A stretch of 64,000 nt of DNA from Bacteroidales bacterium (GTDB lineage: Bacteria > Bacteroidota > Bacteroidia > Bacteroidales > Marinilabiliaceae). Positions 1-64,000 of the stretch are shown here, one piece after another. The notes beneath the pieces were generated by a model that was not told where the DNA came from, did no database searches, and worked only from the letters and a program-made list of their open reading frames with translations. The translations under genes and the position numbers were made by a program. Numbering within the stretch: the stretch's first letter is position 1; each line of letters opens with the position of its first letter. The stretch lies in NCBI GenBank assembly GCA_024401295.1, contig JAKSLG010000008.1:28748-92747 (forward strand), given 5' to 3'.

Positions 1-1
1 T

Positions 2-409
2 TGCGGCACAACAGGCGACTGGGCTACTCACAACCTCGAGCATGAACTCTCAGGCATGTTCGACGTTTCGCATGGCGCCGGTCTTGCAGCCATCTGGGGC
101 AGCTGGGCTCGCTACGTGATGCACGAAAACATCACTCGTTTTGCACGCTTCGCAGTAAACGTGATGGGCGTTCCTTGCGACTTCAACGACGCTGAGGCAA
201 CCGCACTCGAAGGCATCCGCCGCACAGAGCAGTTCTTCGCTTCTATCGGAATGCCAACAAACATCCACGACCTCATCGGCAAAGATATCACAGATGCTCA
301 GATCGAGGAGATGGCTGACAAATGCTCTAACGGCAACACAAGCACTGTTGGCGGACTGAAGGTTCTCAAACGCGATGATATGATTGCTATCTACAAGATG
401 GCAAAATAA
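2..409 (+). CDS. Iron-containing alcohol dehydrogenase, C-terminal part (cut by window edge)
   Basis: This is the last 135 residues of a group III, iron-dependent alcohol dehydrogenase of the butanol dehydrogenase/YqhD type, an NAD(P)H-dependent enzyme that reduces aldehydes to alcohols during fermentation. The frame is open from base 2, so the start lies outside the window. The segment contains the family's histidine-rich stretch (ATHNLEHELSGMFDVSHGAG), whose histidines bind the active-site metal, followed by the all-helical C-terminal domain. A strong hairpin terminator follows 50 bases after the stop. Substrate preference cannot be read from the fragment. Confidence 0.9.
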   Translation, partial: CGTTGDWATHNLEHELSGMFDVSHGAGLAAIWGSWARYVMHENITRFARFAVNVMGVPCDFNDAEATALEGIRRTEQFFASIGMPTNIHDLIGKDITDAQIEEMADKCSNGNTSTVGGLKVLKRDDMIAIYKMAK

Positions 410-458
410 TCGCACGTTACCTTAAAAGTAATATAACTATTAAGCGCATAATGCAGAC

Positions 459-495
459 ATCCCTACAGACAAACGTCTGTGGGGATTTTGTTTTC
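459..495 (+). terminator. Rho-independent terminator of the alcohol dehydrogenase gene
   Basis: The stem ATCCCtACAGAC pairs with GTCTGTgGGGAT across an AAAC loop and is followed by a T-rich tail (TTTTGTTTTC). It lies just after the dehydrogenase stop codon. The remaining spacer up to 644 is AT-rich; I see no clear -7 box for the next gene. Confidence 0.8.
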
Positions 496-644
496 GAACG
501 ACAAGCATACCTTATGACAAAGATATTAGGTTGGAGAACTGAAAAACACTAATCAATATTTAGTATGTTAAATGCAAGTATTTGTCTTGGAGTTCGTTGT
601 ATTTTTTGTATTTTGTATAATGTAAATCATTAATACTTATTACT

Positions 645-1562
645 ATGAACCAGAAACTTTCAATTATGGAATCGGTGAAAACCGTATTTCTCAAAGCCTA
701 TGATTTCAAGGGCAGGGCACGGCGGTCAGAGTTGTGGCAATGGCGCCTGATGTATTGTCTCTTGCTGCTGTTGACGTATTTTGTTTATGTATGGTCGGAA
801 CATTCTTATGATAATACCCCTCTTGCAATTTCGTTTTTTATGCCTTTGAGATTGCTGGTTATATTATGTATTGTTCCTAATATAGCGGTTACAGTGCGTC
901 GTCTTCATGATATTGGCAAAAGCGGATGGTATCTGCTGATGCCGCTTTTACCCATTATTGGAGATATAGCTCTTTTGGTCTGGACAGTTACCGATTCGTC
1001 GAAGGAAGACAATGAATGGGGGCCATCGCCAAAATATTCCGAAAGCGGCAAATGTGTAGCTACTCCATCCACTCCATTGATGGAGAGTATGAGATTATTT
1101 TTCAAGAACATTATTTCGGTGAAAGGCCGTACACGCAGCTCAGAATTTTGGAAGCCTTTTTTCTTTCTCTATTTCGTGGATTCTGCTATTAATATAATTA
1201 TATGGCTTATTTATGATCCTATCACAATTAGTAGAGTCTCCGAACTTCCATTGATGTTCAATGTTTTGTCGATATTGAGTAACGTCTTGTGGTATTTTAT
1301 ATTGGTGACATTCTCCATAGCCGCAGTGCGACGTCTTCATGACATGGGCAAGGATGGTAAGATGGTTTGGATGTTTGTAGCGCCAAGCTTGCTGTCATTT
1401 TTATTTCAATACTTCCATATTGAAAATTTTACGCTGTTTGTGGTGACTTCTTATACTATTCAAATCCTGCAATATTCATTGTGGGCGTATTTCTTTACCG
1501 ATTCCCAGAAGGCTGCCAATCAGTGGGGCGAGTCGTCCAAATATCCTGATGCTCAGGAATAA
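645..1562 (+). CDS. Tandem DUF805 inner-membrane protein
   Basis: 305 residues made of two consecutive DUF805 units, roughly residues 10-140 and 150-300. Each begins with the family's amphipathic lead (KGRARRSELW; KGRTRSSEFW), carries several hydrophobic helices, contains the signature RRLHDIGKSG / RRLHDMGKDG, and ends with a WG-S-KY motif (NEWGPSPKY; NQWGESSKY). DUF805 proteins (YhaH/YhaI) are small inner-membrane proteins of unknown biochemical role; most have a single unit of about 110-140 residues, so this is an internal duplication. The gene is isolated: terminators lie on both sides. No function can be assigned beyond membrane location. Confidence 0.88.
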   Translation: MNQKLSIMESVKTVFLKAYDFKGRARRSELWQWRLMYCLLLLLTYFVYVWSEHSYDNTPLAISFFMPLRLLVILCIVPNIAVTVRRLHDIGKSGWYLLMPLLPIIGDIALLVWTVTDSSKEDNEWGPSPKYSESGKCVATPSTPLMESMRLFFKNIISVKGRTRSSEFWKPFFFLYFVDSAINIIIWLIYDPITISRVSELPLMFNVLSILSNVLWYFILVTFSIAAVRRLHDMGKDGKMVWMFVAPSLLSFLFQYFHIENFTLFVVTSYTIQILQYSLWAYFFTDSQKAANQWGESSKYPDAQE

Positions 1563-1613
1563 GGTGTGTTTATTTTAGGAGGATAATTAATCGCCTATAT
1601 ATTAATGAAAAAC

Positions 1614-1654
1614 GAGAGCGCTTCCGAAACCATCCAAGTTTCAGAAGCGCTCTC
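1614..1654. terminator. Bidirectional terminator between DUF805 gene and xylan operon
   Basis: Near-perfect hairpin GAGAGCGCTTCcGAAAC / GTTTCaGAAGCGCTCTC with a 7-base loop, placed between two convergent genes. A-rich sequence on the left side gives a T run on the minus strand, so it can end transcription of both the DUF805 gene and the GH43 gene. Confidence 0.8.
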
Positions 1655-1684
1655 TTAGTTCTTAATTGTTAATTCTTAATTGAA

Positions 1685-2722
1685 TTACTTGTCGATTCCC
1701 TCGATGGTCTTTATCTTGCCATCTACCCACTCGATCTCGCAAACCTTGAGAGAACGGAGCCATGACTTGCCGCCTGAAGGTACTGAGTCGTGGTGGAAGA
1801 GATACCACTTGCCATTGAACTCAATGATAGCGTGGTGAGTTGTCCAACCTACAACTGGAGTAAGGATCTCGCCCTGATATGTGAAAGGACCGTATGGGTT
1901 GTTGCCTACTGCGTAGCAGAGAAGGTGGCTGTCACCTGTAGAGTATGAGAAGTAGTACTTGCCATCTTTCTTGAAAGTCCAAGATGCCTCAAAGAAACGG
2001 TGTGGGTCATTAGCCTTGAGAGGCTTGCCGTTCTCGTCAACAACGAGGATTGGACGTGGAGCCTCAGCATAGTTCATACCGTCCTTTGTGAGACGTACGC
2101 AACGGCTTGGCAATGCATCTACATCACCCTCTGGGAGATATGGAGTCTCGAGATGGATGTTGTCCTTGTAGCGCTGGAGCTGACCACCCCAGAGACCGCC
2201 GAAGTAAACATATGTCTCGCCATCAGCATCATCGCGGAATGCGCACATATCGATGCTGTATGAACCTGGGATTGGAGCCTCACCTGGGATGAATGGACCC
2301 TCTGGATTGTCTGCAATAGCAGCACCCCAGTGGAACACATCGTTGCGGTCCTTGAGTGGGAAGTACATGATGTACTTCTTTACCTTCTTAGAGAAGCCCA
2401 TGCCAGCGGCCTGCTCCTCAGCGTTGGTAGGAACCTCTACCTCATACTCCTGAACGTCGCAGTCCCAGAGCTGACGGCCTGCCCATGGAATATCTTCCTG
2501 ACGGAGAACGCAGCCACAGTCAACAACCTCGCCAGTCATTGGGTCGCCATCGATGCGGAGCACGTGGTAATCCTTCATGATGTACTGGTCGCCGTTGTCG
2601 TTCTCAACGTTGGAAGCCTCCCAGTCGTGGGAAGGATAGATATAGATCTTGCCATTGAAGATATGTACTGAAGGGTCAGCCATATAGTCGGCAGGGAAAA
2701 GATAACGCTTTTTTGTTGCCAT
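1685..2722 (-). CDS. GH43 glycoside hydrolase (beta-xylosidase / arabinofuranosidase type)
   Basis: 345 residues, a single five-bladed beta-propeller GH43 catalytic domain. The three expected carboxylates are visible: general base Asp16 (ADPSVHIF), pKa-modulating Asp158 (SIDMCAF) and general acid Glu245 (RFFEASWTF). There is no signal peptide, so the enzyme is predicted cytoplasmic, where it would release xylose and/or arabinose from imported xylo-oligosaccharides. It is the last gene of the five-gene operon, 18 bases after the GH10 gene. GH43 members split between xylosidase, arabinofuranosidase and exo-xylanase activity, and sequence alone does not settle which one this is. The role resembles XynB of Prevotella bryantii (from memory of that system). 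Confidence 0.9.
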   Translation of the reverse strand: MATKKRYLFPADYMADPSVHIFNGKIYIYPSHDWEASNVENDNGDQYIMKDYHVLRIDGDPMTGEVVDCGCVLRQEDIPWAGRQLWDCDVQEYEVEVPTNAEEQAAGMGFSKKVKKYIMYFPLKDRNDVFHWGAAIADNPEGPFIPGEAPIPGSYSIDMCAFRDDADGETYVYFGGLWGGQLQRYKDNIHLETPYLPEGDVDALPSRCVRLTKDGMNYAEAPRPILVVDENGKPLKANDPHRFFEASWTFKKDGKYYFSYSTGDSHLLCYAVGNNPYGPFTYQGEILTPVVGWTTHHAIIEFNGKWYLFHHDSVPSGGKSWLRSLKVCEIEWVDGKIKTIEGIDK

Positions 2723-2740
2723 GATTATTTAGTGTTTTAT

Positions 2741-3910
2741 TTAAAATTTGAATTTACCATCTCTACCGAAAGGCAGTGGATAATCTGTGCGTCCCTTGAT
2801 TGGGAAGTCATTCTTCCATGAAGAAGCATCTGTTACGCCCCAGAATGTCACACGCTTAACGTGGTCTGAATACTTATTGACGATAGCAAAAAGATCCTTG
2901 TAACGGTTTTGCCATTCTTTAAGTCTCTCCTCAGGAATAACACCATTCTTGTATGGGTCTTTTTCTTCTGTGTACTCGAAACGAGTAGCGACATCGGCGC
3001 CTGTGTATGGATTTGGAAGAATCGACATGTCAGTCTCTGTAAGCTGAACGTCAACGCCTGCAGCGATGAAATCCTGAATAGATTTTTCATACTCGGCGAA
3101 ATCCGGGAAATCCATGCCTATGTGTGTCTGAAGACCAACAGCATCAATACGGATGCCCTTGCTCTTGAGACGTTTAATCATCTCGACAACAGTTGCGCGC
3201 TTGCCTGGAGCAGACATCGAGTAGTCGTTGTAATAGAGTTCTGCATCAGGATCGACCTCCATTGCACACTGGAATGACCAATCGATAAACTCCTCGCCCA
3301 TAATCTGATAGAAGAGGCTATTGCGATATGAACCATCATCTTCAATTGCTTCATTCACAACGTCATAGCCTTTGATCTTGCCCTTGTAACGAGTATAGAC
3401 AGCTGTGATATACTCTTTGATATTTGCCTTGAGAGTATCGGCCGATACGAGCGAGCCGTCCTCGTTGTGGCAGAGCCAAATGGCAGCCTGTGAATGCCAG
3501 ATTGGAGTATGACCTATGGCTGTCATGTTGTACTTCTGAGCATACTCGACAAACTGGTCTGCAAGAACCCAGTCGAATTCACCCTTCTTAGGTGCAATGA
3601 CTTCAGACTTCATGCAGTTCTCAGATGTAACGCAATTGAACTCTTGAGGAACAACGCTCATCTCAATCTCCATCTGATTGCGGCTTCCGACAAGTTCGTA
3701 GCTTGGGTCGTCGAGTTTGTGCTCGTCTTTTTCAAGGTCTGCTGCCACAAGCCACTGATTGACTGTTGCACCAATGAGAATATTCTCATTAGGTATGAGT
3801 GAACGAAGCTGCATGTTGCGACTAGCCTCCTGCTCCGGAGCAGAGCAAGAGGTAATCGTAAACAGACCAAATGCACCTATGATGCACCCATTTAGCAAAT
3901 GGTTATTCAT
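2741..3910 (-). CDS. GH10 endo-1,4-beta-xylanase, lipoprotein
   Basis: 389 residues. A lipoprotein signal peptide ends at Cys22 (TITSC), so the protein should be anchored in a membrane, probably the outer membrane. The TIM-barrel GH10 domain spans about residues 45-385 and shows the family landmarks: WHSQ near 140, acid/base Glu187 (YDVVNEA) and nucleophile Glu292 (VQLTETDM). It hydrolyses internal beta-1,4 bonds of xylan. It is 20 bases downstream of the GPH symporter and 18 bases upstream of the GH43 gene, consistent with one transcript. No carbohydrate-binding module is inserted, unlike many Prevotella Xyn10 proteins. Confidence 0.95.
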   Translation of the reverse strand: MNNHLLNGCIIGAFGLFTITSCSAPEQEASRNMQLRSLIPNENILIGATVNQWLVAADLEKDEHKLDDPSYELVGSRNQMEIEMSVVPQEFNCVTSENCMKSEVIAPKKGEFDWVLADQFVEYAQKYNMTAIGHTPIWHSQAAIWLCHNEDGSLVSADTLKANIKEYITAVYTRYKGKIKGYDVVNEAIEDDGSYRNSLFYQIMGEEFIDWSFQCAMEVDPDAELYYNDYSMSAPGKRATVVEMIKRLKSKGIRIDAVGLQTHIGMDFPDFAEYEKSIQDFIAAGVDVQLTETDMSILPNPYTGADVATRFEYTEEKDPYKNGVIPEERLKEWQNRYKDLFAIVNKYSDHVKRVTFWGVTDASSWKNDFPIKGRTDYPLPFGRDGKFKF

Positions 3911-3930
3911 CTGTATTTTTCTGTTATTAA

Positions 3931-5391
3931 TTATTTATTTCTCGCCTCGATAGCTCTGTTCATCTCGTCAATCTTCTCGTCGGTGAGAGGATACTTGTAG
4001 ATGAGATATGCTACTACGACAAGAAGAATAGCAGGTATGATTGTTGTGAACCAGAGGATAGCATTCTGAGCTATTTCAGAGTAAGTTCGGATTTTGATGT
4101 AATAAGCATTTACCGGAGCACTAATGAATGATGCAAGGAACACAACGATGAAGATCGCGATCATAAGCTGGAGACACTTGTTGGCGCCAAACTCCCTGAA
4201 CATCTCGCCGTATGACACAGGTTTCTCTGGTGTTGTAGCAATGCGCTCCTGACAGCTCTTGAAACAGTAGAAGAGCAATGCGAGACCCGCGATAGCAAAG
4301 ATTGCAATCACTGTAAACCATGCGTTAGGATCAGTCTGGAGAGCAGACTCCTCGTCAGTAAAGCTGAAGCCGATCATGCCCATAATCAAAGGAGTAATCC
4401 AGCCTGCGATAGAGAATCCGGCCTTAAAAGCCACACTTGCGAGGGCGTTTACCGTAGCAGCAGGACGATTGCCTGTGCGGTATTCAGATTCGGTGATTAC
4501 CTCAGGTACAAGAGCCCACATGAGCGAGCCTACGAGAAGACCTACTCCGGTCAAAACCTTGGCAGCCTGAATCATAAATGTATATAAATCGCCCCATTCA
4601 GGAACCATCTCTACTTTACCAGTAGCCTCGTTGAGCTTTTCTACCAATGAGCCGGCATCAGTGAACTTAGGAATAGAATAGAGGATACAGAAACCTACAA
4701 AACCGATTGCGAGAAGTGTGTAATAGAGACCTTTCTTACCCAACCACTTCTTCAAAACTGGCATCGATGGAAGGATGATGAATGCAGGGATTGTACCGAT
4801 GGCCATGAAGAGTGCCTGGTTCCAGTCGATAGTGGCTGCATGTGCGAAGTATGCAAGTCCGATAGGGAAACCTGCCTGAACAAGGATCTGGCCGATGTTG
4901 GCGCATACCATACGAGTTGATGTCAGCTTGAGGACTTCGTCGTTGTCACGAGTCATGCTGGCCATGATAGAACCGTAAGGAATGTTTACTACCGAATAGA
5001 TCATGCTCAATACTGTATAGCTTACTGTCGCATATACAACTTTGGCTGTATAATCCCACTCAGCAACCTGTGGAAGCATGAGGAAACATGCTGCAACAGT
5101 CAGAGGAATACCGCCATAAAGGAGGTATGAGCGATACTTGCCGAGTTTTGGATTGTGGTTGTCGATGTAACGACCAACGATAGGGCTCCAGAAACAGTCA
5201 ATAAGTCTGACTGTGAGGATAAGTCCACCTACGAAAGCTGGGTTAATCTTAAGTACTGTCGTCAGATACAGCATCAGATAAGTTGCTACGGTCTGGAAGA
5301 TAAGGTTCTGTGCCAAGTCGCCCGAACCAAAACCGATTCTCTGTGCCCAGGACAACTTGTAGAAGCCCTTCGATTCATTTGTGTTTTCCAT
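3931..5391 (-). CDS. GPH-family sugar:cation symporter (xylo-oligosaccharide uptake)
   Basis: 486 residues, about 12 hydrophobic helices, with the glycoside-pentoside-hexuronide (GPH/MelB, MFS) signature near the N-terminus: KLSWAQRIGFGSGDLAQN, then the loop LTVRLIDCFWSPIVGRYID and GKYRSYLL. Proteins of this family import mono- and oligosaccharides or uronides with Na+ or H+. The position between the esterase and the GH10 xylanase points to xylo-oligosaccharide or aldouronic acid import, the role proposed for XynD in Prevotella bryantii. The loop at residues 260-285 (LVEKLNEATGKVEMVPEW) is longer than in most MelB-like proteins. Substrate is inferred from context only. Confidence 0.9.
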   Translation of the reverse strand: MENTNESKGFYKLSWAQRIGFGSGDLAQNLIFQTVATYLMLYLTTVLKINPAFVGGLILTVRLIDCFWSPIVGRYIDNHNPKLGKYRSYLLYGGIPLTVAACFLMLPQVAEWDYTAKVVYATVSYTVLSMIYSVVNIPYGSIMASMTRDNDEVLKLTSTRMVCANIGQILVQAGFPIGLAYFAHAATIDWNQALFMAIGTIPAFIILPSMPVLKKWLGKKGLYYTLLAIGFVGFCILYSIPKFTDAGSLVEKLNEATGKVEMVPEWGDLYTFMIQAAKVLTGVGLLVGSLMWALVPEVITESEYRTGNRPAATVNALASVAFKAGFSIAGWITPLIMGMIGFSFTDEESALQTDPNAWFTVIAIFAIAGLALLFYCFKSCQERIATTPEKPVSYGEMFREFGANKCLQLMIAIFIVVFLASFISAPVNAYYIKIRTYSEIAQNAILWFTTIIPAILLVVVAYLIYKYPLTDEKIDEMNRAIEARNK

Positions 5392-5416
5392 AGTGTTTAT
5401 TGTGTTTTGTGAATGA

Positions 5417-6637
5417 TTATTCTGCTAAAAGCACAGGCCATGTGATGACCGTTGCAGCATATTTACCCATGGCCTCATATCCTTTTGGATTGAGGTGGAG
5501 CCAGTCGTCGCTATATTCAGCCTTGAGTTTCTGAGGATCGGCCTCGTCGCGAACGAGCTGATCAAAGTCAATTACGCCATCTGCAAAGCCTGCATTGCGT
5601 ATCCATTCGTTGACATACTGACGAGCAGCTTCATGCCAGATATTATAGTAGTTGTTGCCTTTGAATGGCGTGATTGTACCAAGATATACTCGCATTCCAG
5701 CTTTTCTTGCCTTGTCGATGAGTGTCTTGTATGCCTCAATGAGCTTCTCGGCTTTTTCCTCGCTCCTTCCCTTCCAAGCGCCTCCAATGTCGTTGACACC
5801 TTCGAAAATAACGAGTACACCAGCACCTCTCTGGCCAAGTATGTCGCGATCAAAACGCTTCAAAGCAGGCTGGCTCAAACCGCCTTCGATAACGGCATTA
5901 CCACCAATTCCGAGGTTAAGCACACCGACATTGCCTTCGTATGCTTCTGCGAGGAAGTCGGTCCAGCGGTTCTGCATATTTGTTGTCGTGCCACGGCCGT
6001 CAGTTATACTGTTACCGAGGACAGAGATGCATTGTACATCAGAAGAGGCCTTGACGTCGAGGGAGCCAATGCTGTACCAGTGGTCAATCTTTTCATCTAC
6101 AACGAAAGCTGCCTTTGGCTTGCTCTCGCCCTTCATGATGTAAGATGTAGTTCGGCTTCCACGATGTGTTGTTGGCTTCTCTGGAGTGCGCTCGCCGTAG
6201 CATACCGTTACGCTGAGACGCTGCAACGGCTTGAGGTCGTATGCGAGATCGTCGCAGAATATTGTCTGTCCAGGCTCCAGAGTAATGCTCTTCTTGCCAT
6301 TGAATTTGAGGTACTTTGCCGACTTCGCGTCGATCTGGTCAAGGTCGCCGTTGGCAATATATACAGATTTTATATCTACCGGAGTGGCGCTGAATTCGTT
6401 GGAGAGCATCATTCTGAGACTCTCGCCTCCTATAGATACATGTATCACCTGACGTACAGATCTGTTGGAGAGGCTAGACTTTGGATAGTCCCAAGGATCG
6501 AGAGGAGCCTCTATGGCTGTGGCCCATGTGCCTTTCCAATCTTTCTGAGCTGCTGGAGCTTGTGCCACCGCAACGTTCGACCCCAAGGTCAAGGCCATGA
6601 GTGCAACACCGAGATTTCTTTTCATATTCATGTTCAT
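5417..6637 (-). CDS. Secreted SGNH/GDSL esterase (probable xylan deacetylase)
   Basis: 406 residues with a signal peptide of about 26 residues (VALMALTLGSNVAVA-QA). The N-terminal region, residues 30-200, forms a beta-rich domain seen in xylan-cluster SGNH esterases; the SGNH hydrolase domain follows. Block I GNSITDG gives nucleophile Ser210, block II GIGGN gives oxyanion Gly, block III GVND gives Asn282, and DDWLH gives Asp378/His381. Its likely job is removal of acetyl groups from xylan or xylo-oligosaccharides, matching XynE-type proteins. Two in-frame ATGs (residues 1 and 5) are possible starts; the second gives a more typical MKRN signal peptide. It begins 6 bases after the GH115 stop. 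Confidence 0.88.
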   Translation of the reverse strand: MNMNMKRNLGVALMALTLGSNVAVAQAPAAQKDWKGTWATAIEAPLDPWDYPKSSLSNRSVRQVIHVSIGGESLRMMLSNEFSATPVDIKSVYIANGDLDQIDAKSAKYLKFNGKKSITLEPGQTIFCDDLAYDLKPLQRLSVTVCYGERTPEKPTTHRGSRTTSYIMKGESKPKAAFVVDEKIDHWYSIGSLDVKASSDVQCISVLGNSITDGRGTTTNMQNRWTDFLAEAYEGNVGVLNLGIGGNAVIEGGLSQPALKRFDRDILGQRGAGVLVIFEGVNDIGGAWKGRSEEKAEKLIEAYKTLIDKARKAGMRVYLGTITPFKGNNYYNIWHEAARQYVNEWIRNAGFADGVIDFDQLVRDEADPQKLKAEYSDDWLHLNPKGYEAMGKYAATVITWPVLLAE

Positions 6638-6643
6638 ATTATT

Positions 6644-9196
6644 TTATTCTGCAGATGCCTTCACAACCTGGCTCTCTGTGCCAAAGAGGTGCGAACGGCT
6701 GTATCCGCCATAATCAATTACTATTTTCTGAAGCACCATTCCCGGTTCGATCGGACGGATGGTGAGTGTGTGAGTCTTGCCTTTGGCAATTGTCATCGGC
6801 GTAATGGTTTCGATGACACGCGTTGCAACGATGTCATACATCTCCCATTGATTTTCTTCCGTATATCTGCCATTGTAATTCACCTCAACCTGCTGAGAAT
6901 CATCAATCTGGACACTATATCGATGTCCCTCTTTGCGTAGGAATGGCAATGTCGAGTTGGTAACTATGTGAACCTTCACTTCGCTGACATTCTCTGGCAG
7001 TTCAAATGAATATTGTATTGAAGCACCTTCTGTCGATGCTTTGTATGGCATCAGCGACATAGCTGATTTTGTTCGGCCATGTGTCGGAATGACAGCCCAT
7101 TTTGCATCAGAAGCATCATTCGTCTTGTAATAGTGTTGTGCTTCGATTGCTACAAATCCGTTCTGAGACTTGCTTCTGAACGATGTTGCAGATGCATTGT
7201 CGAGACGACGGCACATTGGCTTCGTATTCGTGTCAGGCTGCTGCCAGATTCTGTAGCCGATATGCGTCTGATCCATCAGATGATTCCACTTGCCGTTGTT
7301 CAGATGATGATATTCATCTGTGAGCTCAATATCGCGCTCAAAGCATTCGTCAACCTTGTCGGCCCACAAGTTCGCCTCGATATCGCCAAGGTCGTAGAGA
7401 TATGCATTCATGGCTTGTGCATAATACATCTCGTAGAGGTTGGCCATCGACTGAACCGGGAAGAGGATGAGCTGATAATATGCATCACGATATTCCTCCT
7501 TCAGCTGCTTATATTGGCGAAGCGCATCAGCCTCAAGTGCCTTGTATTCGTTCACGACCTGAAGAAACTCGCCATTGTGCAGATTATATGTTCTGGCATT
7601 GAGCATCTCCGGCGTCACGCGACCATTGTACTGCAGATATTTCTCAAGAATATATTGCGCCTTCTTTGCATCGTCCTTGCCGAAGGCATCTTCGCAGAAC
7701 TGATATGTATGGTCGCGGAATGTATCGACTGAGAATTGCTTTGGATCCCACGCCATTTTCAGGAAGAAGTCTATCGGATATTCCATTGGCTTCAAGTCGC
7801 CGACATTGAGAATCCACAGTTTGTCAATTCCATATTCATAGGTCAGGTTAAGCTGCTCCCACATGTGTGCCACTGGCGTGACATTTGCCCATTTCGAATT
7901 GCGTGGTGCACCCACATAATCCACATGATAGTACATACCCCAACCACCTTTGTGCGTTGTTGTTGGCACCTTGCGAATGTTGCCCCAGTTGTCATCACAA
8001 AGGAGAATCAACACGTCGTCCGGCACGCGAAGACCAATGTCGTAAAGGTGCTGAACTTCCTTGTAGAGAGCCCATACCTGCTGACGTTTTTCGGCAGGCT
8101 TGCCCGTCTCTTCCTTGATGATCTGACGCTGGTTTCTGAAGATACGTTCCATGAGCTTGAGGTTCTTTTCATCCTCAGACTGATACTCGTCGTCATGACC
8201 TTCCTTGCCACCAAGACCGGTGTCGCCATCACCACGCATACCGATTGTGATGAGATCCTCATTATCCTTCGAACGGCGTATTCCTTCGCGGAAGAAATCG
8301 TCGATTACTTTCTGATTTGAATCGTAGTCCCATGGACCATTTTCCTTGCGATGGCGGGCCCATTCCTGATGGTTGCGAGCCATTGGCTCATGATGCGATG
8401 TTCCCATGATGATGCCCATCTCGTCAGCAAGCTTACTGTTGTTGCTGTCGTCGGCATAGAAAGCATTGCCCCACATGGCAGGCCACATGTAATTGCCTTT
8501 CAGACGGAGAAGAAGCTCAAAGACCTTCTCATAGAAATGGCTGTTGAAGCCTTTGGCGAGCTGCGGATTTGCTGTCGGGCATTCGCTGTCTGGAAATTTC
8601 TCATTAACCCAACCCGAGAGGCATGGAGCCTCGTCGTTGAGGAAAATGCCTCGATAGCGAACCACTGGCTCGTTGTCGGTATATACGCCCTGCTTGACAT
8701 AGATTTCGTTGTGCTTGACAACAGGAACATCAGCCCACCAATGCCATGGCGAGACACCCATCTGGCGCGAAAGTTCATAGACGCCATAGATTGCGCCACG
8801 CTTGTCGCTGCCGGCAATCACGAGTGCATCATCAACCATCGTGATGATATATTTTTCAGTCTTGCCCTGAAGCAACTTGCCATCAATCTTCTTGCTCTTG
8901 ACGAGCGACTTTATCAACGATGATTTTTCGATTGTTCCAACGATGATGTTTGCCTTTGCATCTGCAACGATCTGGCCATTGACGTCGGCCACCTCACGGA
9001 TGTCGGCAATGAGCGATTTGACTGCTCGCGACACGCCCGGATACTCATCGGCTGAAACCGCAATGCTCAGCTTGTCGCCATTTCGCATGAGAAGCTTGCC
9101 GCCATCAGCTGCTGAAAATGCAATAAAGTCGTCAGCTGCCATCATTTGAGCCGACAATCCCAGCACGAGAAATAATAATACGATCAGTTTTTTCAT
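6644..9196 (-). CDS. GH115 alpha-glucuronidase
   Basis: 850 residues with a signal peptide (residues 1-20, ending MMAA-DD), so it acts in the periplasm or outside. The fold order matches GH115: N-terminal domain to about 170, catalytic barrel about 170-480 with the strongly conserved stretch MGTSHHEPMARNH (His268-His269-Glu270), a helical domain to about 670, and a C-terminal beta-sandwich to 850. GH115 enzymes cut 4-O-methyl-glucuronic acid side chains from both internal and terminal xylose residues of glucuronoxylan. It is the first gene of the xylan operon; a -7 promoter box lies about 160 bases upstream. Length is normal for the family. Confidence 0.94.
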   Translation of the reverse strand: MKKLIVLLFLVLGLSAQMMAADDFIAFSAADGGKLLMRNGDKLSIAVSADEYPGVSRAVKSLIADIREVADVNGQIVADAKANIIVGTIEKSSLIKSLVKSKKIDGKLLQGKTEKYIITMVDDALVIAGSDKRGAIYGVYELSRQMGVSPWHWWADVPVVKHNEIYVKQGVYTDNEPVVRYRGIFLNDEAPCLSGWVNEKFPDSECPTANPQLAKGFNSHFYEKVFELLLRLKGNYMWPAMWGNAFYADDSNNSKLADEMGIIMGTSHHEPMARNHQEWARHRKENGPWDYDSNQKVIDDFFREGIRRSKDNEDLITIGMRGDGDTGLGGKEGHDDEYQSEDEKNLKLMERIFRNQRQIIKEETGKPAEKRQQVWALYKEVQHLYDIGLRVPDDVLILLCDDNWGNIRKVPTTTHKGGWGMYYHVDYVGAPRNSKWANVTPVAHMWEQLNLTYEYGIDKLWILNVGDLKPMEYPIDFFLKMAWDPKQFSVDTFRDHTYQFCEDAFGKDDAKKAQYILEKYLQYNGRVTPEMLNARTYNLHNGEFLQVVNEYKALEADALRQYKQLKEEYRDAYYQLILFPVQSMANLYEMYYAQAMNAYLYDLGDIEANLWADKVDECFERDIELTDEYHHLNNGKWNHLMDQTHIGYRIWQQPDTNTKPMCRRLDNASATSFRSKSQNGFVAIEAQHYYKTNDASDAKWAVIPTHGRTKSAMSLMPYKASTEGASIQYSFELPENVSEVKVHIVTNSTLPFLRKEGHRYSVQIDDSQQVEVNYNGRYTEENQWEMYDIVATRVIETITPMTIAKGKTHTLTIRPIEPGMVLQKIVIDYGGYSRSHLFGTESQVVKASAE

Positions 9197-9546
9197 AACG
9201 ATTATTTGATAGATTTAAAACACGATTGTACCGACACGTCTGCGATAGAGGCACAGCGGTCTGCAGTAATTGCGATGTGATTCGCGATGATATGGTTTTG
9301 TACTTGCATTATCATTCAAAAACGCATATTGCTACGATATGCGCGTAATAAGTAACGCAAAATTACAAAAACAAACACTTTTAAACATTAGCATTTGTAT
9401 CGCGAATTTTTCCTTACGTAACATACGTTTCTCTAAAACGCATCGCAAATGTTAGGTCGATGGAGTTAACAAATGACGTTTAACGCCTGAAAAACAGAGG
9501 TTAAGAAGATTCGGAAAGCTTTTTTGATGATTTTCCGATTTTTGTT
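9197..9546. other. Gene-free spacer upstream of the xylan operon
   Basis: 350 bases holding the presumed promoter and leader of the xylan operon on the minus strand (see 9358-9365) and the 3' side of the next gene. The right half is A/T-rich. I see no gene, no SusC/SusD pair and no regulator gene here, so the sensor for the xylan operon must lie elsewhere. Confidence 0.6.
9358..9365 (-). promoter_or_regulatory. Candidate -7 box (TAATTTTG) of the xylan operon
   Basis: TAATTTTG on the minus strand matches the Bacteroidota -7 consensus TAnnTTTG and is the only exact match in the spacer. TTTG runs lie just upstream but are closer than the usual 19-21 bases, so the -33 element is uncertain. The implied leader is about 155 nt. 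Confidence 0.4.
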
Positions 9547-10605
9547 TTATTGTCTTTTCATGATTCGGCGCACCCAGCGAGGTAAAATGAATGCACCAAC
9601 GATGAGATATGGATAATAGCTGACCAGACGCCAGCATAATGCCAAGGCCACACCCATGCCCATTGGCAGGAAACCGGCAAGAAATTCCTTGAAAACCCAC
9701 TCGGCAAAACCGCTGCCTCCTGGTGTCGGACTGACGAGCATCATAATCCACATGGCAAGCTGCTTGCCAAAGACCGTGAAATGATCCTGAAGACCGAGAT
9801 ATCTGATGCCGAGGAAGGCAATGATGAGCGTATTGACAACCCAATAGCGGGCAATCCATGATGCGCACGTCGCTCCGAAAGCCTTAAGCCATTTGCGGAA
9901 CGGCCATGCACGGAAATATTCCGAAGTCTGTATCATGTCGTTGCCGACTTTGTCGATTTTACCACGCCAGCGGCGCAGAACAGGCAACTTGAAGATGAGA
10001 AGCATGAGCTTCTTGAGGCCATAAGGATTGATGAAAAAGCCGTAGCTCAGGAGCAGGATATAAGCCACTTTCACGCCATAGCCTGTCCATGCAATATAGT
10101 CGAAACCGACAGTCACGCCGTCGCTGAGTCCGAAGATGTTTTCATAACCTATGAGTATGACAGCAACAGGGAATACCAGTGCAAAGAAGAGTTCGTCGAG
10201 AAACGACGTGACCATCACGATGCCGGTGCTTCGTCCGACGTTGATGCCTTCGCGATTCACAAAAAAGATTGCGACACTCGTGCCGCCAACAGCCGATGGC
10301 GTGACGGCTGAAGCAAACTCCCACAGCATGATAACGCGAAAAGCCTGTCGCCACGAGAAATCATAGTCGCTGAGTATTCTGATTCGCACCATGTAACCAA
10401 GATCGCGCATGGCCATCATACCAAAAGAGATGACAAACCAGAAAAGTGTCCAAAAGCCAAATTCTACATTGCTGAACGTGCCTGGCACATATTCGCGCAT
10501 GAAAAGCCATGCCGTCACACTTAGACCAATGATTATCGGCAGGACAATCTTCCACGACTTGAAACCGTCGAGCACAGATGCATTATTTTCGGTGCTGCTC
10601 TCCAT
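9547..10605 (-). CDS. Flippase-like (LPG synthase TM / YbhN family) membrane protein
   Basis: 352 residues with about eight hydrophobic helices and the UPF0104/lysylphosphatidylglycerol synthetase transmembrane signature, including the stretch ASAVTPSAVGGTSVAIFF (about residues 105-122) and a late SPTPGGSGFAEW motif (about 290-300). Members resemble the flippase half of MprF and are thought to move lipids across the inner membrane; AglD-like relatives act in glycosylation. The catalytic aminoacyl-transfer domain of MprF is absent. It starts 41 bases after the NUDIX gene and may share its transcript. Confidence 0.85.
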   Translation of the reverse strand: MESSTENNASVLDGFKSWKIVLPIIIGLSVTAWLFMREYVPGTFSNVEFGFWTLFWFVISFGMMAMRDLGYMVRIRILSDYDFSWRQAFRVIMLWEFASAVTPSAVGGTSVAIFFVNREGINVGRSTGIVMVTSFLDELFFALVFPVAVILIGYENIFGLSDGVTVGFDYIAWTGYGVKVAYILLLSYGFFINPYGLKKLMLLIFKLPVLRRWRGKIDKVGNDMIQTSEYFRAWPFRKWLKAFGATCASWIARYWVVNTLIIAFLGIRYLGLQDHFTVFGKQLAMWIMMLVSPTPGGSGFAEWVFKEFLAGFLPMGMGVALALCWRLVSYYPYLIVGAFILPRWVRRIMKRQ

Positions 10606-10646
10606 GTCTTTGCGCTGCGCGATATGAAATTTCAGATTGAGTAATA

Positions 10647-11063
10647 TCAGATTATTCTGCCGTTCATCATGACCCTCGAGATTATCTCGTCAATAATCGG
10701 AATGTCGCTCTGAGGCCATGCAAGACGCATCAGCTGAATCGGCATGAACCATTCGGCACGCGAATGTTTGGTGAGGATTGCACGTCCGTCAACCACGTCA
10801 CAGATGAATGGATGCATCTCGAAAGTGCGACCGTCTTCACCTTCAATAGTGAATGATTTGAGCGTCTCGATGATGTTGATGTTGAGGCCAAGTGTCTCAT
10901 TTATACGGCGTATGACACATGCCTCGCAACTTTCGCCCTCCTTAGGACTGCCACCTGGGAACTCCCATTTGCCGACATTGGCAAGGCCCTCACCGTTTCT
11001 ACTCGCGGCGAGCACCATACCATTTCTGACTATGACAGCACAGGTGACTTTTGTTATATCCAT
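10647..11063 (-). CDS. NUDIX (MutT-like) protein with an altered NUDIX box
   Basis: 138 residues from the ATG at 11063. A longer reading from a TTG at 11090 is possible, but the -7 box TATATTTG at 11088-11095 overlaps that codon, so the shorter start is right. The NUDIX box runs from Gly38 to Leu60 with the same spacing as E. coli MutT (Gly38, Glu44, Arg52, Glu56, Gly59). Two of the canonical metal-binding glutamates are replaced: position 53 is Arg and 57 is Thr. The family hydrolyses nucleoside diphosphates linked to X, MutT itself 8-oxo-dGTP; here activity may be reduced or changed. The gene precedes the flippase-like gene by 41 bases. Confidence 0.82.
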   Translation of the reverse strand: MDITKVTCAVIVRNGMVLAASRNGEGLANVGKWEFPGGSPKEGESCEACVIRRINETLGLNINIIETLKSFTIEGEDGRTFEMHPFICDVVDGRAILTKHSRAEWFMPIQLMRLAWPQSDIPIIDEIISRVMMNGRII

Positions 11064-11087
11064 TGGATGACAAATAAATTTGCGTTG

Positions 11088-11095
11088 CAAATATA
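11088..11095 (-). promoter_or_regulatory. -7 box (TATATTTG) of the NUDIX gene
   Basis: Exact TAnnTTTG match 25 bases upstream of the ATG at 11063. It settles the translational start, since the upstream TTG lies within the box. No clear -33 element. Confidence 0.5.
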
Positions 11096-11185
11096 ATAAA
11101 AATGCATATTTTGCTCTACATATTCATCATTCCAAAAGCAACAATCGCACTTTTAGGACATTTTTGTTTTATTTCGAGCACTTTT

Positions 11186-11725
11186 TCAACATGCAGTTCG
11201 GGCCATTCCCATCGAGAGTGCCATTTCGTTGGCAGCAAGCAAGTGATGATAGCGCGAAGGAAGCGTCTTTTCGAGACTCTGCATGACATCTGTTGTTCCG
11301 ACAACCGGATCGATGCCGATGAGCGCACCAAGCACAATCATATTGAGCATCTTCTGCATTCCTTTGTCAACCGACATCTGTGTGGCATCAATGCCATAGA
11401 TTTCAATGTCTCGTCGCTTTGGCTTGTCACATATTCCATAAGTGTCATAAATCAACTTGCCGCCTTTCTTGACTTGAGACTCAAACTTGCTGAGCGACTG
11501 CTGGTTAAGAGCTATGACAATATCATATGAGCCTACTATCGGCGAGCTGATTTGCTCATCGCTGACGATGACCGTCACGTTTGACGTTCCGCCACGCTGT
11601 TCTGGTCCATATGATGGCAGCCAGCTGACTTCTTTTCCGCCCATCATACCGGCATAGGCCAATATCTTGCCCATCGAGAGAACGCCTTGCCCGCCAAAAC
11701 CTGCTATGAGTATCTCGTGTGTCAT
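11186..11725 (-). CDS. korC: 2-oxoacid:ferredoxin oxidoreductase, gamma subunit
   Basis: 179 residues, the length of a stand-alone gamma subunit. Begins with the typical ILIAGFGGQGVLSMGKILAYAGMM stretch (split here for reading) and contains SYGPEQRGGTSN, the family motif near residue 45. With the alpha, beta and ferredoxin-like subunits encoded just upstream it forms a CoA-dependent enzyme that oxidatively decarboxylates a 2-oxoacid to an acyl-CoA and reduces ferredoxin. It is the last gene of the four-gene set, 19 bases after the beta gene. Either 2-oxoglutarate (Kor) or branched-chain 2-oxoacid (Vor) is plausible; the gene symbol is a best guess. Confidence 0.85.
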   Translation of the reverse strand: MTHEILIAGFGGQGVLSMGKILAYAGMMGGKEVSWLPSYGPEQRGGTSNVTVIVSDEQISSPIVGSYDIVIALNQQSLSKFESQVKKGGKLIYDTYGICDKPKRRDIEIYGIDATQMSVDKGMQKMLNMIVLGALIGIDPVVGTTDVMQSLEKTLPSRYHHLLAANEMALSMGMARTAC

Positions 11726-11744
11726 ATCTATGTTTTTTTATTGA

Positions 11745-12506
11745 TTATCTGTCTTTTATATCACCAAGTCTGAATGTCTTGAAAAGATTATCACTGAGCC
11801 ATTTATTGGCCTCGACAGGAGTCATCTTCCAGTTTGAAGGACACGCGCTGACAATCTCAACGACAGATGTTCCCTTGCCCTTCATTGAGTTCTCAAACGC
11901 TTTGCGTAGCGCTTTCTTGGCACTCTTCACGGCCTTGTATGTGTTGACGGCCTGACGTGTCACGTAACACGTGCCATCGAGACAGCTGAACATCTCGGCA
12001 ATTCTGAGCGGATAACCATTGAGTTCCGGCTGTCGGCCGTCAGGACAGGTCGTTGTTTTCATGCCTAGCGGCGTTGTCGGAGCCATCTGTCCACTGGTCA
12101 TTCCATACACGGCATTATTGATGAAGATTATGGTTATGTTCTCACCTCTGCTGCATGCATGCACAGCTTCGCCTGTGCCGATTGCGCCTACCTCGCCATC
12201 GCCTTGATAGGTGAAGACAAGTTTTTCCGGATTGAGGCGTTTCACACCTGTGGCTACGGCTGGAGCTCTGCCATGAGCCGCTTCAACCCAGTCGATGTCT
12301 ATATAGTTGTAAATGAACACGCCACAACCCACAGGCGAGACTCCGATGATGTCCTCAACATCGACATCCATCTCGCCAAGCACCTCTGCAACGAGTTTTG
12401 TAACGACGGCATGACCACAGCCCGGACAATAATGCATAACATTATCGTTCAGCAGTTTAGGCTTTGAATATATCCTGTTTTTATCCGTTTTTTCTACGAT
12501 TTTCAT
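11745..12506 (-). CDS. korB: 2-oxoacid:ferredoxin oxidoreductase, beta subunit (TPP-binding)
   Basis: 253 residues. The N-terminal YCPGCGH motif (about residues 27-33) and the thiamine pyrophosphate motif beginning GDGEVGAIG (about 100) and ending NNAVYG (about 130) identify the TPP-binding beta subunit. It carries out the decarboxylation step and passes electrons to the iron-sulfur subunit encoded at 13627-13929. It lies 12 bases after the alpha gene. Substrate class (2-oxoglutarate or branched-chain) is not decided by what I can see. Confidence 0.88.
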   Translation of the reverse strand: MKIVEKTDKNRIYSKPKLLNDNVMHYCPGCGHAVVTKLVAEVLGEMDVDVEDIIGVSPVGCGVFIYNYIDIDWVEAAHGRAPAVATGVKRLNPEKLVFTYQGDGEVGAIGTGEAVHACSRGENITIIFINNAVYGMTSGQMAPTTPLGMKTTTCPDGRQPELNGYPLRIAEMFSCLDGTCYVTRQAVNTYKAVKSAKKALRKAFENSMKGKGTSVVEIVSACPSNWKMTPVEANKWLSDNLFKTFRLGDIKDR

Positions 12507-12518
12507 GGCTCTGATTTT

Positions 12519-13604
12519 TTATTTTATGCCAAATTCGTTTTTCAAGGCGTCAAGCACCTCTTCTGGAGTGAAGACAACTCCTCCCAAACGCCCATAGTGG
12601 CCTATGCGGACTTCTCCACTCGCTGCCAGACTGACATCTTCAATCATCTGACCACTGTTGAGTTCAACTACCAACATTCCTTTTGTCCTTTTCGAGAGTT
12701 CATCGACTGGCTTCTTTGGGAATGGCCACAATGTTATCGGACGAAGCAGGCCCAGTTTCAAACCTTGCGAACGTGCAATGCTGACCGTCTTAGTGCATAT
12801 TCTTGCCGATGAACCGAAAGCCACGAGCACGTAATCGGCATCGTCACACTCGATGGATTCATAGCGGACATCATTTTCCTCCGCCTGCAGATACCTCGCT
12901 TCACGCTCGAGACATTTCTTCTCCATGCTGAGCGGATCGAGTTCAAGTGATGTGACAAGATTTCTCTTGTTGCCCTCCTTGCGTCCCGTCGAAGCCCATG
13001 GGCAGGCAAGTTCAATCTCAGTCTTCGTAAGCCTCCGTCGGATAGGCGGAAGAATGACTTTTTCCATCATCTGGCCGATCGTTCCATCGGCTAATATCAT
13101 CGCCGGATTGCGATAGCGAAAAGCCCAGTCGAAGGCAATAGCAACAAAATCGGCCATCTCCTGAACACTAGCCGGAGCAATAACAAAAGTGCGATAGTCG
13201 CCATGACCACCTCCACGCGTCGCCTGGAAATAATCAGCCTGCGACGGCTGTATGGTTCCAAGTCCCGGGCCTCCCCTCATCACATTTACAATCACGCATG
13301 GAAGGTTGGCGCCGGCCAGATAAGATATCCCATTCTGCATCAGACTGATGCCCGGACCCGACGACGATGTCATCGCCCTTTTGCCTGTCGCAGCTGCCCC
13401 ATAGACCATATTAATAGATGCCACCTCGCTCTCAGCCTGCATGACAACCATGCCCGTCGTCTCCCACGGCTTCTGCGCGACAAGCGTCTCCATGATTTCG
13501 CTCTGCGGAGTGATTGGATAACCAAAATAAGCATCCACACCATAGCGTATGGCTGCCATCGCCAAGGCTTCATTGCCCTTCATCAGTCGTATCTCGCTCT
13601 CCAT
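12519..13604 (-). CDS. korA: 2-oxoacid:ferredoxin oxidoreductase, alpha subunit (VorB/KorA type)
   Basis: 361 residues, covering the pyrimidine-binding domain (GYPITPQSEIME near residue 30; TSSSGPGISLM near 80; VMRGGPGLGT near 108) and the C-terminal transketolase-like domain. It has no fused gamma domain, consistent with a separate gamma gene. In Bacteroides this subunit is usually labelled VorB, 3-methyl-2-oxobutanoate dehydrogenase. It sits 22 bases after the ferredoxin-like gene. The complex links amino-acid or TCA-type 2-oxoacids to ferredoxin in anaerobes. Confidence 0.88.
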   Translation of the reverse strand: MESEIRLMKGNEALAMAAIRYGVDAYFGYPITPQSEIMETLVAQKPWETTGMVVMQAESEVASINMVYGAAATGKRAMTSSSGPGISLMQNGISYLAGANLPCVIVNVMRGGPGLGTIQPSQADYFQATRGGGHGDYRTFVIAPASVQEMADFVAIAFDWAFRYRNPAMILADGTIGQMMEKVILPPIRRRLTKTEIELACPWASTGRKEGNKRNLVTSLELDPLSMEKKCLEREARYLQAEENDVRYESIECDDADYVLVAFGSSARICTKTVSIARSQGLKLGLLRPITLWPFPKKPVDELSKRTKGMLVVELNSGQMIEDVSLAASGEVRIGHYGRLGGVVFTPEEVLDALKNEFGIK

Positions 13605-13626
13605 CGTTTTTCTCTTGTTTTATTTC

Positions 13627-13929
13627 TTAAAATATCCCATCTCGATAAACCGTTATGCACGCATCGGGGCAGACAAGAGCACACGATGCACAGCCAATGC
13701 ACGACGTCTCGCGAACCTGCTGCGAATAGCTATACCCACGCCTGTTGAGACCCGCCGACAAACTCAATGTCTGACCAGGACATGTCGCAACACACATGCC
13801 ACATCCCTTGCATCTTTCCTTGTCAATCACGACTCCACCCTGCCTGATGCTCAAACGCACCGCCTCAACAAGTAGCCGATGACATTTTTGCTCAATCACA
13901 GCAAGTTTCGATTCACCTTTTTCATTCAT
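13627..13929 (-). CDS. korD: 2-oxoacid:ferredoxin oxidoreductase, 2[4Fe-4S] delta subunit
   Basis: 100 residues with two complete [4Fe-4S] motifs, CKGCGMCVATCP (about residues 42-53) and CIGCASCALVCP (about 77-88). It is the electron-transfer subunit of the oxidoreductase and the first gene of the set. A 40-residue N-terminal extension precedes the clusters. I find no exact -7 box directly upstream; a terminator-like hairpin sits 175 bases upstream (14105-14133). Confidence 0.88.
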   Translation of the reverse strand: MNEKGESKLAVIEQKCHRLLVEAVRLSIRQGGVVIDKERCKGCGMCVATCPGQTLSLSAGLNRRGYSYSQQVRETSCIGCASCALVCPDACITVYRDGIF

Positions 13930-14104
13930 GGTTTCGCACTTTTTCTACCGACAAAGGAAAAAGATGTCTTAGACATAAAAAAAATAATGTGATAGAGGCG
14001 GTTCAAAATACGCCAAAAAGGGCATTTTGGGACAAAATCGTAGTTTTTGAGGGTAAAATCAGGCATTCGCGTCTGCCCCCAAACGCCAAAAATGTATGTC
14101 TGAA

Positions 14105-14133
14105 CGCAAAAAAGCATCGGAAACACCGATGCT
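14105..14133 (-). terminator. Rho-independent terminator with no obvious gene in front of it
   Basis: Minus strand: AGCATCGG-TGTTT-CCGATGCT followed by TTTTTTGCG. It stands 630 bases beyond the BspA-like gene's own terminator, so either the repeat region between 14134 and 14766 is transcribed, or this is an attenuator ahead of the oxidoreductase operon. Confidence 0.65.
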
Positions 14134-14281
14134 CACATATAACATTACCGCATTTATGAATACGACATATTTAATCGCAAAATTTCCCTATTCGATACAC
14201 TTTCTCTCTCGAACGGATCTCGAAGGCATCTCGAAGGATTGCCATTGTTCGAATGGTTCTACCATGTCTTAATTTCCCCTC

Positions 14282-14426
14282 GTTCGGCGTAGGCTCCAGC
14301 CTACGCCGTTATTAGGTGCAAGGCTCCTGCCTTGCAAAAAGACATGATGTATTGTTATTCTTGTAATGGTCATGCAAAGCGGGAGCCTTGCTTTTAGCTC
14401 CGACGTAGGCAGAGCCTACGCCGAAC
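14282..14426. repeat. Inverted-repeat module (GTTCGGCGTAGGCTCC arms), copy near 14.3 kb
   Basis: GTTCGGCGTAGGCTCC at 14282-14297 and AGCCTACGCCGAAC at 14413-14426 form the outer arms. Inside are a local hairpin (CGGCGTAGGCT-CC-AGCCTACGCCG) and GCAAGGC-TCCT-GCCTTGC at about 14318-14335. The same arms recur near 36.2/36.5 kb and 47.9/48.0 kb. Confidence 0.75.
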
Positions 14427-14471
14427 AAACTTACAACACACAACTTAAAGCTTATAACTTAAGAAGTACTT

Positions 14472-14666
14472 GCCACTCACGCAGAAAGTCGCCTTGAGCT
14501 GTTTGCGTTAAAAAAAATCGGTAAGATCAGCGTTAAGCACGGCAAATGTCTGAGCGAAGCGAGTTCTTGCCGTGTAGCTGAGCGAGACAATTTTTTAGCG
14601 AGACAGCTCTCTGCGACGAGCTCTCTTTTGCTTCGTTTTCTCTGAGCGGTACAGAGAAAATGAAGA
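14472..14666 (-). repeat. Dispersed ~195 bp element, copy 1 (reverse orientation)
   Basis: Read on the minus strand it aligns base for base, with scattered substitutions, to 36285-36482 and 47691-47886. Shared landmarks: a TTTTCTGTNCCGCTCAGA-type start, AGAGCTCGTCGCAGAGAGCT, the hairpin CACGGCAA...TTTGCCGTG, CTTACCGATTTTTTTTAACG, and an end at TGCGTGAGTGG. The inverted-repeat module lies immediately beyond the TGCGTGAGTGG end, as in copy 3. Confidence 0.85.
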
Positions 14667-14766
14667 GAAGAAAAAGCATGCTCTTCTCGCTTCCGTCTTC
14701 TGTCTTCACAGAAGATGAAAAACCCGCCAGCGAGGGCACAGAGCCTATGCCTAACAACATAATCGC

Positions 14767-14802
14767 ATAAAAAAACGACGCCAAGTCAAAACCTGGCGTC
14801 GC
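14767..14802 (-). terminator. Terminator of the BspA-like gene
   Basis: Minus strand stem CGACGCCA / TGGCGTCG followed by a T7 run, beginning 24 bases after the stop codon at 14826. Confidence 0.85.
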
Positions 14803-14825
14803 CTGTAAACTTATTACCTTAAGAC

Positions 14826-17800
14826 TTAAAACTTATCACTTAAAACGCGTCCCGCAAGATCATATTTCTTGCCATCGCGGATAATCACCACGCGACCATT
14901 CTCAACCGTCTTGATTGTCTTCTGGTTGCCGGCGGCATCGATGTCATCGACGGCTGTCGGAGTGCTCTGCTTCTCGTATTTCAAGACAACGTTCACGTTG
15001 CCTTTGTCTGTATCTACTGAGGCGAGGCTGAACTTCGCTTTCATGTCGCCTATCTGCGAGGCATTAATTTCCGTTCCGTTGACCTCTATCGAAAGCGGTT
15101 TTTCTGAATATTCGACCTCGAGAGAACTCTTCGACGTTGCAAAGAAGACCGGCGACGGACCGAGAACGCTCTCGTCGCGATTCACTACGTTATACTTGAC
15201 TCCGACTGTCGCGCCATGCTCACCCTTGGCGAGCACCGGATGCTTGGTGCCTTGTGTCCATTCGCCGTTGAATGTGCCTGAGTAGCCTTCGCCATCGAAG
15301 TTGAGCCAGTAGGCTGGCTCTGCGCCGGCAAATTCCTCATCGGTGAAGAGGCGGTAGTTGAGGTTAATGTCGTCCGGCACTTCGGCGCTCAACATGCTGT
15401 TGCCTTTCGACTTCGTCTTGCCGTTCGATGCGCTCTTCTTCGAATGGCCTCGCGTGCGGCCGTGACCGATGTTCTGAATAACGATTATCGAAGTCTTGTT
15501 GCCAGTCACTTCGCCGTCGAGACCTTCGAAATAGCCAATCACATGGTCGAGTTCGCCGCCCTCTTCGTTGTCGATGACAAGGCAAGCCTCGGCATTCTCG
15601 ATGTCGTCTGCGTCGGCATCTATCTCCATTCGGCCTTCGAAGATGCTGTTGCGGATAAGACCTTTGTTTTCCCTAGCCACAAGACCATAATATGTTTTGC
15701 CTCCATCTGTTACACCTGCCGATGTGGCATCGACGATGAAGTCGCTGAACACCACATTGCGAATCTCTGCGCCCTCACCGATATATCCGAAGATGGATTT
15801 AGGTTGAGTGGCGTTCGCTCTGTGATTACCTTTGACACTTAAATAATTGCCTTCAAGGATGCCCTTGAAAGGATGCTCTGTCGTGCCAAGTGTCTGCCAT
15901 GTCACGTTTTCAGCATCAAGGTCGAAATCCTTAGTGAGAGCTATGGATATCTCCTCGTCCCTGCGCACCTGCTCACCATTGTTGACTGCCCATGCAATGA
16001 AATTACAACTCTCTTTATCAAGAGCTAATGCAAATGTCTTTTCTACCTCGTCACCTATTCCCTCTTTTTCCAAATAGGTAAAACCAACGAACTTGTCGCT
16101 ACCTACATTGTTATATGTGTCCCTATATCCGTCTTCACTTTCAAGAAGATTATCTGGCACAAAGAATTTTTCGACTGTTTCGTATGTCGGAAAAAATTCT
16201 GTCAAGTTGTCAACAACCCTCTCCTGATATATGAAGACATATTTGAGGTTGTCACAACCATAAAAGGTATCGAATTTACTATCAACAGCTGAGTATCCTA
16301 CTGATCCAATTGACACACTCGTCAGATTTGAACAACCATAGAATGCTTTTGCACCGATGCTTGTGACACTTGAGGGTATTTCTATACTCGTCATGTTCGA
16401 ACGGCCATAAAAAGCATTTTGACCAATGCTTTCGACTTCGTTGGGAATAATGGTGTTTTTACATCCCAAAACTAGTGTTTTTGTTGATTTCTCAATTATG
16501 GCATTGCAATTATATCGTGAATCGTATTTTGCATTTTCTTCCGCCACCACAATTGATTCCAGACTTGAACAATTTAAGAAAACCTCTACGTCAATTGATG
16601 TGACGCTTGAGGGAATTGTAATTTTTTTCAAACCAGAACAACCCGAAAAGGCCCCACTACCAATACTTTCGACACCTTCAGGTATCTCTGTATTATTACT
16701 TCCCAAAATGAGTGCGTTTGTTGATTTCTCAATTATGGCATTGCAATTATCTCGTGAATCGTAGTTTGCGTTTCCTTCCGCCACAACAATTGATTCTAAA
16801 CCTGAACATTTTGAGAAAGCTTGCCAACCGATGCTTGTGACACTTGAGGGAATCTCTATGCTCGTCAGGCCTGAACAGCCATAGAAAGCATAGTCACCAA
16901 TGCCTGTGACACCTTCGGGTATTGTTACGCTCGTCAAACCAGAACAACCATAGAATGTATCGTCATAAATTTCTGTGATGCCATCTGGTATCTTTAAATT
17001 GCCTGTCAAACCAGAACAACCCGAAAAGGCCCCACTACCAATACTTTCGACACCTTCAGGTATCACCACGCTCGTCAGGCCTGAACAGTCATAGAAAGCA
17101 TAGTCACCAATGCTTGTGACACTTTCGGCTATCGTCAAATCGCCTGTCAAACCAGAACAACCATAGAAAGCATTCCGACCAATGCTTTCGACATCGTTGG
17201 GAATAATGGTGTTTTTACATCCCAAAACTAGTGTATTTGTTGATTTCTCAATTATGGCATTGCAATTATCTCGTGAATCGTATTTTGCATTTCCTTCCGC
17301 CACCACAATTGATTCTAAACTTGAGCAACTATCGAATGCATAGCTACCAATTCTTGTGACACTCGATGGAATCTCTATGCTTGTCAGACCTGAACAACCT
17401 GAGAATGCTTCACTACTAATGCTTTCGACATCGTCTGGTATCTTAGTATTTTTACATCCCGAAACAAGTGTATTAGTTGATTTCTCGATTATGCTATTTC
17501 CTCGTGACTCGTATTTCGTGTTTTCCTCATCTACTACGATTGATTCCAAACTTGAACATCCAGAAAATATACCGTCATCAATGTAGCTGACACTTGAAGA
17601 AATTTCTACGTTCTTCAGACCTGAACAATCTGAGAATGCATGCCAATAGATTTCTGTAACACCTTCGGGTATTGTCACACTTGTCAGACCAGAACAACCT
17701 GAAAAAGCCTCACTATCAATGATTGTGACGCTTGAGGGAATTTCAACGCTCGTCAAACCAGAACAACCATAGAATGTATCGTCATAAATTTCTGTGATGC

Positions 17801-18602
17801 CATCTGGTATCTTTAAATTGCCTGTCAGACCAGAACAACCCGAAAAGGCCTCACTACCAATACTTTCGACACCTTCGGGAATTATCATACTTGCAAGACC
17901 TGAACAATCTGAGAAAGCATTCCAACCGATCCTAGTGACACTTGAAGGGATTTCAATACTCGTCAAAGCTGAACAGCCCCGAAACGCATAATTGCCAATT
18001 TCTGCGACACCTTCAGGAATAGTAATTTTCGTAATATATTTACAACCATAGAAAGCGTATGGATTGATTTTTGTAACATCTTCGGGAATAACTAATTCCT
18101 TCACTTCTCCATTCTTATCATACAACTTCACATCTGTTGAGGCTAGATTAAACACTTTATCGCCAAACTTTATTCTGCACCATGATTCTATAGAACCTAT
18201 GTGAAGTCTTCTTATAACATTACAACGCTCGAATGCATAATTGCCAATGCTCGTAATGCTTGAAGGAATTTCTATGCTCGTCAAATTAGTACAACCAGAG
18301 AACGCAGAAGTACCGATGCTTGTAACGCCTTCCGGGATGGTGACACTTTTAAGATTTGAACAATTGTATAAAACACGATTACCAATGTTTGTGACAGATT
18401 CTCCGAATTCAACGCTTTTAACCGATTTTCGCGACTCATTCCATGGAATATCTGAAGGTAAAGTGAACGAAAGATTCTTAGTTATCGTCAGCAATCCCTC
18501 GCTGTCAAGCGACCATCCGTCGCCACTATCTACTATTGTCTGCGCTTTTGCTGCAAATCCGAAAATTGCAATGATAATAAGGGACAGGATTTTCTGTTTC
18601 AT
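14826..18602 (-). CDS. BspA-type leucine-rich repeat surface protein
   Basis: 1258 residues. A signal peptide (about residues 1-20) precedes some 30 LRR_5/BspA repeats of about 23 residues (pattern IGxxAFxGCSxLTSIxIPSSVTS), residues 50-800. Several repeats are interrupted by a recurring insert that begins SLESIVVAEGNAKYDSR and continues through an IIEKSTNTLVLGC stretch. Residues 830-1100 carry a GLUG-like region, then a short basic segment (about 1060), then a beta-rich part. The last 30 residues (VENGRVVIIRDGKKYDLAGR) form a tail shared with two other surface proteins in the window. BspA-like proteins of oral and gut Bacteroidales bind host matrix proteins or other bacteria. A -7 box lies 90 bases upstream. 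Long stretches of the gene are near-identical to each other at the DNA level. Confidence 0.92.
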   Translation of the reverse strand: MKQKILSLIIIAIFGFAAKAQTIVDSGDGWSLDSEGLLTITKNLSFTLPSDIPWNESRKSVKSVEFGESVTNIGNRVLYNCSNLKSVTIPEGVTSIGTSAFSGCTNLTSIEIPSSITSIGNYAFERCNVIRRLHIGSIESWCRIKFGDKVFNLASTDVKLYDKNGEVKELVIPEDVTKINPYAFYGCKYITKITIPEGVAEIGNYAFRGCSALTSIEIPSSVTRIGWNAFSDCSGLASMIIPEGVESIGSEAFSGCSGLTGNLKIPDGITEIYDDTFYGCSGLTSVEIPSSVTIIDSEAFSGCSGLTSVTIPEGVTEIYWHAFSDCSGLKNVEISSSVSYIDDGIFSGCSSLESIVVDEENTKYESRGNSIIEKSTNTLVSGCKNTKIPDDVESISSEAFSGCSGLTSIEIPSSVTRIGSYAFDSCSSLESIVVAEGNAKYDSRDNCNAIIEKSTNTLVLGCKNTIIPNDVESIGRNAFYGCSGLTGDLTIAESVTSIGDYAFYDCSGLTSVVIPEGVESIGSGAFSGCSGLTGNLKIPDGITEIYDDTFYGCSGLTSVTIPEGVTGIGDYAFYGCSGLTSIEIPSSVTSIGWQAFSKCSGLESIVVAEGNANYDSRDNCNAIIEKSTNALILGSNNTEIPEGVESIGSGAFSGCSGLKKITIPSSVTSIDVEVFLNCSSLESIVVAEENAKYDSRYNCNAIIEKSTKTLVLGCKNTIIPNEVESIGQNAFYGRSNMTSIEIPSSVTSIGAKAFYGCSNLTSVSIGSVGYSAVDSKFDTFYGCDNLKYVFIYQERVVDNLTEFFPTYETVEKFFVPDNLLESEDGYRDTYNNVGSDKFVGFTYLEKEGIGDEVEKTFALALDKESCNFIAWAVNNGEQVRRDEEISIALTKDFDLDAENVTWQTLGTTEHPFKGILEGNYLSVKGNHRANATQPKSIFGYIGEGAEIRNVVFSDFIVDATSAGVTDGGKTYYGLVARENKGLIRNSIFEGRMEIDADADDIENAEACLVIDNEEGGELDHVIGYFEGLDGEVTGNKTSIIVIQNIGHGRTRGHSKKSASNGKTKSKGNSMLSAEVPDDINLNYRLFTDEEFAGAEPAYWLNFDGEGYSGTFNGEWTQGTKHPVLAKGEHGATVGVKYNVVNRDESVLGPSPVFFATSKSSLEVEYSEKPLSIEVNGTEINASQIGDMKAKFSLASVDTDKGNVNVVLKYEKQSTPTAVDDIDAAGNQKTIKTVENGRVVIIRDGKKYDLAGRVLSDKF

Positions 18603-18694
18603 ATTATTTCAATTCTGTTCAGACACGACAGACAAGTCATGCCTCATATAATTCATTCCGTAAATAATTTATAATCAATCTATTGTATAATACA

Positions 18695-18702
18695 CAAAGA
18701 TA
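18695..18702 (-). promoter_or_regulatory. -7 box (TATCTTTG) of the BspA-like gene
   Basis: Exact TAnnTTTG match, only five bases beyond the stop codon of the preceding gene (18707), about 93 bases upstream of the ATG. Confidence 0.5.
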
Positions 18703-18706
18703 AATC

Positions 18707-19408
18707 CTACATCTTCAGAAAATCCTTGTGACGTTCAATAGGCCTGTAGAAATAAACCACACCATAATCTGCAGCAATTGCTCGCTTGTCGTCGGAATCA
18801 ATAGGAGCAAGCGAGGCTTCAATCTCGTTCCATAGCGCAACAATCAACTTGTCTGCCTTTTCGCGCGATTCGATGAAACGTGCCTGATGCTTCACTATTG
18901 TTTGGAGAATGTCCTTATGCTTGCGATAGACTTCCATGAATTGCTCAAACTTGACCTTTACATTGGCAATCGATGGATTGTATATCCTATTGCCAGTGCG
19001 ACGCTCCTCGCCAGTAATCACCATCTGAGCAATCTCGATAAACTGCTGATCACCGCTCAAATCGGGAAGTGACGAACCATATTCTTCAAGTCCGAGTTGC
19101 TTACGCGCATCGGCTTTTATTTCGCCACGCAATATGCTCATGTTAAGCACTTGAATGAAGTGCGACAGATATAGTCTTGCTGTTTTACCGCTTTCTGTGA
19201 GCTGCTTGCCAATCTGAACCTGCAGACTGCGACTATTCATATATTGACTTAGGTTCTGCTCAAAAACGGGTGTGAACGACGACACCTCGTGTGCAAGCAT
19301 CTGGCTGAAAAGGAGTTTGTCTGCAGATGTCGATGTGGCTTTCTGCATGGCGGCCTTCAGTGATCTCAATCGAGCCTGATCTGTGTTTGGAAGTCTGCGG
19401 TATGGCAT
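18707..19408 (-). CDS. Conserved hypothetical protein, 233 residues
   Basis: Begins MPYRRLPNTDQARLRSLK and is predicted mostly helical throughout, with no signal peptide, membrane helix or cysteine. The style resembles a small uncharacterised Bacteroidales family, but I cannot name a domain. A basic N-terminus and long amphipathic helices (residues 10-130, 150-200) would suit a structural or nucleic-acid-associated protein; that is a guess. It lies directly upstream of the BspA-like gene on the same strand, but the intervening -7 box suggests separate transcripts. The 168-base spacer to 19576 shows no clear promoter. Confidence 0.7.
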   Translation of the reverse strand: MPYRRLPNTDQARLRSLKAAMQKATSTSADKLLFSQMLAHEVSSFTPVFEQNLSQYMNSRSLQVQIGKQLTESGKTARLYLSHFIQVLNMSILRGEIKADARKQLGLEEYGSSLPDLSGDQQFIEIAQMVITGEERRTGNRIYNPSIANVKVKFEQFMEVYRKHKDILQTIVKHQARFIESREKADKLIVALWNEIEASLAPIDSDDKRAIAADYGVVYFYRPIERHKDFLKM

Positions 19409-19576
19409 AATGAATTTTGGGAAAGCGTTTTATACTTGCAAGTATAGTTTTTTTAACGCATTAAAACAAAAAAAATGCTTTTTTTCTCCCAAAAAATGCG
19501 AATAGCACCCGATTTTTGCCGTTTTTATGCTCTGCGCAAAACTTTTCAGCGACAACGAACCACTCCGCGCCCTATC

Positions 19577-20779
19577 CTACCAGCTCTTCGTAGCCTGCAC
19601 TCTCTTATAATGTGGTCCAACGACAAATCGGAAGATGATGAACGATATGACGGAGAGCGTAGCGCCAGTTGCGTATGCCATTTCAAAGCCTAGATGTTGC
19701 GAGATATAACCTCCTGTCAACAGTCCGGCACCAATGCCGCAGTCCCACGATGTCAGATAGGTCGAGACGGCCGTTCCACGCTGGCTATTTGGTGCCAGAT
19801 TGACGAACAGCGTGTTGTATGCCGGAAACATTGTCCCGTATGATATACCCATGAGCAATGCGCTGGCAAGAAAAACCGGTGTCGTGCCAAATGGAGCATT
19901 ATCAGCAATGAATCCACACATACTCAGCAATATAAAGACGATGGTTGCCATCGCGATGCTCGAGAGAATCACACCAACGGTATGGCCTCTGTCCACAAGT
20001 TTCCCGGAGAATATTCGCGACGAGGCAATGCCCAAAGCAAGCAACGTGAAAAAGAAACCGCTCGACACTTCAACACCGAGTTGCCGGCCATACATGGCAA
20101 TATATGTCGTCGTGATTCCGTATGGAATGGAAAGAAGCATAAGTGTCAGTCCGGCACCAAGTCCGCGCACAAGGATAAACCTGTCGAGCGAGATTGGTGG
20201 CCTTGCAACCTTTTCGCGAGGTTTCGTTTTAATCATCGACGCAGCAATAAGACCTACTGCACATGAAATGAACGAGCAGAGGAATATGGTGTTGAACGAG
20301 AAACTCTCATGCATGAAAAGACCTATCATCGGCCCTATCGACATAGCAATGTTATTTGCCATTCCATAATATCCAAGTCCTTCACCTCGGCGCGACGATG
20401 GCATGACATCAATAACTATCGTATTACCGCCAACGGTCACCGTCCCAAAAGCGGCGCCATGGACGATGCGCATAGCGACGAACATTGCCAGACAAAATGC
20501 GCCTATATATGCACCAAAAACGAGCATATATATGGTATATGCAAGCATATAGAGAGGTTTTCGCGCAAAGGCATCGAGCAAGTAGCCCGAAAAAGGGCGA
20601 ACGACGAGAGCGGCAATGGTATAGCACGAGAGCGCGGCGCCAATCGTAGAATTGTCGGCGCTGAAAACTTCGGAAAGATAAAACGGCAAGACTGGCAGCA
20701 GCAGATAGAATCCCATGTAAAGCAGAAAATTTGCTGCCAGAATCAATATATAGCTACGATTGAAAAGCTTCTCTTTCAT
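19577..20779 (-). CDS. MFS transporter (drug:H+ antiporter-like)
   Basis: 400 residues with 12 predicted helices. MFS signature motifs: the motif A-like loop after helix 2 (GYLLDAFARKPLYMLAY, about residues 65-81) and a SSRRGEGLGYYG motif (about 129-140) typical of the efflux-type DHA1 branch; the second-half equivalent is NSQRGTAVSTY (about 331). Substrate is not predictable; multidrug, sugar or siderophore efflux are all possible. It is transcribed alone between a hypothetical gene and the tRNA-Glu/rpsT cluster. Confidence 0.85.
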   Translation of the reverse strand: MKEKLFNRSYILILAANFLLYMGFYLLLPVLPFYLSEVFSADNSTIGAALSCYTIAALVVRPFSGYLLDAFARKPLYMLAYTIYMLVFGAYIGAFCLAMFVAMRIVHGAAFGTVTVGGNTIVIDVMPSSRRGEGLGYYGMANNIAMSIGPMIGLFMHESFSFNTIFLCSFISCAVGLIAASMIKTKPREKVARPPISLDRFILVRGLGAGLTLMLLSIPYGITTTYIAMYGRQLGVEVSSGFFFTLLALGIASSRIFSGKLVDRGHTVGVILSSIAMATIVFILLSMCGFIADNAPFGTTPVFLASALLMGISYGTMFPAYNTLFVNLAPNSQRGTAVSTYLTSWDCGIGAGLLTGGYISQHLGFEMAYATGATLSVISFIIFRFVVGPHYKRVQATKSW

Positions 20780-20821
20780 AACTGTTCAGAGCGTGTCAGT
20801 CTCTAAAAAAATGGCATCGGA

Positions 20822-20860
20822 TAAAAAGCAAAAGCAGTTCTCTTCTTCAGAGAACTGCTC
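20822..20860 (-). terminator. Terminator downstream of tRNA-Glu
   Basis: Minus strand: AGCAGTTCTCT-GAAGA-AGAGAACTGCT then TTTTGCTTTTT. It ends the tRNA-Glu/rpsT/tRNA-Glu transcript. Confidence 0.85.
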
Positions 20861-20863
20861 AGG

Positions 20864-20935
20864 TAGCCCGTAGCAGAATCGAACTGCTCTTTAGAGAATG
20901 AAAATCTCTCGTCCTAACCGATAGACGAACGGGCC
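20864..20935 (-). tRNA. tRNA-Glu (anticodon TTC), copy downstream of rpsT
   Basis: 72 nt without an encoded CCA. Acceptor stem GGCCCGT/ACGGGCT, anticodon loop TTTTCAT with anticodon TTC, T-arm AGCAG-TTCGATT-CTGCT, discriminator A. Its sequence is identical to the copy at 21259-21330. Confidence 0.95.
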
Positions 20936-20974
20936 GCGACCAATATCGTTTACCTGTCAAATTGCTTCACCTGA

Positions 20975-21229
20975 TTAGGCGAGCGTATTGATATGCTTTG
21001 CAAGCTTCGACTTGAGGTTTGCAGCCTTGTTCTTGTGGATGATGTTGCGCTTTGCAAGCTTGTCCAACATAGAAGCAACCTTAGGCAGCAACTCAGCGGC
21101 AGCAGCCTTGTCTGTAGTCTGGCGGAGAGCTTTCACAGCGTTGCGTGCAGTCTTCGCATAGTAGCGATTGTGGAGTCTGCGCTTCTCGATCTGGCGAGTT
21201 CTCTTGATTGCCGATTGATGATTTGCCAT
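20975..21229 (-). CDS. rpsT: 30S ribosomal protein S20
   Basis: 84 residues, very basic, starting [21 protein letters not shown] in the manner of S20 (shown up to residue 20), with the family pattern of three long helices. It binds 16S rRNA early in 30S assembly. The gene sits between two identical tRNA-Glu genes, 39 bases from the left one and 29 from the right one, on the same strand; all three probably share the promoter at 21371-21378. Confidence 0.96.
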
Positions 21230-21258
21230 TTTGTTAACTATTTACTTAATTCTAAATG

Positions 21259-21330
21259 TAGCCCGTAGCAGAATCGAACTGCTCTTTAGAGAATGAAAAT
21301 CTCTCGTCCTAACCGATAGACGAACGGGCC
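21259..21330 (-). tRNA. tRNA-Glu (anticodon TTC), copy upstream of rpsT
   Basis: Same 72-nt sequence as 20864-20935, with the same acceptor, anticodon (TTC) and T-arm. It is the first gene of the tRNA-rpsT-tRNA unit. Confidence 0.95.
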
Positions 21331-21370
21331 GCCTCTTTTATCACAAACAGATTTTCTCCATTTGCGGGTG

Positions 21371-21378
21371 CAAAGATA
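21371..21378 (-). promoter_or_regulatory. -7 box (TATCTTTG) of the tRNA-Glu/rpsT unit
   Basis: Exact consensus 41 bases upstream of the first tRNA-Glu. Confidence 0.5.
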
Positions 21379-21504
21379 GGTTCTTTTTCTTTACTACGCA
21401 ATAGCTTTCTATCTTTTTTTGATTTTTAATGCTTTCAAAGCACATAATTTTTTCGTTAAAACAGCTCTGTTTCAGCTTTTAAGGCCATGCCTGACCTTTT
21501 TACG

Positions 21505-21545
21505 AAAAAAGCAGAACCCGCAAAAATGCGAATCCTGCTTTTCAA
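21505..21545 (-). terminator. Terminator of pheS
   Basis: Minus strand: AAAAGCAGgattCGC-ATTTTT-GCGggttCTGCTTTTTT, starting about 20 bases after the pheS stop. Confidence 0.8.
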
Positions 21546-21565
21546 TATGGTGTCTATATTCTGGT

Positions 21566-22585
21566 TTAATATGCCGACTTGAACTGCTGAAGGAATCTGA
21601 CATCGTTCTCAAAGAAGAGACGGATGTCCTTAACCTGATAGCGGAGCATCGCGATACGCTCGACACCCATGCCGAATGCGAAACCGCTATATTCCTTACT
21701 GTCGATGCCGTTTGCCTCAAGCACAGCAGGATCGACCATGCCACAGCCAAGAATCTCGAGCCAGCCAGTGCCCTTACATACGCCACAACCCTTGCCGCCA
21801 CAGAGTGAACAGCTGACATCCATTTCGGCCGATGGCTCAGTGAATGGGAAGTATGACGGACGAAGACGAATCTGAGTGTCTGCGCCAAACATTTCCTTGG
21901 CGAAGTAGCTCAATGTCTGCTTCAAATCTGCAAAAGAGACGTTCTTTGCGATGTAAAGGCCTTCAACCTGATGGAAAATGCAGTGTGCGCGAGCCGAAAT
22001 GGCCTCGTTGCGGAACACACGTCCAGGGAAGACGGCACGAATTGGCGGACGCTGCTTCTCCATCATGCGAACCTGTACGCTCGATGTATGTGTGCGGAGC
22101 AGAAGGTCTGGATTTGTGTTGATGAAGAATGTGTCCTGCATATCGCGAGCCGGATGTTCGAGCGGGAAGTTGAGCGCTGTGAACACGTGCCAGTCGTCCT
22201 CAACTTCAGGACCTTCGGCAACGGTAAATCCGAGACGCGAGAATATCTCGATGATATCGTTCTTTACGATAGAGAGCGGATGGCGACCGCCACAGACATA
22301 CGATGTGCCTGGGAGCGAAAGATCGACACCTGTCGAAGCGTTCTGCTGCTGGGCAAACGACTCCTTGAGTTCGTTGATGCGGTCAGTTGCAAGCGTCTTA
22401 AGTTCGTTGAGCTTCTTGCCCACCTCACGCTTGAGCTCAGGCTGAACCTGCTTGAAATCATCAAACAGAGCCGATATAGAACCCTTCTTACTGAGGTATT
22501 TGATGCGAAGCGACTCTGCCTCCTCTGCATTCTTTGCATGAAGAGCCTTGACTTCGTCGATGAGATTTTGAATCTTTTCTAACAT
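21566..22585 (-). CDS. pheS: Phenylalanyl-tRNA synthetase alpha subunit
   Basis: 339 residues from the ATG at 22585, a normal length. The N-terminal coiled coil (about residues 1-85) is followed by the class II catalytic core: motif 1 around GFTVAEGPEVEDDWHVF, motif 2 FRNEAISARAHCIFHQVEGL, and motif 3 GFAFGMGVERIAMLRY near the C-terminus. It charges tRNA-Phe as an alpha2-beta2 enzyme; pheT is not in the window, as is common in Bacteroidales. A TTG at 22609 would add eight residues, but it falls in the -7 box, so the ATG is preferred. Confidence 0.96.
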   Translation of the reverse strand: MLEKIQNLIDEVKALHAKNAEEAESLRIKYLSKKGSISALFDDFKQVQPELKREVGKKLNELKTLATDRINELKESFAQQQNASTGVDLSLPGTSYVCGGRHPLSIVKNDIIEIFSRLGFTVAEGPEVEDDWHVFTALNFPLEHPARDMQDTFFINTNPDLLLRTHTSSVQVRMMEKQRPPIRAVFPGRVFRNEAISARAHCIFHQVEGLYIAKNVSFADLKQTLSYFAKEMFGADTQIRLRPSYFPFTEPSAEMDVSCSLCGGKGCGVCKGTGWLEILGCGMVDPAVLEANGIDSKEYSGFAFGMGVERIAMLRYQVKDIRLFFENDVRFLQQFKSAY

Positions 22586-22606
22586 GAGAATGTATTTTTC
22601 GCGTCG

Positions 22607-22614
22607 CAAAGATA
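22607..22614 (-). promoter_or_regulatory. -7 box (TATCTTTG) of pheS
   Basis: Exact consensus 22 bases upstream of the pheS ATG; it fits in the 37-base gap after the phosphatase gene and fixes the pheS start. Confidence 0.5.
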
Positions 22615-22622
22615 ACGAAATA

Positions 22623-23879
22623 TTATCTTAGGCGCATAATGCCTTTGCGCAAAAATTCGATTCCGAGAACCGAAACATCATCGAAAACCTTTTCGCGTAC
22701 CATGTTTTCGGTTGCCATTGTCGATATGTGGTCCATCAGTTCATCGATGCCATACGTCTCATACATGAGGTGCTTGATGTCATCTATCGAGCGGCTGACG
22801 AATTCACCCTGATCCAATTCGACAAGACCATCGGTGAACGCGACAAGGCGAGTTCCTTTGCTGATGATTTTCCCGCCGACCTCAATTGTCGGTATGAAAT
22901 CGAGCATGCCTAGGGCAATGCAGCCCTCCTGGAGCTCACTTATTTCGTTCGTATATATGTCGTGAACAATAGGAGCGAGATGGCCCGCATTGACATACGA
23001 CAAACGACCTGTTATCAGATTGTATCGGCCTATGAAGCAAGTGATGAATTTGTCATTCGATGCCACGTTGCGGCATATCATCTGATTAAGTTCGCGGACA
23101 AGCTTCTCGAGTGGCACATGAGCCGTAAAGAGCGAACGCAGCATCGCCTGGAAATTCGACATCAGAAGAGCCGAACTGATACCTTTGCCCGAAACGTCAG
23201 CCATGCAGAATCCAACCATGTATGGCGAGAGCTTGATCACGTCATAATAGTCGCCACCTACATCCTGATGCGGATGATAGATGCTGCGCACTTTCGTGAA
23301 CGATGATACGGCAAGTTCCATGTCCGAAGGAATGAGACCCGCCTGGATTTTCGACGCCAAACGCAACTCGCCTTGCATCGCCTGCTGCTTGATAAGCTTC
23401 TCTTGTACTTTCTTGCCTTCGACGAAGACGACGATGAGATTGCAGAGTATCTGTATGAATTTCAGGTTGCGAAGCGTCGGACTGACACCTGGCTCAATCT
23501 CGCTGCGGTCGCCAACGAGCACATAGCCAATGTTCTTAAACTTGTGGAAAAGCGGAATTATTGCATCTATTCCGTCAAAAGCCGGATTATCGTTAAATGT
23601 CAGCGTTTCAATCTTCGAAACATACGACAAGTCGCGCGTCACGTCAATCAGATCGAGCTGAGACATCGAAACGCCACTCGACAAAATGCAATTCCAATGA
23701 TTGCCGCTTCGCGTATAGACAAGAATCTTGCCGACGCCGATGGCATCTTTCAGAAGCGTCTCAAATTCAAGCATCAGCTCATCGACACTATGCTCCTCGT
23801 TGATGACCTGCGCCACCTCGAGCAACATATTGAGCTTCTCCTTGTAGAGACGAACTATATTTTGGTCAAGATTCTCCAA
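22623..23879 (-). CDS. GAF-domain SpoIIE/RsbU-type serine phosphatase
   Basis: 418 residues. An N-terminal coiled coil (residues 1-30) leads into a GAF-like sensory domain (about 30-170), a linker helix (KLIKQQAMQGELRLASKIQ) and a PPM/SpoIIE phosphatase domain (about 195-410). Metal-binding motifs are present: DVGGDYYDV, ADVSGKG, FTDGLVE and DDVSVLGIE. Such proteins dephosphorylate anti-sigma-factor antagonists or similar phospho-serine partners in response to a signal. No kinase or antagonist gene is adjacent. The gene follows efp on the same strand at 102 bases. Confidence 0.9.
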   Translation of the reverse strand: MENLDQNIVRLYKEKLNMLLEVAQVINEEHSVDELMLEFETLLKDAIGVGKILVYTRSGNHWNCILSSGVSMSQLDLIDVTRDLSYVSKIETLTFNDNPAFDGIDAIIPLFHKFKNIGYVLVGDRSEIEPGVSPTLRNLKFIQILCNLIVVFVEGKKVQEKLIKQQAMQGELRLASKIQAGLIPSDMELAVSSFTKVRSIYHPHQDVGGDYYDVIKLSPYMVGFCMADVSGKGISSALLMSNFQAMLRSLFTAHVPLEKLVRELNQMICRNVASNDKFITCFIGRYNLITGRLSYVNAGHLAPIVHDIYTNEISELQEGCIALGMLDFIPTIEVGGKIISKGTRLVAFTDGLVELDQGEFVSRSIDDIKHLMYETYGIDELMDHISTMATENMVREKVFDDVSVLGIEFLRKGIMRLR

Positions 23880-23981
23880 ATCCGGGATTATAATCTGCTT
23901 TTAATAAAAGCGACGAGCAACCTTTGTGCGCACAACCTGCACCCTTCGGTCACTCGTCATTTACTGTGCGTCATTCAGACG

Positions 23982-24548
23982 TTATTTGATACGCTCTACG
24001 TATGACTTGTCACGTGTATCAACCTTAATCTTATCGCCCTGGTTTACAAACAATGGAACCATGATTGTTGCGCCAGTCTCGATTGTTGCAGGCTTGAGCG
24101 AGTTTGTTGACGAAGTATCGCCACGTACACCTGGCTCAGTGTAAGTGATTTCATATACCATGAATGGTGGGAGATCTACTGCAAGAATGCTATCGCTCTC
24201 AGCATGAACAACAACTTCTACAGATTCGCCTTCCTTGAGGAGTTCTGAATTTGAGATGAGCGACTCTTCGATTGAAATCTGCTCGTATGTCTCATTGTTC
24301 ATGAAGTTGAGACCCATATCGTCCTTGTAGAGATACTGATGTGGACGACGCTCTACACGAGCCTCCTCTACCTTAACACCAGCGTTGAATGTGTTCTCGA
24401 TAACCTTACCTGTCTTAACATTCTTGAGCTTTGTACGAACGAAAGCAGGACCTTTGCCTGGTTTAACGTGAAGGAACTCAACAATAAAGTAAATCTGGCC
24501 ATTGTGAACGATGGCCATACCGTTGCGGAAATCTGCTGTAGATGCCAT
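23982..24548 (-). CDS. efp: Elongation factor P
   Basis: 188 residues in the three-beta-barrel arrangement of EF-P. The tip loop of domain I reads KPGKGPAF with Lys32 at the position that is modified in many bacteria. EF-P relieves ribosome stalling at polyproline stretches. No EpmA/EpmB-type modification gene is present in the window. A -7 box TACCTTTG at 24590-24597 gives a leader of about 35 nt. Confidence 0.96.
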
Positions 24549-24589
24549 ATTTTACGTTTGGTTTATGTTTTTATTATCAATTATGATTG

Positions 24590-24597
24590 CAAAGGTA
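24590..24597 (-). promoter_or_regulatory. -7 box (TACCTTTG) of efp
   Basis: Exact TAnnTTTG match 41 bases upstream of the efp ATG. Confidence 0.5.
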
Positions 24598-24636
24598 TAA
24601 ATAAATTGTTAATTGACAATCGCATACTGCAATTTG

Positions 24637-25299
24637 TCATACGACAATGACCTTTCGTCCTTCAATGCGAAAGCTGATATCTATTCCCGCATACTTCATC
24701 TTGTATATCCTTTCGGCACTTGAATGATAATGCGGACGAGGGTCGTTTGATAATATTTCGCGCAATGCAATCGCTTGTTGTTCAGTCAATTTTCCCACTA
24801 CAGCATCAGATAATTCAACATCCATAGCGAACATTTCGTCTCCGCTATTAGCCACAAAACCGGCACTAGCATCGGCAATTGCATCAGCATAAGGCAAATA
24901 TGGCTTGATGTCATATATCGGCGTCATATTCATCATGTCGATGCCTTCAACAATCAACGCAGGACCATCTGCTGCCTCATAGTCAATTGCTACCAATCGC
25001 ACTACAGAAAGTCCTATATTGTTAGGCCTGAATGGCGAACGAGTGGCGAAGACACCCATACGCTGGTTGCCGCCAAGGCGTGGCGGTCGGACAGTCGGTG
25101 ACCACTTTTCCTTATGTGCTTCGGAAAAATCCCATAGCAACCAGATGTGGGAGAACTCCTCCAGACCACGAAATGCCTCACGCACACGATATTCCTTCTC
25201 GAAGACTATGCGGCCTCGGAGAGAAGGCGCTACCCCACTCTGGCGAGGAATGCCGAACTTCGTGTCTAAGTCGTTGAATATATGCGCAATCACTTCCAT
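24637..25299 (-). CDS. trmO: tRNA (N6-threonylcarbamoyladenosine37-N6)-methyltransferase TrmO
   Basis: 220 residues of the TsaA/YaeB family. Signature segments: GIPRQSGVAPSLRG (about 16-29), IWLLWDFSEAHK, RPPRLGGNQRMGVFATRSPF (about 72-91, with RPNNIGLS following), and DIKPYLPYADA. A C-terminal domain of about 70 residues matches the longer YaeB forms. The enzyme uses SAM to methylate t6A37 in threonine tRNAs. It is 12 bases downstream of the small regulator gene. Confidence 0.92.
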   Translation of the reverse strand: MEVIAHIFNDLDTKFGIPRQSGVAPSLRGRIVFEKEYRVREAFRGLEEFSHIWLLWDFSEAHKEKWSPTVRPPRLGGNQRMGVFATRSPFRPNNIGLSVVRLVAIDYEAADGPALIVEGIDMMNMTPIYDIKPYLPYADAIADASAGFVANSGDEMFAMDVELSDAVVGKLTEQQAIALREILSNDPRPHYHSSAERIYKMKYAGIDISFRIEGRKVIVV

Positions 25300-25311
25300 A
25301 GCCGACCGTAT

Positions 25312-25599
25312 TTACAATCCAGCAAGATAAGAGCGAAGAGCCTGAGTGTAGGCGGCCATAGCATCACGTCCCTTTTCGGTAATGGAACAGAGAGTGCGAG
25401 GGCGATTGCCGTCACTTAGCTTATTGACGTTGATATATCCTGCTTCGCTAAGTTTGTCGAGCTGGATGCTGAGATTGCCTGCGGTAGACTCGGTCTGTGT
25501 ACGAAGATAGACAAAGTCGGCAGACTCGACACTCAGCAGTATCGACATTATGGCCAGGCGGAGCTGGCTATGAAGCAGCGGATCGAGTTCAATCATCAC
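25312..25599 (-). CDS. Small winged-helix transcriptional regulator (MarR/PadR-like)
   Basis: 95 residues, one winged-helix domain: a dimerisation helix, recognition helix around TAGNLSIQLDKLSEAGYIN and a wing at SDGNRPRTLCSITEKG. This arrangement is typical of the one-domain HTH regulators that pair with a membrane protein in Bacteroidota. The start overlaps the membrane-protein stop (ATGA), so the two are translationally coupled. Palindromic sites GTTTATAAAATAAAC at 26312-26326 and 26425-26439 in front of the operon are the likely operators, giving auto-repression (inference). Confidence 0.85.
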   Translation of the reverse strand: MMIELDPLLHSQLRLAIMSILLSVESADFVYLRTQTESTAGNLSIQLDKLSEAGYINVNKLSDGNRPRTLCSITEKGRDAMAAYTQALRSYLAGL

Positions 25600-26267
25600 A
25601 CAACCTTTTTAGCATCGGCATGCTGTTTATTCCATACGCAGAGGCGATGACCAGGAATAATCAGGGCTATAACGACAACGAACAAAAAGATAAAACTACC
25701 TTCGATTAGAACCTTCATCGAACTGACATTATCACCAAATAAAGTGGTTGCGATTCCTGCAAAAAGACCAAAAGTAACACCATAGGTGGCCTTGGTAACA
25801 AGAAGCATCTTGCCTGTTGACTGAGCAATGCCAGAAAATAGATTGGTCATATACAAGAATCCGGCAAGTACAAACTGCATATATCCGACAGCTACTATGC
25901 CATAAGCATATATGGCTGGCAAGAAAAAATAGCATACTAATCCCATAAATATCAACCCGATACTCCATGCGCCATAAACGATTCTATCGGAATAGCTACT
26001 GACATGAGATTTCTTTCTCCGGTTTTCTATAAATATGATAATAGAGATAATTGCTACAACAAAAGTGACCAAATAAAATATAACCAAATTCTCAGCCCAG
26101 GATTCATTGACGTAGAAAGCCAACAAGTTGAAAACTATTATGCCAATAGCGAGAACATAGCCAAACCAAAGTAAAGGTTTGCCGTTGAACATACTCTGAC
26201 GAGTCTTGTCAATCATCTTCTGAATGACATCGAGACTCTCCTGCTCAGTTATTATTTTATCTTCCAT
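25596..26267 (-). CDS. Polytopic membrane protein co-transcribed with the regulator
   Basis: 223 residues. A soluble N-terminal helix (EQESLDVIQKMIDKTRQSM) is followed by about six hydrophobic helices (residues 33-55, 63-80, 95-115, 120-140, 155-175, 185-205). I recognise no named domain. The pairing with a one-domain winged-helix gene, with overlapping stop and start codons, is a recurring Bacteroidota arrangement in which both are controlled by the same operator. A role in membrane stress or permeability is possible, with no direct evidence. Confidence 0.75.
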   Translation of the reverse strand: MEDKIITEQESLDVIQKMIDKTRQSMFNGKPLLWFGYVLAIGIIVFNLLAFYVNESWAENLVIFYLVTFVVAIISIIIFIENRRKKSHVSSYSDRIVYGAWSIGLIFMGLVCYFFLPAIYAYGIVAVGYMQFVLAGFLYMTNLFSGIAQSTGKMLLVTKATYGVTFGLFAGIATTLFGDNVSSMKVLIEGSFIFLFVVVIALIIPGHRLCVWNKQHADAKKVV

Positions 26268-26311
26268 TTTCTTTAGTTTTTATATGACCTATATACGTAG
26301 ATCAAAAGTTA

Positions 26312-26326
26312 GTTTATAAAATAAAC
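26312..26326. promoter_or_regulatory. Palindromic operator-like site O2 (in leader)
   Basis: GTTTATAAAATAAAC, flanked by TTA/CCA. It is the reverse complement of the site at 26425-26439 and lies about 80 bases downstream of the predicted transcription start. Confidence 0.6.
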
Positions 26327-26411
26327 CATCTCTCCAAAAAGAAAGCAGTGTTGTACACCACTGCGTATTGTCTTTGGCCGAAGACAAGATCTTTATGAGA
26401 TAATGACAATG

Positions 26412-26443
26412 CAAATATATGTTAGTTTATTTTATAAACCAAA
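26412..26443 (-). promoter_or_regulatory. Promoter with palindromic operator O1 in the -33/-7 spacer
   Basis: On the minus strand: -33 TTTG at 26443-26440, a 20-base spacer, -7 TATATTTG at 26419-26412. The spacer contains the palindrome GTTTATAAAATAAAC (26439-26425). A protein bound here would block sigma-factor access. A second TATATTTG at 26447-26440 overlaps the -33 element. The leader that follows carries two small hairpins (GCAGTG...CACTGC; GTCTT...AAGAC). Confidence 0.65.
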
Positions 26444-26463
26444 TATAATTCAAGGAAAATGCA

Positions 26464-26502
26464 GATAAAAAGAAAAAAAGGCCACGCCTTAGCGTAGCCT
26501 TT
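26464..26502 (-). terminator. Terminator of tsf
   Basis: Minus strand stem AAAGGCtACGC / GCGTgGCCTTT followed by TTTTTCTTTTT, about 30 bases after the tsf stop. Confidence 0.85.
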
Positions 26503-26530
26503 ATAATTGTTTCTGTATAAATCAGACTGA

Positions 26531-27505
26531 TTAGTCCTTCAATGACAAACGGCAGAATGCTGTTGCCTTGAGGTCCTTGCTTACAGATGTGAGGTACTGA
26601 GAGATAGTCTGCTTTGAGTCGAAGCAATACTCCTGCTCCATGAGGCAGCTATCCTTGAAGAACTTCTTCAAACGGCCCTGAGCGATGTTCTGTACCATCT
26701 GCTCCTTGATGTTAGCAGCAGCCTTCTCAGCCTCAGTAGTCTTGATGTCGCGTGCCTGCTGAGCCTGCTCAGGAGTCAACCAGCCCTTAGCTGTGTTAGA
26801 CTCGATGTGCTCGTCAGTATCAACGTGAGCTGGGTTGATGCCAGCCTTGTTCAAAGCAGCGTCAACAGCCTTCTTAACGAGTTCGTCCTTAGTCTTCTCG
26901 ACAGCGACCTTAAGCTCGCGATCGATAGTCTCCTGTGAAACGCTGGCAGCGTCAACAGCGATAGGCGACATTGAAGCAACCTGCATGCCGATGTTCTTGC
27001 CAACCTGTGCGTCAGCAGCCTGGTTGAGAGCGACGAGAACGGCAATCTTGTTGTTCATGTGGATGTAAGCAGTAACGCTTTCGCCTTCAACAACCTTGTA
27101 TTCAGAAACGGCGATCTTCTCACCGATAACGCCAGAGAGACGAGTAACCTCATCGGCAACGATTGCCTGAAGAGCAGCGAGATCAGCTGGCTTCTGAGCG
27201 AGAGCGATGTCGAGAACCTGCTTAGCGAGATCAACGAACTGAGCATTTGTTGCAACGAAGTCAGTTTCGCAGCTGAGTTTGATAGCAGCGCCATACTTGC
27301 CAGAAGCATCAACCTTAGCGATGCAAGCGCCTTCTGTTACTTCGCGGTCTGCACGCTTGCTAGCGATAGCCTGACCACGCTTGCGGAGAGCGTCAACTGC
27401 TGCATCGAAGTCACCATTAGCTTCAGTGAGGGCCTTCTTGCAGTCCATCATGCCTGCGCCTGTCATTTGGCGAAGCTTATTTACGTCCTGTGCTGTAATT
27501 GCCAT
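26531..27505 (-). CDS. tsf: Translation elongation factor Ts
   Basis: 324 residues. The N-terminal UBA-like domain (residues 1-55; TGAGMMDCKKALTEANGDFD) is followed by the two dimerisation/core domains with the SCETDFVATN motif near 80. EF-Ts exchanges GDP for GTP on EF-Tu. The last ~45 residues, after the usual end in EGRLKKFFKDSCLMEQ, run on with a further tail that is normal for Bacteroidales EF-Ts. It is last in the rplM-rpsI-rpsB-tsf cluster, separated from rpsB by a terminator-like hairpin (27551-27604). Confidence 0.96.
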   Translation of the reverse strand: MAITAQDVNKLRQMTGAGMMDCKKALTEANGDFDAAVDALRKRGQAIASKRADREVTEGACIAKVDASGKYGAAIKLSCETDFVATNAQFVDLAKQVLDIALAQKPADLAALQAIVADEVTRLSGVIGEKIAVSEYKVVEGESVTAYIHMNNKIAVLVALNQAADAQVGKNIGMQVASMSPIAVDAASVSQETIDRELKVAVEKTKDELVKKAVDAALNKAGINPAHVDTDEHIESNTAKGWLTPEQAQQARDIKTTEAEKAAANIKEQMVQNIAQGRLKKFFKDSCLMEQEYCFDSKQTISQYLTSVSKDLKATAFCRLSLKD

Positions 27506-27550
27506 AGGAAAAAATATTTTATCGTTAGAAAATTCGTTTGTTGAAAAAGG

Positions 27551-27604
27551 AAAACCGACATCAGGACCATCGGGATGTGCCCCAGTCCCAGATGTCGGTT
27601 TTTT
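27551..27604 (-). terminator. Hairpin between rpsB and tsf (terminator or attenuator)
   Basis: Minus strand: AACCGACATC pairs with GATGTCGGTT, closing a 28-nt loop that itself contains GGG/CCC pairing, and is followed by TTCCTTTTT. It begins 21 bases after the rpsB stop. No separate -7 box for tsf is visible, so tsf would need read-through. Confidence 0.6.
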
Positions 27605-27624
27605 GTGATTATTATGCTAAATAA

Positions 27625-28425
27625 TTATTCAGCAGCCGGAGTCTCTGCTTCTGCAGCATCACCCTTGCGAGCTGGCTTCTTGCCCTTAGGAGCAGCGGCT
27701 TTCTTTTCCTTTGCCTCTTCTTCGTCGAGCTTTTCTGCCTTGCGCTCTTCGAGACCTTCCTTGATAGCCTGAGTCATCACGTCAGTGATAAGCTCGATAG
27801 ACTTTGAAGCGTCGTCGTTTGCAGGGATAACGTAATCGATATTCGATGGATCAGAGTTGGTATCAACCACACCGAATACAGGGATGTTGAGGCGGTTAGC
27901 CTCCTTTACAGCGATGTGCTCCTTAGTTACGTCGAAAACGAACATTGCTGATGGAAGACGTGTCAGGTCAGCAATAGAGCCGAGAGTCTTGTTGAGCTTC
28001 TCGCGCTGGCGAGTAATCTGGAGACGCTCACGCTTTGAAAGGCTATTATAAGCTGGATCGCTCATGAGCTTGTCCAAAGAACCCATTTTCTTGACAGCCT
28101 TACGGATAGTAGGGAAGTTGGTCAACATACCGCCCGGCCAACGTTCAACAACGAAAGGCATATTAACTGCGCCCACCTTCTCAGTGATGATGTCACGAGC
28201 CTGCTTCTTTGTTGCAACAAAGAGAATGCGACGGCCTGACTTTGCAATCTGCTTGAGGGCCTCAGCTGCCTCGTCGATCTTGGCTGCTGTCTTGTAGAGG
28301 TCAATGATATGGATGCCGTTCTTCTCCATGAAGATATATGGCTTCATGGCTGGGTTCCACTTACGCTTCATGTGTCCGAAGTGAACACCGGCTTCCAACA
28401 ACTGGTCAAAACTTGTTCTTGACAT
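27625..28425 (-). CDS. rpsB: 30S ribosomal protein S2
   Basis: 266 residues. Typical S2 landmarks: FDQLLEAGVHFGHMKRKWNPAM near the N-terminus (first 20 shown in frame as LLEAGVHFGHMKRKWNP), PFVERWPGGMLTN near residue 95, and VVDTNSDPSNIDYVIPAND near 190. The last 35 residues form a Lys/Ala/Glu-rich tail usual in Bacteroidales S2. It binds late to the 30S head and recruits S1. A 185-base spacer separates it from rpsI. Confidence 0.95.
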   Translation of the reverse strand: MSRTSFDQLLEAGVHFGHMKRKWNPAMKPYIFMEKNGIHIIDLYKTAAKIDEAAEALKQIAKSGRRILFVATKKQARDIITEKVGAVNMPFVVERWPGGMLTNFPTIRKAVKKMGSLDKLMSDPAYNSLSKRERLQITRQREKLNKTLGSIADLTRLPSAMFVFDVTKEHIAVKEANRLNIPVFGVVDTNSDPSNIDYVIPANDDASKSIELITDVMTQAIKEGLEERKAEKLDEEEAKEKKAAAPKGKKPARKGDAAEAETPAAE

Positions 28426-28610
28426 TTTAATTCTTTTTTTTGTAGTTTACTTTCTTTTTGTTTCCCTCTTACGGTCATGCGGCTGCGGTTGATCTCTTTT
28501 TGTTCCGCTCTGCACTCCATTTCGAGGCAACCGCCTGGTAGGCTGATTCGCATCCAGACGATTTAGATGCTAAACATCTGAGATGTTCAACTATGACGCT
28601 AATCGAAGGA
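28426..28610 (-). other. 185-nt rpsI-rpsB spacer, probable structured S2 leader
   Basis: Longer than the neighbouring junctions (2 nt for rplM-rpsI). The minus-strand sequence can form local hairpins: ACATC-TCA-GATGT, then GCATC...GGATGC, then a GC-rich segment with ACCAGGCGGTTGCC. No -7 box. An S2 autoregulatory leader would fit; this is inference. Confidence 0.35.
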
Positions 28611-28997
28611 TTAACGCTTGCTGAACTGGAATCTCTTGCGAGCCTTTGGACGACCTGGCTTCTTACGTTCAACAACACGTGAATCGCGTGTCATGAAGCC
28701 CTCTGCCTTCAAGGCTGGCTTATTCTCTTCGTTAATCTTAACGAGTGCACGAGCGATGCCGAGACGAGCAGCTTCTGCCTGACCCTTGATACCGCCACCG
28801 TTGAGATTAATCTTGATGTCAAAGTTTTCTGCAACACCGAGAGTGTTGAGAGGCTGCTTAACGATGAACTGGAGAGTTGCATCTGGGAAATAGTTTGTAA
28901 GCTCACGCTTGTTGATAACTATCTCACCCTTGCCTGCGCTGACATATACGCGAGCAACAGCAGCTTTTCTTCTGCCTATAGCGTTTGTTACTTCCAT
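28611..28997 (-). CDS. rpsI: 30S ribosomal protein S9
   Basis: 128 residues, starting MEVTNAIGRRKAAVARVYV and ending with the invariant basic tail GRPKARKRFQFSKR that reaches the P-site tRNA. It starts two bases after the rplM stop, as in most bacterial rplM-rpsI pairs. Confidence 0.97.
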   Translation of the reverse strand: MEVTNAIGRRKAAVARVYVSAGKGEIVINKRELTNYFPDATLQFIVKQPLNTLGVAENFDIKINLNGGGIKGQAEAARLGIARALVKINEENKPALKAEGFMTRDSRVVERKKPGRPKARKRFQFSKR

Positions 28998-28999
28998 AA

Positions 29000-29455
29000 T
29001 TACTTCATAGCGTTAATGTCCAACACTTTTGGCTGCTGAGCTTCCTGCTCATGTTCTGCACCTGCATAAACATAGAGGTTCTTGAGGATCTTAGCACCAA
29101 GACGATTCTTTGGGAGCATACCCTTGATAGTGCGCTCGAGCATGCGCTCTGGCGACTCAGCCAACATCTGACGTGGAGTCTTGTCGTGGCGACCACCTGG
29201 GTAACCGCTGTAGTTGAAGAGAAGGCGCTGATCGAGCTTGTTGCCTGTCAGCTGCACTTTGCTTGCGTTGATAACGACTACATTGTCGCCGCAATCAACA
29301 TGAGGAGTGTAGTTTGGCTTGTGTTTGCCGCGAAGGAGCTTTGCGACCTTCGATGCGAGGCGACCGAGCACCTGGCCTTCGGCATCAACAAGAACCCACT
29401 GCTTGTCGACAGTTGCCTTGTTTGCAGACACTGTCTTGTAACTTAATGTGTTCAC
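29000..29455 (-). CDS. rplM: 50S ribosomal protein L13 (GTG start)
   Basis: 151 residues. The protein begins at a GTG (29455), giving an N-terminus of the form xNTLSYKTVSANKATVDKQW that matches Bacteroidales L13. Longer readings would need a TTG at 29542 and would add 29 unrelated residues. An AGGAAG Shine-Dalgarno-like run lies just ahead of the GTG. Core motifs: VDCGDNVVVINA, GYPGG, GMLPKNRLGAKILKNLYVYAG (last given in part). It initiates 50S assembly on 23S rRNA. The -7 box TAATTTTG at 29629-29636 implies a leader of about 165 nt. Confidence 0.93.
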   Translation of the reverse strand: MNTLSYKTVSANKATVDKQWVLVDAEGQVLGRLASKVAKLLRGKHKPNYTPHVDCGDNVVVINASKVQLTGNKLDQRLLFNYSGYPGGRHDKTPRQMLAESPERMLERTIKGMLPKNRLGAKILKNLYVYAGAEHEQEAQQPKVLDINAMK

Positions 29456-29628
29456 AGTCTTCCTAAATTTTTTATTAGACCAACTTTTGTTAATAACTTT
29501 TTGTTTGGGGCATTCGCCATTTTCACTTGCCTCAACTTTCAAACACGTTTTCCTTTAAACCAACTCAACGCGCTCAAAATTCGGCAGTTAGGTGACGTCT
29601 GTCCATAACTCCGGATAATAATCGGGCG

Positions 29629-29636
29629 CAAAATTA
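29629..29636 (-). promoter_or_regulatory. -7 box (TAATTTTG) of the rplM operon
   Basis: Exact TAnnTTTG match 174 bases upstream of the rplM GTG; the only match in the leader region. Confidence 0.45.
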
Positions 29637-29759
29637 GTGGTTATTTTGCAATAAAGCAACTTTTGCGACAATATTTTGTTGTTGAGGAGATTAACTTGCG
29701 ACTGAGTTCTGCGGAAACATTATTGTCTGTGAACGACATGGCAACGCAAAAGGGGTTTT

Positions 29760-29803
29760 CTTCGTTATCTCTTCGTTACGCCTTCGTTACCCGTTCGTTC
29801 AAA
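29760..29803. repeat. 11-bp tandem repeat, four units
   Basis: CTTCGTTATCT, CTTCGTTACGC, CTTCGTTACCC, GTTCGTTCAAA in direct succession. Not in a called gene. Confidence 0.7.
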
Positions 29804-30070
29804 GCTGCCAAAATAGAAACAGGCTGCCGGACACGTGGTCTGACAGCCTTTATCCTAACAAAAACCCAAAGAACGATATTACATGGCACATTAATTCATC
29901 CTGCGCCTCAAGCACGTTTGCTCGAAATATCTTTTGCCAGTGTAATGACGGAATGGCTCCCGCGTCATTTATTTCTGACAATGCAAAATTACTGCTGTCC
30001 GTGCTGTTACACAATACCCATTTGTTGCTATTTTATCTCATACAGAATAGTTACAAGTGGGTATATGAAG

Positions 30071-30787
30071 TCAGTTTGTTATGCGTGCAAGATATTGATA
30101 ATGATCGTCTTCGTATAGTTTTTCGCATTTCATTCCGCATTCGCTGGCAGCGGCTTGAAGGGTATCGAAGTCGATGAACAGCCATTCGAAAGGCTCGCCT
30201 TTTTCGCGTCCGTAGCTCATCGTATATTCAAGTTCGCCATAGTATGCGCCGTTAAGGTCAACCATGACGCTTCCATCTTCATCTTCAAAGAGATACATGA
30301 TGTCGGAAGAATCAAGGATGAGTTGCCCGCCAGGAGTCAGAAGGCGTTTTGCCCTGTCAAAAAAGGCAGGCAATTTGTCGATTGTTCCTGCAATGCCGGC
30401 ACCATTCATGAGCATCAGCAAGGTATCGTATTGGCGGTTTTCGAGTGCGAAGAAGTCGATCTGTTCAACGCATTTGACGCCACGTTTCTGCATCACTTCG
30501 ACGGCACCAGCCGAGATGTCGATGGCGTGGGCTTCAAGTCCGCGATTCTGCAGTTGAAGGACATGGCTTCCCGATCCGGCGCCAACGTCGAGCACGCGAC
30601 CGCGACATGCTTCAATGGCCTTACGCTCGATGAGGCTCATGTCGGCCCAGTCATGGAAGAACTCCGACACTGGCCAGAATTCGGTTGCAGCGATGTTGCT
30701 CTCGACCTTGAATCTGGCATTTTTGCGTCCGTTGTGGTATGCGAGAAGTCCCTTGCCGTAGGCGTCTATAGCAGATGCATTTTCCAT
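30071..30787 (-). CDS. SAM-dependent class I methyltransferase
   Basis: 238 residues from the ATG at 30787; a longer reading adds 34 residues that overlap the upstream gene heavily and look unlike the family. Motif I is VLDVGAGSGSHVLQLQ (about 77-92), the acidic residue ending strand 2 is in EAHAIDISAG, and motif IV lies in YDTLLMLMNGAG. The fold is Rossmann-like with a C-terminal beta region. Substrate is unknown. Its start overlaps the end of the DUF6427-like gene by 22 bases, so expression is probably coupled to it and to purD. Confidence 0.85.
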   Translation of the reverse strand: MENASAIDAYGKGLLAYHNGRKNARFKVESNIAATEFWPVSEFFHDWADMSLIERKAIEACRGRVLDVGAGSGSHVLQLQNRGLEAHAIDISAGAVEVMQKRGVKCVEQIDFFALENRQYDTLLMLMNGAGIAGTIDKLPAFFDRAKRLLTPGGQLILDSSDIMYLFEDEDGSVMVDLNGAYYGELEYTMSYGREKGEPFEWLFIDFDTLQAAASECGMKCEKLYEDDHYQYLARITN

Positions 30788-31749
30788 TGGATATAGATTG
30801 ATGCGACGAAAAGGAGAAGCGTGATGGCTTCTTTCGTGTAGCGGTTTCTCATACGGAAGACGTACGCTCCGGTCGTAATGCTTGCCCATTGTGCGGCAAT
30901 GGTCAGCATCTCGAACGAGAAGAGGCTTGTGATTATGAAGAACGGCATTACTACCGTTGTCATGATGACTGTCTTGGCTTGACGGCTTTCAACGATCTTG
31001 AGCACTCCTAGATTGCCAAGTGCCGAAAAGAGCGACAAGATTACGACAATGCCGCATATAATAAGGTATGATCGCGTGTAAAGTCCTGTCGGAAAGAATT
31101 TCGGCTTGAAGAATGCCTCTTGCCAATATGTCTCAAGTGTCGTGGACAGCGAATCGTTGACAAACCACCATGTCGCGCACATCAGCAATGGCAGGACAAG
31201 GCCCATCAACGAAGCCATGAGGCACTTGAAATTGCGCTCGCGAAGCATAATCAGCGCTGCGAACATGACTGGTAGAAACCATACTGTCTTGGCCCAAAAC
31301 AGCCATGCTATGCCTACCAGCATTGCTCCATTGAAGCAGTATAACATTGGCTTTGCATAGCGCGTTCCGACAAGGAAAAATGCAAAGGCCAGCATCATCA
31401 ATGCTCCAAAGACATGAACAGGATGAAGTCCCTGTGAGATGACGAAACCTCCAGAGTAGATGATATAGAACAATCCGGCCACACTACTCTGCTTGTCGGT
31501 AAAACGGAATGCGTTTGATATGCCGACAATGGTATAGGCCGTGAAAACGATCAGAACAAGCGAGATGACGATGCTCAAGAGGCTGCCCTCGGCAACTCCG
31601 CCAAAAACGCTCTGCCACATTGGTGTGTAAAGCCCTTCAGGGGCTGCGTCGGTCCGAGGCTCAATGAAAAGTCTCAGACGCAGGACCAGCAGCAGAAGCG
31701 GCATTGTCAGATATGTCGCGAACGTATTGCGGTTGAAATATTCGAACAT
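30766..31749 (-). CDS. DUF6427-like polytopic membrane protein
   Basis: 327 residues with roughly nine to ten hydrophobic helices and short loops. It resembles the Bacteroidota DUF6427 family of membrane proteins of unknown function (recognition from memory of the family's layout, moderate certainty). It follows purD by 24 bases and overlaps the methyltransferase start, making a purD - membrane protein - methyltransferase unit. No catalytic motif visible. Confidence 0.7.
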   Translation of the reverse strand: MFEYFNRNTFATYLTMPLLLLVLRLRLFIEPRTDAAPEGLYTPMWQSVFGGVAEGSLLSIVISLVLIVFTAYTIVGISNAFRFTDKQSSVAGLFYIIYSGGFVISQGLHPVHVFGALMMLAFAFFLVGTRYAKPMLYCFNGAMLVGIAWLFWAKTVWFLPVMFAALIMLRERNFKCLMASLMGLVLPLLMCATWWFVNDSLSTTLETYWQEAFFKPKFFPTGLYTRSYLIICGIVVILSLFSALGNLGVLKIVESRQAKTVIMTTVVMPFFIITSLFSFEMLTIAAQWASITTGAYVFRMRNRYTKEAITLLLFVASIYIQWKMHLL

Positions 31750-31773
31750 CGTCGGGGGGACTATAACGGCGGC

Positions 31774-33060
31774 TTATTTATAGTATTTGTCGAGGTCTTT
31801 GCTGATGTCGCGACGGAAATAGCGTCCCTCAAAAGCAATTTTCTCAACATTCTTGTATGACATGGCAATTGCTTCGTCCTTGCTTGTGCCAAGCGAGCTG
31901 ACAGCAATGACACGACCACCGTTTGTTACGACTTGTCCGGCTTCGTTTACCTTTGTTCCAGCGTGGAAGAGAATAGATCCATCGACCTTTTCGAAACCTG
32001 TCATGACATCGCCCTTCTTGTAGTCGCCTGGATAGCCGCCGGCAACCATCATCACTGTTGTGCAAGTCTTGTCGCTGACCTTGATGCTTTTCTCGCCCAG
32101 ACGATTCTCAGCAACAGCCTCGAAGAGGTCAACAAGGTCGCTCTCGATACGAGGAATAACAACTTCTGTCTCTGGATCGCCCATGCGGACGTTATATTCG
32201 ATGACCATTGGGTCGCCATCTGAGTTCATCAGACCGATGAAGATGAAACCCTTGTATGGGATATTGTCTTTCTGAAGTCCGGCAACCGTTGGCTTGACGA
32301 TGCGTTCTTCAACCTTCTGCATAAACTCTTTACCTGCGAATGGTACTGGCGAAACAGCGCCCATGCCACCTGTGTTGAGACCTGTATCGCCTTCGCCGAC
32401 ACGCTTGTAGTCTTTTGCCTCAGGGAGGATTACGTATGACTTGCCATCAGTCAAAACAAAGACTGAGAGCTCAATGCCACTCAAATACTCTTCAATGACA
32501 ACTGTTGTTGAAGCTGCTCCAAACTTACCGCTCAGCATTTCGCGGAGTTCTGCCTTTGCCTCTTCAAGATTTTCGAGAATCAAAACGCCCTTGCCGGCTG
32601 CAAGACCGTCGGCTTTCAAAACGTATGGTGCCTTGAGTGTCTCGAGGAATTTCTCGCCATCGGCAACAGTCTCTTTTGTAAAAGCCTTATACTGAGCTGT
32701 AGGGATGTTATGACGCATCATGAATGCCTTTGCGAACTCCTTCGAGCCTTCGAGCTGTGCGCCATGCTGCTGTGGACCGATTACAGGAATATTCTTTGTC
32801 TTCTCATCGGCAAGAATTGCATCATGAAGACCCTTTACCAAAGGCTCTTCCGGGCCAACCACAACAAGATCGATCTTCTCGTTCAGCAAAAACTGCTTGA
32901 CTGCAGCATGATCGTTTGGATTGAGCGCCACGTTGGTGCCATAATCTTTTGTGCCTGCATTGCCTGGAGCAATAAAAAGCTTTGTGCATTTCGGGCTCTG
33001 CGCCATCTTCCATGCGAGGGCGTTTTCACGGCCGCCCGAACCGATAAGAAGTATATTCAT
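31774..33060 (-). CDS. purD: Phosphoribosylamine-glycine ligase
   Basis: 428 residues, full length. The N-terminal domain starts MNILLIGSGGRENALAWK; the ATP-grasp region contains APYVLKADGLAAGKGVLI (about 133-150) and the metal-binding EYNVRMGDPETEV (about 286-298). It makes glycinamide ribonucleotide, the second step of purine synthesis. First gene of a likely three-gene transcript, with a -7 box at 33083-33090 and a leader of about 16 nt. Confidence 0.97.
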   Translation of the reverse strand: MNILLIGSGGRENALAWKMAQSPKCTKLFIAPGNAGTKDYGTNVALNPNDHAAVKQFLLNEKIDLVVVGPEEPLVKGLHDAILADEKTKNIPVIGPQQHGAQLEGSKEFAKAFMMRHNIPTAQYKAFTKETVADGEKFLETLKAPYVLKADGLAAGKGVLILENLEEAKAELREMLSGKFGAASTTVVIEEYLSGIELSVFVLTDGKSYVILPEAKDYKRVGEGDTGLNTGGMGAVSPVPFAGKEFMQKVEERIVKPTVAGLQKDNIPYKGFIFIGLMNSDGDPMVIEYNVRMGDPETEVVIPRIESDLVDLFEAVAENRLGEKSIKVSDKTCTTVMMVAGGYPGDYKKGDVMTGFEKVDGSILFHAGTKVNEAGQVVTNGGRVIAVSSLGTSKDEAIAMSYKNVEKIAFEGRYFRRDISKDLDKYYK

Positions 33061-33082
33061 TGTAATGTGTATTTTCTACGCG

Positions 33083-33090
33083 CAAAGATA
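33083..33090 (-). promoter_or_regulatory. -7 box (TATCTTTG) of purD
   Basis: Exact consensus 23 bases upstream of the purD ATG. Confidence 0.5.
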
Positions 33091-33115
33091 TACATTTCTT
33101 GCGAAATATATTGCA

Positions 33116-33610
33116 TTACCAGTCCCAGTAGCTGCGTCTGCAACAACCATAGTCGCAGTCGTAGCTGTTCCAGTCATATTCACAATCGACTCTGTGGAGG
33201 CAGAAATCATCCTCGCCGATATAGCCTGAGAAACGGTTTGTATTCATGCGATAGTCGTCAATCACGACATTCATGTCTCTGTCGTGTGGATATCTGAGAA
33301 TCAATCGCTCGTCTTCAACGCGCCAGTCGAACGAAAAGTATTTATACTCATACGGGCCTCTGTCATAATAGTCTACTTCGACGCCATAGCCATGTGTGGC
33401 AAATGGATAGTCCGGCGTGAAGCGCATATATGTTTCATCTGCATAAAACACATGCTCATCGCCGTGGCGGTCATTGGTAACATAGTACGATCCGAAATAG
33501 CCATGCCATTCGCCCGAGAGATTACACGACATCTTTTCGTCGTCGTCGCAACTTGTCATTCCAACCAGCATCAATAATGCTGAAAGCGATAATATAATTT
33601 TGTTTTTCAT
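33116..33610 (-). CDS. Surface-exposed lipoprotein, unknown function
   Basis: 164 residues from the ATG at 33610 (a GTG or upstream ATG would only lengthen the n-region). The signal peptide ends in the lipobox VGMTSC, followed by DDDE, the lipoprotein export signal that sends Bacteroidota lipoproteins to the cell surface. The mature part is rich in Asp, Tyr and Trp, with a lipocalin-like start (CNLSGEWHGYFGSYY) and alternating beta pattern; the last 20 residues are Cys/Tyr-rich (four Cys). No enzyme motif. Its own promoter is at 33651-33658. Confidence 0.8.
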   Translation of the reverse strand: MKNKIILSLSALLMLVGMTSCDDDEKMSCNLSGEWHGYFGSYYVTNDRHGDEHVFYADETYMRFTPDYPFATHGYGVEVDYYDRGPYEYKYFSFDWRVEDERLILRYPHDRDMNVVIDDYRMNTNRFSGYIGEDDFCLHRVDCEYDWNSYDCDYGCCRRSYWDW

Positions 33611-33650
33611 GACGTTTGATTTTTTGTATTTCACTTGTTTATCATGTATG

Positions 33651-33658
33651 CAAATGTA
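33651..33658 (-). promoter_or_regulatory. -7 box (TACATTTG) of the lipoprotein gene
   Basis: Exact TAnnTTTG match 41 bases upstream of the ATG at 33610. Confidence 0.45.
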
Positions 33659-33707
33659 TCAAATATTATGCCAATAGCGGCATTGCAGCGAAAAAAAGAG
33701 CGCGTTG

Positions 33708-34943
33708 CTATCTTCTGCCTTTCCTGTTCACGTTTTCGGCCTTCTCCATTTCGTCTGCAAGCATTGATTTCCAGTCGAAAGCGGAATCCTGCGAGAAGTC
33801 GATTGTTGCCTCTCGGTCACTCTCGCTCATTTCGATGACGTCAATCTCTTCGCCGACATATTCCTGAATGGCATCGAGATATTCCTGCTCTTCGGGTGCA
33901 AAAAACGTAACGGCAAACCCCTTGTTCATGCCACGTCCAGTACGACCCACGCGATGAATGTAGTTCTCAGGGACATCCGGGACATCATAGTTGACGACAT
34001 AATCGACCTGCGGGAGGTCGATTCCACGTGCGCTGACGTCCGTTGCGATGAGCATTCTGACTTTGTCACTGCGGAAGGTCTCAAGGGCCGACGTACGCTC
34101 ATTCTGACTCTTGTCGCCATGCATGCTGACAGCTTCAATGTTTACGCGTTTCATGGCAGCAAGCACACGTTCGGCTCTGACACGAGTGCGCACGAAGACG
34201 ATGAAGCGGCTCTGCGGATTCTCGTTGTAGATGCGTTCGAGAAAATAGCGTTTCTGGTCCATCGGAACGCTGACCACCGAATGCGTCACATTTTTTGCGA
34301 CCATGTTTTTTGGCGATATGCGAATATGAACAGGCTTATAGACAAGCGAATAGGCCAATCGTTTGATTTTTTCGTCAATCGTTGCCGAGAAGAAGAGCGT
34401 CTGTCGGCGACGCGGCAGATAACGCACAATCTGACGTATGTCATCGATAAAACCGAGATCGAGCATGTGATCGGCTTCGTCGAGAATAAGAATCTCGGTG
34501 CCGAAAGTGCGGACATAACCCTGATGGATAAGGTCGAAGAGCCTGCCCGGCGTTGCAATCAGAATATCAACACCTTTCTTGAGCTTGTCAATCTGTGGTT
34601 TCTGGTCGGTGCCGCCATGAATGAAGAGCGATGTCAGACCAGTCTTCATGGCAATCTGCTCAACAACGGCTCCGGTCTGTGCCGACAATTCATGCGTAGG
34701 TTCCATAATGAGGCATCTGACGCCGTCGTAGTTGGCTTTTCGGCTTGTTCTCAGCAGGTTATGAATGGCAGGAATGGCAAATGCAGCCGTCTTGCCAGTG
34801 CCCGTCTGAGCAATGGCGAGCACATCGTCGCCCTGCATGATTGCAGGCAATGCCTTATATTGAATGTCGGTTGGCCTGCGGAAACCCATCGTTCCGAGGT
34901 TCGACATTATCTGCGGGTTTAGTTTAAATGCGTCGAATTTCAT
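33708..34943 (-). CDS. DEAD-box ATP-dependent RNA helicase
   Basis: 411 residues from the ATG at 34943, which overlaps the kinase stop as ATGA. Helicase motifs in order: Q motif (FRRPTDIQ), I AQTGTGKT (45-52), Ia EPTHELSAQ, Ib TPGR, II DEAD (155-158), III SAT, IV-VI including ATDVSARGID and HRVGRTGR. The C-terminal extension is short and acidic, unlike DeaD/RhlE forms with long basic tails. It probably remodels structured RNA, for example in ribosome assembly or cold growth. Co-transcribed with the PfkB kinase. Confidence 0.95.
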   Translation of the reverse strand: MKFDAFKLNPQIMSNLGTMGFRRPTDIQYKALPAIMQGDDVLAIAQTGTGKTAAFAIPAIHNLLRTSRKANYDGVRCLIMEPTHELSAQTGAVVEQIAMKTGLTSLFIHGGTDQKPQIDKLKKGVDILIATPGRLFDLIHQGYVRTFGTEILILDEADHMLDLGFIDDIRQIVRYLPRRRQTLFFSATIDEKIKRLAYSLVYKPVHIRISPKNMVAKNVTHSVVSVPMDQKRYFLERIYNENPQSRFIVFVRTRVRAERVLAAMKRVNIEAVSMHGDKSQNERTSALETFRSDKVRMLIATDVSARGIDLPQVDYVVNYDVPDVPENYIHRVGRTGRGMNKGFAVTFFAPEEQEYLDAIQEYVGEEIDVIEMSESDREATIDFSQDSAFDWKSMLADEMEKAENVNRKGRR

Positions 34944-35920
34944 TGGATTTTCTTTATTGCCTGACGGATGCGGTTCCATCGCTGCGAGTCCATTTTTGTT
35001 CCAACGACCTCAATCACATTGCCTGCCAGAATGGCTCCCGCCTCACCGCATTTCTCTGGCGAGAAGCCGTTTATCAGACCATAGATGAATCCAGCGGCAT
35101 AGAGGTCCCCTGCACCAGTCGTGTCGATAGCTGCCTGCGGGAGAATACCGACTCGTGCAACGGTATCGTTGAATTTCACAAGGCTGCCGCGACGGCCCAG
35201 TTTCACGACAACAATGTCACACAACTCGCCAATCTCATTGAGCGCCTCCGTATCTTCCTTACCGGTGAAAGCCGTCGCCTCCTCTTCGTTGGCAAAGACA
35301 ACATCGACATATTTCTTGATCAGTTTCTTCAGAAATTCGGCATGCTCCTCAACAACATTGTAGCTTGCGAGGTCGAGGCAACACGTCATTCCACGATCAT
35401 GTGCCTTGCGGAAAGCCGTCTCGATAAGATCATAGTTCTGAACCAGATAGCCTTCGACATAGAGATGTGAAAAGCCATAGAAAAGGTCGTCTGTGATTTC
35501 CGAGGCATTGAGCTCGACAGCTGCTCCCAGATAGGTTGCCATCGTACGCTCCGAGTCCGGACTTATGAGCGATATGCAGTTGCCTGTTGGCGTGTCGCTC
35601 ATCAGGAGATGCGTTTCGACGCCACTTTGCTCGAGGTCGTTCTTGAAAAGTGTTCCAAGCTCATTGCGCCCAATCTTTCCGAGCATACCCGTCGCGATGC
35701 CGAGATTGGCAAGGCCGTTGATCGTATTCGACGACGAACCTCCCGAAACAGTCTGCGGATTAAATCCCTTGACTGCCTCATAGATTTCAGCCGACTGCGA
35801 CGCATCAACAAGCTGCATGCTCCCTCGTGGCATGTTGAACTGCGAAAGGATATTGTCGTTCGGCATCCTGACAAGAATGTCGACGAGCGCATTGCCCATT
35901 CCAAGAACTTTTATTTCCAT
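34940..35920 (-). CDS. PfkB-family carbohydrate/nucleoside kinase (adenosine kinase-like)
   Basis: 326 residues. Ribokinase fold with the first PfkB signature region at GGSSSNTINGLANLG (about 60-74) and the catalytic motif DTTGAGD (266-272, base Asp272). The overall layout is that of bacterial adenosine kinase-like proteins common in Bacteroidales; ribokinase or other sugar kinases remain possible. The stop overlaps the helicase start by four bases. The -7 box TATCTTTG is at 35949-35956. Confidence 0.9.
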   Translation of the reverse strand: MEIKVLGMGNALVDILVRMPNDNILSQFNMPRGSMQLVDASQSAEIYEAVKGFNPQTVSGGSSSNTINGLANLGIATGMLGKIGRNELGTLFKNDLEQSGVETHLLMSDTPTGNCISLISPDSERTMATYLGAAVELNASEITDDLFYGFSHLYVEGYLVQNYDLIETAFRKAHDRGMTCCLDLASYNVVEEHAEFLKKLIKKYVDVVFANEEEATAFTGKEDTEALNEIGELCDIVVVKLGRRGSLVKFNDTVARVGILPQAAIDTTGAGDLYAAGFIYGLINGFSPEKCGEAGAILAGNVIEVVGTKMDSQRWNRIRQAIKKIQ

Positions 35921-35948
35921 GTGAGAAACTTTTTTCTAAAAAACATTG

Positions 35949-35956
35949 CAAAGATA
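35949..35956 (-). promoter_or_regulatory. -7 box (TATCTTTG) of the kinase-helicase operon
   Basis: Exact consensus 29 bases upstream of the kinase ATG. Confidence 0.5.
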
Positions 35957-36013
35957 TTGCATATTTACGAGAAATGCGTAATTTTGCATCGTCTTTCAAC
36001 GACAACAAAACAC

Positions 36014-36087
36014 TCTCCAGTGGCTCAGTTGGTTAGAGCGGCGGACTGTTAATCCGTAGGTCGTAGGTTCAAGTCCTACCTGGAGAG
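36014..36087 (+). tRNA. tRNA-Asn (anticodon GTT)
   Basis: 74 nt, acceptor stem TCTCCAG/CTGGAGA with discriminator G, D-arm GCTC...GAGC, anticodon stem-loop GCGGA-CTGTTAA-TCCGT (anticodon GTT), T-arm GTAGG-TTCAAGT-CCTAC. No encoded CCA. Confidence 0.96.
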
Positions 36088-36095
36088 CTGAGAGG

Positions 36096-36130
36096 AAGCT
36101 TCACAGAAATGTGAAGCTTTTTTGTTTTTA
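36096..36130 (+). terminator. Terminator of tRNA-Asn
   Basis: AAGCTTCAC / GTGAAGCTT across AGAAAT, followed by TTTTTGTTTTT. Confidence 0.88.
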
Positions 36131-36203
36131 TGCCTAGCCTGTTTTAGGCTTTAAGTTATAAGTAATAAGCTGAGAGCTTATAGCTGAGAGTTGAGAACTC
36201 ATT

Positions 36204-36523
36204 GTTCGGCGTAGGCTCCTGCTTTGAATACAGTTAATGCGCAGTCTTTGTTCATTTAGCTTACGCTCAGCTTCGCAGTCTTTGTTCATTCTTTTCTGTT
36301 CCGCTCAGAAAAGAACGAACCAAGAAAAGAGCTCGTCGCAGAGAGCTGTCTCGCTAAAAAATCGTCTCACTCAGCTACACGGCAAAAACTCGCTCCGCTC
36401 AGACATTTGCCGCGCTTCACGCTGATCTTACCGATTTTTTTTTTAACGCAAACAGCTCAAGGCGACTTTTTGCGTGAACGGCACTTACATTGTTAATATG
36501 CAAGGCTGGAGCCTACGCCGAAC
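36204..36523. repeat. 320-bp unit bounded by GTTCGGCGTAGGCTCC inverted repeats
   Basis: GTTCGGCGTAGGCTCC at 36204-36219 and its exact reverse complement GGAGCCTACGCCGAAC at 36508-36523 bracket copy 2 of the dispersed element. The structure looks like a MITE with 16-bp terminal inverted repeats. The rest of the 36131-36632 spacer is low complexity plus the next gene's terminator. Confidence 0.75.
36285..36482 (+). repeat. Dispersed ~195 bp element, copy 2
   Basis: Near-identical to 47691-47886 and, inverted, to 14472-14666. Similarity to copy 3 extends further left to about 36247 (TTCATTTAGCT...CGCTCAG). An open frame of 62 codons (36237-36425) runs through it; the same frame is open in all three copies over its last ~30 codons. 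Confidence 0.85.
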
Positions 36524-36556
36524 GAAGGTTGGAGCCCATGCTGAACATAAGAGCAA

Positions 36557-36594
36557 ACAAAAAAGGGCAGCACAGATTTCTCCGATGCTGCCCT
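36557..36594 (-). terminator. Terminator of the 357-residue surface protein gene
   Basis: Minus strand AGGGCAGC / GCTGCCCT with an inner stem (ATCGGAGAAAT...), followed by TTTTTTG. Confidence 0.8.
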
Positions 36595-36632
36595 ATATTT
36601 CTCAGACGCGACAAATCGTCGTCGGTACGCTA

Positions 36633-37706
36633 TTATAACTTTTTGCCAGCCAAGTCGAATTTTTCACCGTTCTTGATGATGACAACCTTGCCGTTCTCGA
36701 CAGTCTTGATTGTCTTCTGAGCCTTGCTAGCGTCGACATCCTTGATGCCTGTTGGTGTGCCAGCTTTGACAAATGTGCCCGAATAGGTGACGTCTTCTGT
36801 CACCTCAGAGATGTCGTCGTGCTCGCCGCTGAGGTCGCGGTATACTACGCCATCGCCAAAGACGATGTTATCATTATTGCTCATGGTACGTCCAATTGTG
36901 CTCTCGTCTGGCAGTATGAAGGTGCCGCCATTGATGTAGAACACTCCGCCACTAGATGTTACCTGTGCACCGATAAATGTACCACCATTGATTGTGATTG
37001 AATTTTCGCTCTCATCATTGAATAACACCTTGTATCTATCAAGAAGCGTAATCATCTTGCCTGTCTTGCCTTCGCTGCTGTCTTCTATTGTCAGATGGCC
37101 ATAATTTTTAATCCATCCATACATAGTGTAGCCATTAAGGTCGAGAGTGATAGTGCCATTGGTGTCATACTCGGTTTTGCCTCCACAAATGTACTCGATA
37201 TCAGCAATCAATGTCACTGTCTTGCCATCTTTGGCGTCATTGATGGCATTGTTTAATGTATAATAAATCCTGTCTCCTATGACAGCTTCCGGTGTTGTCT
37301 TTTCTTCAACCTTTATTGTGTAGCTGCCAATTTCTTCGCCATAGCCACGTGCACCTATATAGTATACGTCGCCTGCCTTCACGTCGGTTGCGAGCAAGAA
37401 ATCCATATTATAACCATCATCAGATCCCAAAATTATATTCATGTTCTTATCCAACAGTACGCCGTATGTATCTTTATCACCATCAGCATATATTATCACG
37501 CCACAGTCGGCCTGTGCGGTATAGCTGAACAGAGTGTAGTGCGAAGCGTTCTCTATATTGTACCACCAATCATTGTTCTCTGTAGGGTTGTAGATGAATA
37601 CGCTGTTGTCGCCAATCGTCAATGGCGTGATGCTGGCAGGCTCTTCGGCACGCACTGACGCCACCGCCATGAGCACTGCACAAAATAAAGATAGAAATCT
37701 ATTCAT
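36633..37706 (-). CDS. Secreted surface protein with shared C-terminal tail
   Basis: 357 residues. A signal peptide of about 20 residues (ending SVRA-EE) is followed by a beta-rich domain (about 25-135) like bacterial pre-peptidase/DUF ligand-binding domains, and then a repetitive parallel-beta region (about 140-310) with the pattern AINDAKDGKTVTLIADI, ITLDLNGYT, INGGTFI. The same pattern occurs in the protein at 39630-41048. The last 30 residues (KTVENGKVVIIKNGEKFDLA...) match the tails of the BspA-like and 472-residue proteins. Surface localisation through a T9SS-like route is likely but inferred. No enzymatic motif. Confidence 0.8.
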   Translation of the reverse strand: MNRFLSLFCAVLMAVASVRAEEPASITPLTIGDNSVFIYNPTENNDWWYNIENASHYTLFSYTAQADCGVIIYADGDKDTYGVLLDKNMNIILGSDDGYNMDFLLATDVKAGDVYYIGARGYGEEIGSYTIKVEEKTTPEAVIGDRIYYTLNNAINDAKDGKTVTLIADIEYICGGKTEYDTNGTITLDLNGYTMYGWIKNYGHLTIEDSSEGKTGKMITLLDRYKVLFNDESENSITINGGTFIGAQVTSSGGVFYINGGTFILPDESTIGRTMSNNDNIVFGDGVVYRDLSGEHDDISEVTEDVTYSGTFVKAGTPTGIKDVDASKAQKTIKTVENGKVVIIKNGEKFDLAGKKL

Positions 37707-37782
37707 ATAGTTTTTGATTAAAGTTTATTTTCCAATTTACAATATTACTTCGCAAGAGTACAAAAACAGCGTCAACCTAATA

Positions 37783-37853
37783 TCCAAAACGTCAAACTTT
37801 TTGACGAAAGTGCCCTTTTCATTGACGAACGGCGCATGAGGTGGTGACGAACG
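37783..37853. repeat. Direct repeat A (TGACGAACGG family), left of ATPase gene
   Basis: A 31-base run from 37799 to 37829 (starting TTTTGACGAAAGTGCCC, ending CATTGACGAA) is identical to 39451-39481; similarity extends over about 70 bases and ends with GGTGGTGACGAA in both. Confidence 0.8.
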
Positions 37854-37921
37854 GCTTACTTCTTTTTCTCTCGGAAGAGACTGCGAAGCTGAGCGTTAGC
37901 TAAATAAAATTTGCACACACG

Positions 37922-38017
37922 GAAAAAGTGACAAAAAATCTAGATAAATTTCGAGAAAAAGTGATAAAAAAACTACATAAAATAAAAGAAAAAATGACAA
38001 CTAAATCTCTAAATACA
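37922..38017 (+). repeat. 33-bp tandem repeat, three units, upstream of ATPase gene
   Basis: Units start at 37922, 37955 and 37988, each opening GAAAAAGTGA (third GAAAAAATGA) and continuing with an A-rich stretch ending in ATAAAT-like sequence. Stop codons in every unit in the ATPase frame exclude coding use there. Confidence 0.7.
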
Positions 38018-38027
38018 AAAAAATTAG

Positions 38028-38035
38028 TAACTTAG
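38028..38035 (+). promoter_or_regulatory. Near-consensus -7 box (TAACTTAG) of the ATPase gene
   Basis: One mismatch to TAnnTTTG, 20 bases upstream of the ATG, directly after the tandem repeat. Confidence 0.35.
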
Positions 38036-38054
38036 CGGAATAAAGACAAAAACT

Positions 38055-39428
38055 ATGTTGCGTAGAAAATTCGAGAAAGAGATTGAAGATTTCCTAATCA
38101 ATCAGCCCGATAAGATTTTGCTTGTAGACGGAGCTCGTCAGATTGGAAAATCTTTTATTATTAGACACGTAGGCAAAAAGCTGTTCAAGAATTTTGTCGA
38201 GATAAACCTAAAAGAGGACAAAGAAGGTGCACACATTTTCGCAAACGTGAAAACCTGTCAGGATCTGTATTTACACTTGTCAGTGTTTGCCAATAGTGAG
38301 CTGGGATCACGAGATAACACCCTTATCTTTCTTGACGAGATACAGGCGTATCCTCAACTATTGACTATGCTCAAGTTCCTGAACCAGGAAAAACGTTTCC
38401 GCTACATAGCCAGTGGCTCACAGTTGGGTATCGCTTTACAGCAAACACCCTCTGTACCTATCGGGTCAATCACCGTAAAACACATGTATCCACTTGACTT
38501 TGAAGAATTTCTTTGGGCCGTAAATTGTGGCGATGAGGTAATCGAAAGTATGCGTTCCTGTTTCAGGAAAGGCGAGGCCCTCAACGAATCTCTCCACCAA
38601 AACATACTCAAAAGATTTCAGTATTATCTTTTGGTAGGAGGATTACCAGAGGCAGTAAATATGTTTCTATCCGACAGGCACATACAGCGCGTACGAGAGG
38701 TTCAGACACAAATATATGAACTCTACAAGATTGACGCTTCGCAATACGACAACGACAACAAGCTGAAAATAAGAAGAGTCTATGACCTGATACCGAGCAA
38801 TTTGGAAAACAAGAAAAAGCGTGTAGTATTCAAGGATATAGAAAACAAAAAAGGCAAGGATTACACCGATTATGCCGATGAGTTTGAATACCTAAGCGCT
38901 TCAGGCGTTGCTTTGGAGGTAAAATCTATCAGCAACCCTAAGTTTCCTATAAGAGAATCGGTAATAAAAAGCTTTTTGAAATTCTACCTCAATGACATTG
39001 GAATACTTACAAACATCCTCTACTCCAACAATGCTAGTGCGATAATGAACGACGAGCGCAGCATAAACCTGGGTACCGTTTATGAGTCGGTAGTGGCACA
39101 AGAACTTAGTGCACATGGATTTCAACTCTACTATTACGACAACAAGAAAATGGGCGAAGTCGATTTCCTTGTAGACGATTACGACCATCTTGCGGTCTTA
39201 CCGTTGGAGATAAAATCCGGCAAGGATTATACCATACATTCTGCCCTGGATCGTTTTGTCAGCAACGAATCATACAATATTCCAAGAGCCATAGTTTTCA
39301 GCAACGACGGCAAAGTTTTTCAGAAAGGAAGGATTATCTATATGCCAATATATTTCTGCATGTTTTTGGAGAACAAGGCAAGTGAAACAGATAATGAATT
39401 TGTATTTGAAGAATTAATGGAATTGTAA
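38055..39428 (+). CDS. AAA+ ATPase with DUF4143 domain
   Basis: 457 residues. N-terminal AAA_14 ATPase domain with Walker A GARQIGKS (26-33, Lys32) and Walker B LIFLDEI (Asp94, Glu95), a sensor region YIASGSQLG, and MYPLDFEEFL, the usual lead into the C-terminal DUF4143 domain (about 230-430), which ends with a PD-(D/E)XK-like pattern (GEVDFLV, LPLEIKSGKDY). This family is widespread and multicopy in gut Bacteroidales and of unknown role; the nuclease-like core suggests DNA transactions or defence. It stands alone, opposite to both neighbours, between ~70-bp direct repeats, suggesting acquisition as a cassette. Confidence 0.92.
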   Translation: MLRRKFEKEIEDFLINQPDKILLVDGARQIGKSFIIRHVGKKLFKNFVEINLKEDKEGAHIFANVKTCQDLYLHLSVFANSELGSRDNTLIFLDEIQAYPQLLTMLKFLNQEKRFRYIASGSQLGIALQQTPSVPIGSITVKHMYPLDFEEFLWAVNCGDEVIESMRSCFRKGEALNESLHQNILKRFQYYLLVGGLPEAVNMFLSDRHIQRVREVQTQIYELYKIDASQYDNDNKLKIRRVYDLIPSNLENKKKRVVFKDIENKKGKDYTDYADEFEYLSASGVALEVKSISNPKFPIRESVIKSFLKFYLNDIGILTNILYSNNASAIMNDERSINLGTVYESVVAQELSAHGFQLYYYDNKKMGEVDFLVDDYDHLAVLPLEIKSGKDYTIHSALDRFVSNESYNIPRAIVFSNDGKVFQKGRIIYMPIYFCMFLENKASETDNEFVFEELMEL

Positions 39429-39433
39429 CTAAT

Positions 39434-39513
39434 TCCCAAAACTCCAAACCTTTTGACGAAAGTGCCCTTTTCATTGACGAATGGCGTTTTTTTTCGCCCA
39501 AGGTGGTGACGAA
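39434..39513. repeat. Direct repeat B (TGACGAACGG family), right of ATPase gene
   Basis: Starts five bases after the ATPase stop. Shares the identical 31-base run (39451-39481) with copy A and the closing GGTGGTGACGAA. Confidence 0.8.
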
Positions 39514-39517
39514 GGGG

Positions 39518-39556
39518 AACAAAAACGGACACCTCCCCCCCCGGAGATGCCCGTTC
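39518..39556 (-). terminator. Terminator of the 472-residue surface protein gene
   Basis: Minus strand AACGGGCATCTCC / GGAGGTGTCCGTT with a poly-G loop, followed by TTTGTT. The C8 run on the plus strand (39534 onward) is a homopolymer that may vary. Confidence 0.7.
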
Positions 39557-39575
39557 CCATATCATTTTATTGTAG

Positions 39576-39595
39576 AGACGTTTCATGAAACGTCT
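39576..39595. repeat. Perfect 20-bp palindrome AGACGTTTCATGAAACGTCT
   Basis: Preceded by TGTAG. From memory, TGTAGAGACGTT-type palindromes are abundant dispersed repeats in several bacterial groups including Bacteroidota. It lies between the terminator and the stop of the surface-protein gene. Confidence 0.7.
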
Positions 39596-39629
39596 TCATG
39601 GCATGCCGCGTCTCCACGCTACATGTCAA

Positions 39630-41048
39630 TTACAATTCGCGACCCGAAAGGTCATACTTCTTATCACCACGAATAATCACAACCTTGCCGTTCTCGATAG
39701 TCTTGAAGTTAAATGCACCGAGATGGTCTATGTCCGCACGATTTCGCACACCAGTAGCCTTGGCCTCTACCACCTTGTAAGGATACTCAGCCTTTGTCTC
39801 CTCGTCATCGTTCTCCACTACCTCATAGCCTTCAGCTACGCCGTCGGATGGGTCCATTGAGAAGAGGCCTCCTTTGACGGTTGGCTTGGTGTAGAAATTG
39901 AATTTATAGTACAATTCAGAAGCATTGAACTTACCACCATTGATAATCATTGTACCTTCACTAAAATAACAAATATCATCTACACATATATATGTACCTC
40001 CGTTTATCTCACAATAACCTTCATTGCCGACAACATCGCCAGCTTCGCCCTTGTTCTCAACAACACCTTCTCCTGATATTGTGAGTTTACAATCTTCTAT
40101 ATATATTATGGCATTATTGGATACGCTGCCTGTGATGTTGTGTCCATTGAGGTCGAGTGTGATGTCGGCAGTAGATTTATCGTTGTAAAACCATCCATTT
40201 TCAGACAAAGTGATATCGCCAAGAAGCTTGACCGTGGCTGTGCCTCCGATTGCATAGAATGCTTCACGGAACTTATCTACATCAGTATATGTTGTTTCGC
40301 CAATCTGGGCGATAGGAGCAGGAGGTACGCAGACAGGACGGATAGAGTACCCGAAGCTGCGACTAGCACCGTTCAAAGAGCTGACGTTGCTCAAGCTGAT
40401 GTCGAGATACTGCGCGTTGTTCGGGAAGCTCTCGTTGAGCGAACTCGACCAGTATTCGCCGTTGTCGCCCACGTCGTATAATTTTGTATTCCAGCGGAAG
40501 CCAGCGGCAGGGAGGAAAATAAAGTTGCTGTTCACTCGGCTCTTTACCTTATAGCCATTGACGCCGTTTATTGATGTCCATTCCCAGTCACATTCATTGC
40601 AGAGTTCGTCCTGCTGAGCGTGTGTAGGGACTACCCAACTGCCACCCCATAGCTTTGAAGCCACGTCGTCGGCCTTTTCAAGAGTAAACTTGTCATCATA
40701 GAAGCCTTTGTAGCCATAGTCGGATGCCTTCGACTGACGATTGTATTTGGTAAGCGTATTATCCGAACCTTTACACCACTTATATGTGCTCCAGTTGTAG
40801 CCAGCCGAATAGCCCTCTTTCCATGTTGGTTTGTCTGTATTGCCGCCTGCTGAATAGTGAGTCTCTGTCTCACCCCATGCGTAGTAATACCCGGCAGCTT
40901 CTGGAGCATCTGCACCTATGTTACAAGTTGCCCACATTGTGCCGCTTGGCAGTCCAAGGTTAACATATTCGTGACCTTCGTGTGTGTTCTGCGCCCATGC
41001 ACCTGTGGCAAGGAGTGCAGATGATAAAAGTGTTAGAATTTTCTTCAT
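39630..41048 (-). CDS. Secreted surface protein with FISUMP-like domain and shared tail
   Basis: 472 residues from the ATG at 41048, which opens a clear signal peptide (MKKILTLLSSALLATGAWAQ); the longer open frame upstream is not protein-like. Residues 22-240 form a Fibrobacter succinogenes major paralogous (FISUMP/DUF1566-like) domain: YVNLGLPSGTMWATCNIGA, YYAWGET, WGGSWVVPT, YWSSS and the closing RPVC. Residues 245-440 hold a beta-repeat region (TVKLLGDITL, ITLDLNGHNI, INGGTYI, INGGKF) as in the 357-residue protein. The last 30 residues repeat the VENGKVVIIR-type tail. Function unknown; adhesion or surface display is likely. Promoter TACCTTTG at 41107-41114. Confidence 0.85.
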   Translation of the reverse strand: MKKILTLLSSALLATGAWAQNTHEGHEYVNLGLPSGTMWATCNIGADAPEAAGYYYAWGETETHYSAGGNTDKPTWKEGYSAGYNWSTYKWCKGSDNTLTKYNRQSKASDYGYKGFYDDKFTLEKADDVASKLWGGSWVVPTHAQQDELCNECDWEWTSINGVNGYKVKSRVNSNFIFLPAAGFRWNTKLYDVGDNGEYWSSSLNESFPNNAQYLDISLSNVSSLNGASRSFGYSIRPVCVPPAPIAQIGETTYTDVDKFREAFYAIGGTATVKLLGDITLSENGWFYNDKSTADITLDLNGHNITGSVSNNAIIYIEDCKLTISGEGVVENKGEAGDVVGNEGYCEINGGTYICVDDICYFSEGTMIINGGKFNASELYYKFNFYTKPTVKGGLFSMDPSDGVAEGYEVVENDDEETKAEYPYKVVEAKATGVRNRADIDHLGAFNFKTIENGKVVIIRGDKKYDLSGREL

Positions 41049-41106
41049 ATAAATAGTTGATAAATTAGTTCCATAAATAGTAAAAAACATCCGAAAAATA
41101 TATCCG

Positions 41107-41114
41107 CAAAGGTA
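41107..41114 (-). promoter_or_regulatory. -7 box (TACCTTTG) of the 472-residue surface protein gene
   Basis: Exact consensus 58 bases upstream of the ATG at 41048, supporting that start. Confidence 0.5.
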
Positions 41115-41251
41115 TGTAATATATTTCAATATGTTGCATATAATGAAGGATATATCCAACATTGGCATGACACCAACCTCCCTGAATTCAAATATGTTAT
41201 ATGCTGCCATGCGATATATGCGACATATTGTTGCGACACAATGTTTTTCAG

Positions 41252-41259
41252 TATCTTTG
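41252..41259 (+). promoter_or_regulatory. -7 box (TATCTTTG) of the ThiF/MoeB-like gene
   Basis: Exact consensus 21 bases upstream of the ATG at 41281, with ATTG at 41227-41230 as a -33 candidate. It excludes the longer reading that would start at 41131. Confidence 0.5.
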
Positions 41260-41280
41260 CACATCGAAAACAGACGAAAA

Positions 41281-42003
41281 ATGGGAAGAAGCATATTCAC
41301 AGATGAAGAGGTACAGCGTTACCTGCGCCATATAGACCTGAAGGGCGTTGGTCCTGAAGGTCAACGCAAACTGAAGGACAGCAGAATATGTGTTGTCGGT
41401 GCGGGTGGACTCGGCTCGCCAGCGTTGCTGTATCTTGCTGCCGCAGGAATCGGCACGATAGGCATTGTGGATGGCGACAATGTCGATCTGAGCAATCTTC
41501 AGCGTCAGGTAATACATTCGACAGCGGCCGTCGGCACGCCCAAATGCCTCTCAGCCCAAAGACGCATTGCCGAGATTAATCCGCATGTCAATGTCGTCTG
41601 CTACAATGAATTTCTCACGGCCGAAAATGCCGAATCGATACTGAGTCAGTATGATTTCATAATCGAGGCAACGGACCATTTCGAGTCGAAATATCTCGTC
41701 AACGATACGTGTGTGAAGATTGGCAAACCGTTCAGCATTGGCGGAGTCCAGCAGTTCGGAGGCCAGACAATTACGTGTGTTCCAGGCAGCCGAACCTATC
41801 GCGACGTCTTTCCTGAGGCAGAAGACACACGCGGCTGCCAGTCGTGTGCCGCTCAAGGCATACTCGGCATCGTTCCGGGCATACTCGGAACAATTCAGGC
41901 AACGGAAGCCATAAAGCACACGCTCTCTCTAGGCCAGCTGCTGACCGACAGACTACTGATCTTCGATGCGCTGAGCATGTCGTTCAATGTACTCAGATTC
42001 TGA
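41281..42003 (+). CDS. ThiF/MoeB/HesA-family adenylyltransferase
   Basis: 240 residues. An E1-like enzyme that adenylates the C-terminus of a small sulfur carrier (MoaD/ThiS type). Visible: N-terminal YLRHIDLKGVGPEGQ, nucleotide-binding GAGGLGS (40-46), Asp64, the arginine Arg75 (SNLQRQ), and one CxxC (Cys186/Cys189). The second CxxC pair of MoeB and any C-terminal rhodanese domain are missing; the protein ends shortly after NVLRF. No moaD, thiS or other cofactor gene is adjacent, so the partner is unknown. Its stop codon directly abuts the stop of the convergent deaminase gene with no spacer. Confidence 0.88.
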   Translation: MGRSIFTDEEVQRYLRHIDLKGVGPEGQRKLKDSRICVVGAGGLGSPALLYLAAAGIGTIGIVDGDNVDLSNLQRQVIHSTAAVGTPKCLSAQRRIAEINPHVNVVCYNEFLTAENAESILSQYDFIIEATDHFESKYLVNDTCVKIGKPFSIGGVQQFGGQTITCVPGSRTYRDVFPEAEDTRGCQSCAAQGILGIVPGILGTIQATEAIKHTLSLGQLLTDRLLIFDALSMSFNVLRF

Positions 42004-42468
42004 CTAATACGGCGTTTTATCCGTTTTCTCGTCCCACTTGCGGAAAGTTGCGAGTGCTTCTTTGTGCTGGCACTGCGTCTCAGGAATTTCTCTTGAGCCG
42101 ATAGGCTTTTCAATCTGCCTATATATGAAGCTGTCGTCGAAGTTGATGCGTGCGGCATCGGCCTGTGTGTTGCCATAATATATGTGACGAAGACGAGCCC
42201 AATAGATTGCGCCGAGACACATTGGGCAAGGCTCGCACGACGTGTAGATTTCGCAATCGCTGAGGTCAAATGTTCCCAGATTCTTTGATGCGTCACGAAT
42301 GGCAGTCACCTCGGCATGAGCCGTCGGGTCGTTGTTTGCCGTAACTCTGTTTGTGCCACGTCCGACGATTTCTCCATTGCGCACGACGACGGCGCCAAAT
42401 GGTCCGCCACCATTATCTATGTTTTCCGATGCCAGACGAATGGCCTCTTTCATAAGATTTTTGTCCAT
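42004..42468 (-). CDS. Nucleoside/guanine deaminase (CDA superfamily)
   Basis: 154 residues. Zinc-binding motifs HAEVTAIRDA (His/Glu, about 51-60) and CEPCPMCLGA (about 78-87) define a cytidine deaminase-like fold; GGGPFGAVVV precedes them. The size and the WARLRHIYYG and C-terminal DKTPY region resemble bacterial guanine deaminase (GuaD) more than tRNA adenosine deaminase TadA. It probably converts guanine to xanthine. Convergent with the ThiF-like gene; the stops are adjacent. Confidence 0.85.
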   Translation of the reverse strand: MDKNLMKEAIRLASENIDNGGGPFGAVVVRNGEIVGRGTNRVTANNDPTAHAEVTAIRDASKNLGTFDLSDCEIYTSCEPCPMCLGAIYWARLRHIYYGNTQADAARINFDDSFIYRQIEKPIGSREIPETQCQHKEALATFRKWDEKTDKTPY

Positions 42469-42540
42469 AACCTGTAATTTTTGCCTGCCCCTAATTTAGA
42501 AAAAATATTTGTTTCGACGCGCAAGATATGTCCATAAACA

Positions 42541-42581
42541 GAATTTGCCCCTACAGTCACCGGGACCATAGGGGCAAATTC
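42541..42581 (-). terminator. Perfect 13-bp stem-loop downstream of rpmF
   Basis: GAATTTGCCCCTA / TAGGGGCAAATTC with a 15-base loop. It follows rpmF by 25 bases on the minus strand; the U-tract is weak, so it may act partly as an RNA 3'-end stabiliser. Confidence 0.6.
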
Positions 42582-42605
42582 TACATCGTAGAAATGCTTG
42601 AGAAA

Positions 42606-42791
42606 TTAGGCCATAACCTCTTTTTCTACAGCAAGTTTTCCGCGATAGTAACCACATTCAGAGCAAACAGTGTGGAGCTGGATAGCTGCACCGCAGTTTG
42701 AGCATACACCAAGCGTAGGAGCAACTGCCTTGTAGTGAGTGCGACGCTTTGCTGTACGTGTCTTCGAATGGTTTCGTTTAGGATGTGCCAT
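42606..42791 (-). CDS. rpmF: 50S ribosomal protein L32
   Basis: 61 residues, starting MAHPKRNHSKTRTAKRRTHY with a zinc ribbon CSNC...CSEC (about residues 30-46). It is 18 bases downstream of the DUF177/YceD gene, the standard yceD-rpmF pair. Confidence 0.96.
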   Translation of the reverse strand: MAHPKRNHSKTRTAKRRTHYKAVAPTLGVCSNCGAAIQLHTVCSECGYYRGKLAVEKEVMA

Positions 42792-42809
42792 TTTCTTACG
42801 GTTATTAAA

Positions 42810-43361
42810 TTATTGTTTATCAATCAATCCCTTCAAATTGGCAAACGGCAGATTCTTGTCGGCCTCTTCGTCGGTTTTTATTTCATCTTCGCTTACCAGA
42901 TACTGGTTGAGACGCTCAATCATCTCGGGGTCGCATGTCGAATTTCCGTTTTCATCTTCTGGATGAACGAATCGGATCGGCAGGCTGACAGCCAGAATCT
43001 CGTAAATCCATTGTGCGACGTTGATTTCGTTTTCGTAGTCGGCAAGCTGGAACAAATCCTCGGAAATTTCCTCGCTCGTTTCGCCGAACTTAACCATCAT
43101 GTCGCCTTCGCAATCCTCGATAGGATAGTCGAACTCTCCGAGACAAATATCGCACGTTGCACGTATGATGCCGCTGATATTGAAGTGGAACTTGAGCATC
43201 TGGCTACTCTTGACGAGATTGACCTCGGCTGTGAGCTTGCCACCATTGATGAGCGAATTCTCAATGCCTGCAAAGAATGCGTCATCAACCTCGAATGTGA
43301 AGTCGTGCGAGCCATCCTTGAGCGCCTTGAAGGCGATGCTGTATTTAGCGTTGAGTTCCAT
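42810..43361 (-). CDS. yceD: DUF177 (YceD) protein linked to L32 and 23S rRNA
   Basis: 183 residues from the ATG at 43361; a GTG three codons upstream is possible. DUF177 core: ATCDICLGEFDYPIEDCEGDMMV (given here up to CEG; Cys pair C-D-I-C) in the middle, followed by an acidic stretch and a conserved ...YEILAVSLPIRFVHPED region. In E. coli YceD is needed for 23S rRNA accumulation and is co-transcribed with rpmF. The -7 box TAACTTTG is at 43390-43397. Confidence 0.9.
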   Translation of the reverse strand: MELNAKYSIAFKALKDGSHDFTFEVDDAFFAGIENSLINGGKLTAEVNLVKSSQMLKFHFNISGIIRATCDICLGEFDYPIEDCEGDMMVKFGETSEEISEDLFQLADYENEINVAQWIYEILAVSLPIRFVHPEDENGNSTCDPEMIERLNQYLVSEDEIKTDEEADKNLPFANLKGLIDKQ

Positions 43362-43389
43362 CTGGTCCACAGTTTCTCAAAAAGCGGTG

Positions 43390-43397
43390 CAAAGTTA
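43390..43397 (-). promoter_or_regulatory. -7 box (TAACTTTG) of yceD-rpmF
   Basis: Exact TAnnTTTG match 29 bases upstream of the yceD ATG. Confidence 0.5.
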
Positions 43398-43437
43398 CAA
43401 ATTATTTTGCAGATAGTTGTGCAATATGCATCTATTT

Positions 43438-44322
43438 TTATTCAACGTCGTCGTCTTTGCCTGTTTCGGGTGCCGGACAATAGTCGTCGGAACGTACCGC
43501 AATGCCCTCACAGACAATGATTATGGCGATAACCGAGATGATTGGCAGAATGGCGCCTGGGTCTTCGGCCGGCTGCGAAACGAATTCGGCAATCGGCATG
43601 TCGGTTGTCATTGCAGCAACGAGAACCATCGCATTATTGACCACGTGCGCAGCTATGGAATAGAGCAGATTGCCAGTCTTCAGATAGATGAATCCGAGAA
43701 CAAAGCCAAGGACGATGCGAGGCAGCAGGCCCGATGCTTCCAGATGGATGAGGCTGAAGAATATTGCAGAGATGACGACGGCCGAAGTCGTCGATTGCAT
43801 GAGTTGCAATGTTCCGCGAAGAATGACGCCACGGAAGAAAAATTCCTCGCATATTGCCGGCAGAATCGAGATGACGAGGAATGTCATGATGAGATGCGAG
43901 GACGGACTGAATGATATCATCTTGGCGATAAGGTCGCTCGTATCGACATCGACGAATTTGAGCCATTCCATCTGTGGCATCTCGCATATTCGTTCGTTGA
44001 TGAACGATGTCCACGCGACAAGCGGCTGACAGACAAAAATCAGCAGTATGGAAAGGGTCATCACGCTTCCCTTTGTCTTCCATTTGAGATATGATGCGCA
44101 GATGCGCCGTTCGCCGACATACATGGCAATGAATGCCGGTACGAGAAATGTTATGATGCTCGAGATGCCCTGTGCGACCATGAGTGACCAATAGCCGGCT
44201 GTCTTGCTGTCGCCAATCATATAGATTGCAACGGCGCTGCTGACAATGGTCATCACCATCATGGCGATGAGCGCTGCAACGAGTGTTGAAATTGCTCGCA
44301 AGCGTGTTTCGCGGTTCTCCAT
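43438..44322 (-). CDS. CPBP-family intramembrane glutamic protease (CAAX protease-like)
   Basis: 294 residues with about eight hydrophobic helices. Motif 1 EEFFFR (Glu159-Glu160...Arg164) and motif 2 FFSLIH (His193) are the catalytic signatures of the CPBP/Abi family. Bacterial members take part in bacteriocin immunity or maturation, or in signal processing; the target here is unknown. It begins 6 bases after the S41 protease gene, so the two proteases are probably made together. Confidence 0.88.
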   Translation of the reverse strand: MENRETRLRAISTLVAALIAMMVMTIVSSAVAIYMIGDSKTAGYWSLMVAQGISSIITFLVPAFIAMYVGERRICASYLKWKTKGSVMTLSILLIFVCQPLVAWTSFINERICEMPQMEWLKFVDVDTSDLIAKMISFSPSSHLIMTFLVISILPAICEEFFFRGVILRGTLQLMQSTTSAVVISAIFFSLIHLEASGLLPRIVLGFVLGFIYLKTGNLLYSIAAHVVNNAMVLVAAMTTDMPIAEFVSQPAEDPGAILPIISVIAIIIVCEGIAVRSDDYCPAPETGKDDDVE

Positions 44323-44328
44323 ACAGAA

Positions 44329-46041
44329 TTAATCCTTCTCGATAGAGCCACGCTTGTCGCCGGCATGACTTGCGACGGTGCCGTCGAGCAAGCCTTTGTA
44401 GCGTGCTTCGTCGTTGATGGTCTTGACTGCTTCGGTTATGACCTCGTCGGATTTGACAGCATGCTTGGCTGCGCCCTTATTATAATAGTATGAGATGAGA
44501 ATCTGGCTTTCGAGAAGATCCTGTATCTCGTCGCGTGCAGCTGCAATGTCCTTGTCGAGGTCTGGCGCAAGTGCTTTGCCCATCTGGTCGAAAAGTTCCT
44601 TGTTTGCATCGTAATACTTGTTGCGCTTTGCTGCGCTGACGAGTTTCTTGAACTCTTCGTCCGATTCGTTTTTGTATGTGAACTTGGTGTTCTGGGCAAC
44701 GAATTTGCAGAAATCCTGATAATCAGCATCGCTGAGCTTGAAATCTTCGGCTGGTGCGATTGTCGGATGTGTGCTTCGATACTGAACGGCATAGCGGAAT
44801 ATCAAATCGTTGGCAACAACGGCATACGAGATGTTTGAATATGAAGGCAATGTCACGTGAACGTCTGGCGAGACGCCGCCACCATCATAGACCTTGCGGC
44901 CGTTGGCTGTCTTGAACTCGCTGATGAGCGAATCGGCAACGAGACCGACGGCACCGTCTTTGTTGCGATGCGAATAGTCAATAGCCTGGATGCATCGGCC
45001 CGAAGGAATGTAATATTTTGCCGTCGTCAGCTTGAGACCGCCATTGTATTCAATTTCGCGTGTGCTCTGCACAAGTCCCTTGCCGAACGAACGCTGACCG
45101 ACAATTACCGCACGGTCGAGGTCCTGAAGTGCACCGGCAACGATTTCAGCTGCCGAAGCCGAACTGCGGCTCACAAGAACAACGATTGGAATCTGCGTGT
45201 CAATAGGCTCTTTCGTCGTTCTGTAGGTCTTGTCATACATGCTTATCTTGCCCTTCGTGCTGAGCACTTCCGAGCCTTTTGGAACAAACATGCTGACGAT
45301 CTTTATCGCCTCGTCGAGCAAACCGCCCGGATTGTCGCGCATATCGAGGATGAGCTTTGTTGCGCCTCGTTTCTTGAGGTCAGACAACGCCGTCTCAATC
45401 TCCTTTGAGCAGTCCTGCGTGAAATTGTTGAAGTCGATATAGCCAATATTACCATCAACCATGTCATAGAACGAGACAGGATTGATCTGCACCTTCTCGC
45501 GACGTATTGACTTTTCGATGAGTTTAGGTTCGCCGATTCGCCATATCTTGACCTTTGCTTCGGTGTTAGGCTCGCCACGCAGATTTTCGCTTATATCGCT
45601 GACTTTCATGTTCTTGGCAGACTTACCATTGATCTCGACGATATAGTCGCCATTGCGTATTCCGGCACGATCGGCAGGCTTGCCCTCATAGACCTCGCGG
45701 AACATGACATAGCATGTGTCCGAAGCCGAGATGATTGAACCGACACCGCCATATTCGCCTGTTGTCATGAACTTGAAATCGGCCATCTCCTCTTCCGGAA
45801 TATAATTCGTATATGGATCGAGGCTGCCGAGCATCTCGTCTATGGCTTTCTTTATCAGCTTTTTAGGATCTGTCTCGTCAACATAATATGCATTCAGTTC
45901 CTTAAAGACAGAATAGAAAATATCAAGATTTTTGATTATTTCGAAATTACGCTTGTCATTCTTAAATCCGAGAAAAACACATGCGACAGCGCCTGCAACA
46001 GCAACGCAGCCCATGGTCATCAATGCCTTCTTCAGTCTCAT
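44329..46041 (-). CDS. S41 C-terminal processing peptidase
   Basis: 570 residues from the ATG at 46041, where a signal/anchor sequence begins (MRLKKALMTMGCVAVAGAVA). Domain order: N-terminal helical cap, PDZ (GVGSIISASDTC...YIVEINGKS, about 100-190), and the S41 core with the catalytic serine in SRSSASAAEIVAGAL and lysine in GQRSFGKGLVQ. A C-terminal helical region of about 150 residues follows. Such proteases cleave proteins from their C-terminus in the periplasm. A near-consensus -7 box (TATCTTAG) lies at 46070-46077. Followed by the CPBP protease gene. Confidence 0.93.
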   Translation of the reverse strand: MRLKKALMTMGCVAVAGAVACVFLGFKNDKRNFEIIKNLDIFYSVFKELNAYYVDETDPKKLIKKAIDEMLGSLDPYTNYIPEEEMADFKFMTTGEYGGVGSIISASDTCYVMFREVYEGKPADRAGIRNGDYIVEINGKSAKNMKVSDISENLRGEPNTEAKVKIWRIGEPKLIEKSIRREKVQINPVSFYDMVDGNIGYIDFNNFTQDCSKEIETALSDLKKRGATKLILDMRDNPGGLLDEAIKIVSMFVPKGSEVLSTKGKISMYDKTYRTTKEPIDTQIPIVVLVSRSSASAAEIVAGALQDLDRAVIVGQRSFGKGLVQSTREIEYNGGLKLTTAKYYIPSGRCIQAIDYSHRNKDGAVGLVADSLISEFKTANGRKVYDGGGVSPDVHVTLPSYSNISYAVVANDLIFRYAVQYRSTHPTIAPAEDFKLSDADYQDFCKFVAQNTKFTYKNESDEEFKKLVSAAKRNKYYDANKELFDQMGKALAPDLDKDIAAARDEIQDLLESQILISYYYNKGAAKHAVKSDEVITEAVKTINDEARYKGLLDGTVASHAGDKRGSIEKD

Positions 46042-46170
46042 CGTGTGGTCTATATTGATAAATATTGTGCTAAGATATACATTTATTTGCACATAGACGC
46101 CCGAAAAGGGCAGAAAGATTCTCAGATTTTTTGGCAACAACGCTCCCGACACACGATTATTACTCATAGT

Positions 46171-46189
46171 TGACCATAAATAATGGTCA
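46171..46189. promoter_or_regulatory. Dyad TGACCAT-aaata-ATGGTCA between divergent promoters
   Basis: A 7-bp inverted repeat between the S41 protease promoter and tyrS promoter. It could be an operator or a weak hairpin; no protein can be assigned. Confidence 0.3.
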
Positions 46190-46215
46190 TCTTTTCATTG
46201 CTGAATAAAAATGCG

Positions 46216-46223
46216 TACCTTTG
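46216..46223 (+). promoter_or_regulatory. -7 box (TACCTTTG) of tyrS
   Basis: Exact consensus 43 bases upstream of the tyrS ATG, with TTTC at 46192-46195 as a possible -33. Confidence 0.5.
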
Positions 46224-46266
46224 TCACCCGTAAAGTAATAACAAACAAAAATATAAAGATACTTCG

Positions 46267-47553
46267 ATGAATTTTGTTGAAGAATTGAAGTGGCGTGGTA
46301 TGATCGCCGAGATAATGCCAGGCACAGAAGAACAGCTCAACAAGGAGCTCACCTCGGCATACGTAGGCATAGACCCAACAGCCGATTCGTTGCATATTGG
46401 CCACCTTGTTTCTGTGATGATGCTCAAGCATTTCCAGAATGCAGGCCATCGTCCTATCGCATTGGTCGGTGGTGCAACAGGCATGATTGGCGACCCTTCG
46501 ATGAAATCTGCTGAGCGCAACTTGCTCGACGAAGATACTCTCCGCCACAATCAAGACTGCATCAAGAAGCAACTCGCAAAGTTCCTTGATTTCGACTCGG
46601 ATGCTCCAAACGCCGCAAAGCTCGTGAACAACTACGACTGGATGCGCGACTATTCATTCCTGAACTTCATCCGTGACATCGGTAAGCATATCACCGTGAA
46701 TTACATGATGGCAAAAGACTCTGTGAAGAAGCGTCTGTCAAGAGATTCATCCGTTGGTATGTCATTCACAGAATTCTCATATCAGCTCCTTCAGGGCTAC
46801 GACTTCCAATATCTCTACGAACACGAAGGATGCCGCCTCCAGATGGGTGGTTCCGACCAGTGGGGCAACATCACGACAGGCACAGAGCTCATCCGCCGCA
46901 AGCTCAATGGCGAGGCATACGCATTGACATGCCCATTGATTACAAAGGCTGACGGCGGCAAGTTCGGCAAGACTGAAAGCGGCAACATCTGGCTCGATCC
47001 GGAAAAGACTTCGCCATATAAGTTCTACCAGTTCTGGCTCAACACTTCAGATGCCGATGCAGAGAAGTATCTCAAGATCTTCACAATGCTCAGCAAAGAG
47101 GAGATTGAGGCTTTGGCAAAGGAGCAGGCTGAGGATCCGGGCCGTCGTCCAATGCAGAAGAAGCTCGCCGAGGAGATCACAATCATGGTTCACAGCAAAG
47201 AGGCTCTTGAGGCTGCCATCGAGGCATCGCAGATCCTGTTTGGCAAGGGTTCGGTTGAGACACTTCACAAGATGGACGAAGAGACATTCCTTTCGGTTTT
47301 CGAAGGCGTGCCGACATTCGACATCGAGCGTTCAAAAATCGAGGCTGGCGTGGCTGTTGCCGACCTCCTCACAGCTGATGCTGCTGTCTTCCCTTCAAAG
47401 GGCGATTTGCGACGCAACATTGCAGGTTTGCAAATCAACAAGGAGAAGATTGATGCCCCTGAAAAGGTTGTCAATGCTGATGCTTTGCTCAACAACAAGT
47501 ATATTCTTGTTCAGAAGGGTAAGAAGAATTTCTACCTCCTCATCGTGAAGTAA
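46267..47553 (+). CDS. tyrS: Tyrosyl-tRNA synthetase
   Basis: 428 residues, full length. Class I signature HIGH at 43-46 (SLHIGHL), the tyrosine-specific [10 protein letters not shown], and the KMSKS loop as KFGKT (about residue 235). A C-terminal S4-like RNA-binding domain covers about 350-428. No T-box leader is visible in the 43-base upstream region. Confidence 0.97.
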
Positions 47554-47585
47554 TTCGAGTTTTATAATTCTGATATAGCAGAGTG

Positions 47586-47617
47586 GCCAGCGCATTTTTT
47601 GCGCTGGCTTTTTTTTT
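47586..47617 (+). terminator. Terminator of tyrS
   Basis: GCCAGCGCA / TGCGCTGGC followed by nine Ts. Confidence 0.92.
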
Positions 47618-47690
47618 CTCTGTTTCCGCTCAGAGGAAAAGAAGTGATATTCGTGGACAAGTCTTCATTTAGCTGTCGCTCAGTTTTATG

Positions 47691-47886
47691 TTCATTCTTT
47701 TCTGTTCCGCTCAGAAAAGAACGAACCAAGAAAAGAGCTCGTCGCAGAGAGCTGTCTCGCTAAAAAATCGTCTCACTCAGCTACACGGCAAAAACTCGCT
47801 TCGCTCAGACATTTGCCGTGCTTAACGCTGATCTTACCGATTTTTTTTAACGCAAACAGCTCAAGGCGACTTTTTGCGTGAGTGGT
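47691..47886 (+). repeat. Dispersed ~195 bp element, copy 3
   Basis: Same orientation as copy 2 and the closest match to it; differs at a handful of positions (for example CGCTTCGCTC versus CGCTCCGCTC, GCTTAAC versus GCTTCAC). Contains the complete hairpin CACGGCAAA...TTTGCCGTG. Ends TGCGTGAGTGG, followed within 10 bases by the inverted-repeat module. Confidence 0.85.
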
Positions 47887-47892
47887 GAGTTC

Positions 47893-47994
47893 GTTCGGCG
47901 TAGGCAGAAGAGAAGAAGAACTGGCATTAAAATGCCAGGAACAGTGGCGAATAGGATTGATGGAGGAATGGCAAGGCAGGAGCCTACGCCGAAC
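47893..47994. repeat. Inverted-repeat module (GTTCGGCGTAGGC arms), copy near 47.9 kb
   Basis: GTTCGGCGTAGGC at 47893-47905 and GGAGCCTACGCCGAAC at 47979-47994. The inner part is unrelated to the other copies except for GCAAGGC just before the right arm. Confidence 0.75.
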
Positions 47995-48019
47995 ACAATG
48001 GGACCCGTAATAATACAGA

Positions 48020-48059
48020 TCATCCCGCTCGAGAAGCCGTGCCTCTCTGAGCGGGATGA
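48020..48059 (-). terminator. Stem-loop after gltD
   Basis: TCATCCCGCTC / GAGCGGGATGA, an 11-bp stem with extra GAGA/TCTC pairing inside. No clear U-tract on either strand, so termination is plausible but not certain. Confidence 0.55.
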
Positions 48060-48085
48060 CGCTATTTAACTCAAGTTATGTATGC

Positions 48086-49516
48086 TTATTTCTTCATGAG
48101 CCACTCATGGACGCCACGAGCAGTCTCACGGCCACGTGCGATGGCACGAACAACGAGGCTGGCACCTGTAGCGGCATCGCCGGCTGCGAATACGCCCTCG
48201 ACACTTGACATGCCATTCTGATCGACCTTGATGTTGCCACGTGCATCGAATTCTACGCCAAGCTCGTTGACGAGACCTTCGTGTACTGGTGAGACGAAGC
48301 CCATGCAAAGGAGAACGAGTTCGGCATCAACCTGGAAGATTGTGTCTGGCTTTTCAACCATCTGCATACGGCCAGTTGCTGCATCTTTCTTCCACTCTAC
48401 TTCAACGAGTTCGACCTTCTTCACGTTGCCCTGGTCGTCGCCGATGAAACGCTTTGTGTTGAGGAGCCAACGGCGGTCGCAACCTTCCTTGTGAGATGAA
48501 GTTGTCTTCAATACAGTAGGCCAGTAAGGCCAAGGGTTGCCTGGAGCGCGGTCAACAGGTGGCTTAGGCATGATTTCGATCTGCATCACAGAGCGAGCCT
48601 TCTGGCGGTTAGATGTGCCGACACAGTCTGAACCTGTATCACCACCACCGATGACAAGGACAGGCTTGCCTGTTGCGAGGATGCGGTCCTTTTCCTTAAC
48701 CTCGTCGCCACGAACGACGTGGTTCTGCTGCTGGAGGAATTCGAGCGCGAAGTGTACGCCCTTGAGGTCGCGACCTTCTACATTGAGGTCGCGTGGCTGA
48801 CCAGCACCGATAGTTACGACGATAGCATCAAATTCCTTCTTGATCTTATCGAGTTTCATATTGACACCCACTTCCTGGTTTACCTTGAAGGTGATGCCTT
48901 CTGCAGTCAGAACCGCTACACGACGGTCGATGACCTTCTTGGAGAGCTTGAAGTCAGGAATGCCATAGCGGAGGAGACCGCCAACAGCATTATTCTTCTC
49001 GAATACGGTCACAGAGTGACCAGCCTGGTTGAGCAGGTCGGCACAAGCCAGACCAGCAGGACCGCCACCGATGACAGCCACCTTCTTGCCGGTGCGCTTC
49101 ACAGGGATGCGTGGCTTGACGATGCCAAGGTTGAACGCATGTTCTGCAACGGCAGCCTCATTCTCGCGGATGGTTACGGCTTCGTTGTGGACGGCCAGAG
49201 TACAAGCCTTCTCGCAAAGTGCAGGACAGATGCGTCCTGTGAACTCAGGGAAGTTGCTTGTTGAGTGCAATATGTTATATGCGAGCTCCCAATCGCCTTT
49301 GTATGCTGCGTCTTGCCATTCTGGCGTTTTGTTGCCAAGCGGACAAGCCCAGTGGCAGAAAGGCACACCACAATCCATGCATCGTGATGCCTGGAGCATT
49401 CTATCGTTTTCATTTAAGGTCTGCTCTACTTCGCTGTAGTCTTCGATGCGCTCAGCGAGTGGACGATAACCGCCCTCTTTACGCTCGACCTTCATAAATC
49501 CTCGTGGATCTCCCAT
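48086..49516 (-). CDS. gltD: Glutamate synthase, small (beta) subunit
   Basis: 476 residues. The N-terminal region has cysteine clusters CMDCGVPFCHWACP and CPALCEKAC for [4Fe-4S] centres; then an FAD-binding GGGPAGLACADLL motif (about 150-163), an NAD(P)H-binding GGGDTGSDCVG (about 285-295) and the C-terminal GVFAAGDAATG. It supplies electrons from NAD(P)H to GltB for glutamate formation from glutamine and 2-oxoglutarate. It lies 71 bases downstream of gltB on the same strand. Confidence 0.96.
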   Translation of the reverse strand: MGDPRGFMKVERKEGGYRPLAERIEDYSEVEQTLNENDRMLQASRCMDCGVPFCHWACPLGNKTPEWQDAAYKGDWELAYNILHSTSNFPEFTGRICPALCEKACTLAVHNEAVTIRENEAAVAEHAFNLGIVKPRIPVKRTGKKVAVIGGGPAGLACADLLNQAGHSVTVFEKNNAVGGLLRYGIPDFKLSKKVIDRRVAVLTAEGITFKVNQEVGVNMKLDKIKKEFDAIVVTIGAGQPRDLNVEGRDLKGVHFALEFLQQQNHVVRGDEVKEKDRILATGKPVLVIGGGDTGSDCVGTSNRQKARSVMQIEIMPKPPVDRAPGNPWPYWPTVLKTTSSHKEGCDRRWLLNTKRFIGDDQGNVKKVELVEVEWKKDAATGRMQMVEKPDTIFQVDAELVLLCMGFVSPVHEGLVNELGVEFDARGNIKVDQNGMSSVEGVFAAGDAATGASLVVRAIARGRETARGVHEWLMKK

Positions 49517-49587
49517 GATATTTATATGATTGTGAATTTCGAATTTCGAAATCGAATTCTAATTCTGGGTTTTTTAATCGATTATTA

Positions 49588-52500
49588 CTACTCTTGGTTG
49601 TGTGGAGCATCGGCAGTACGCTTAATCTTCTCCTCAAGTTCCTTGAGTTTCTTCTCTTCGAGAACCTTCTTGTACTCGAATGGAATAACCTTGACGAACT
49701 TGTGTACGTAGCGGCTCCAGTTTGAAAGCACGGTGCGGCATTTTGCTGAGTTTGTATAGAGCAAATGCTTGTTCAGGATGCTTTGCAATTCAAGGATGTC
49801 ATCCTTGTCTTCAACCTTGCAGAGGTCAACGAGACCCTTGTTGCAATAGTAGTCGAAGTCGCCATTTTCATCAAGAACGTATGCAATACCACCGCTCATG
49901 CCGGCTGCAAAGTTGCGTCCTGTCTTGCCGAGCACTACAACACGTCCGCCGGTCATATATTCGCAGCAGTGGTCGCCTGCACCTTCAACAACAGCCGTTG
50001 CACCCGAGTTACGCACAGCGAAACGTTCGCCAGCCACACCACGAATTGAAACGAAGCCTGATGTTGCACCATACATCAAGGTGTTACCTGTGATGATGTT
50101 CTTTTCAGGAACGAACTTGCTGCCGACAGGAGGAACAATGATGATCTTGCCACCAGAGAGGCCCTTGCCAAGATAGTCGTTCGACTCGCCTTCGAGACGG
50201 AATGTAACACCCTTTGTCAAGAATGCGCCGAAGCTCTGACCTGCAGAACCGAAGAATGTTGCGTTGATTGTATCTTCAGGAAGACCATCTTCGCCATATA
50301 CCTTAGAGATCTCGCCCGAGAGCATTGCACCTACAGTACGATCGACGTTGTTGATATCCTTCGAGATCCATACGCGCTGGCCGCCATGGATGGCAGTTTC
50401 AGACTGCTTGATGAGATCGTAGTCCATCACGCCATCAATCTTATGCTGCTGTTCAACGCTGTTGAAGATTGAGAAACGCTTGCCAGCTTCCTGGAAGTAG
50501 AGAATTCTTGACATGTCAATGCCGCCAGTCTTCCAGTTGCCCACGTTCTTGTCCTGCTCGAGAAGGTCTGTACGACCAATGATCTCGTTGAGGCTGCGAG
50601 CACCGATTGAAGCAAGTATTTCGCGCACTTCACGTGCAATGAAGCGGAAGTAGTTTACAAGATATTCAGACTTGCCGATGAAACGCTTGCGGAGCTGCTC
50701 ATCCTGAGTTGCAATACCAGTAGGACATGTGTTGAGATGACACTTACGCATCATGACGCAACCGAGAACGATGAGTGCGCCTGTTGCAAAACCATATTCC
50801 TCGGCACCGAGACATGCCATCTTGATGACGTCGAGACCTGTCTTGAGCTGACCATCTGTCTGAAGCTTCACACGGCCACGGAGGTTGTTCATCACGAGAG
50901 TCTGCTGTGTCTCTGCCAAACCGATCTCGACTGGCAAACCAGCATGCTTGATTGATGAAGCAGGGCTTGCACCTGTACCACCTTCAGCACCCGAGATGAC
51001 AATGAGGTCTGCATGTGCCTTTGCCACACCGGCTGCGATTGTACCTACGCCACTTTCAGAAACGAGCTTGACGCTGATCTTTGCAGTAGGGTTAGTACAC
51101 TTGAGGTCGAAGATGAGCTGAGCAAGGTCTTCGATTGAGTAGATATCGTGGTGAGGTGGAGGCGAGATAAGCGTGATGCCTGGCGTAGAGTTACGCATCT
51201 TGGCAATGATCTTATCAACCTTGAAGCCTGGGAGCTGACCGCCTTCACCAGGTTTTGCACCCTGAGCAATCTTGATCTGAAGTTCATCGGCATTTACGAG
51301 GTAGTTGTTCGTCACACCGAAACGACCTGAAGCGATCTGCTTGATCGAACTGCGCAATGGGCCATGGAAGCGTTCTGAATCTTCGCCACCCTCGCCTGTA
51401 TTGCTTCGGCCACCGATGCTGTTCATCGCAAGGGCCATAGCCTCATGTGCCTCCTTCGAGATGGCACCGAACGACATCGCACCTGTCACGAAACGCTTCA
51501 TGATGTCCTCTTCACTCTCGACCTCATTGATGTCGATAGAAACACCATCCTTGAGTTTCAAGAAACCACGGATGAAGAGTGGCGCTCTGTTGTCAGCATC
51601 AACCTGCTTGCTGAACTCCTTGAACTTAGAATAGTCGTTCTGCGATGTAGCCCACTGGAGGAGCGCTATTGTCTCTGGGTTCCAGCCATGCTTTTCGCCA
51701 TACTTGCGATATGCGAAACGGCCGTCGATATCGAACACGTCGGAATCGCCGAACTGCTGCTCGCCAAAGGCTCTCTTGTGGAACATCTCGACTTCCTGAG
51801 CAATCTCCTTGAAGCCGACACCACCGATCTTCGATGGAGTTCCGACAAAACTTGTATTGATAACCTCTTCAGAAATACCAATAGCCTCGAACTGCTGTGC
51901 ACCGTGGTAGCTGAGCAATGTCGAGATACCCATCTTCGACATGATCTTCAAGATACCCTTGTCAACAGCATGAATATAATTGTCGCGAGCTGTCACATAA
52001 TCTGTCGTGATCTTGCCTTCCTTGCACATCTGCGAGATTGTGGCAAAGCAGAAATATGGGTTGATGACGCTGGCGCCATAGCCAAGCAAGAGAGCAAAAT
52101 GCATCACCTCGCGAGCATCACCAGTCTCAACGATGATACCGATCTGCATACGCTTCTTGGCACGAATGAGGTGGTGGTGAACCGTTGCAACAGCCAAGAG
52201 CGATGGAATTGGAGCCATCGACTCGTTGACATCCTTATCTGAAAGAATGATATAGTTCTTCTGTGCATCAACGGCATCTTCCGCTGCCTTGCAAATGCTC
52301 TTCAATGCATTCTGCAAACCAATTGCGCCACTGCCCACAGGGAAAAGCGTAGGAATTGTCACATGAGTCAACATCGAGTTGCGATCATCGCGAATCTTCG
52401 CAAGATCCGTATTCGTGATCAGCGGACTCTCGAACTTCAATGTGCGGCAACGCAACGGCTCCTCTGCAAGCAAGTTTCCTTGAATAGAACCGATATAGTG

Positions 52501-54120
52501 AGTGAGCGACATCACCAGACCCTCGCGAATAGAGTCGATAGGTGGGTTTGTCACCTGCGCAAATGTCTGACGGAAATAGAGATAGAGGTTCTGAGGCTTA
52601 TCGCTGAATGCAGCAATAGGCGTATCATTACCCATTGACGAAGCCGGCTCATTGCCAGTGTTGGCCATAGGAGCTATCGTAACATTGAAATCCTCCTTGT
52701 TATATCCGAACACCTTCTTGTACGTCTCGAACTTATCGCCAATCTTGTCCTCTGGCATCTTGAGTTCAGCATCGATATCATCAAGGCTGAAACGGCTGTT
52801 CTTCAACCAGTTCTCATATGGATGCATACGAGCCAGCTGCAACTTGGCCTCATCATCAGGGATGATTGTACCAAGCTGAGTATCAACAAGAAGAAGCTTA
52901 CCAGGACGCAAACGACCCTTCTCCTTGATCTCTTCAGGATCAAATACCTGAACACCAACTTCAGAACCCATCACAATCATGTCGTTCTTCGTGATGACGT
53001 AGCGCGACGGACGCAAACCATTGCGGTCAAGCGTACCACCTACATAACGGCCATCAGTAAAGACAAGAGCTGCAGGACCATCCCATGGCTCCATGATTGT
53101 TGAATGATACTCATAATAAGCCTTCAAGCTGTCCGGGATTGGGTTCTTGGAATTCCACGATTCCGGAACCATCATTGTCAACGCATGTGGCAATGTGCGA
53201 CCAGCCTGAACAAGGAACTCGAACACGTTGTCGAGTGACGCAGAGTCACTCATGTTTGGCTCAACAATCGGGAAAACCTTCTTCAGATCCTCGCCGAACA
53301 TATCCGACTGGAGAATACCCTCGCGAGCCTGCATCCAGAGACGGTTACCGCGGATTGTGTTGATCTCACCATTGTGAGCAAGCATACGGAATGGCTGAGC
53401 CAAGTCCCATGTAGGGAATGTGTTGGTCGAGAATCGAGAGTGAACCACAGCAATGGCACTCTTCATTCGCGTATCCTTCAAATCGAGGAAATACTCACCA
53501 AGCTGACTTGGAGTGAGCATACCCTTATATATAAATGTCTTCGACGAAAGCGAAACCACATAATATGATTCCTTGTCGATGATATTGCTGTTTCTTACCT
53601 TGATCTCGGCCTGCTTACGTACGAGATAGAGCTTACGTTCAAATTTGTCGAGCTCCTCGCCATGGCTCTTCACGAACACCTGAACAACACGAGGCTCATT
53701 GCGAAGTGCAATCTCGCCGACACAACTGCTGTTGACAGGCACATCGCGGTAGCAAATAAGTCCAAGACCCTCACTCTCGATAAACGAGTTGAGAATCTCC
53801 ATACACTTCTGTGCTGCCGATTCATTCTTCGGAACAAAAACCAGACCCGAGGCATAACGTCCCTCTTCTGGAAGATCCGGCACCAATGCCTTGAAAAATT
53901 CATGAGGCAACTGCATCAGTATGCCTGCACCATCGCCCGACTTGTCGTCGGCGCCTTCTGCTCCTCGGTGGGTCATGTTGACATTCACCTGCAAGCCTCG
54001 ACGGATAATGTCATAGCTTTTTTCACCCTTTATGTTGGCTACAAAACCGACACCACACGCGTCATGCTCGTTCTGTGGATCATACAAACCCTGAGCTTTT
54101 GGAAAACGCTTCTGTATCAT
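49588..54120 (-). CDS. gltB: Glutamate synthase, large (alpha) subunit
   Basis: 1510 residues. A 21-residue propeptide precedes the nucleophile Cys22 (HDACGVGF) of the class II glutamine amidotransferase domain (to about 430). Central and FMN-binding synthase domains follow (about 470-1200), with SGAEGGTGASPASSIKHAG and the [3Fe-4S] motif CVMMRKCHLNTCP; the C-terminal GXGXG beta-helix covers about 1240-1490. It is the main ammonium assimilation enzyme with GltD. The leader holds an inverted repeat next to the -7 box (54171-54217). Confidence 0.97.
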   Translation of the reverse strand: MIQKRFPKAQGLYDPQNEHDACGVGFVANIKGEKSYDIIRRGLQVNVNMTHRGAEGADDKSGDGAGILMQLPHEFFKALVPDLPEEGRYASGLVFVPKNESAAQKCMEILNSFIESEGLGLICYRDVPVNSSCVGEIALRNEPRVVQVFVKSHGEELDKFERKLYLVRKQAEIKVRNSNIIDKESYYVVSLSSKTFIYKGMLTPSQLGEYFLDLKDTRMKSAIAVVHSRFSTNTFPTWDLAQPFRMLAHNGEINTIRGNRLWMQAREGILQSDMFGEDLKKVFPIVEPNMSDSASLDNVFEFLVQAGRTLPHALTMMVPESWNSKNPIPDSLKAYYEYHSTIMEPWDGPAALVFTDGRYVGGTLDRNGLRPSRYVITKNDMIVMGSEVGVQVFDPEEIKEKGRLRPGKLLLVDTQLGTIIPDDEAKLQLARMHPYENWLKNSRFSLDDIDAELKMPEDKIGDKFETYKKVFGYNKEDFNVTIAPMANTGNEPASSMGNDTPIAAFSDKPQNLYLYFRQTFAQVTNPPIDSIREGLVMSLTHYIGSIQGNLLAEEPLRCRTLKFESPLITNTDLAKIRDDRNSMLTHVTIPTLFPVGSGAIGLQNALKSICKAAEDAVDAQKNYIILSDKDVNESMAPIPSLLAVATVHHHLIRAKKRMQIGIIVETGDAREVMHFALLLGYGASVINPYFCFATISQMCKEGKITTDYVTARDNYIHAVDKGILKIMSKMGISTLLSYHGAQQFEAIGISEEVINTSFVGTPSKIGGVGFKEIAQEVEMFHKRAFGEQQFGDSDVFDIDGRFAYRKYGEKHGWNPETIALLQWATSQNDYSKFKEFSKQVDADNRAPLFIRGFLKLKDGVSIDINEVESEEDIMKRFVTGAMSFGAISKEAHEAMALAMNSIGGRSNTGEGGEDSERFHGPLRSSIKQIASGRFGVTNNYLVNADELQIKIAQGAKPGEGGQLPGFKVDKIIAKMRNSTPGITLISPPPHHDIYSIEDLAQLIFDLKCTNPTAKISVKLVSESGVGTIAAGVAKAHADLIVISGAEGGTGASPASSIKHAGLPVEIGLAETQQTLVMNNLRGRVKLQTDGQLKTGLDVIKMACLGAEEYGFATGALIVLGCVMMRKCHLNTCPTGIATQDEQLRKRFIGKSEYLVNYFRFIAREVREILASIGARSLNEIIGRTDLLEQDKNVGNWKTGGIDMSRILYFQEAGKRFSIFNSVEQQHKIDGVMDYDLIKQSETAIHGGQRVWISKDINNVDRTVGAMLSGEISKVYGEDGLPEDTINATFFGSAGQSFGAFLTKGVTFRLEGESNDYLGKGLSGGKIIIVPPVGSKFVPEKNIITGNTLMYGATSGFVSIRGVAGERFAVRNSGATAVVEGAGDHCCEYMTGGRVVVLGKTGRNFAAGMSGGIAYVLDENGDFDYYCNKGLVDLCKVEDKDDILELQSILNKHLLYTNSAKCRTVLSNWSRYVHKFVKVIPFEYKKVLEEKKLKELEEKIKRTADAPHNQE

Positions 54121-54170
54121 AACTTGAGTATATTAATTCCTATTTTCTAATTCACGTCTTTTTGCTTATA

Positions 54171-54198
54171 AATTCAAGTAATATCTCATGCTTGAATT
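54171..54198 (-). promoter_or_regulatory. Inverted repeat AATTCAAG-N12-CTTGAATT in the gltB leader
   Basis: An 8-bp dyad starting about 12 bases downstream of the -7 box, covering the first transcribed bases. Its position fits an operator or a leader hairpin that responds to nitrogen status. Confidence 0.4.
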
Positions 54199-54209
54199 AT
54201 AAATCGAAA

Positions 54210-54217
54210 CAAAGTTA
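54210..54217 (-). promoter_or_regulatory. -7 box (TAACTTTG) of gltBD
   Basis: Exact TAnnTTTG match 90 bases upstream of the gltB ATG. Confidence 0.5.
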
Positions 54218-54343
54218 GGTACTTTTATTGAAATTTAAAAGAGATTATAGGAAAATTTAACAAAAAGTTAGATATTTTTTCTTGCGGTTTGTGAGTTGTA
54301 TAGGTATAATACTTATGAATCGTAAGTATTTTACCGAAAGCAG

Positions 54344-54384
54344 TAACAAAAAACATCACCACAAACCATAAACTTGTGGTGATG
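54344..54384 (-). terminator. Terminator of the surface-protein operon
   Basis: CATCACCACAA / TTGTGGTGATG with a 9-base loop, followed on the minus strand by TTTTTTGTTA. Confidence 0.9.
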
Positions 54385-54417
54385 TCTTGTTGGGTTATAA
54401 ACCTATATCTGATGATA

Positions 54418-55269
54418 CTAGTTTATTTTAGCCTTTATAATATTTACAGTAATATTTTTTGTTTCGGCTGGAGCAACTCCTGAAACAGTCTGATCTTTTG
54501 TCTTACTGCCTGCTACAAGGCTTGATACGTTGTCTGTTTTAGTATCATTATCAGATGCCTCTACATAGATGTTTTGAGAACAACCAGGTATGTAGTTATT
54601 TACAGTAATAGTTTTGCTGCCATTAGCAGGAACTGTCACACTCTGACCATAGAAATAGCCTTTGTGTGAAACAGAAGTCGTATTTTTGAATGTCACATTG
54701 ACAGTAGCATACTCAAGGCCTTCTATAGCCTGTGCTGACTGAGCTACATCAGCTGATTTAGCTGTATTGGCTGTTTCTGCATAAGATGCCTTAGTGGCGA
54801 AGAAGGCTGCAGGAACTCGAAGAACAGGAACTTCACCAAGTGTGGTGTATTTAGAACCGTCGAGAGTATACTGTATCTTAATGCCACAAGCCTTGGCAAG
54901 CATAGTAATGAAGTCGGCGTTGCCCTTCTTATCTATGCTGGCAAGCACGTCGTTGTTGTTGTACTTATACTTTTCGTTTTTTGCATTAATGGCACCTACA
55001 GCGGCGGTAACATAACCATTCTCAATGGCCATTTCGTGTACCTCTTTCCAGATAAGGTTGCCAGAAGCAAAACCTGTGCTGGCAAAACCTGTGCCTCCAT
55101 AGAATTCGAATACAAGCTGTATGTCTCCATTGACAACGTTACCTTCGTTAGTGATGACTGTCTGATATGTCAGACCGTCATTATTTTCCATGAGGCATAT
55201 CTGAGCCTCTGCGGTCATGGCAGTAAGCATAAGAGCTGCTGCTGCCATCATCTTGCTAATAATTTTCAT
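54418..55269 (-). CDS. Secreted protein with a Bacteroidota 'YQ...VPYALxAxxA'-type module
   Basis: 283 residues with a signal peptide (about 1-22). Residues 23-160 follow the layout of a common secreted Bacteroidota N-terminal module: LTYQTVITNEGNVVNGDIQL, LIWKEVHEM, LGEVPVLRVPAAFFATKASY, then a repeated A-x-x-A helix (YAETANTAKSADVAQSAQA). In other proteins this helix works as a stalk or trimerisation segment. The remaining part (175-283) is beta-rich and Asn/Thr-rich. It is the third gene of the surface operon, 22 bases after the 128-residue gene. Function unknown; display or adhesion is likely. Confidence 0.75.
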   Translation of the reverse strand: MKIISKMMAAAALMLTAMTAEAQICLMENNDGLTYQTVITNEGNVVNGDIQLVFEFYGGTGFASTGFASGNLIWKEVHEMAIENGYVTAAVGAINAKNEKYKYNNNDVLASIDKKGNADFITMLAKACGIKIQYTLDGSKYTTLGEVPVLRVPAAFFATKASYAETANTAKSADVAQSAQAIEGLEYATVNVTFKNTTSVSHKGYFYGQSVTVPANGSKTITVNNYIPGCSQNIYVEASDNDTKTDNVSSLVAGSKTKDQTVSGVAPAETKNITVNIIKAKIN

Positions 55270-55291
55270 ATTATCTTTTTTATTATTCTTT

Positions 55292-55678
55292 TTATTCCAA
55301 TACTATTTTCTTTGCAGCCTTGCCGACAAGGAGAATGTAGATGCCTCGCTGCTCGACATTGATCTGCTCAACTTCCTCGGCTTTGTCAACGTGTTTGATG
55401 CAGACGCCCTTGAGGTCATAGAGTTCTACTTTTTGTCCAGCAACGTTCGTGAGTTTCACGGCATTGCCGACAACTGAAACCTGCGCGTTGCATTCTGTTT
55501 CGAGTCCTGTTGCAGTAGAAATAAATGTGACAGGCGAATACAATGTAAAAGGCATGCCAAAAAGTCCAGCAGAAGATGTGTTGTCTGTTGGTGGTGTAGC
55601 TGCCGGCACAAAAATCTGTGCGTTGGCAGCACCACAAAGACCAATAAGGCAAAATGCCATAAATATCAGTCGTTTCAT
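55292..55678 (-). CDS. Small secreted protein consisting mainly of a T9SS-like C-terminal domain
   Basis: 128 residues: a signal peptide (about 1-20), a short linker, and from about residue 60 a type A Por-secretion-like domain (VELYDLKGVCIKHV, then a GIYILLVGKAAKKIVLE ending). Usually this domain sits at the end of a large cargo protein; here it has almost no cargo. It could act as a free anchor, a decoy or a structural piece for the neighbouring proteins. It is 9 bases downstream of the 989-residue gene and 22 upstream of the third gene. Confidence 0.75.
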   Translation of the reverse strand: MKRLIFMAFCLIGLCGAANAQIFVPAATPPTDNTSSAGLFGMPFTLYSPVTFISTATGLETECNAQVSVVGNAVKLTNVAGQKVELYDLKGVCIKHVDKAEEVEQINVEQRGIYILLVGKAAKKIVLE

Positions 55679-55687
55679 TAGTATTAC

Positions 55688-58657
55688 TTATTTAGTAAAT
55701 AATCTCTTTTCGTTTGTTATGCGTCCGCTTTCGTATGTTGTACGGATAATGTTGAGTCCCTTCTGAGGAGCGGAAGTAACAACGCCACTAACACCAATAT
55801 ACTCAACCTTGACAACATTGTCGGAAGAGAGATTGTCACCGATAGCAGTGGCTGTTATCTCGCTATATGAAGCCTTAATGTCGACATCGCCAAGTATGGT
55901 AATAGTACGTGGGTTTTCAGTATTATTGTCGCTCCACTTAGTGAACTGGTAACCCTCGACAGGTATTGCCTCAACGACTACTTCAGTTCCATAACCAAAT
56001 TGTTCTGACTCGCCATATTGTGTACCATTGACAAGAATATCATCGCTATATTTACTCATTCCAAAGGCGTTGCCCACTTCTACAGTATATTTTACCGGAG
56101 CATATTTTGCTGTAAGCGTAGCATTTGCACCGACGGTGAATGCATACTCCTGCAATGTGCTGACTCTGCTGCTACCATTATACCATCCATCAAAAGTGAA
56201 ATGGGTGTCGTCGGCAATAGAAGATTTGACTGTTGCATTATCGCCATGTGTGAATGTACCATTGCCAGTGAGAGTCACAACAGGTGAACCATAGAGACTG
56301 CTGCTGTTGCTGTTGAGGGCAATAGTATAGGTAGCTGGAGAGAACTCGGCAGTGAGTTCTACAGCCGATTCAATAGTTATGACACGTGGATTATCAGTAT
56401 TGCCATCACTCCACTTTATGAAGGCACTACCATTCTCTGGACGAGCAACAAGAACCACTTTCTGCAAATAATCATGTTGGAATGATATGGCTTCAGTAGT
56501 AGTTTCTTTGTGATGCCCAGAATAATCATTACTGCCATAATAAGCATCTACCTTACCATAGTTGTAGTTGTTGCAAGCTACATTGATGGCATAACCACCC
56601 TTTGGCTGGAAAATGAACTCGTAGCCAGGACCTGATGTCTCTGAGATCTTACTTGTGATTTTATAGTTTGAACCATCTTTCGTAAATACGTTCCACACGT
56701 TCACTTTAGCAACGGTCAAGTCCATCAGAGAAGGCAGCATTTGCTGTTCGTTTCCAGAAAGATCTGTATAGACAAAGGAATTCGACATATCAGCCTTATC
56801 CAAATTGATCCTTCTGAATACTGATATTTTAACGCCATACAGTTCATTATCACCATAAGTGGCCGGTATGGTAAATGTATATTCCTTATCGTAATAAGAA
56901 GTGAATGTTTTAATACCACTTGTCGTTATAGAACCATTAGAAGTTCCACTAAGAGTACCATATTGATAAGTGATAGTAGGAATATTAGTAGTCAAATTGG
57001 TGCCTGCCGCTATAATTACAGACTTAGGCTTCCAGTAACCATAGAAAGCCAAGTCAGAAGGTAAAGGCAAAGGCAGGGCTGCAGTTGCTACCAATTTTGT
57101 ACCACTTCCATTTTCTGCCGTATACCATCCGTCAAAATCATATCCCTTATGAGTCGTTTCAGGATTTGGCAGGTTCAAGTTCTTATTGTCATTCACGTAA
57201 ACAGTCTTCTGACCACTGAAGGCGCCATTGAACTTGTCTTTCAAAATAAGTTTATATATTTTGTCTGTATATGTAGAATATGTCGTCTCCAAAACACGTG
57301 GGAACGTGTCTACGCCTACACGCATGAAATAACCGTTGCCGTATGCGTATTCACCATTTCCATAGTAATCCTCGCAACTGACGATAGGCTCCATTTCGCA
57401 TTTGCCATCTGATTCATATTTGCCGACAACAGCTTTCAGAGTAGCGAAATTCGCTGTTTTATAAGGCATACGATATACAGCGTTAGCTAATGTATAAAGT
57501 CTGCCATACAATCCGCCTCTGTTGGACTTGGTATCATCGGCATCTTTGCTGCCTGCGCCACGAACAATGCCGGCAGAAAGGCAATATGAGGAATATTTTG
57601 TTGGCCTTGAAGTATACTTACCTGCTATACCACCAAGATAATTACCTGCGTAAGAATTTCTGGCAATCAAAACGCCGGCAAAGATGTTTGTTCTAAATCC
57701 ATAAGATTTGTCGTTTTCACCAACAATACCACCAACGTATCCACCTGCCTTGATTCGACCGAAAAATGCACAATTTTCCAACTGAACTGCATTACCAGAC
57801 AATTTGCCAACAATACCGCCAGCTTTAGAACAATAACCATTTGCTTCCATATAAGGATAGAGGTTGTCATAACTGTTGTTCTTTACAGCATTAAGACCTG
57901 TAGCCTCATCACCTACAATACAATTTCTAATGTAAGGAATTACTCTGGCAGTATTGGCATTGTCATACAAAACACCAGCAATAAAACCATTGGTATAGTA
58001 AATTTCACTATTGTAGTCGTCATTATATGATATAGAGGCCAAGTTGTCGATATAGCAATCGATCACCTTGCAATTCTCTATTTGTCCAGAGCATCCTCCA
58101 GCTATAATACCACAATATGCTGAATGATTTTTCGAACAAATTTCTACAGAAGCATAATGCACAATATACTTTGACTGTCTAATGGTAAGATTGACAATTC
58201 GACCAGTTGTGGTGCCTACGCCAAGATTCGGAATAAATCCATAATAGTGCTCCTCGTCATCATCATTATTATAATATGGATCACCATTCTCTTCATAATC
58301 AATAAAAAGTCCATAGATGGTATGCCCGTTGCCATCAAAAGTTCCATAAAAGACATTACCGTCAGTATTGCCTGTGGAAATGTTCTGCCAAACATTAATG
58401 CCTGATGTGCCTTTAGTCCAATTCTTATAATTGGCACATGCAGAAGAAGAGTTGAAATAGATGTCATTCATCAAAATGAATGATGCTGTACTTCCTTTCA
58501 TGTTGTTGCGGAACCAGAGGAGTTCAGCAGCAGTCTTGATCTCATATTTGCCAGATGAGTTTTTTGTAGGCGTTGATGGCGTAATAGCCGCCCACGAAAC
58601 AAAAGCCGTCATGACGAATATGGCCGTCAGAGCAATTTTTTGTAAATAGTGTTTCAT
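55688..58657 (-). CDS. Large GLUG / InlB B-repeat surface protein
   Basis: 989 residues with a signal peptide (about 1-23). Residues 25-420 form a GLUG-type beta-helix (GGIVGKLSGNAVQLENCAFF, GGIVGEN and similar). From about 490 there are Listeria-Bacteroides (Flg_new/InlB B) repeats: GYDFDGWYTAENGSGTKLV, FTFDGWYNGSS, YQFTKWSDNNTENPRTITI. The C-terminus (about 930-989) looks like a type A sorting tail, with PQKGLNIIRTTYESGR. Likely an adhesin displayed on the surface. It leads a three-gene operon and is preceded by a 200-nt leader with a small ORF and a terminator-like hairpin. Confidence 0.88.
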   Translation of the reverse strand: MKHYLQKIALTAIFVMTAFVSWAAITPSTPTKNSSGKYEIKTAAELLWFRNNMKGSTASFILMNDIYFNSSSACANYKNWTKGTSGINVWQNISTGNTDGNVFYGTFDGNGHTIYGLFIDYEENGDPYYNNDDDEEHYYGFIPNLGVGTTTGRIVNLTIRQSKYIVHYASVEICSKNHSAYCGIIAGGCSGQIENCKVIDCYIDNLASISYNDDYNSEIYYTNGFIAGVLYDNANTARVIPYIRNCIVGDEATGLNAVKNNSYDNLYPYMEANGYCSKAGGIVGKLSGNAVQLENCAFFGRIKAGGYVGGIVGENDKSYGFRTNIFAGVLIARNSYAGNYLGGIAGKYTSRPTKYSSYCLSAGIVRGAGSKDADDTKSNRGGLYGRLYTLANAVYRMPYKTANFATLKAVVGKYESDGKCEMEPIVSCEDYYGNGEYAYGNGYFMRVGVDTFPRVLETTYSTYTDKIYKLILKDKFNGAFSGQKTVYVNDNKNLNLPNPETTHKGYDFDGWYTAENGSGTKLVATAALPLPLPSDLAFYGYWKPKSVIIAAGTNLTTNIPTITYQYGTLSGTSNGSITTSGIKTFTSYYDKEYTFTIPATYGDNELYGVKISVFRRINLDKADMSNSFVYTDLSGNEQQMLPSLMDLTVAKVNVWNVFTKDGSNYKITSKISETSGPGYEFIFQPKGGYAINVACNNYNYGKVDAYYGSNDYSGHHKETTTEAISFQHDYLQKVVLVARPENGSAFIKWSDGNTDNPRVITIESAVELTAEFSPATYTIALNSNSSSLYGSPVVTLTGNGTFTHGDNATVKSSIADDTHFTFDGWYNGSSRVSTLQEYAFTVGANATLTAKYAPVKYTVEVGNAFGMSKYSDDILVNGTQYGESEQFGYGTEVVVEAIPVEGYQFTKWSDNNTENPRTITILGDVDIKASYSEITATAIGDNLSSDNVVKVEYIGVSGVVTSAPQKGLNIIRTTYESGRITNEKRLFTK

Positions 58658-58681
58658 ATTATTTTTGTTTATTATTTGTTG

Positions 58682-58840
58682 CTATGTTAAAACGAAAAAG
58701 CCTTCAGAGATGACAGCATTGTCATCCTCTAAAGGCTTATCTATTAGGTAAATCGAAAAATAGAGAGAGTCACCCCCCCTTAATATATTGAGTGTCAATT
58801 CGTTATATCTAATTGCATTGTTTTTCATATAGATTGTCAT
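58682..58840 (-). CDS. Possible 52-codon leader ORF in the surface-operon leader
   Basis: An open frame from the ATG at 58840 (or the in-frame ATG at 58828, 48 codons) to TAG at 58682. It contains an LRGG segment encoded over a G7 tract (58779-58773) and ends by passing through the terminator-like hairpin. Shifting the G tract by one base in either direction gives an early stop (TGA at once for +1; TAA about 10 codons on for -1). There is no Shine-Dalgarno site, as is usual here. Coding status is unproven; it may be chance within an RNA leader. Confidence 0.35.
   Translation of the reverse strand: MTIYMKNNAIRYNELTLNILRGGDSLYFSIYLIDKPLEDDNAVISEGFFVLT
58688..58738 (-). terminator. Terminator-like hairpin in the surface-operon leader (possible attenuator)
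   Basis: Minus strand AAGCCTTtAGAgGATGACA / TGTCATCtCTgAAGGCTT, then TTTCGTTTT. It sits between the promoter at 58866 and the start codon at 58657, with no other minus-strand gene upstream for it to serve. Confidence 0.65.
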
Positions 58841-58865
58841 CTGCTTTTTAGAACACTATATGAAA

Positions 58866-58873
58866 CAAAGGTA
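58866..58873 (-). promoter_or_regulatory. -7 box (TACCTTTG) of the surface-protein operon
   Basis: Exact consensus, giving a predicted leader of about 200 nt to the ATG at 58657. Confidence 0.5.
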
Positions 58874-58913
58874 CAATTATCGAATTAAAAAACAACCTAT
58901 TTCCCAATATTTT

Positions 58914-58997
58914 TGACGAACGGCGCAAAACTGGTGACGAACGGCGATTTTTTCGTACAAACTGGTGACGAACGGCGCAAAACTGGTGACGAACGGA
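58914..58997. repeat. Array of TGACGAACGGCG repeats (four units)
   Basis: TGACGAACGG occurs four times, separated by GCGCAAAACTGG-like or GCGATTTTTTCGTACAAACTGG-like linkers. The same unit occurs in repeats A and B flanking the ATPase gene. Confidence 0.75.
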
Positions 58998-59195
58998 AAG
59001 TTACTCCTCCGCTGGCTGCTCTCTGAATTCCTTGGCGTCAAACACTATAAGGTGCGTCTTGCTTGTACGGTCTACAGCCTCGTCTGGCAAGACAATCTAT
59101 CATTTTTCTTCTCATTTCGCCACGCCCGCAACTGCTCATTTATGTGTCTTTTTAGAATATTCATGTATATGTCTGTATATCTGCATTTTAAACAA

Positions 59196-59280
59196 AAAGA
59201 TGCATATTTTTCGGCACTTTATGAGGCAAAGATGCATATTTTTCGGCACTTTTTAAGACAAAAATGCATATTTTTCCTGC
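59196..59280 (+). repeat. 32-bp tandem repeat, 2.6 units
   Basis: Units at 59196, 59228 and 59260 share AAAGATGCATATTTTTCGGC; the third is partial and slightly diverged (AAAAATGCATATTTTTCCTGC without the rest). Confidence 0.75.
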
Positions 59281-59386
59281 TACTCGAACTAAAACAATAG
59301 TTTTTTGATTTTAGCTGAAAAATTGCCGTAATCATTTCGGATTGTAAGGTCAACGGATAAAAAAGTAATAATATATTATAAAACGG

Positions 59387-59417
59387 ATTGCATTTTTAGA
59401 AAAAATGATTACTTTTG
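59387..59417 (+). promoter_or_regulatory. Promoter of ddh (ATTG-N19-TACTTTTG)
   Basis: -33-like ATTG at 59387-59390 and an exact -7 TACTTTTG at 59410-59417, 58 bases upstream of the ATG. Confidence 0.55.
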
Positions 59418-59474
59418 CGATGCCTTTTGCCGAAAAGGCTTTTCTATTGATAAAGATTACAAAAAAGAAATAAT

Positions 59475-60368
59475 ATGATAAAGGTAGCAATCGTAGGTTA
59501 CGGCAACATTGGCCGCTACACGCTTCAGGCTCTTCAGGCAGCGCCTGACATGGAAATTGCAGGCGTTGTTCGTCGCAACGGTGCAGAAAATAAGCCAGCA
59601 GAATTGGCAGACTACAAGGTAGTTAAGGACATCAAGGAACTTGGCAAGGTTGACGTTGCCATTCTTGCAACTCCAACACGTAGCGTTGAGGCATACGCAA
59701 AGGAATATCTTGCAATGGGCATCAACACAGTTGACAGCTTCGATATCCACACTCAGATTGTTGACCTTCGCCGTTCACTCGACGCAGCTGCAAAGGCAGG
59801 CAATGCCGTAAGCATCATCTCAGCAGGCTGGGATCCAGGCTCAGACAGCGTTGTTCGTACATTGATGGAAAGCCTTGCTCCTAAGGGCATTTCATATACA
59901 AACTTCGGTCCTGGCCGTTCAATGGGCCACAGCGTTTGCGTTCGTTCAAAGGCTGGTGTCAAGGATGCTCTTTCAATGACAATTCCTGTTGGCGAAGGCA
60001 TTCACCGACGCATGGTTTACGTTGAGCTCGAAGAGGGTGCAAAACTCGACGAAGTGACTGCAGCAATCAAGGCTGACCCTTACTTCGCAAGCGACGAGAC
60101 TCACGTCTTCCAGGTTGAAAGTGTTGACGCTCTCAACGATGTCGGTCACGGCGTAAACCTTGTTCGCAAGGGTGTGAGCGGTACAACTCACAACCAGCTC
60201 TTCGAATTCAACATGAAGATCAACAACCCTGCGCTTACTGCTCAGGTTCTTGTCAATGTGGCACGTGCATCGATGAAGCAGAAGCCAGGTGCATATACGA
60301 TGATTGAAATCCCAGTTATCGACTATTTGCCAGGCGACCGCGAGGATCTTATCCGCCACTTGGTATAA
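59475..60368 (+). CDS. ddh: meso-Diaminopimelate D-dehydrogenase
   Basis: 297 residues. Rossmann start IKVAIVGYGNIGRYTLQAL, then CxTR-like ATPTRSVE (about 75), the DAP-binding segment SFDIHTQI, SAGWDPGSDSVVRTL (about 117-131) and GPGRSMGHSVCVRS (about 145-158), all typical of the NADPH-dependent enzyme. It aminates tetrahydrodipicolinate directly to meso-diaminopimelate, a one-step route to lysine and peptidoglycan precursors. Monocistronic: own promoter and a strong terminator. Confidence 0.95.
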   Translation: MIKVAIVGYGNIGRYTLQALQAAPDMEIAGVVRRNGAENKPAELADYKVVKDIKELGKVDVAILATPTRSVEAYAKEYLAMGINTVDSFDIHTQIVDLRRSLDAAAKAGNAVSIISAGWDPGSDSVVRTLMESLAPKGISYTNFGPGRSMGHSVCVRSKAGVKDALSMTIPVGEGIHRRMVYVELEEGAKLDEVTAAIKADPYFASDETHVFQVESVDALNDVGHGVNLVRKGVSGTTHNQLFEFNMKINNPALTAQVLVNVARASMKQKPGAYTMIEIPVIDYLPGDREDLIRHLV

Positions 60369-60397
60369 GAAAACGCATAACCAAATATGACTCTAAG

Positions 60398-60427
60398 GCT
60401 CGCCGATGTCCGGCGGGCTTTTTTGTT
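60398..60427 (+). terminator. Terminator of ddh
   Basis: GCtCGCCG / CGGCGgGC across ATGTC, followed by TTTTTTG. Confidence 0.88.
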
Positions 60428-60461
60428 TGGCTAACAGCTCAATACTTTAAAGGATAATCCG

Positions 60462-60469
60462 TATCTTTG
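60462..60469 (+). promoter_or_regulatory. -7 box (TATCTTTG) of metG
   Basis: Exact consensus 22 bases upstream of the metG ATG. Confidence 0.5.
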
Positions 60470-60490
60470 CCGACAAAATAAAAAAGGTAG

Positions 60491-62554
60491 ATGGAAGAGA
60501 AGAAATATAAAAGAACGCTTGTGACCTCGGCACTGCCATACGCCAATGGCCCTGTACACATCGGTCACCTCGCTGGCGTATATGTGCCGGCAGATATCTA
60601 CGTGCGCTATCTTCGTCTGAAGGGCGAAGACGTGCTTTTCATCGGTGGATCAGACGAGCATGGTGTGCCTATCACCATCCGTGCACGTAAGGAAGGCATC
60701 ACGCCACAGGACGTAGTTGACCGCTACCATACACTCATCAAAGACTCGTTCAAGGAGTTTGGCATCTCGTTCGATGTCTATTCGCGCACATCGTCGAAGA
60801 CACACCACGAGACCGCTTCGGAGTTCTTCAAGAAGCTCTACGACAACAATCAGTTCGTTGAGCAGGAGAGCGAACAGTATTACGACGAGGAGGCAAAGAC
60901 TTTCCTCGCCGACAGATATATCGTTGGCGAATGCCCACGATGCCATGCCGAAGGTGCATACGGTGACCAGTGTGAGAAGTGCGGAACAGCACTTTCACCA
61001 ACAGAGCTCATCAATCCGGTGAGCAAGCTTTCGGGTTCAAAGCCTGTCATGCGCAAGACAAAGCACTGGTATCTCCCACTCGACCGCCATCAGGGTTGGC
61101 TCAAGCAGTGGATACTGGAAGAGCACAAGGAATGGCGTCCAAACGTATATGGCCAGTGCAAGAGTTGGCTCGACATGGACCTCCAGCCACGCGCCGTGAC
61201 TCGTGACCTCGACTGGGGTATTCCAGTGCCTGTTGAAGGCGGCGAAGGCAAGGTGCTCTACGTCTGGTTCGATGCGCCTATTGGCTACATCAGCAATACA
61301 AAGGAGATTTGCCCAGACACATGGGAGACATGGTGGAAAGATCCGGAGACACGTATGCTCCACTTCATCGGAAAGGACAACATCGTGTTCCACTGCATCG
61401 TATTCCCTGCAATGCTCAAGGCATACGGCGGTTTCAACCTCCCGGAAAATGTGCCTGCAAACGAATTCCTCAACCTCGAAGGCGATAAGATCTCGACTTC
61501 GCGCAACTGGGCAATCTGGATGCACGAATATCTCAAGGACTTCCCAGGCAAGCAGGATGTTTTGCGCTATGTGCTGACGGCAAACGCTCCAGAGACAAAA
61601 GATAACGACTTCACATGGAAGGATTTCCAGGCACGCAATAACAACGAACTCGTTGCCATATTCGGCAACTTTGTTAACCGCGCCATCGTCCTCACTCACA
61701 AATATTTTGGCGGCAAATTACCGAAACGCGGCAATCTGCAAGAAATTGACACAACCGCTATCAACGAATTTGCAGAGGTCAAGAAGCAGGTTGAAAGCTA
61801 TCTCGACGTGTTCCGCTTCCGCGATGCACAGAAAGAGGCGATGAACCTCGCGCGTATCGGCAACAAATATCTTGCAGATACCGAGCCTTGGAAAGTTGCC
61901 AAGACAGACCTTGATCGTGTGGCAACAATCCTCAACGTATCGCTCCAGATTGCGGCAAACCTCGCCATCGCATTTGAGCCATTCCTGCCATTCAGCGCTG
62001 CCAAACTTCGCGGTATGCTCAACATGACTGAATGCAAGTGGGGCGAGCTTGGTTCAATTGACCTTCTTGCCGAAGGACACGAAATCAAGCCTGCAGAACT
62101 TCTCTTCGAGAAGATTGAAGACTCTGTCATCGATGGACAACTCCAACGTCTTGCCGACATCAAAAAGGCAAACGAAGAGGCCGCAAAAGCTGCTGAAGCT
62201 GCAAATTGGAAGCCAGAAGCCGTGGGCGCACCTGTCGATTTCGAGACATTTGAAAAGCTCGACATACGCGTCGGCAAGATTCTCGACTGCCAGAAAGTGC
62301 CAAAGGCCGACAAACTGCTCCAATTCAAGATTGACGACGGAATGGGCGGTCGCACGATTGTGAGCGGCATTGCAGCATACTACAAGCCAGAAGATCTCAT
62401 CGGCAAAGAGGTTTGCTTCATCGCCAACTTCCCGGCACGCAAATTGAAAGGCGTTGAGAGCCAAGGCATGATTCTCTCTGCCATGGACAAAGACGGCAAA
62501 CTCGTTGTCGTCTCACCTAGCGCAATAGTTGCCCCAGGCAGCAAAGTCTGCTAA
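60491..62554 (+). CDS. metG: Methionyl-tRNA synthetase
   Basis: 687 residues. HIGH motif at 23-26 (VHIGHLAG), zinc-binding knuckles CPRC...CEKCG (about 148-165), KMSKS as KISTS (about residue 337), anticodon-binding helices (about 390-540) and a C-terminal EMAP/Trbp111-like tRNA-binding domain (about 580-687; [20 protein letters not shown]). The appended domain is the usual long form that dimerises the enzyme. Confidence 0.97.
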
Positions 62555-62578
62555 AGACAAACGCATATAACACACAAC

Positions 62579-62617
62579 AAGCGACATCGGACATAGTTCG
62601 GTGTCGCTTGTGTTTTT
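62579..62617 (+). terminator. Terminator of metG
   Basis: AAGCGACA / TGTCGCTT with additional CGG/CCG-type pairing in the loop, then GTGTTTTT. Confidence 0.8.
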
Positions 62618-62733
62618 GCCACTTAGCGCAGCGCAATATACCAAATCTATCATGTACAATTCGCCAAGAAGCATCCATTAGGGCTATCAGTTTCCTTTAC
62701 TGATCATCATTTAAGCTGATCATCACATACATA

Positions 62734-62775
62734 CAACAAAAAACCTCGCCAAGATAACTCTTGACGAGGTTTTAT
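62734..62775. terminator. Bidirectional terminator between metG and the acidic lipoprotein gene
   Basis: ACCTCGcCAAG / CTTGaCGAGGT with T-rich runs on both strands (TTTTATTTTT on plus, TTTTTTGTTG on minus). Confidence 0.85.
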
Positions 62776-62815
62776 TTTTAAGTCTACGTAGTTAATCTAA
62801 CTAACCGATGTCTTA

Positions 62816-63457
62816 TTATTCGATCATGCGGAGTGAGATGAACTTGATAGTGTACTTACCAGCTGTCATAGCGCTGTTGAACTTAACGTGCTGAGATTTC
62901 TCACCAAGGCTGTCACCAGCGATTTCAATTTCGTAAGTCTTAGAACCCTTCTGGAATTCGAAAGTAGTGTCCACGCCATGATCCCAGCCACCTACGTGAA
63001 CCTCGATGAGACCATCAACCTCAGAGTCGATAGTTACATACAACTTGTAGTCGTTACCTGTAACACACATACCATCGAAGTGGTCGAGGATGAGGTACTG
63101 GTTAACATAGTTAGCTTCCTGTGCCTCAGCAACGTTCATGTGGAAACCTTCGCTGTCGCGTGAGTACCAAGGGTCGTCACCTTCCTTGTTAGCATCTGAC
63201 ATCCAGAATACTTCACCATCGTATGTAGTGTAGTCGATTTCCTGGATAACAGAACCTTCCATCTTAACGTCGTCATCCTTCTTCTCGTCATCCTTCTTCT
63301 CGTCTTCCTTCTTCTCGTCTTCCTTGTCTTCCTTCTGTTCTTCCTGTGGCTTCTTTGGCTCGTCGTCGTCGTCGTCACATGCTGTGAAAGCCATACCCAT
63401 GCAGAGTGCAGATGCAAGCATGAAATACTTGCTCATCTGGAAAAAATTCTTCTTCAT
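62816..63457 (-). CDS. Surface lipoprotein with a low-complexity Asp/Glu/Lys stalk
   Basis: 213 residues. Lipobox MAFTAC (Cys27) followed by DDDDDE, the surface export signal. Residues 33-65 are an almost pure Lys/Glu/Asp segment built from EKK-D/E-D repeats, probably a charged stalk. The remaining 145 residues form a beta-sandwich-like domain (aromatic and Asp-rich, with HVGGWDHGVDTTFEF, and NDYKLYVTIDSEVDGLIEV), similar in feel to carbohydrate-binding modules but not identified. Codon use is strongly biased to C-ending codons, as in the ribosomal genes here, hinting at high expression. Own promoter and terminator. Confidence 0.82.
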   Translation of the reverse strand: MKKNFFQMSKYFMLASALCMGMAFTACDDDDDEPKKPQEEQKEDKEDEKKEDEKKDDEKKDDDVKMEGSVIQEIDYTTYDGEVFWMSDANKEGDDPWYSRDSEGFHMNVAEAQEANYVNQYLILDHFDGMCVTGNDYKLYVTIDSEVDGLIEVHVGGWDHGVDTTFEFQKGSKTYEIEIAGDSLGEKSQHVKFNSAMTAGKYTIKFISLRMIE

Positions 63458-63500
63458 AATATTCGTTTCTTTTAAGTGTTAGTTTTTTTGTTTAACGATG

Positions 63501-63508
63501 CAAATGTA
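63501..63508 (-). promoter_or_regulatory. -7 box (TACATTTG) of the acidic lipoprotein gene
   Basis: Exact TAnnTTTG match 44 bases upstream of the ATG. Confidence 0.45.
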
Positions 63509-63785
63509 AACATATTTTTTGAATTGCAATAGCTAAGTAAAGATTTTTTTGAAAAAATGTAGACATATTTTAACATTTGGAGGCTAAAATGGGGCTTTAA
63601 TACGTTTTTTGACCACTGATTGAACGATTTGAACCAATTTATTTTTCTTGGATAGAATAACGTTCTATCGTATCATCTAATGACATGTTACTATTATATG
63701 GACAATATCGGAACCAATAAGAACATTCTAACCAAGACGTCGATTGTTTTCGATGTCAAATATAAATACATACATATTAAATAAT

Positions 63786-63827
63786 GCATATAAAAAAACC
63801 CCCCCAACCTTTCGGTCAGGGGAGTCA
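63786..63827 (-). terminator. Terminator of the iron-sulfur subunit gene
   Basis: Minus strand CCCCTGACC-GAA-AGGTTGGGG, followed by GGG and T7. The stem has a small internal mismatch. Confidence 0.7.
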
Positions 63828-63852
63828 TTATTTATAAGAGCTTGTTTCTCTC

Positions 63853-64000
63853 TTAGTCCTTAAGCTTAGCGCAGAGGAACTCACGGTTCATACGTGCGAT
63901 GTTAGAGATAGAGATGCCCTTTGGACACTCAGCCTCACAAGCACGTGTGTTTGTACAGTTACCGAAGCCGAGCTCATCCATCTTGGCAACCATAGCCTTA
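63853..64000 (-). CDS. sdhB: Succinate dehydrogenase/fumarate reductase iron-sulfur subunit, C-terminal end (cut by window edge)
   Basis: The last 48 residues of the protein, running in from beyond the right edge. The fragment contains [20 protein letters not shown] followed by PKGIS, the cysteine pattern of the third iron-sulfur region in the B subunit, and ends with [11 protein letters not shown]. In Bacteroidales this enzyme mainly works as fumarate reductase in anaerobic respiration. The rest of the sdhCAB operon would lie to the right. Confidence 0.88.

What the first reader, a model, noticed from the sequence alone, without database searches (positions are those of the whole stretch)
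14472..47886. A ~195 bp dispersed element in three copies
14472-14666 (inverted), 36285-36482 and 47691-47886 are near-identical over about 195 bases, although they lie 22 kb and 11 kb apart in unrelated intergenic regions. Each has an internal hairpin (CACGGCAA...TTTGCCGTG), the same A/T-rich centre and the same TGCGTGAGTGG-like end, and each has GTTCGGCGTAGGC arms close by. No transposase is linked. A 30-codon frame is open in all three; of about five differences in it three are silent, which is suggestive but far too few to claim coding. It could be a MITE-like element, a structured RNA or a very small gene family.
Basis: seen in the sequence. Interest (0 to 1): 0.8.

Follow-up and report, generated by a model that had tools for sequence, protein, structure and literature searches.

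The report
Folding DNA repeat carried by MITEs
The three copies belong to a family of short non-coding DNA repeats, found mainly in Bacteroidota, that keep the same folded shape while their letters change, and that in related genera ride inside small mobile elements of two different kinds.

Summary
The three copies are 3 of 18 first-type copies in a 75%-complete, 2.3-Mb genome. A 133-135-bp core folds into one long imperfect hairpin. A smaller hairpin precedes it, followed by a purine tract that tends to mirror the hairpin's purine arm. Relatives keep the fold with rewritten arms. A covariance model finds the family in 8 of 15 genus genomes, 50 of 71 family genomes and 9 of 197 others from the phylum; a tip pattern also finds it in Pasteurellaceae and Methylophaga. 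In 71 diverse members 22 of 24 pairs have changes on both sides. No reading frame is conserved. In one sister genus the core lies inside a MITE with exact 8-bp target duplications in 17 of 28 insertions; in another, inside a MITE with other ends and 9-bp duplications exact in 4 of 12. No Rfam match covers an element searched. Reading: a non-coding folding cassette spread as passenger DNA of MITEs, function not shown. The small module has the plan of E. coli BoxC. In the window's own genome the mobile ends were not found.

The parts
47695..47721 (+). copy 3, module A: small hairpin (pyrimidine arm, loop, purine arm R1)
47727..47737 (+). copy 3, purine tract R2, 10-base mirror match to R1
   Evidence: row L001; coordinates read
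47738..47870 (+). copy 3, module B: core long hairpin, 133 bp
47793..47811 (+). copy 3, conserved tip AACTCGCTTCGCTCAGACA
36289..36315 (+). copy 2, module A hairpin
36332..36466 (+). copy 2, core long hairpin, 135 bp
36387..36405 (+). copy 2, conserved tip (AACTCGCTCCGCTCAGACA)
36204..36219 (+). GTTCGGCGTAGGCTCC arm left of copy 2
   Evidence: converted from G000:C39
36508..36523 (-). GTTCGGCGTAGGCTCC arm right of copy 2
   Evidence: converted from G000:C39
14488..14620 (-). copy 1, core long hairpin, 133 bp
14547..14565 (-). copy 1, conserved tip
14636..14660 (-). copy 1, module A hairpin, of another sequence than in copies 2 and 3
   Evidence: (row L004)

Best explanation
This is a non-coding repeat made of two folding modules. 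Module A is a short hairpin (pyrimidine arm, loop, purine arm R1) followed by a purine tract R2 that tends to mirror R1, the plan of an intrastrand triplex. Module B is a ~133-nt imperfect hairpin of four covarying helices with conserved A/T-rich internal-loop motifs and a conserved 19-nt tip. Shown: copies, architecture, covariation, no conserved frame, and residence in sister genera inside two kinds of MITE with target-site duplications. Inferred: the window's copies spread in the same way, as passenger DNA moved in trans by transposases that read outer inverted repeats, with modules swapped between copies by recombination. Inferred and weaker: the fold acts on the strand opposite to the one listed here, which has most of the tolerated wobble pairs. 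I commit to it acting as a folded strand behind genes, an RNA hairpin in 3' transcript regions, rather than as a gene or as a site for one transposase; that last step I put at about 0.4. The confidence given is for the rest of the statement.
For: Copies: 23 model matches in G000. Distribution: 8 of 15 genus, 50 of 71 family, 9 of 197 other phylum genomes. Covariation: 16 of 24 pairs with changes on both sides in the unfitted alignment A1; 22 of 24 in 71 members, score 0.613 against 0.124 shuffled and at most 0.086 slid (fitted alignment). Module A: hairpin in 176 of 226 members against 11 of 226 shuffled; mirror match z 12.6. MITE residence: 17 of 28 exact 8-bp duplications in G015, control 17 of 756 at 7 of 8 or better; 4 of 12 exact and 8 of 12 at 8 of 9 or better in G033, no control run. 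Strand: wobble-type mismatches 116 against 70, p 0.0009, 18 against 1 in the most variable helix. Context: 36 convergent and 14 divergent gaps against 34 and 61 in background, p 5e-5.
Against: In the window's own genome no ends or duplications of a mobile unit were found; the GTTCGGCGTAGGC arms bracket only copy 2. No autonomous partner was found: no ISL3-type transposase in G015, no Y1 transposase in G000; G000 is 75% complete. Wobble is rare (21 of 1410 paired cells on the listed strand; 38 A-C cells, wobble on the other), and changes on both sides are about as common as or commoner than one-sided ones even between near relatives, which suits DNA-level pairing or re-templated arms better than an RNA. 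One covariation measure does not exceed shuffles: further pair types 67 against 66.0, 220 of 500. Mirror beats direct similarity in 27 of 70 members, loses in 22, ties in 21. The gene-sense excess is 43 of 70, p 0.07, and G000's own 13 scored copies show no divergent depletion (2 convergent, 3 divergent, 8 codirectional).
Confidence: 0.7

Rival explanations
1. The fold works as single-stranded DNA, not RNA: a hairpin with a very stable GNA mini-hairpin tip, exposed during replication or transposition. Complementarity of the arms is kept by strict Watson-Crick need or by template switching between the arms.
For: Pairs change almost only between Watson-Crick types: 1389 Watson-Crick cells, 21 G-U cells. 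Between members 85-100% alike, changes on both sides number 15 against 17 one-sided (A4) and 51 against 22 (A3). The tip on the folding strand reads GCGNAGC with all four bases at N, the form of very stable DNA mini-hairpins (PMC4686876, passages). Module A has the BoxC plan, for which DNA triplex formation is reported (PMC4666352).
Against: The strand asymmetry of wobble and the position behind genes are not explained by it directly. L087, L089 and L092 (a G015 member) break the GNA rule.
Confidence: 0.3
2. Neutral passenger: the core is a leftover interior of MITEs with no function; its palindrome is kept by palindrome repair and recent copying.
For: MITE residence with target duplications; arms change together even between near relatives.
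Against: The tip and loop motifs are conserved between Bacteroidota and Pasteurellaceae and in MITEs with unlike ends, though the arms are rewritten.
Confidence: 0.2
3. A REP-like palindrome moved by a REP-associated (Y1) transposase.
For: Intergenic, palindromic, modular; depleted in divergent gaps.
Against: No Y1 match in G000. In the genus Y1 matches occur in 3 of the 8 carriers (one below the cut-off) and in 2 of the 7 genomes without the repeat. In G015 and G033 it sits in MITEs with target duplications.
Confidence: 0.04
4. A very small protein gene.
For: In 80 non-redundant members two of six frames exceed every one of 20 shuffles, weakly: 17% open against a maximum of 14%, and 12% against 10%.
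Against: Even the best frame is closed in 83% of members, and the spacing between conserved anchors falls in all three phases.
Confidence: 0.02

Closest known systems
BoxC / TMECO, potential intrastrand triplex elements of E. coli (PMC4666352: abstract, passages, sections 15 and 16 seen)
   Same: Module A has the same plan: pyrimidine arm, loop, purine arm, spacer, second purine tract; intergenic and repeated.
   Different: A/T-richer, longer spacers, and followed by the long hairpin; the two K-12 BoxC copies read have no such hairpin or tip.
Bacterial MITEs (general knowledge; ISL3-like and IS4-like labels are recalled from end sequence and duplication length, no call names them)
   Same: In G015 and G033: terminal inverted repeats, 8- and 9-bp target duplications, no gene inside, many copies.
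   Different: The interior fold is shared between MITEs with unlike ends and between distant hosts.
REP / BIME palindromes with RAYT transposases (recalled)
   Same: Intergenic palindromes in modular combinations, depleted between divergent genes.
   Different: Much longer two-module fold; no Y1 transposase in G000.
bcr1-type chromosomal repeats of the Bacillus cereus group (recalled; search listing only)
   Same: Dispersed repeat of similar size with a predicted fold.
   Different: No sequence or fold comparison was made here.

Membership tests
MITE | terminal inverted repeats at sharp ends of a short gene-free element | tested here: met
   Met in G015 and G033; ends could not be defined in the window's own genome.
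MITE | target-site duplication | tested here: met
   G015: 17 of 28 exact 8-mers, 22 of 28 at 7 of 8 or better, control 17 of 756; G033: 4 of 12 distinct insertions with 9 of 9, 8 of 12 with at least 8 of 9, no control. Not found for the window's copies.
MITE | a full-length transposon with the same ends | tested here: inconclusive
   PF01610 gives no match in G015 and one frame in G033; other transposase families were not searched.
structured RNA family | covariation of paired positions | tested here: met
   unusually Watson-Crick-only
structured RNA family | transcribed | not testable with these tools
   no expression data
structured RNA family | a known Rfam family | tested here: not met
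   Window at gathering thresholds: three tRNAs only. 17 loci at E up to 1: the five hits do not overlap an element (positions).
BoxC / intrastrand triplex element | second purine tract mirrors the purine arm | tested here: met
   mean z 12.6 over 70 members; mirror exceeds direct in 27, falls short in 22, ties in 21
BoxC / intrastrand triplex element | triplex forms in solution | not testable with these tools
   needs CD or NMR
BoxC / intrastrand triplex element | G/C-rich consensus CCCTCNCCC...GGGNGAGGG | tested here: not met
   module A arms are A/T-rich purine tracts
REP with RAYT | Y1 transposase in the carrier genome | tested here: not met
   none in G000, which is 75% complete
integron attC site | core sites and cassette arrays | not tested
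   considered from memory only

The most novel reading that the evidence does not exclude
The core is a selfish folding cassette in its own right. It has entered MITEs with unrelated ends and hosts of more than one phylum, keeps its fold rather than its letters, and its arms are re-templated on each other by a single-strand DNA mechanism, with the triplex module as a replication stop that helps copying.
Probability: 0.15. Interest if true: 0.85.

Novelty: new variant of a known kind. Interest (0 to 1): 0.62.

Why it matters
The insides of bacterial MITEs are usually taken as leftovers of a parent transposon. Here one folded interior is shared by MITEs with unlike ends and by distant hosts, its arms rewritten and its pairing kept. 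That makes it directly testable whether such interiors are under selection, and whether as RNA or as single-stranded DNA. It also supplies a large natural set for hairpin and triplex work, and a covariance model that would annotate many intergenic stretches for which Rfam offers nothing.

Tried and rejected
Small gene: disfavoured on frames and phases. REP/RAYT: no Y1 transposase in G000 and no tracking in the genus. Linked transposase or reverse transcriptase: an all-against-all comparison of 2985 open frames from the loci held printed its 25 largest clusters; I saw no mobility gene among them by eye (ABC transporters, TonB-like proteins, repeat-derived frames, shared synteny); smaller clusters were not looked at. 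Autonomous ISL3 partner in G015: not found. BoxC as the same element: the two K-12 copies read lack the long hairpin. Integron attC: from memory only, not tested. Phages: no match for the window copy; one IMG/VR contig by the tip pattern. Plasmids: weak matches in 7 records for an Elizabethkingia member. E. coli: none for a Pasteurellaceae member. A pseudoknot between the loop of module A and the bases before the core is supported over 70 members (z 9.1), strongly where the loop reads CTTGAT, but only 4 bases match in rows L001 and L004 (window copies 3 and 1), so I do not claim it there. Two earlier forms of that script used wrong windows, and one script used a pattern that could not match; those results are not used.

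Papers: sequence strings were searched without a hit. They cover open-licence PMC papers only, so I do not claim that nothing is in print.
Full report
What was checked. The three stretches are real. BLAST of copy 3 against the window's own genome (G000, 2.3 Mb in 40 contigs, 75% complete) gives 25 matches; 19 of them cover core sequence (L001-L019) and the rest are pieces. The covariance model gives 23 matches in G000. I read 18 as the window's type, two of them cut by contig ends, and 5 with one and the same score as a second type (the split is mine, from the scores and the sequences). In the window the model finds the three copies and nothing else.

Anatomy. Put in one orientation, the copies share a 133-135-bp core from CTCGTCGC to AAGGCGAC; one of them, L017, carries an insertion. 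The core folds into one long imperfect hairpin. For copy 3 with flanks the listed strand gives -64.3 kcal/mol (z -2.5) and the opposite strand -75.1 (z -3.6). Before the core lies a smaller hairpin whose sequence differs between copies of the same core, for example TTCTTTTCTG/CAGAAAAGAA, TTTCTTCTTTG/CAAAGAAGAAA and CTTCCATCTTCTGT/ACAGAAGACGGAAG; the right flanks too are of a few interchangeable kinds. The repeat is modular.

Relatives and covariation. Of 61 genomes (own included) 6 had DNA matches: the window's own and 5 of its genus. These keep the layout while the arms are rewritten and still pair. A plain MAFFT alignment of 19 chosen members (A1) gave 24 consensus pairs on the listed strand, 16 with changes on both sides; on the opposite strand 31 pairs, 18 with such changes. 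A model from A1 (R1) found 8 of 15 genus genomes, up to 35 copies; 50 of 71 family genomes in 17 of 21 genera, up to 37 copies; and 9 of 197 other genomes drawn evenly from the phylum, at E up to 1e-5 with strict filters that lose weak matches.

Other hosts. Of the 113 loci I gave 61 to the model; all 61 matched at E up to 0.01, 71 places in all. The pattern is part of the model, so this is not an independent confirmation. The weakest are Methylophaga L137, Saccharibacteria L154, Actinobacillus porcinus L184 and Blautia L135. Single contigs in odd hosts may be misbinned or contaminated. On the 71 members 93.3% of cells pair, 22 of 24 pairs have changes on both sides, and the covariation score is 0.613 (0.124 shuffled; at most 0.086 slid); the number of further pair types, 67, does not exceed shuffles (66.0). 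That alignment was fitted to the model and leans towards it; A1 was not.

Which strand, and DNA or RNA. Aligning the two arms of each element without a model, wobble-type mismatches fall on the opposite strand more than on the listed one: 116 against 70 in 78 non-redundant members, taken from 151 that passed the score among 162 found; p 0.0009; by member 34 against 17 with 27 ties, p 0.024. In the most variable helix they are 18 against 1. A strand-biased mutation process could also do this. Against RNA, wobble is rare: 21 of 1410 paired cells on the listed strand, and 38 A-C cells, which are wobble on the other. Between members 85-100% alike, changes on both sides number 15 against 17 one-sided in A4 and 51 against 22 in A3. 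Re-templating of arms or strict DNA pairing would give that. I therefore keep the DNA reading as a serious rival.

Tip. Nearly all members read AACTCGCTNCGCTCARACA, all four bases occurring at N (the tip expression used there fixed part of it). On the opposite strand this is GCGNAGC. DNA with a GNA or GNNA loop closed by G-C pairs makes unusually stable mini-hairpins (PMC4686876, passages). Four members (L085, L086, L103, L104) change the outer of the two stem pairs from G-C to A-T on both sides; L087, L089 and L092 break the loop rule. It is a tendency, not a rule.

Module A. A hairpin at the expected place is found in 176 of 226 members and in 11 of 226 shuffled ones; the 226 include the same place held under more than one locus id. 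In 70 non-redundant members the purine tract after the hairpin resembles the mirror of the purine arm (longest match 6.36, swapped control 4.78, z 12.6) and also, less, its direct copy (5.90 against 4.93, z 8.3); the difference has z 5.3. By member the mirror wins in 27, the direct copy in 22, with 21 ties. The loop matches the complement of the following bases (4.56 against 3.58, z 9.1) (all). Mirror symmetry is what an intrastrand triplex needs, and the long mirror matches (8 to 13) are mostly in the window's genus and other Bacteroidales. The plan pyrimidine-loop-purine-spacer-purine is that of BoxC/TMECO in E. coli, for which PMC4666352 reports triplex formation by CD and NMR (abstract, passages and sections 15-16 seen). 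The two K-12 BoxC copies that I read have no long hairpin after them.

Mobility. In G015 the core lies inside an element that starts GGCTCT and ends AGAGCC; 18 of 28 distinct insertions are 314-316 bp long, the others 219-544. Of the 28, 17 have an exact 8-bp duplication and 22 match in at least 7 of 8; flanks of unlike insertions match so in 17 of 756 pairs. Two of the 28 lack the tip; one of these holds a run of N. In G033 the core lies in an element with ends CAGTATTGTCC and GGACACTAATG. Ends were recognised in 12 of the 20 loci given; three of the 15 rows printed are the same insertions on the other strand. Ten of the 12 are 315-325 bp long; 4 have a 9 of 9 duplication and 8 at least 8 of 9; no control was run for G033. 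Four of four Alkalitalea and two of three Natronoflexus loci show ends like those of G033 (by eye). The ends of G015 and G033 are unlike, so one core travels in two kinds of MITE. In the window's own genome I could not define ends or duplications. Copy 3 lies behind the tyrosyl-tRNA synthetase gene. Behind that gene the tip is absent in 12 of 12 same-genus genomes in which it was found; two more gave no match. Gene order downstream differs there, so these are not clean empty sites. The gene name is my reading of the translation.

Gene context. With a simple frame caller of my own, elements lie in 36 convergent, 14 divergent and 70 codirectional gaps; other gaps of at least 150 bp number 34, 61 and 109. 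Two elements fell inside frames of 150 codons or more (all loci together). Convergent against divergent gives p 5e-5; copies in one genome are not independent, and G000's own 13 scored copies (2, 3 and 8) do not show the trend. In codirectional gaps the folding strand is gene-sense in 43 of 70, p 0.07.

Coding. In 80 non-redundant members the best frame is open in 17% (shuffled mean 9%, maximum 14%) and another in 12% (5%, 10%); anchors fall in all three phases. This is not a conserved frame.

Function. Not shown. Because the core is shared by MITEs with unlike ends, it is unlikely to serve one transposase. Position behind genes, strand bias and conserved loops point to a folded strand in 3' regions: RNA first at about 0.4, DNA at about 0.3, a neutral passenger at about 0.2.

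Naming. Equal contig lengths link G014 to an uncultured Marinilabiliaceae (Reindeer_2_mag_9), G002 to SIG108, G005 to Horse_feces94, G021 to Alkaliflexus imshenetskii and G019 to Natronoflexus pectinivorans. The window's genome is therefore very likely a gut or rumen member of the Marinilabiliaceae; that is inference.

Noticed in passing
G000, 34 places; in the window 14282-14297, 14411-14426, 36204-36219, 36508-36523, 47979-47994: A separate dispersed repeat, GTTCGGCGTAGGCTCC, often as inverted pairs, 17 forward and 17 reverse with up to one mismatch; reversed control 0.
   Followed up: partly
G000: C4:58413-58552, C8:32999-33138, C10:14347-14486, C10:33529-33668, C19:27302-27441 (L020-L022 and L025 hold four of them): A second core type in the window's genome with the same layout and a G/C-richer long hairpin, five copies of one and the same score.
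   Followed up: partly
L102 (G078:C1), 996-1632: Four relatives of the core in tandem, about 165 bp apart.
   Followed up: no
L118 4195-4537 and L180 4229-4568 (Pasteurellaceae bacterium Pebbles2): Two elements face each other around an AAGTGCGGT inverted pair, which resembles the uptake signal of that family as I recall it.
   Followed up: no
L108, L120, L136, L186, L200 (Chitinophagaceae, Sediminibacterium and unclassified Bacteroidetes MAGs): Members without module A that appear to lie at one shared locus, judged from shared neighbour proteins and flanks; possibly a retained, non-moving copy.
   Followed up: no
L121 6277-6439 (Pedobacter cryotolerans): A Flavo-1 RNA (Rfam RF01705) just at the gathering score, about 300 bp from an element.
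   Followed up: no
window 20864-20935 and 21259-21330: Two tRNA genes on the minus strand with the same score, about 320 bp apart.
   Followed up: no
window 14400-14460 and right flanks of L005, L008, L013: Short A/T-rich repeats of the kind AAGTTATAAG follow several copies of the core.
   Followed up: no
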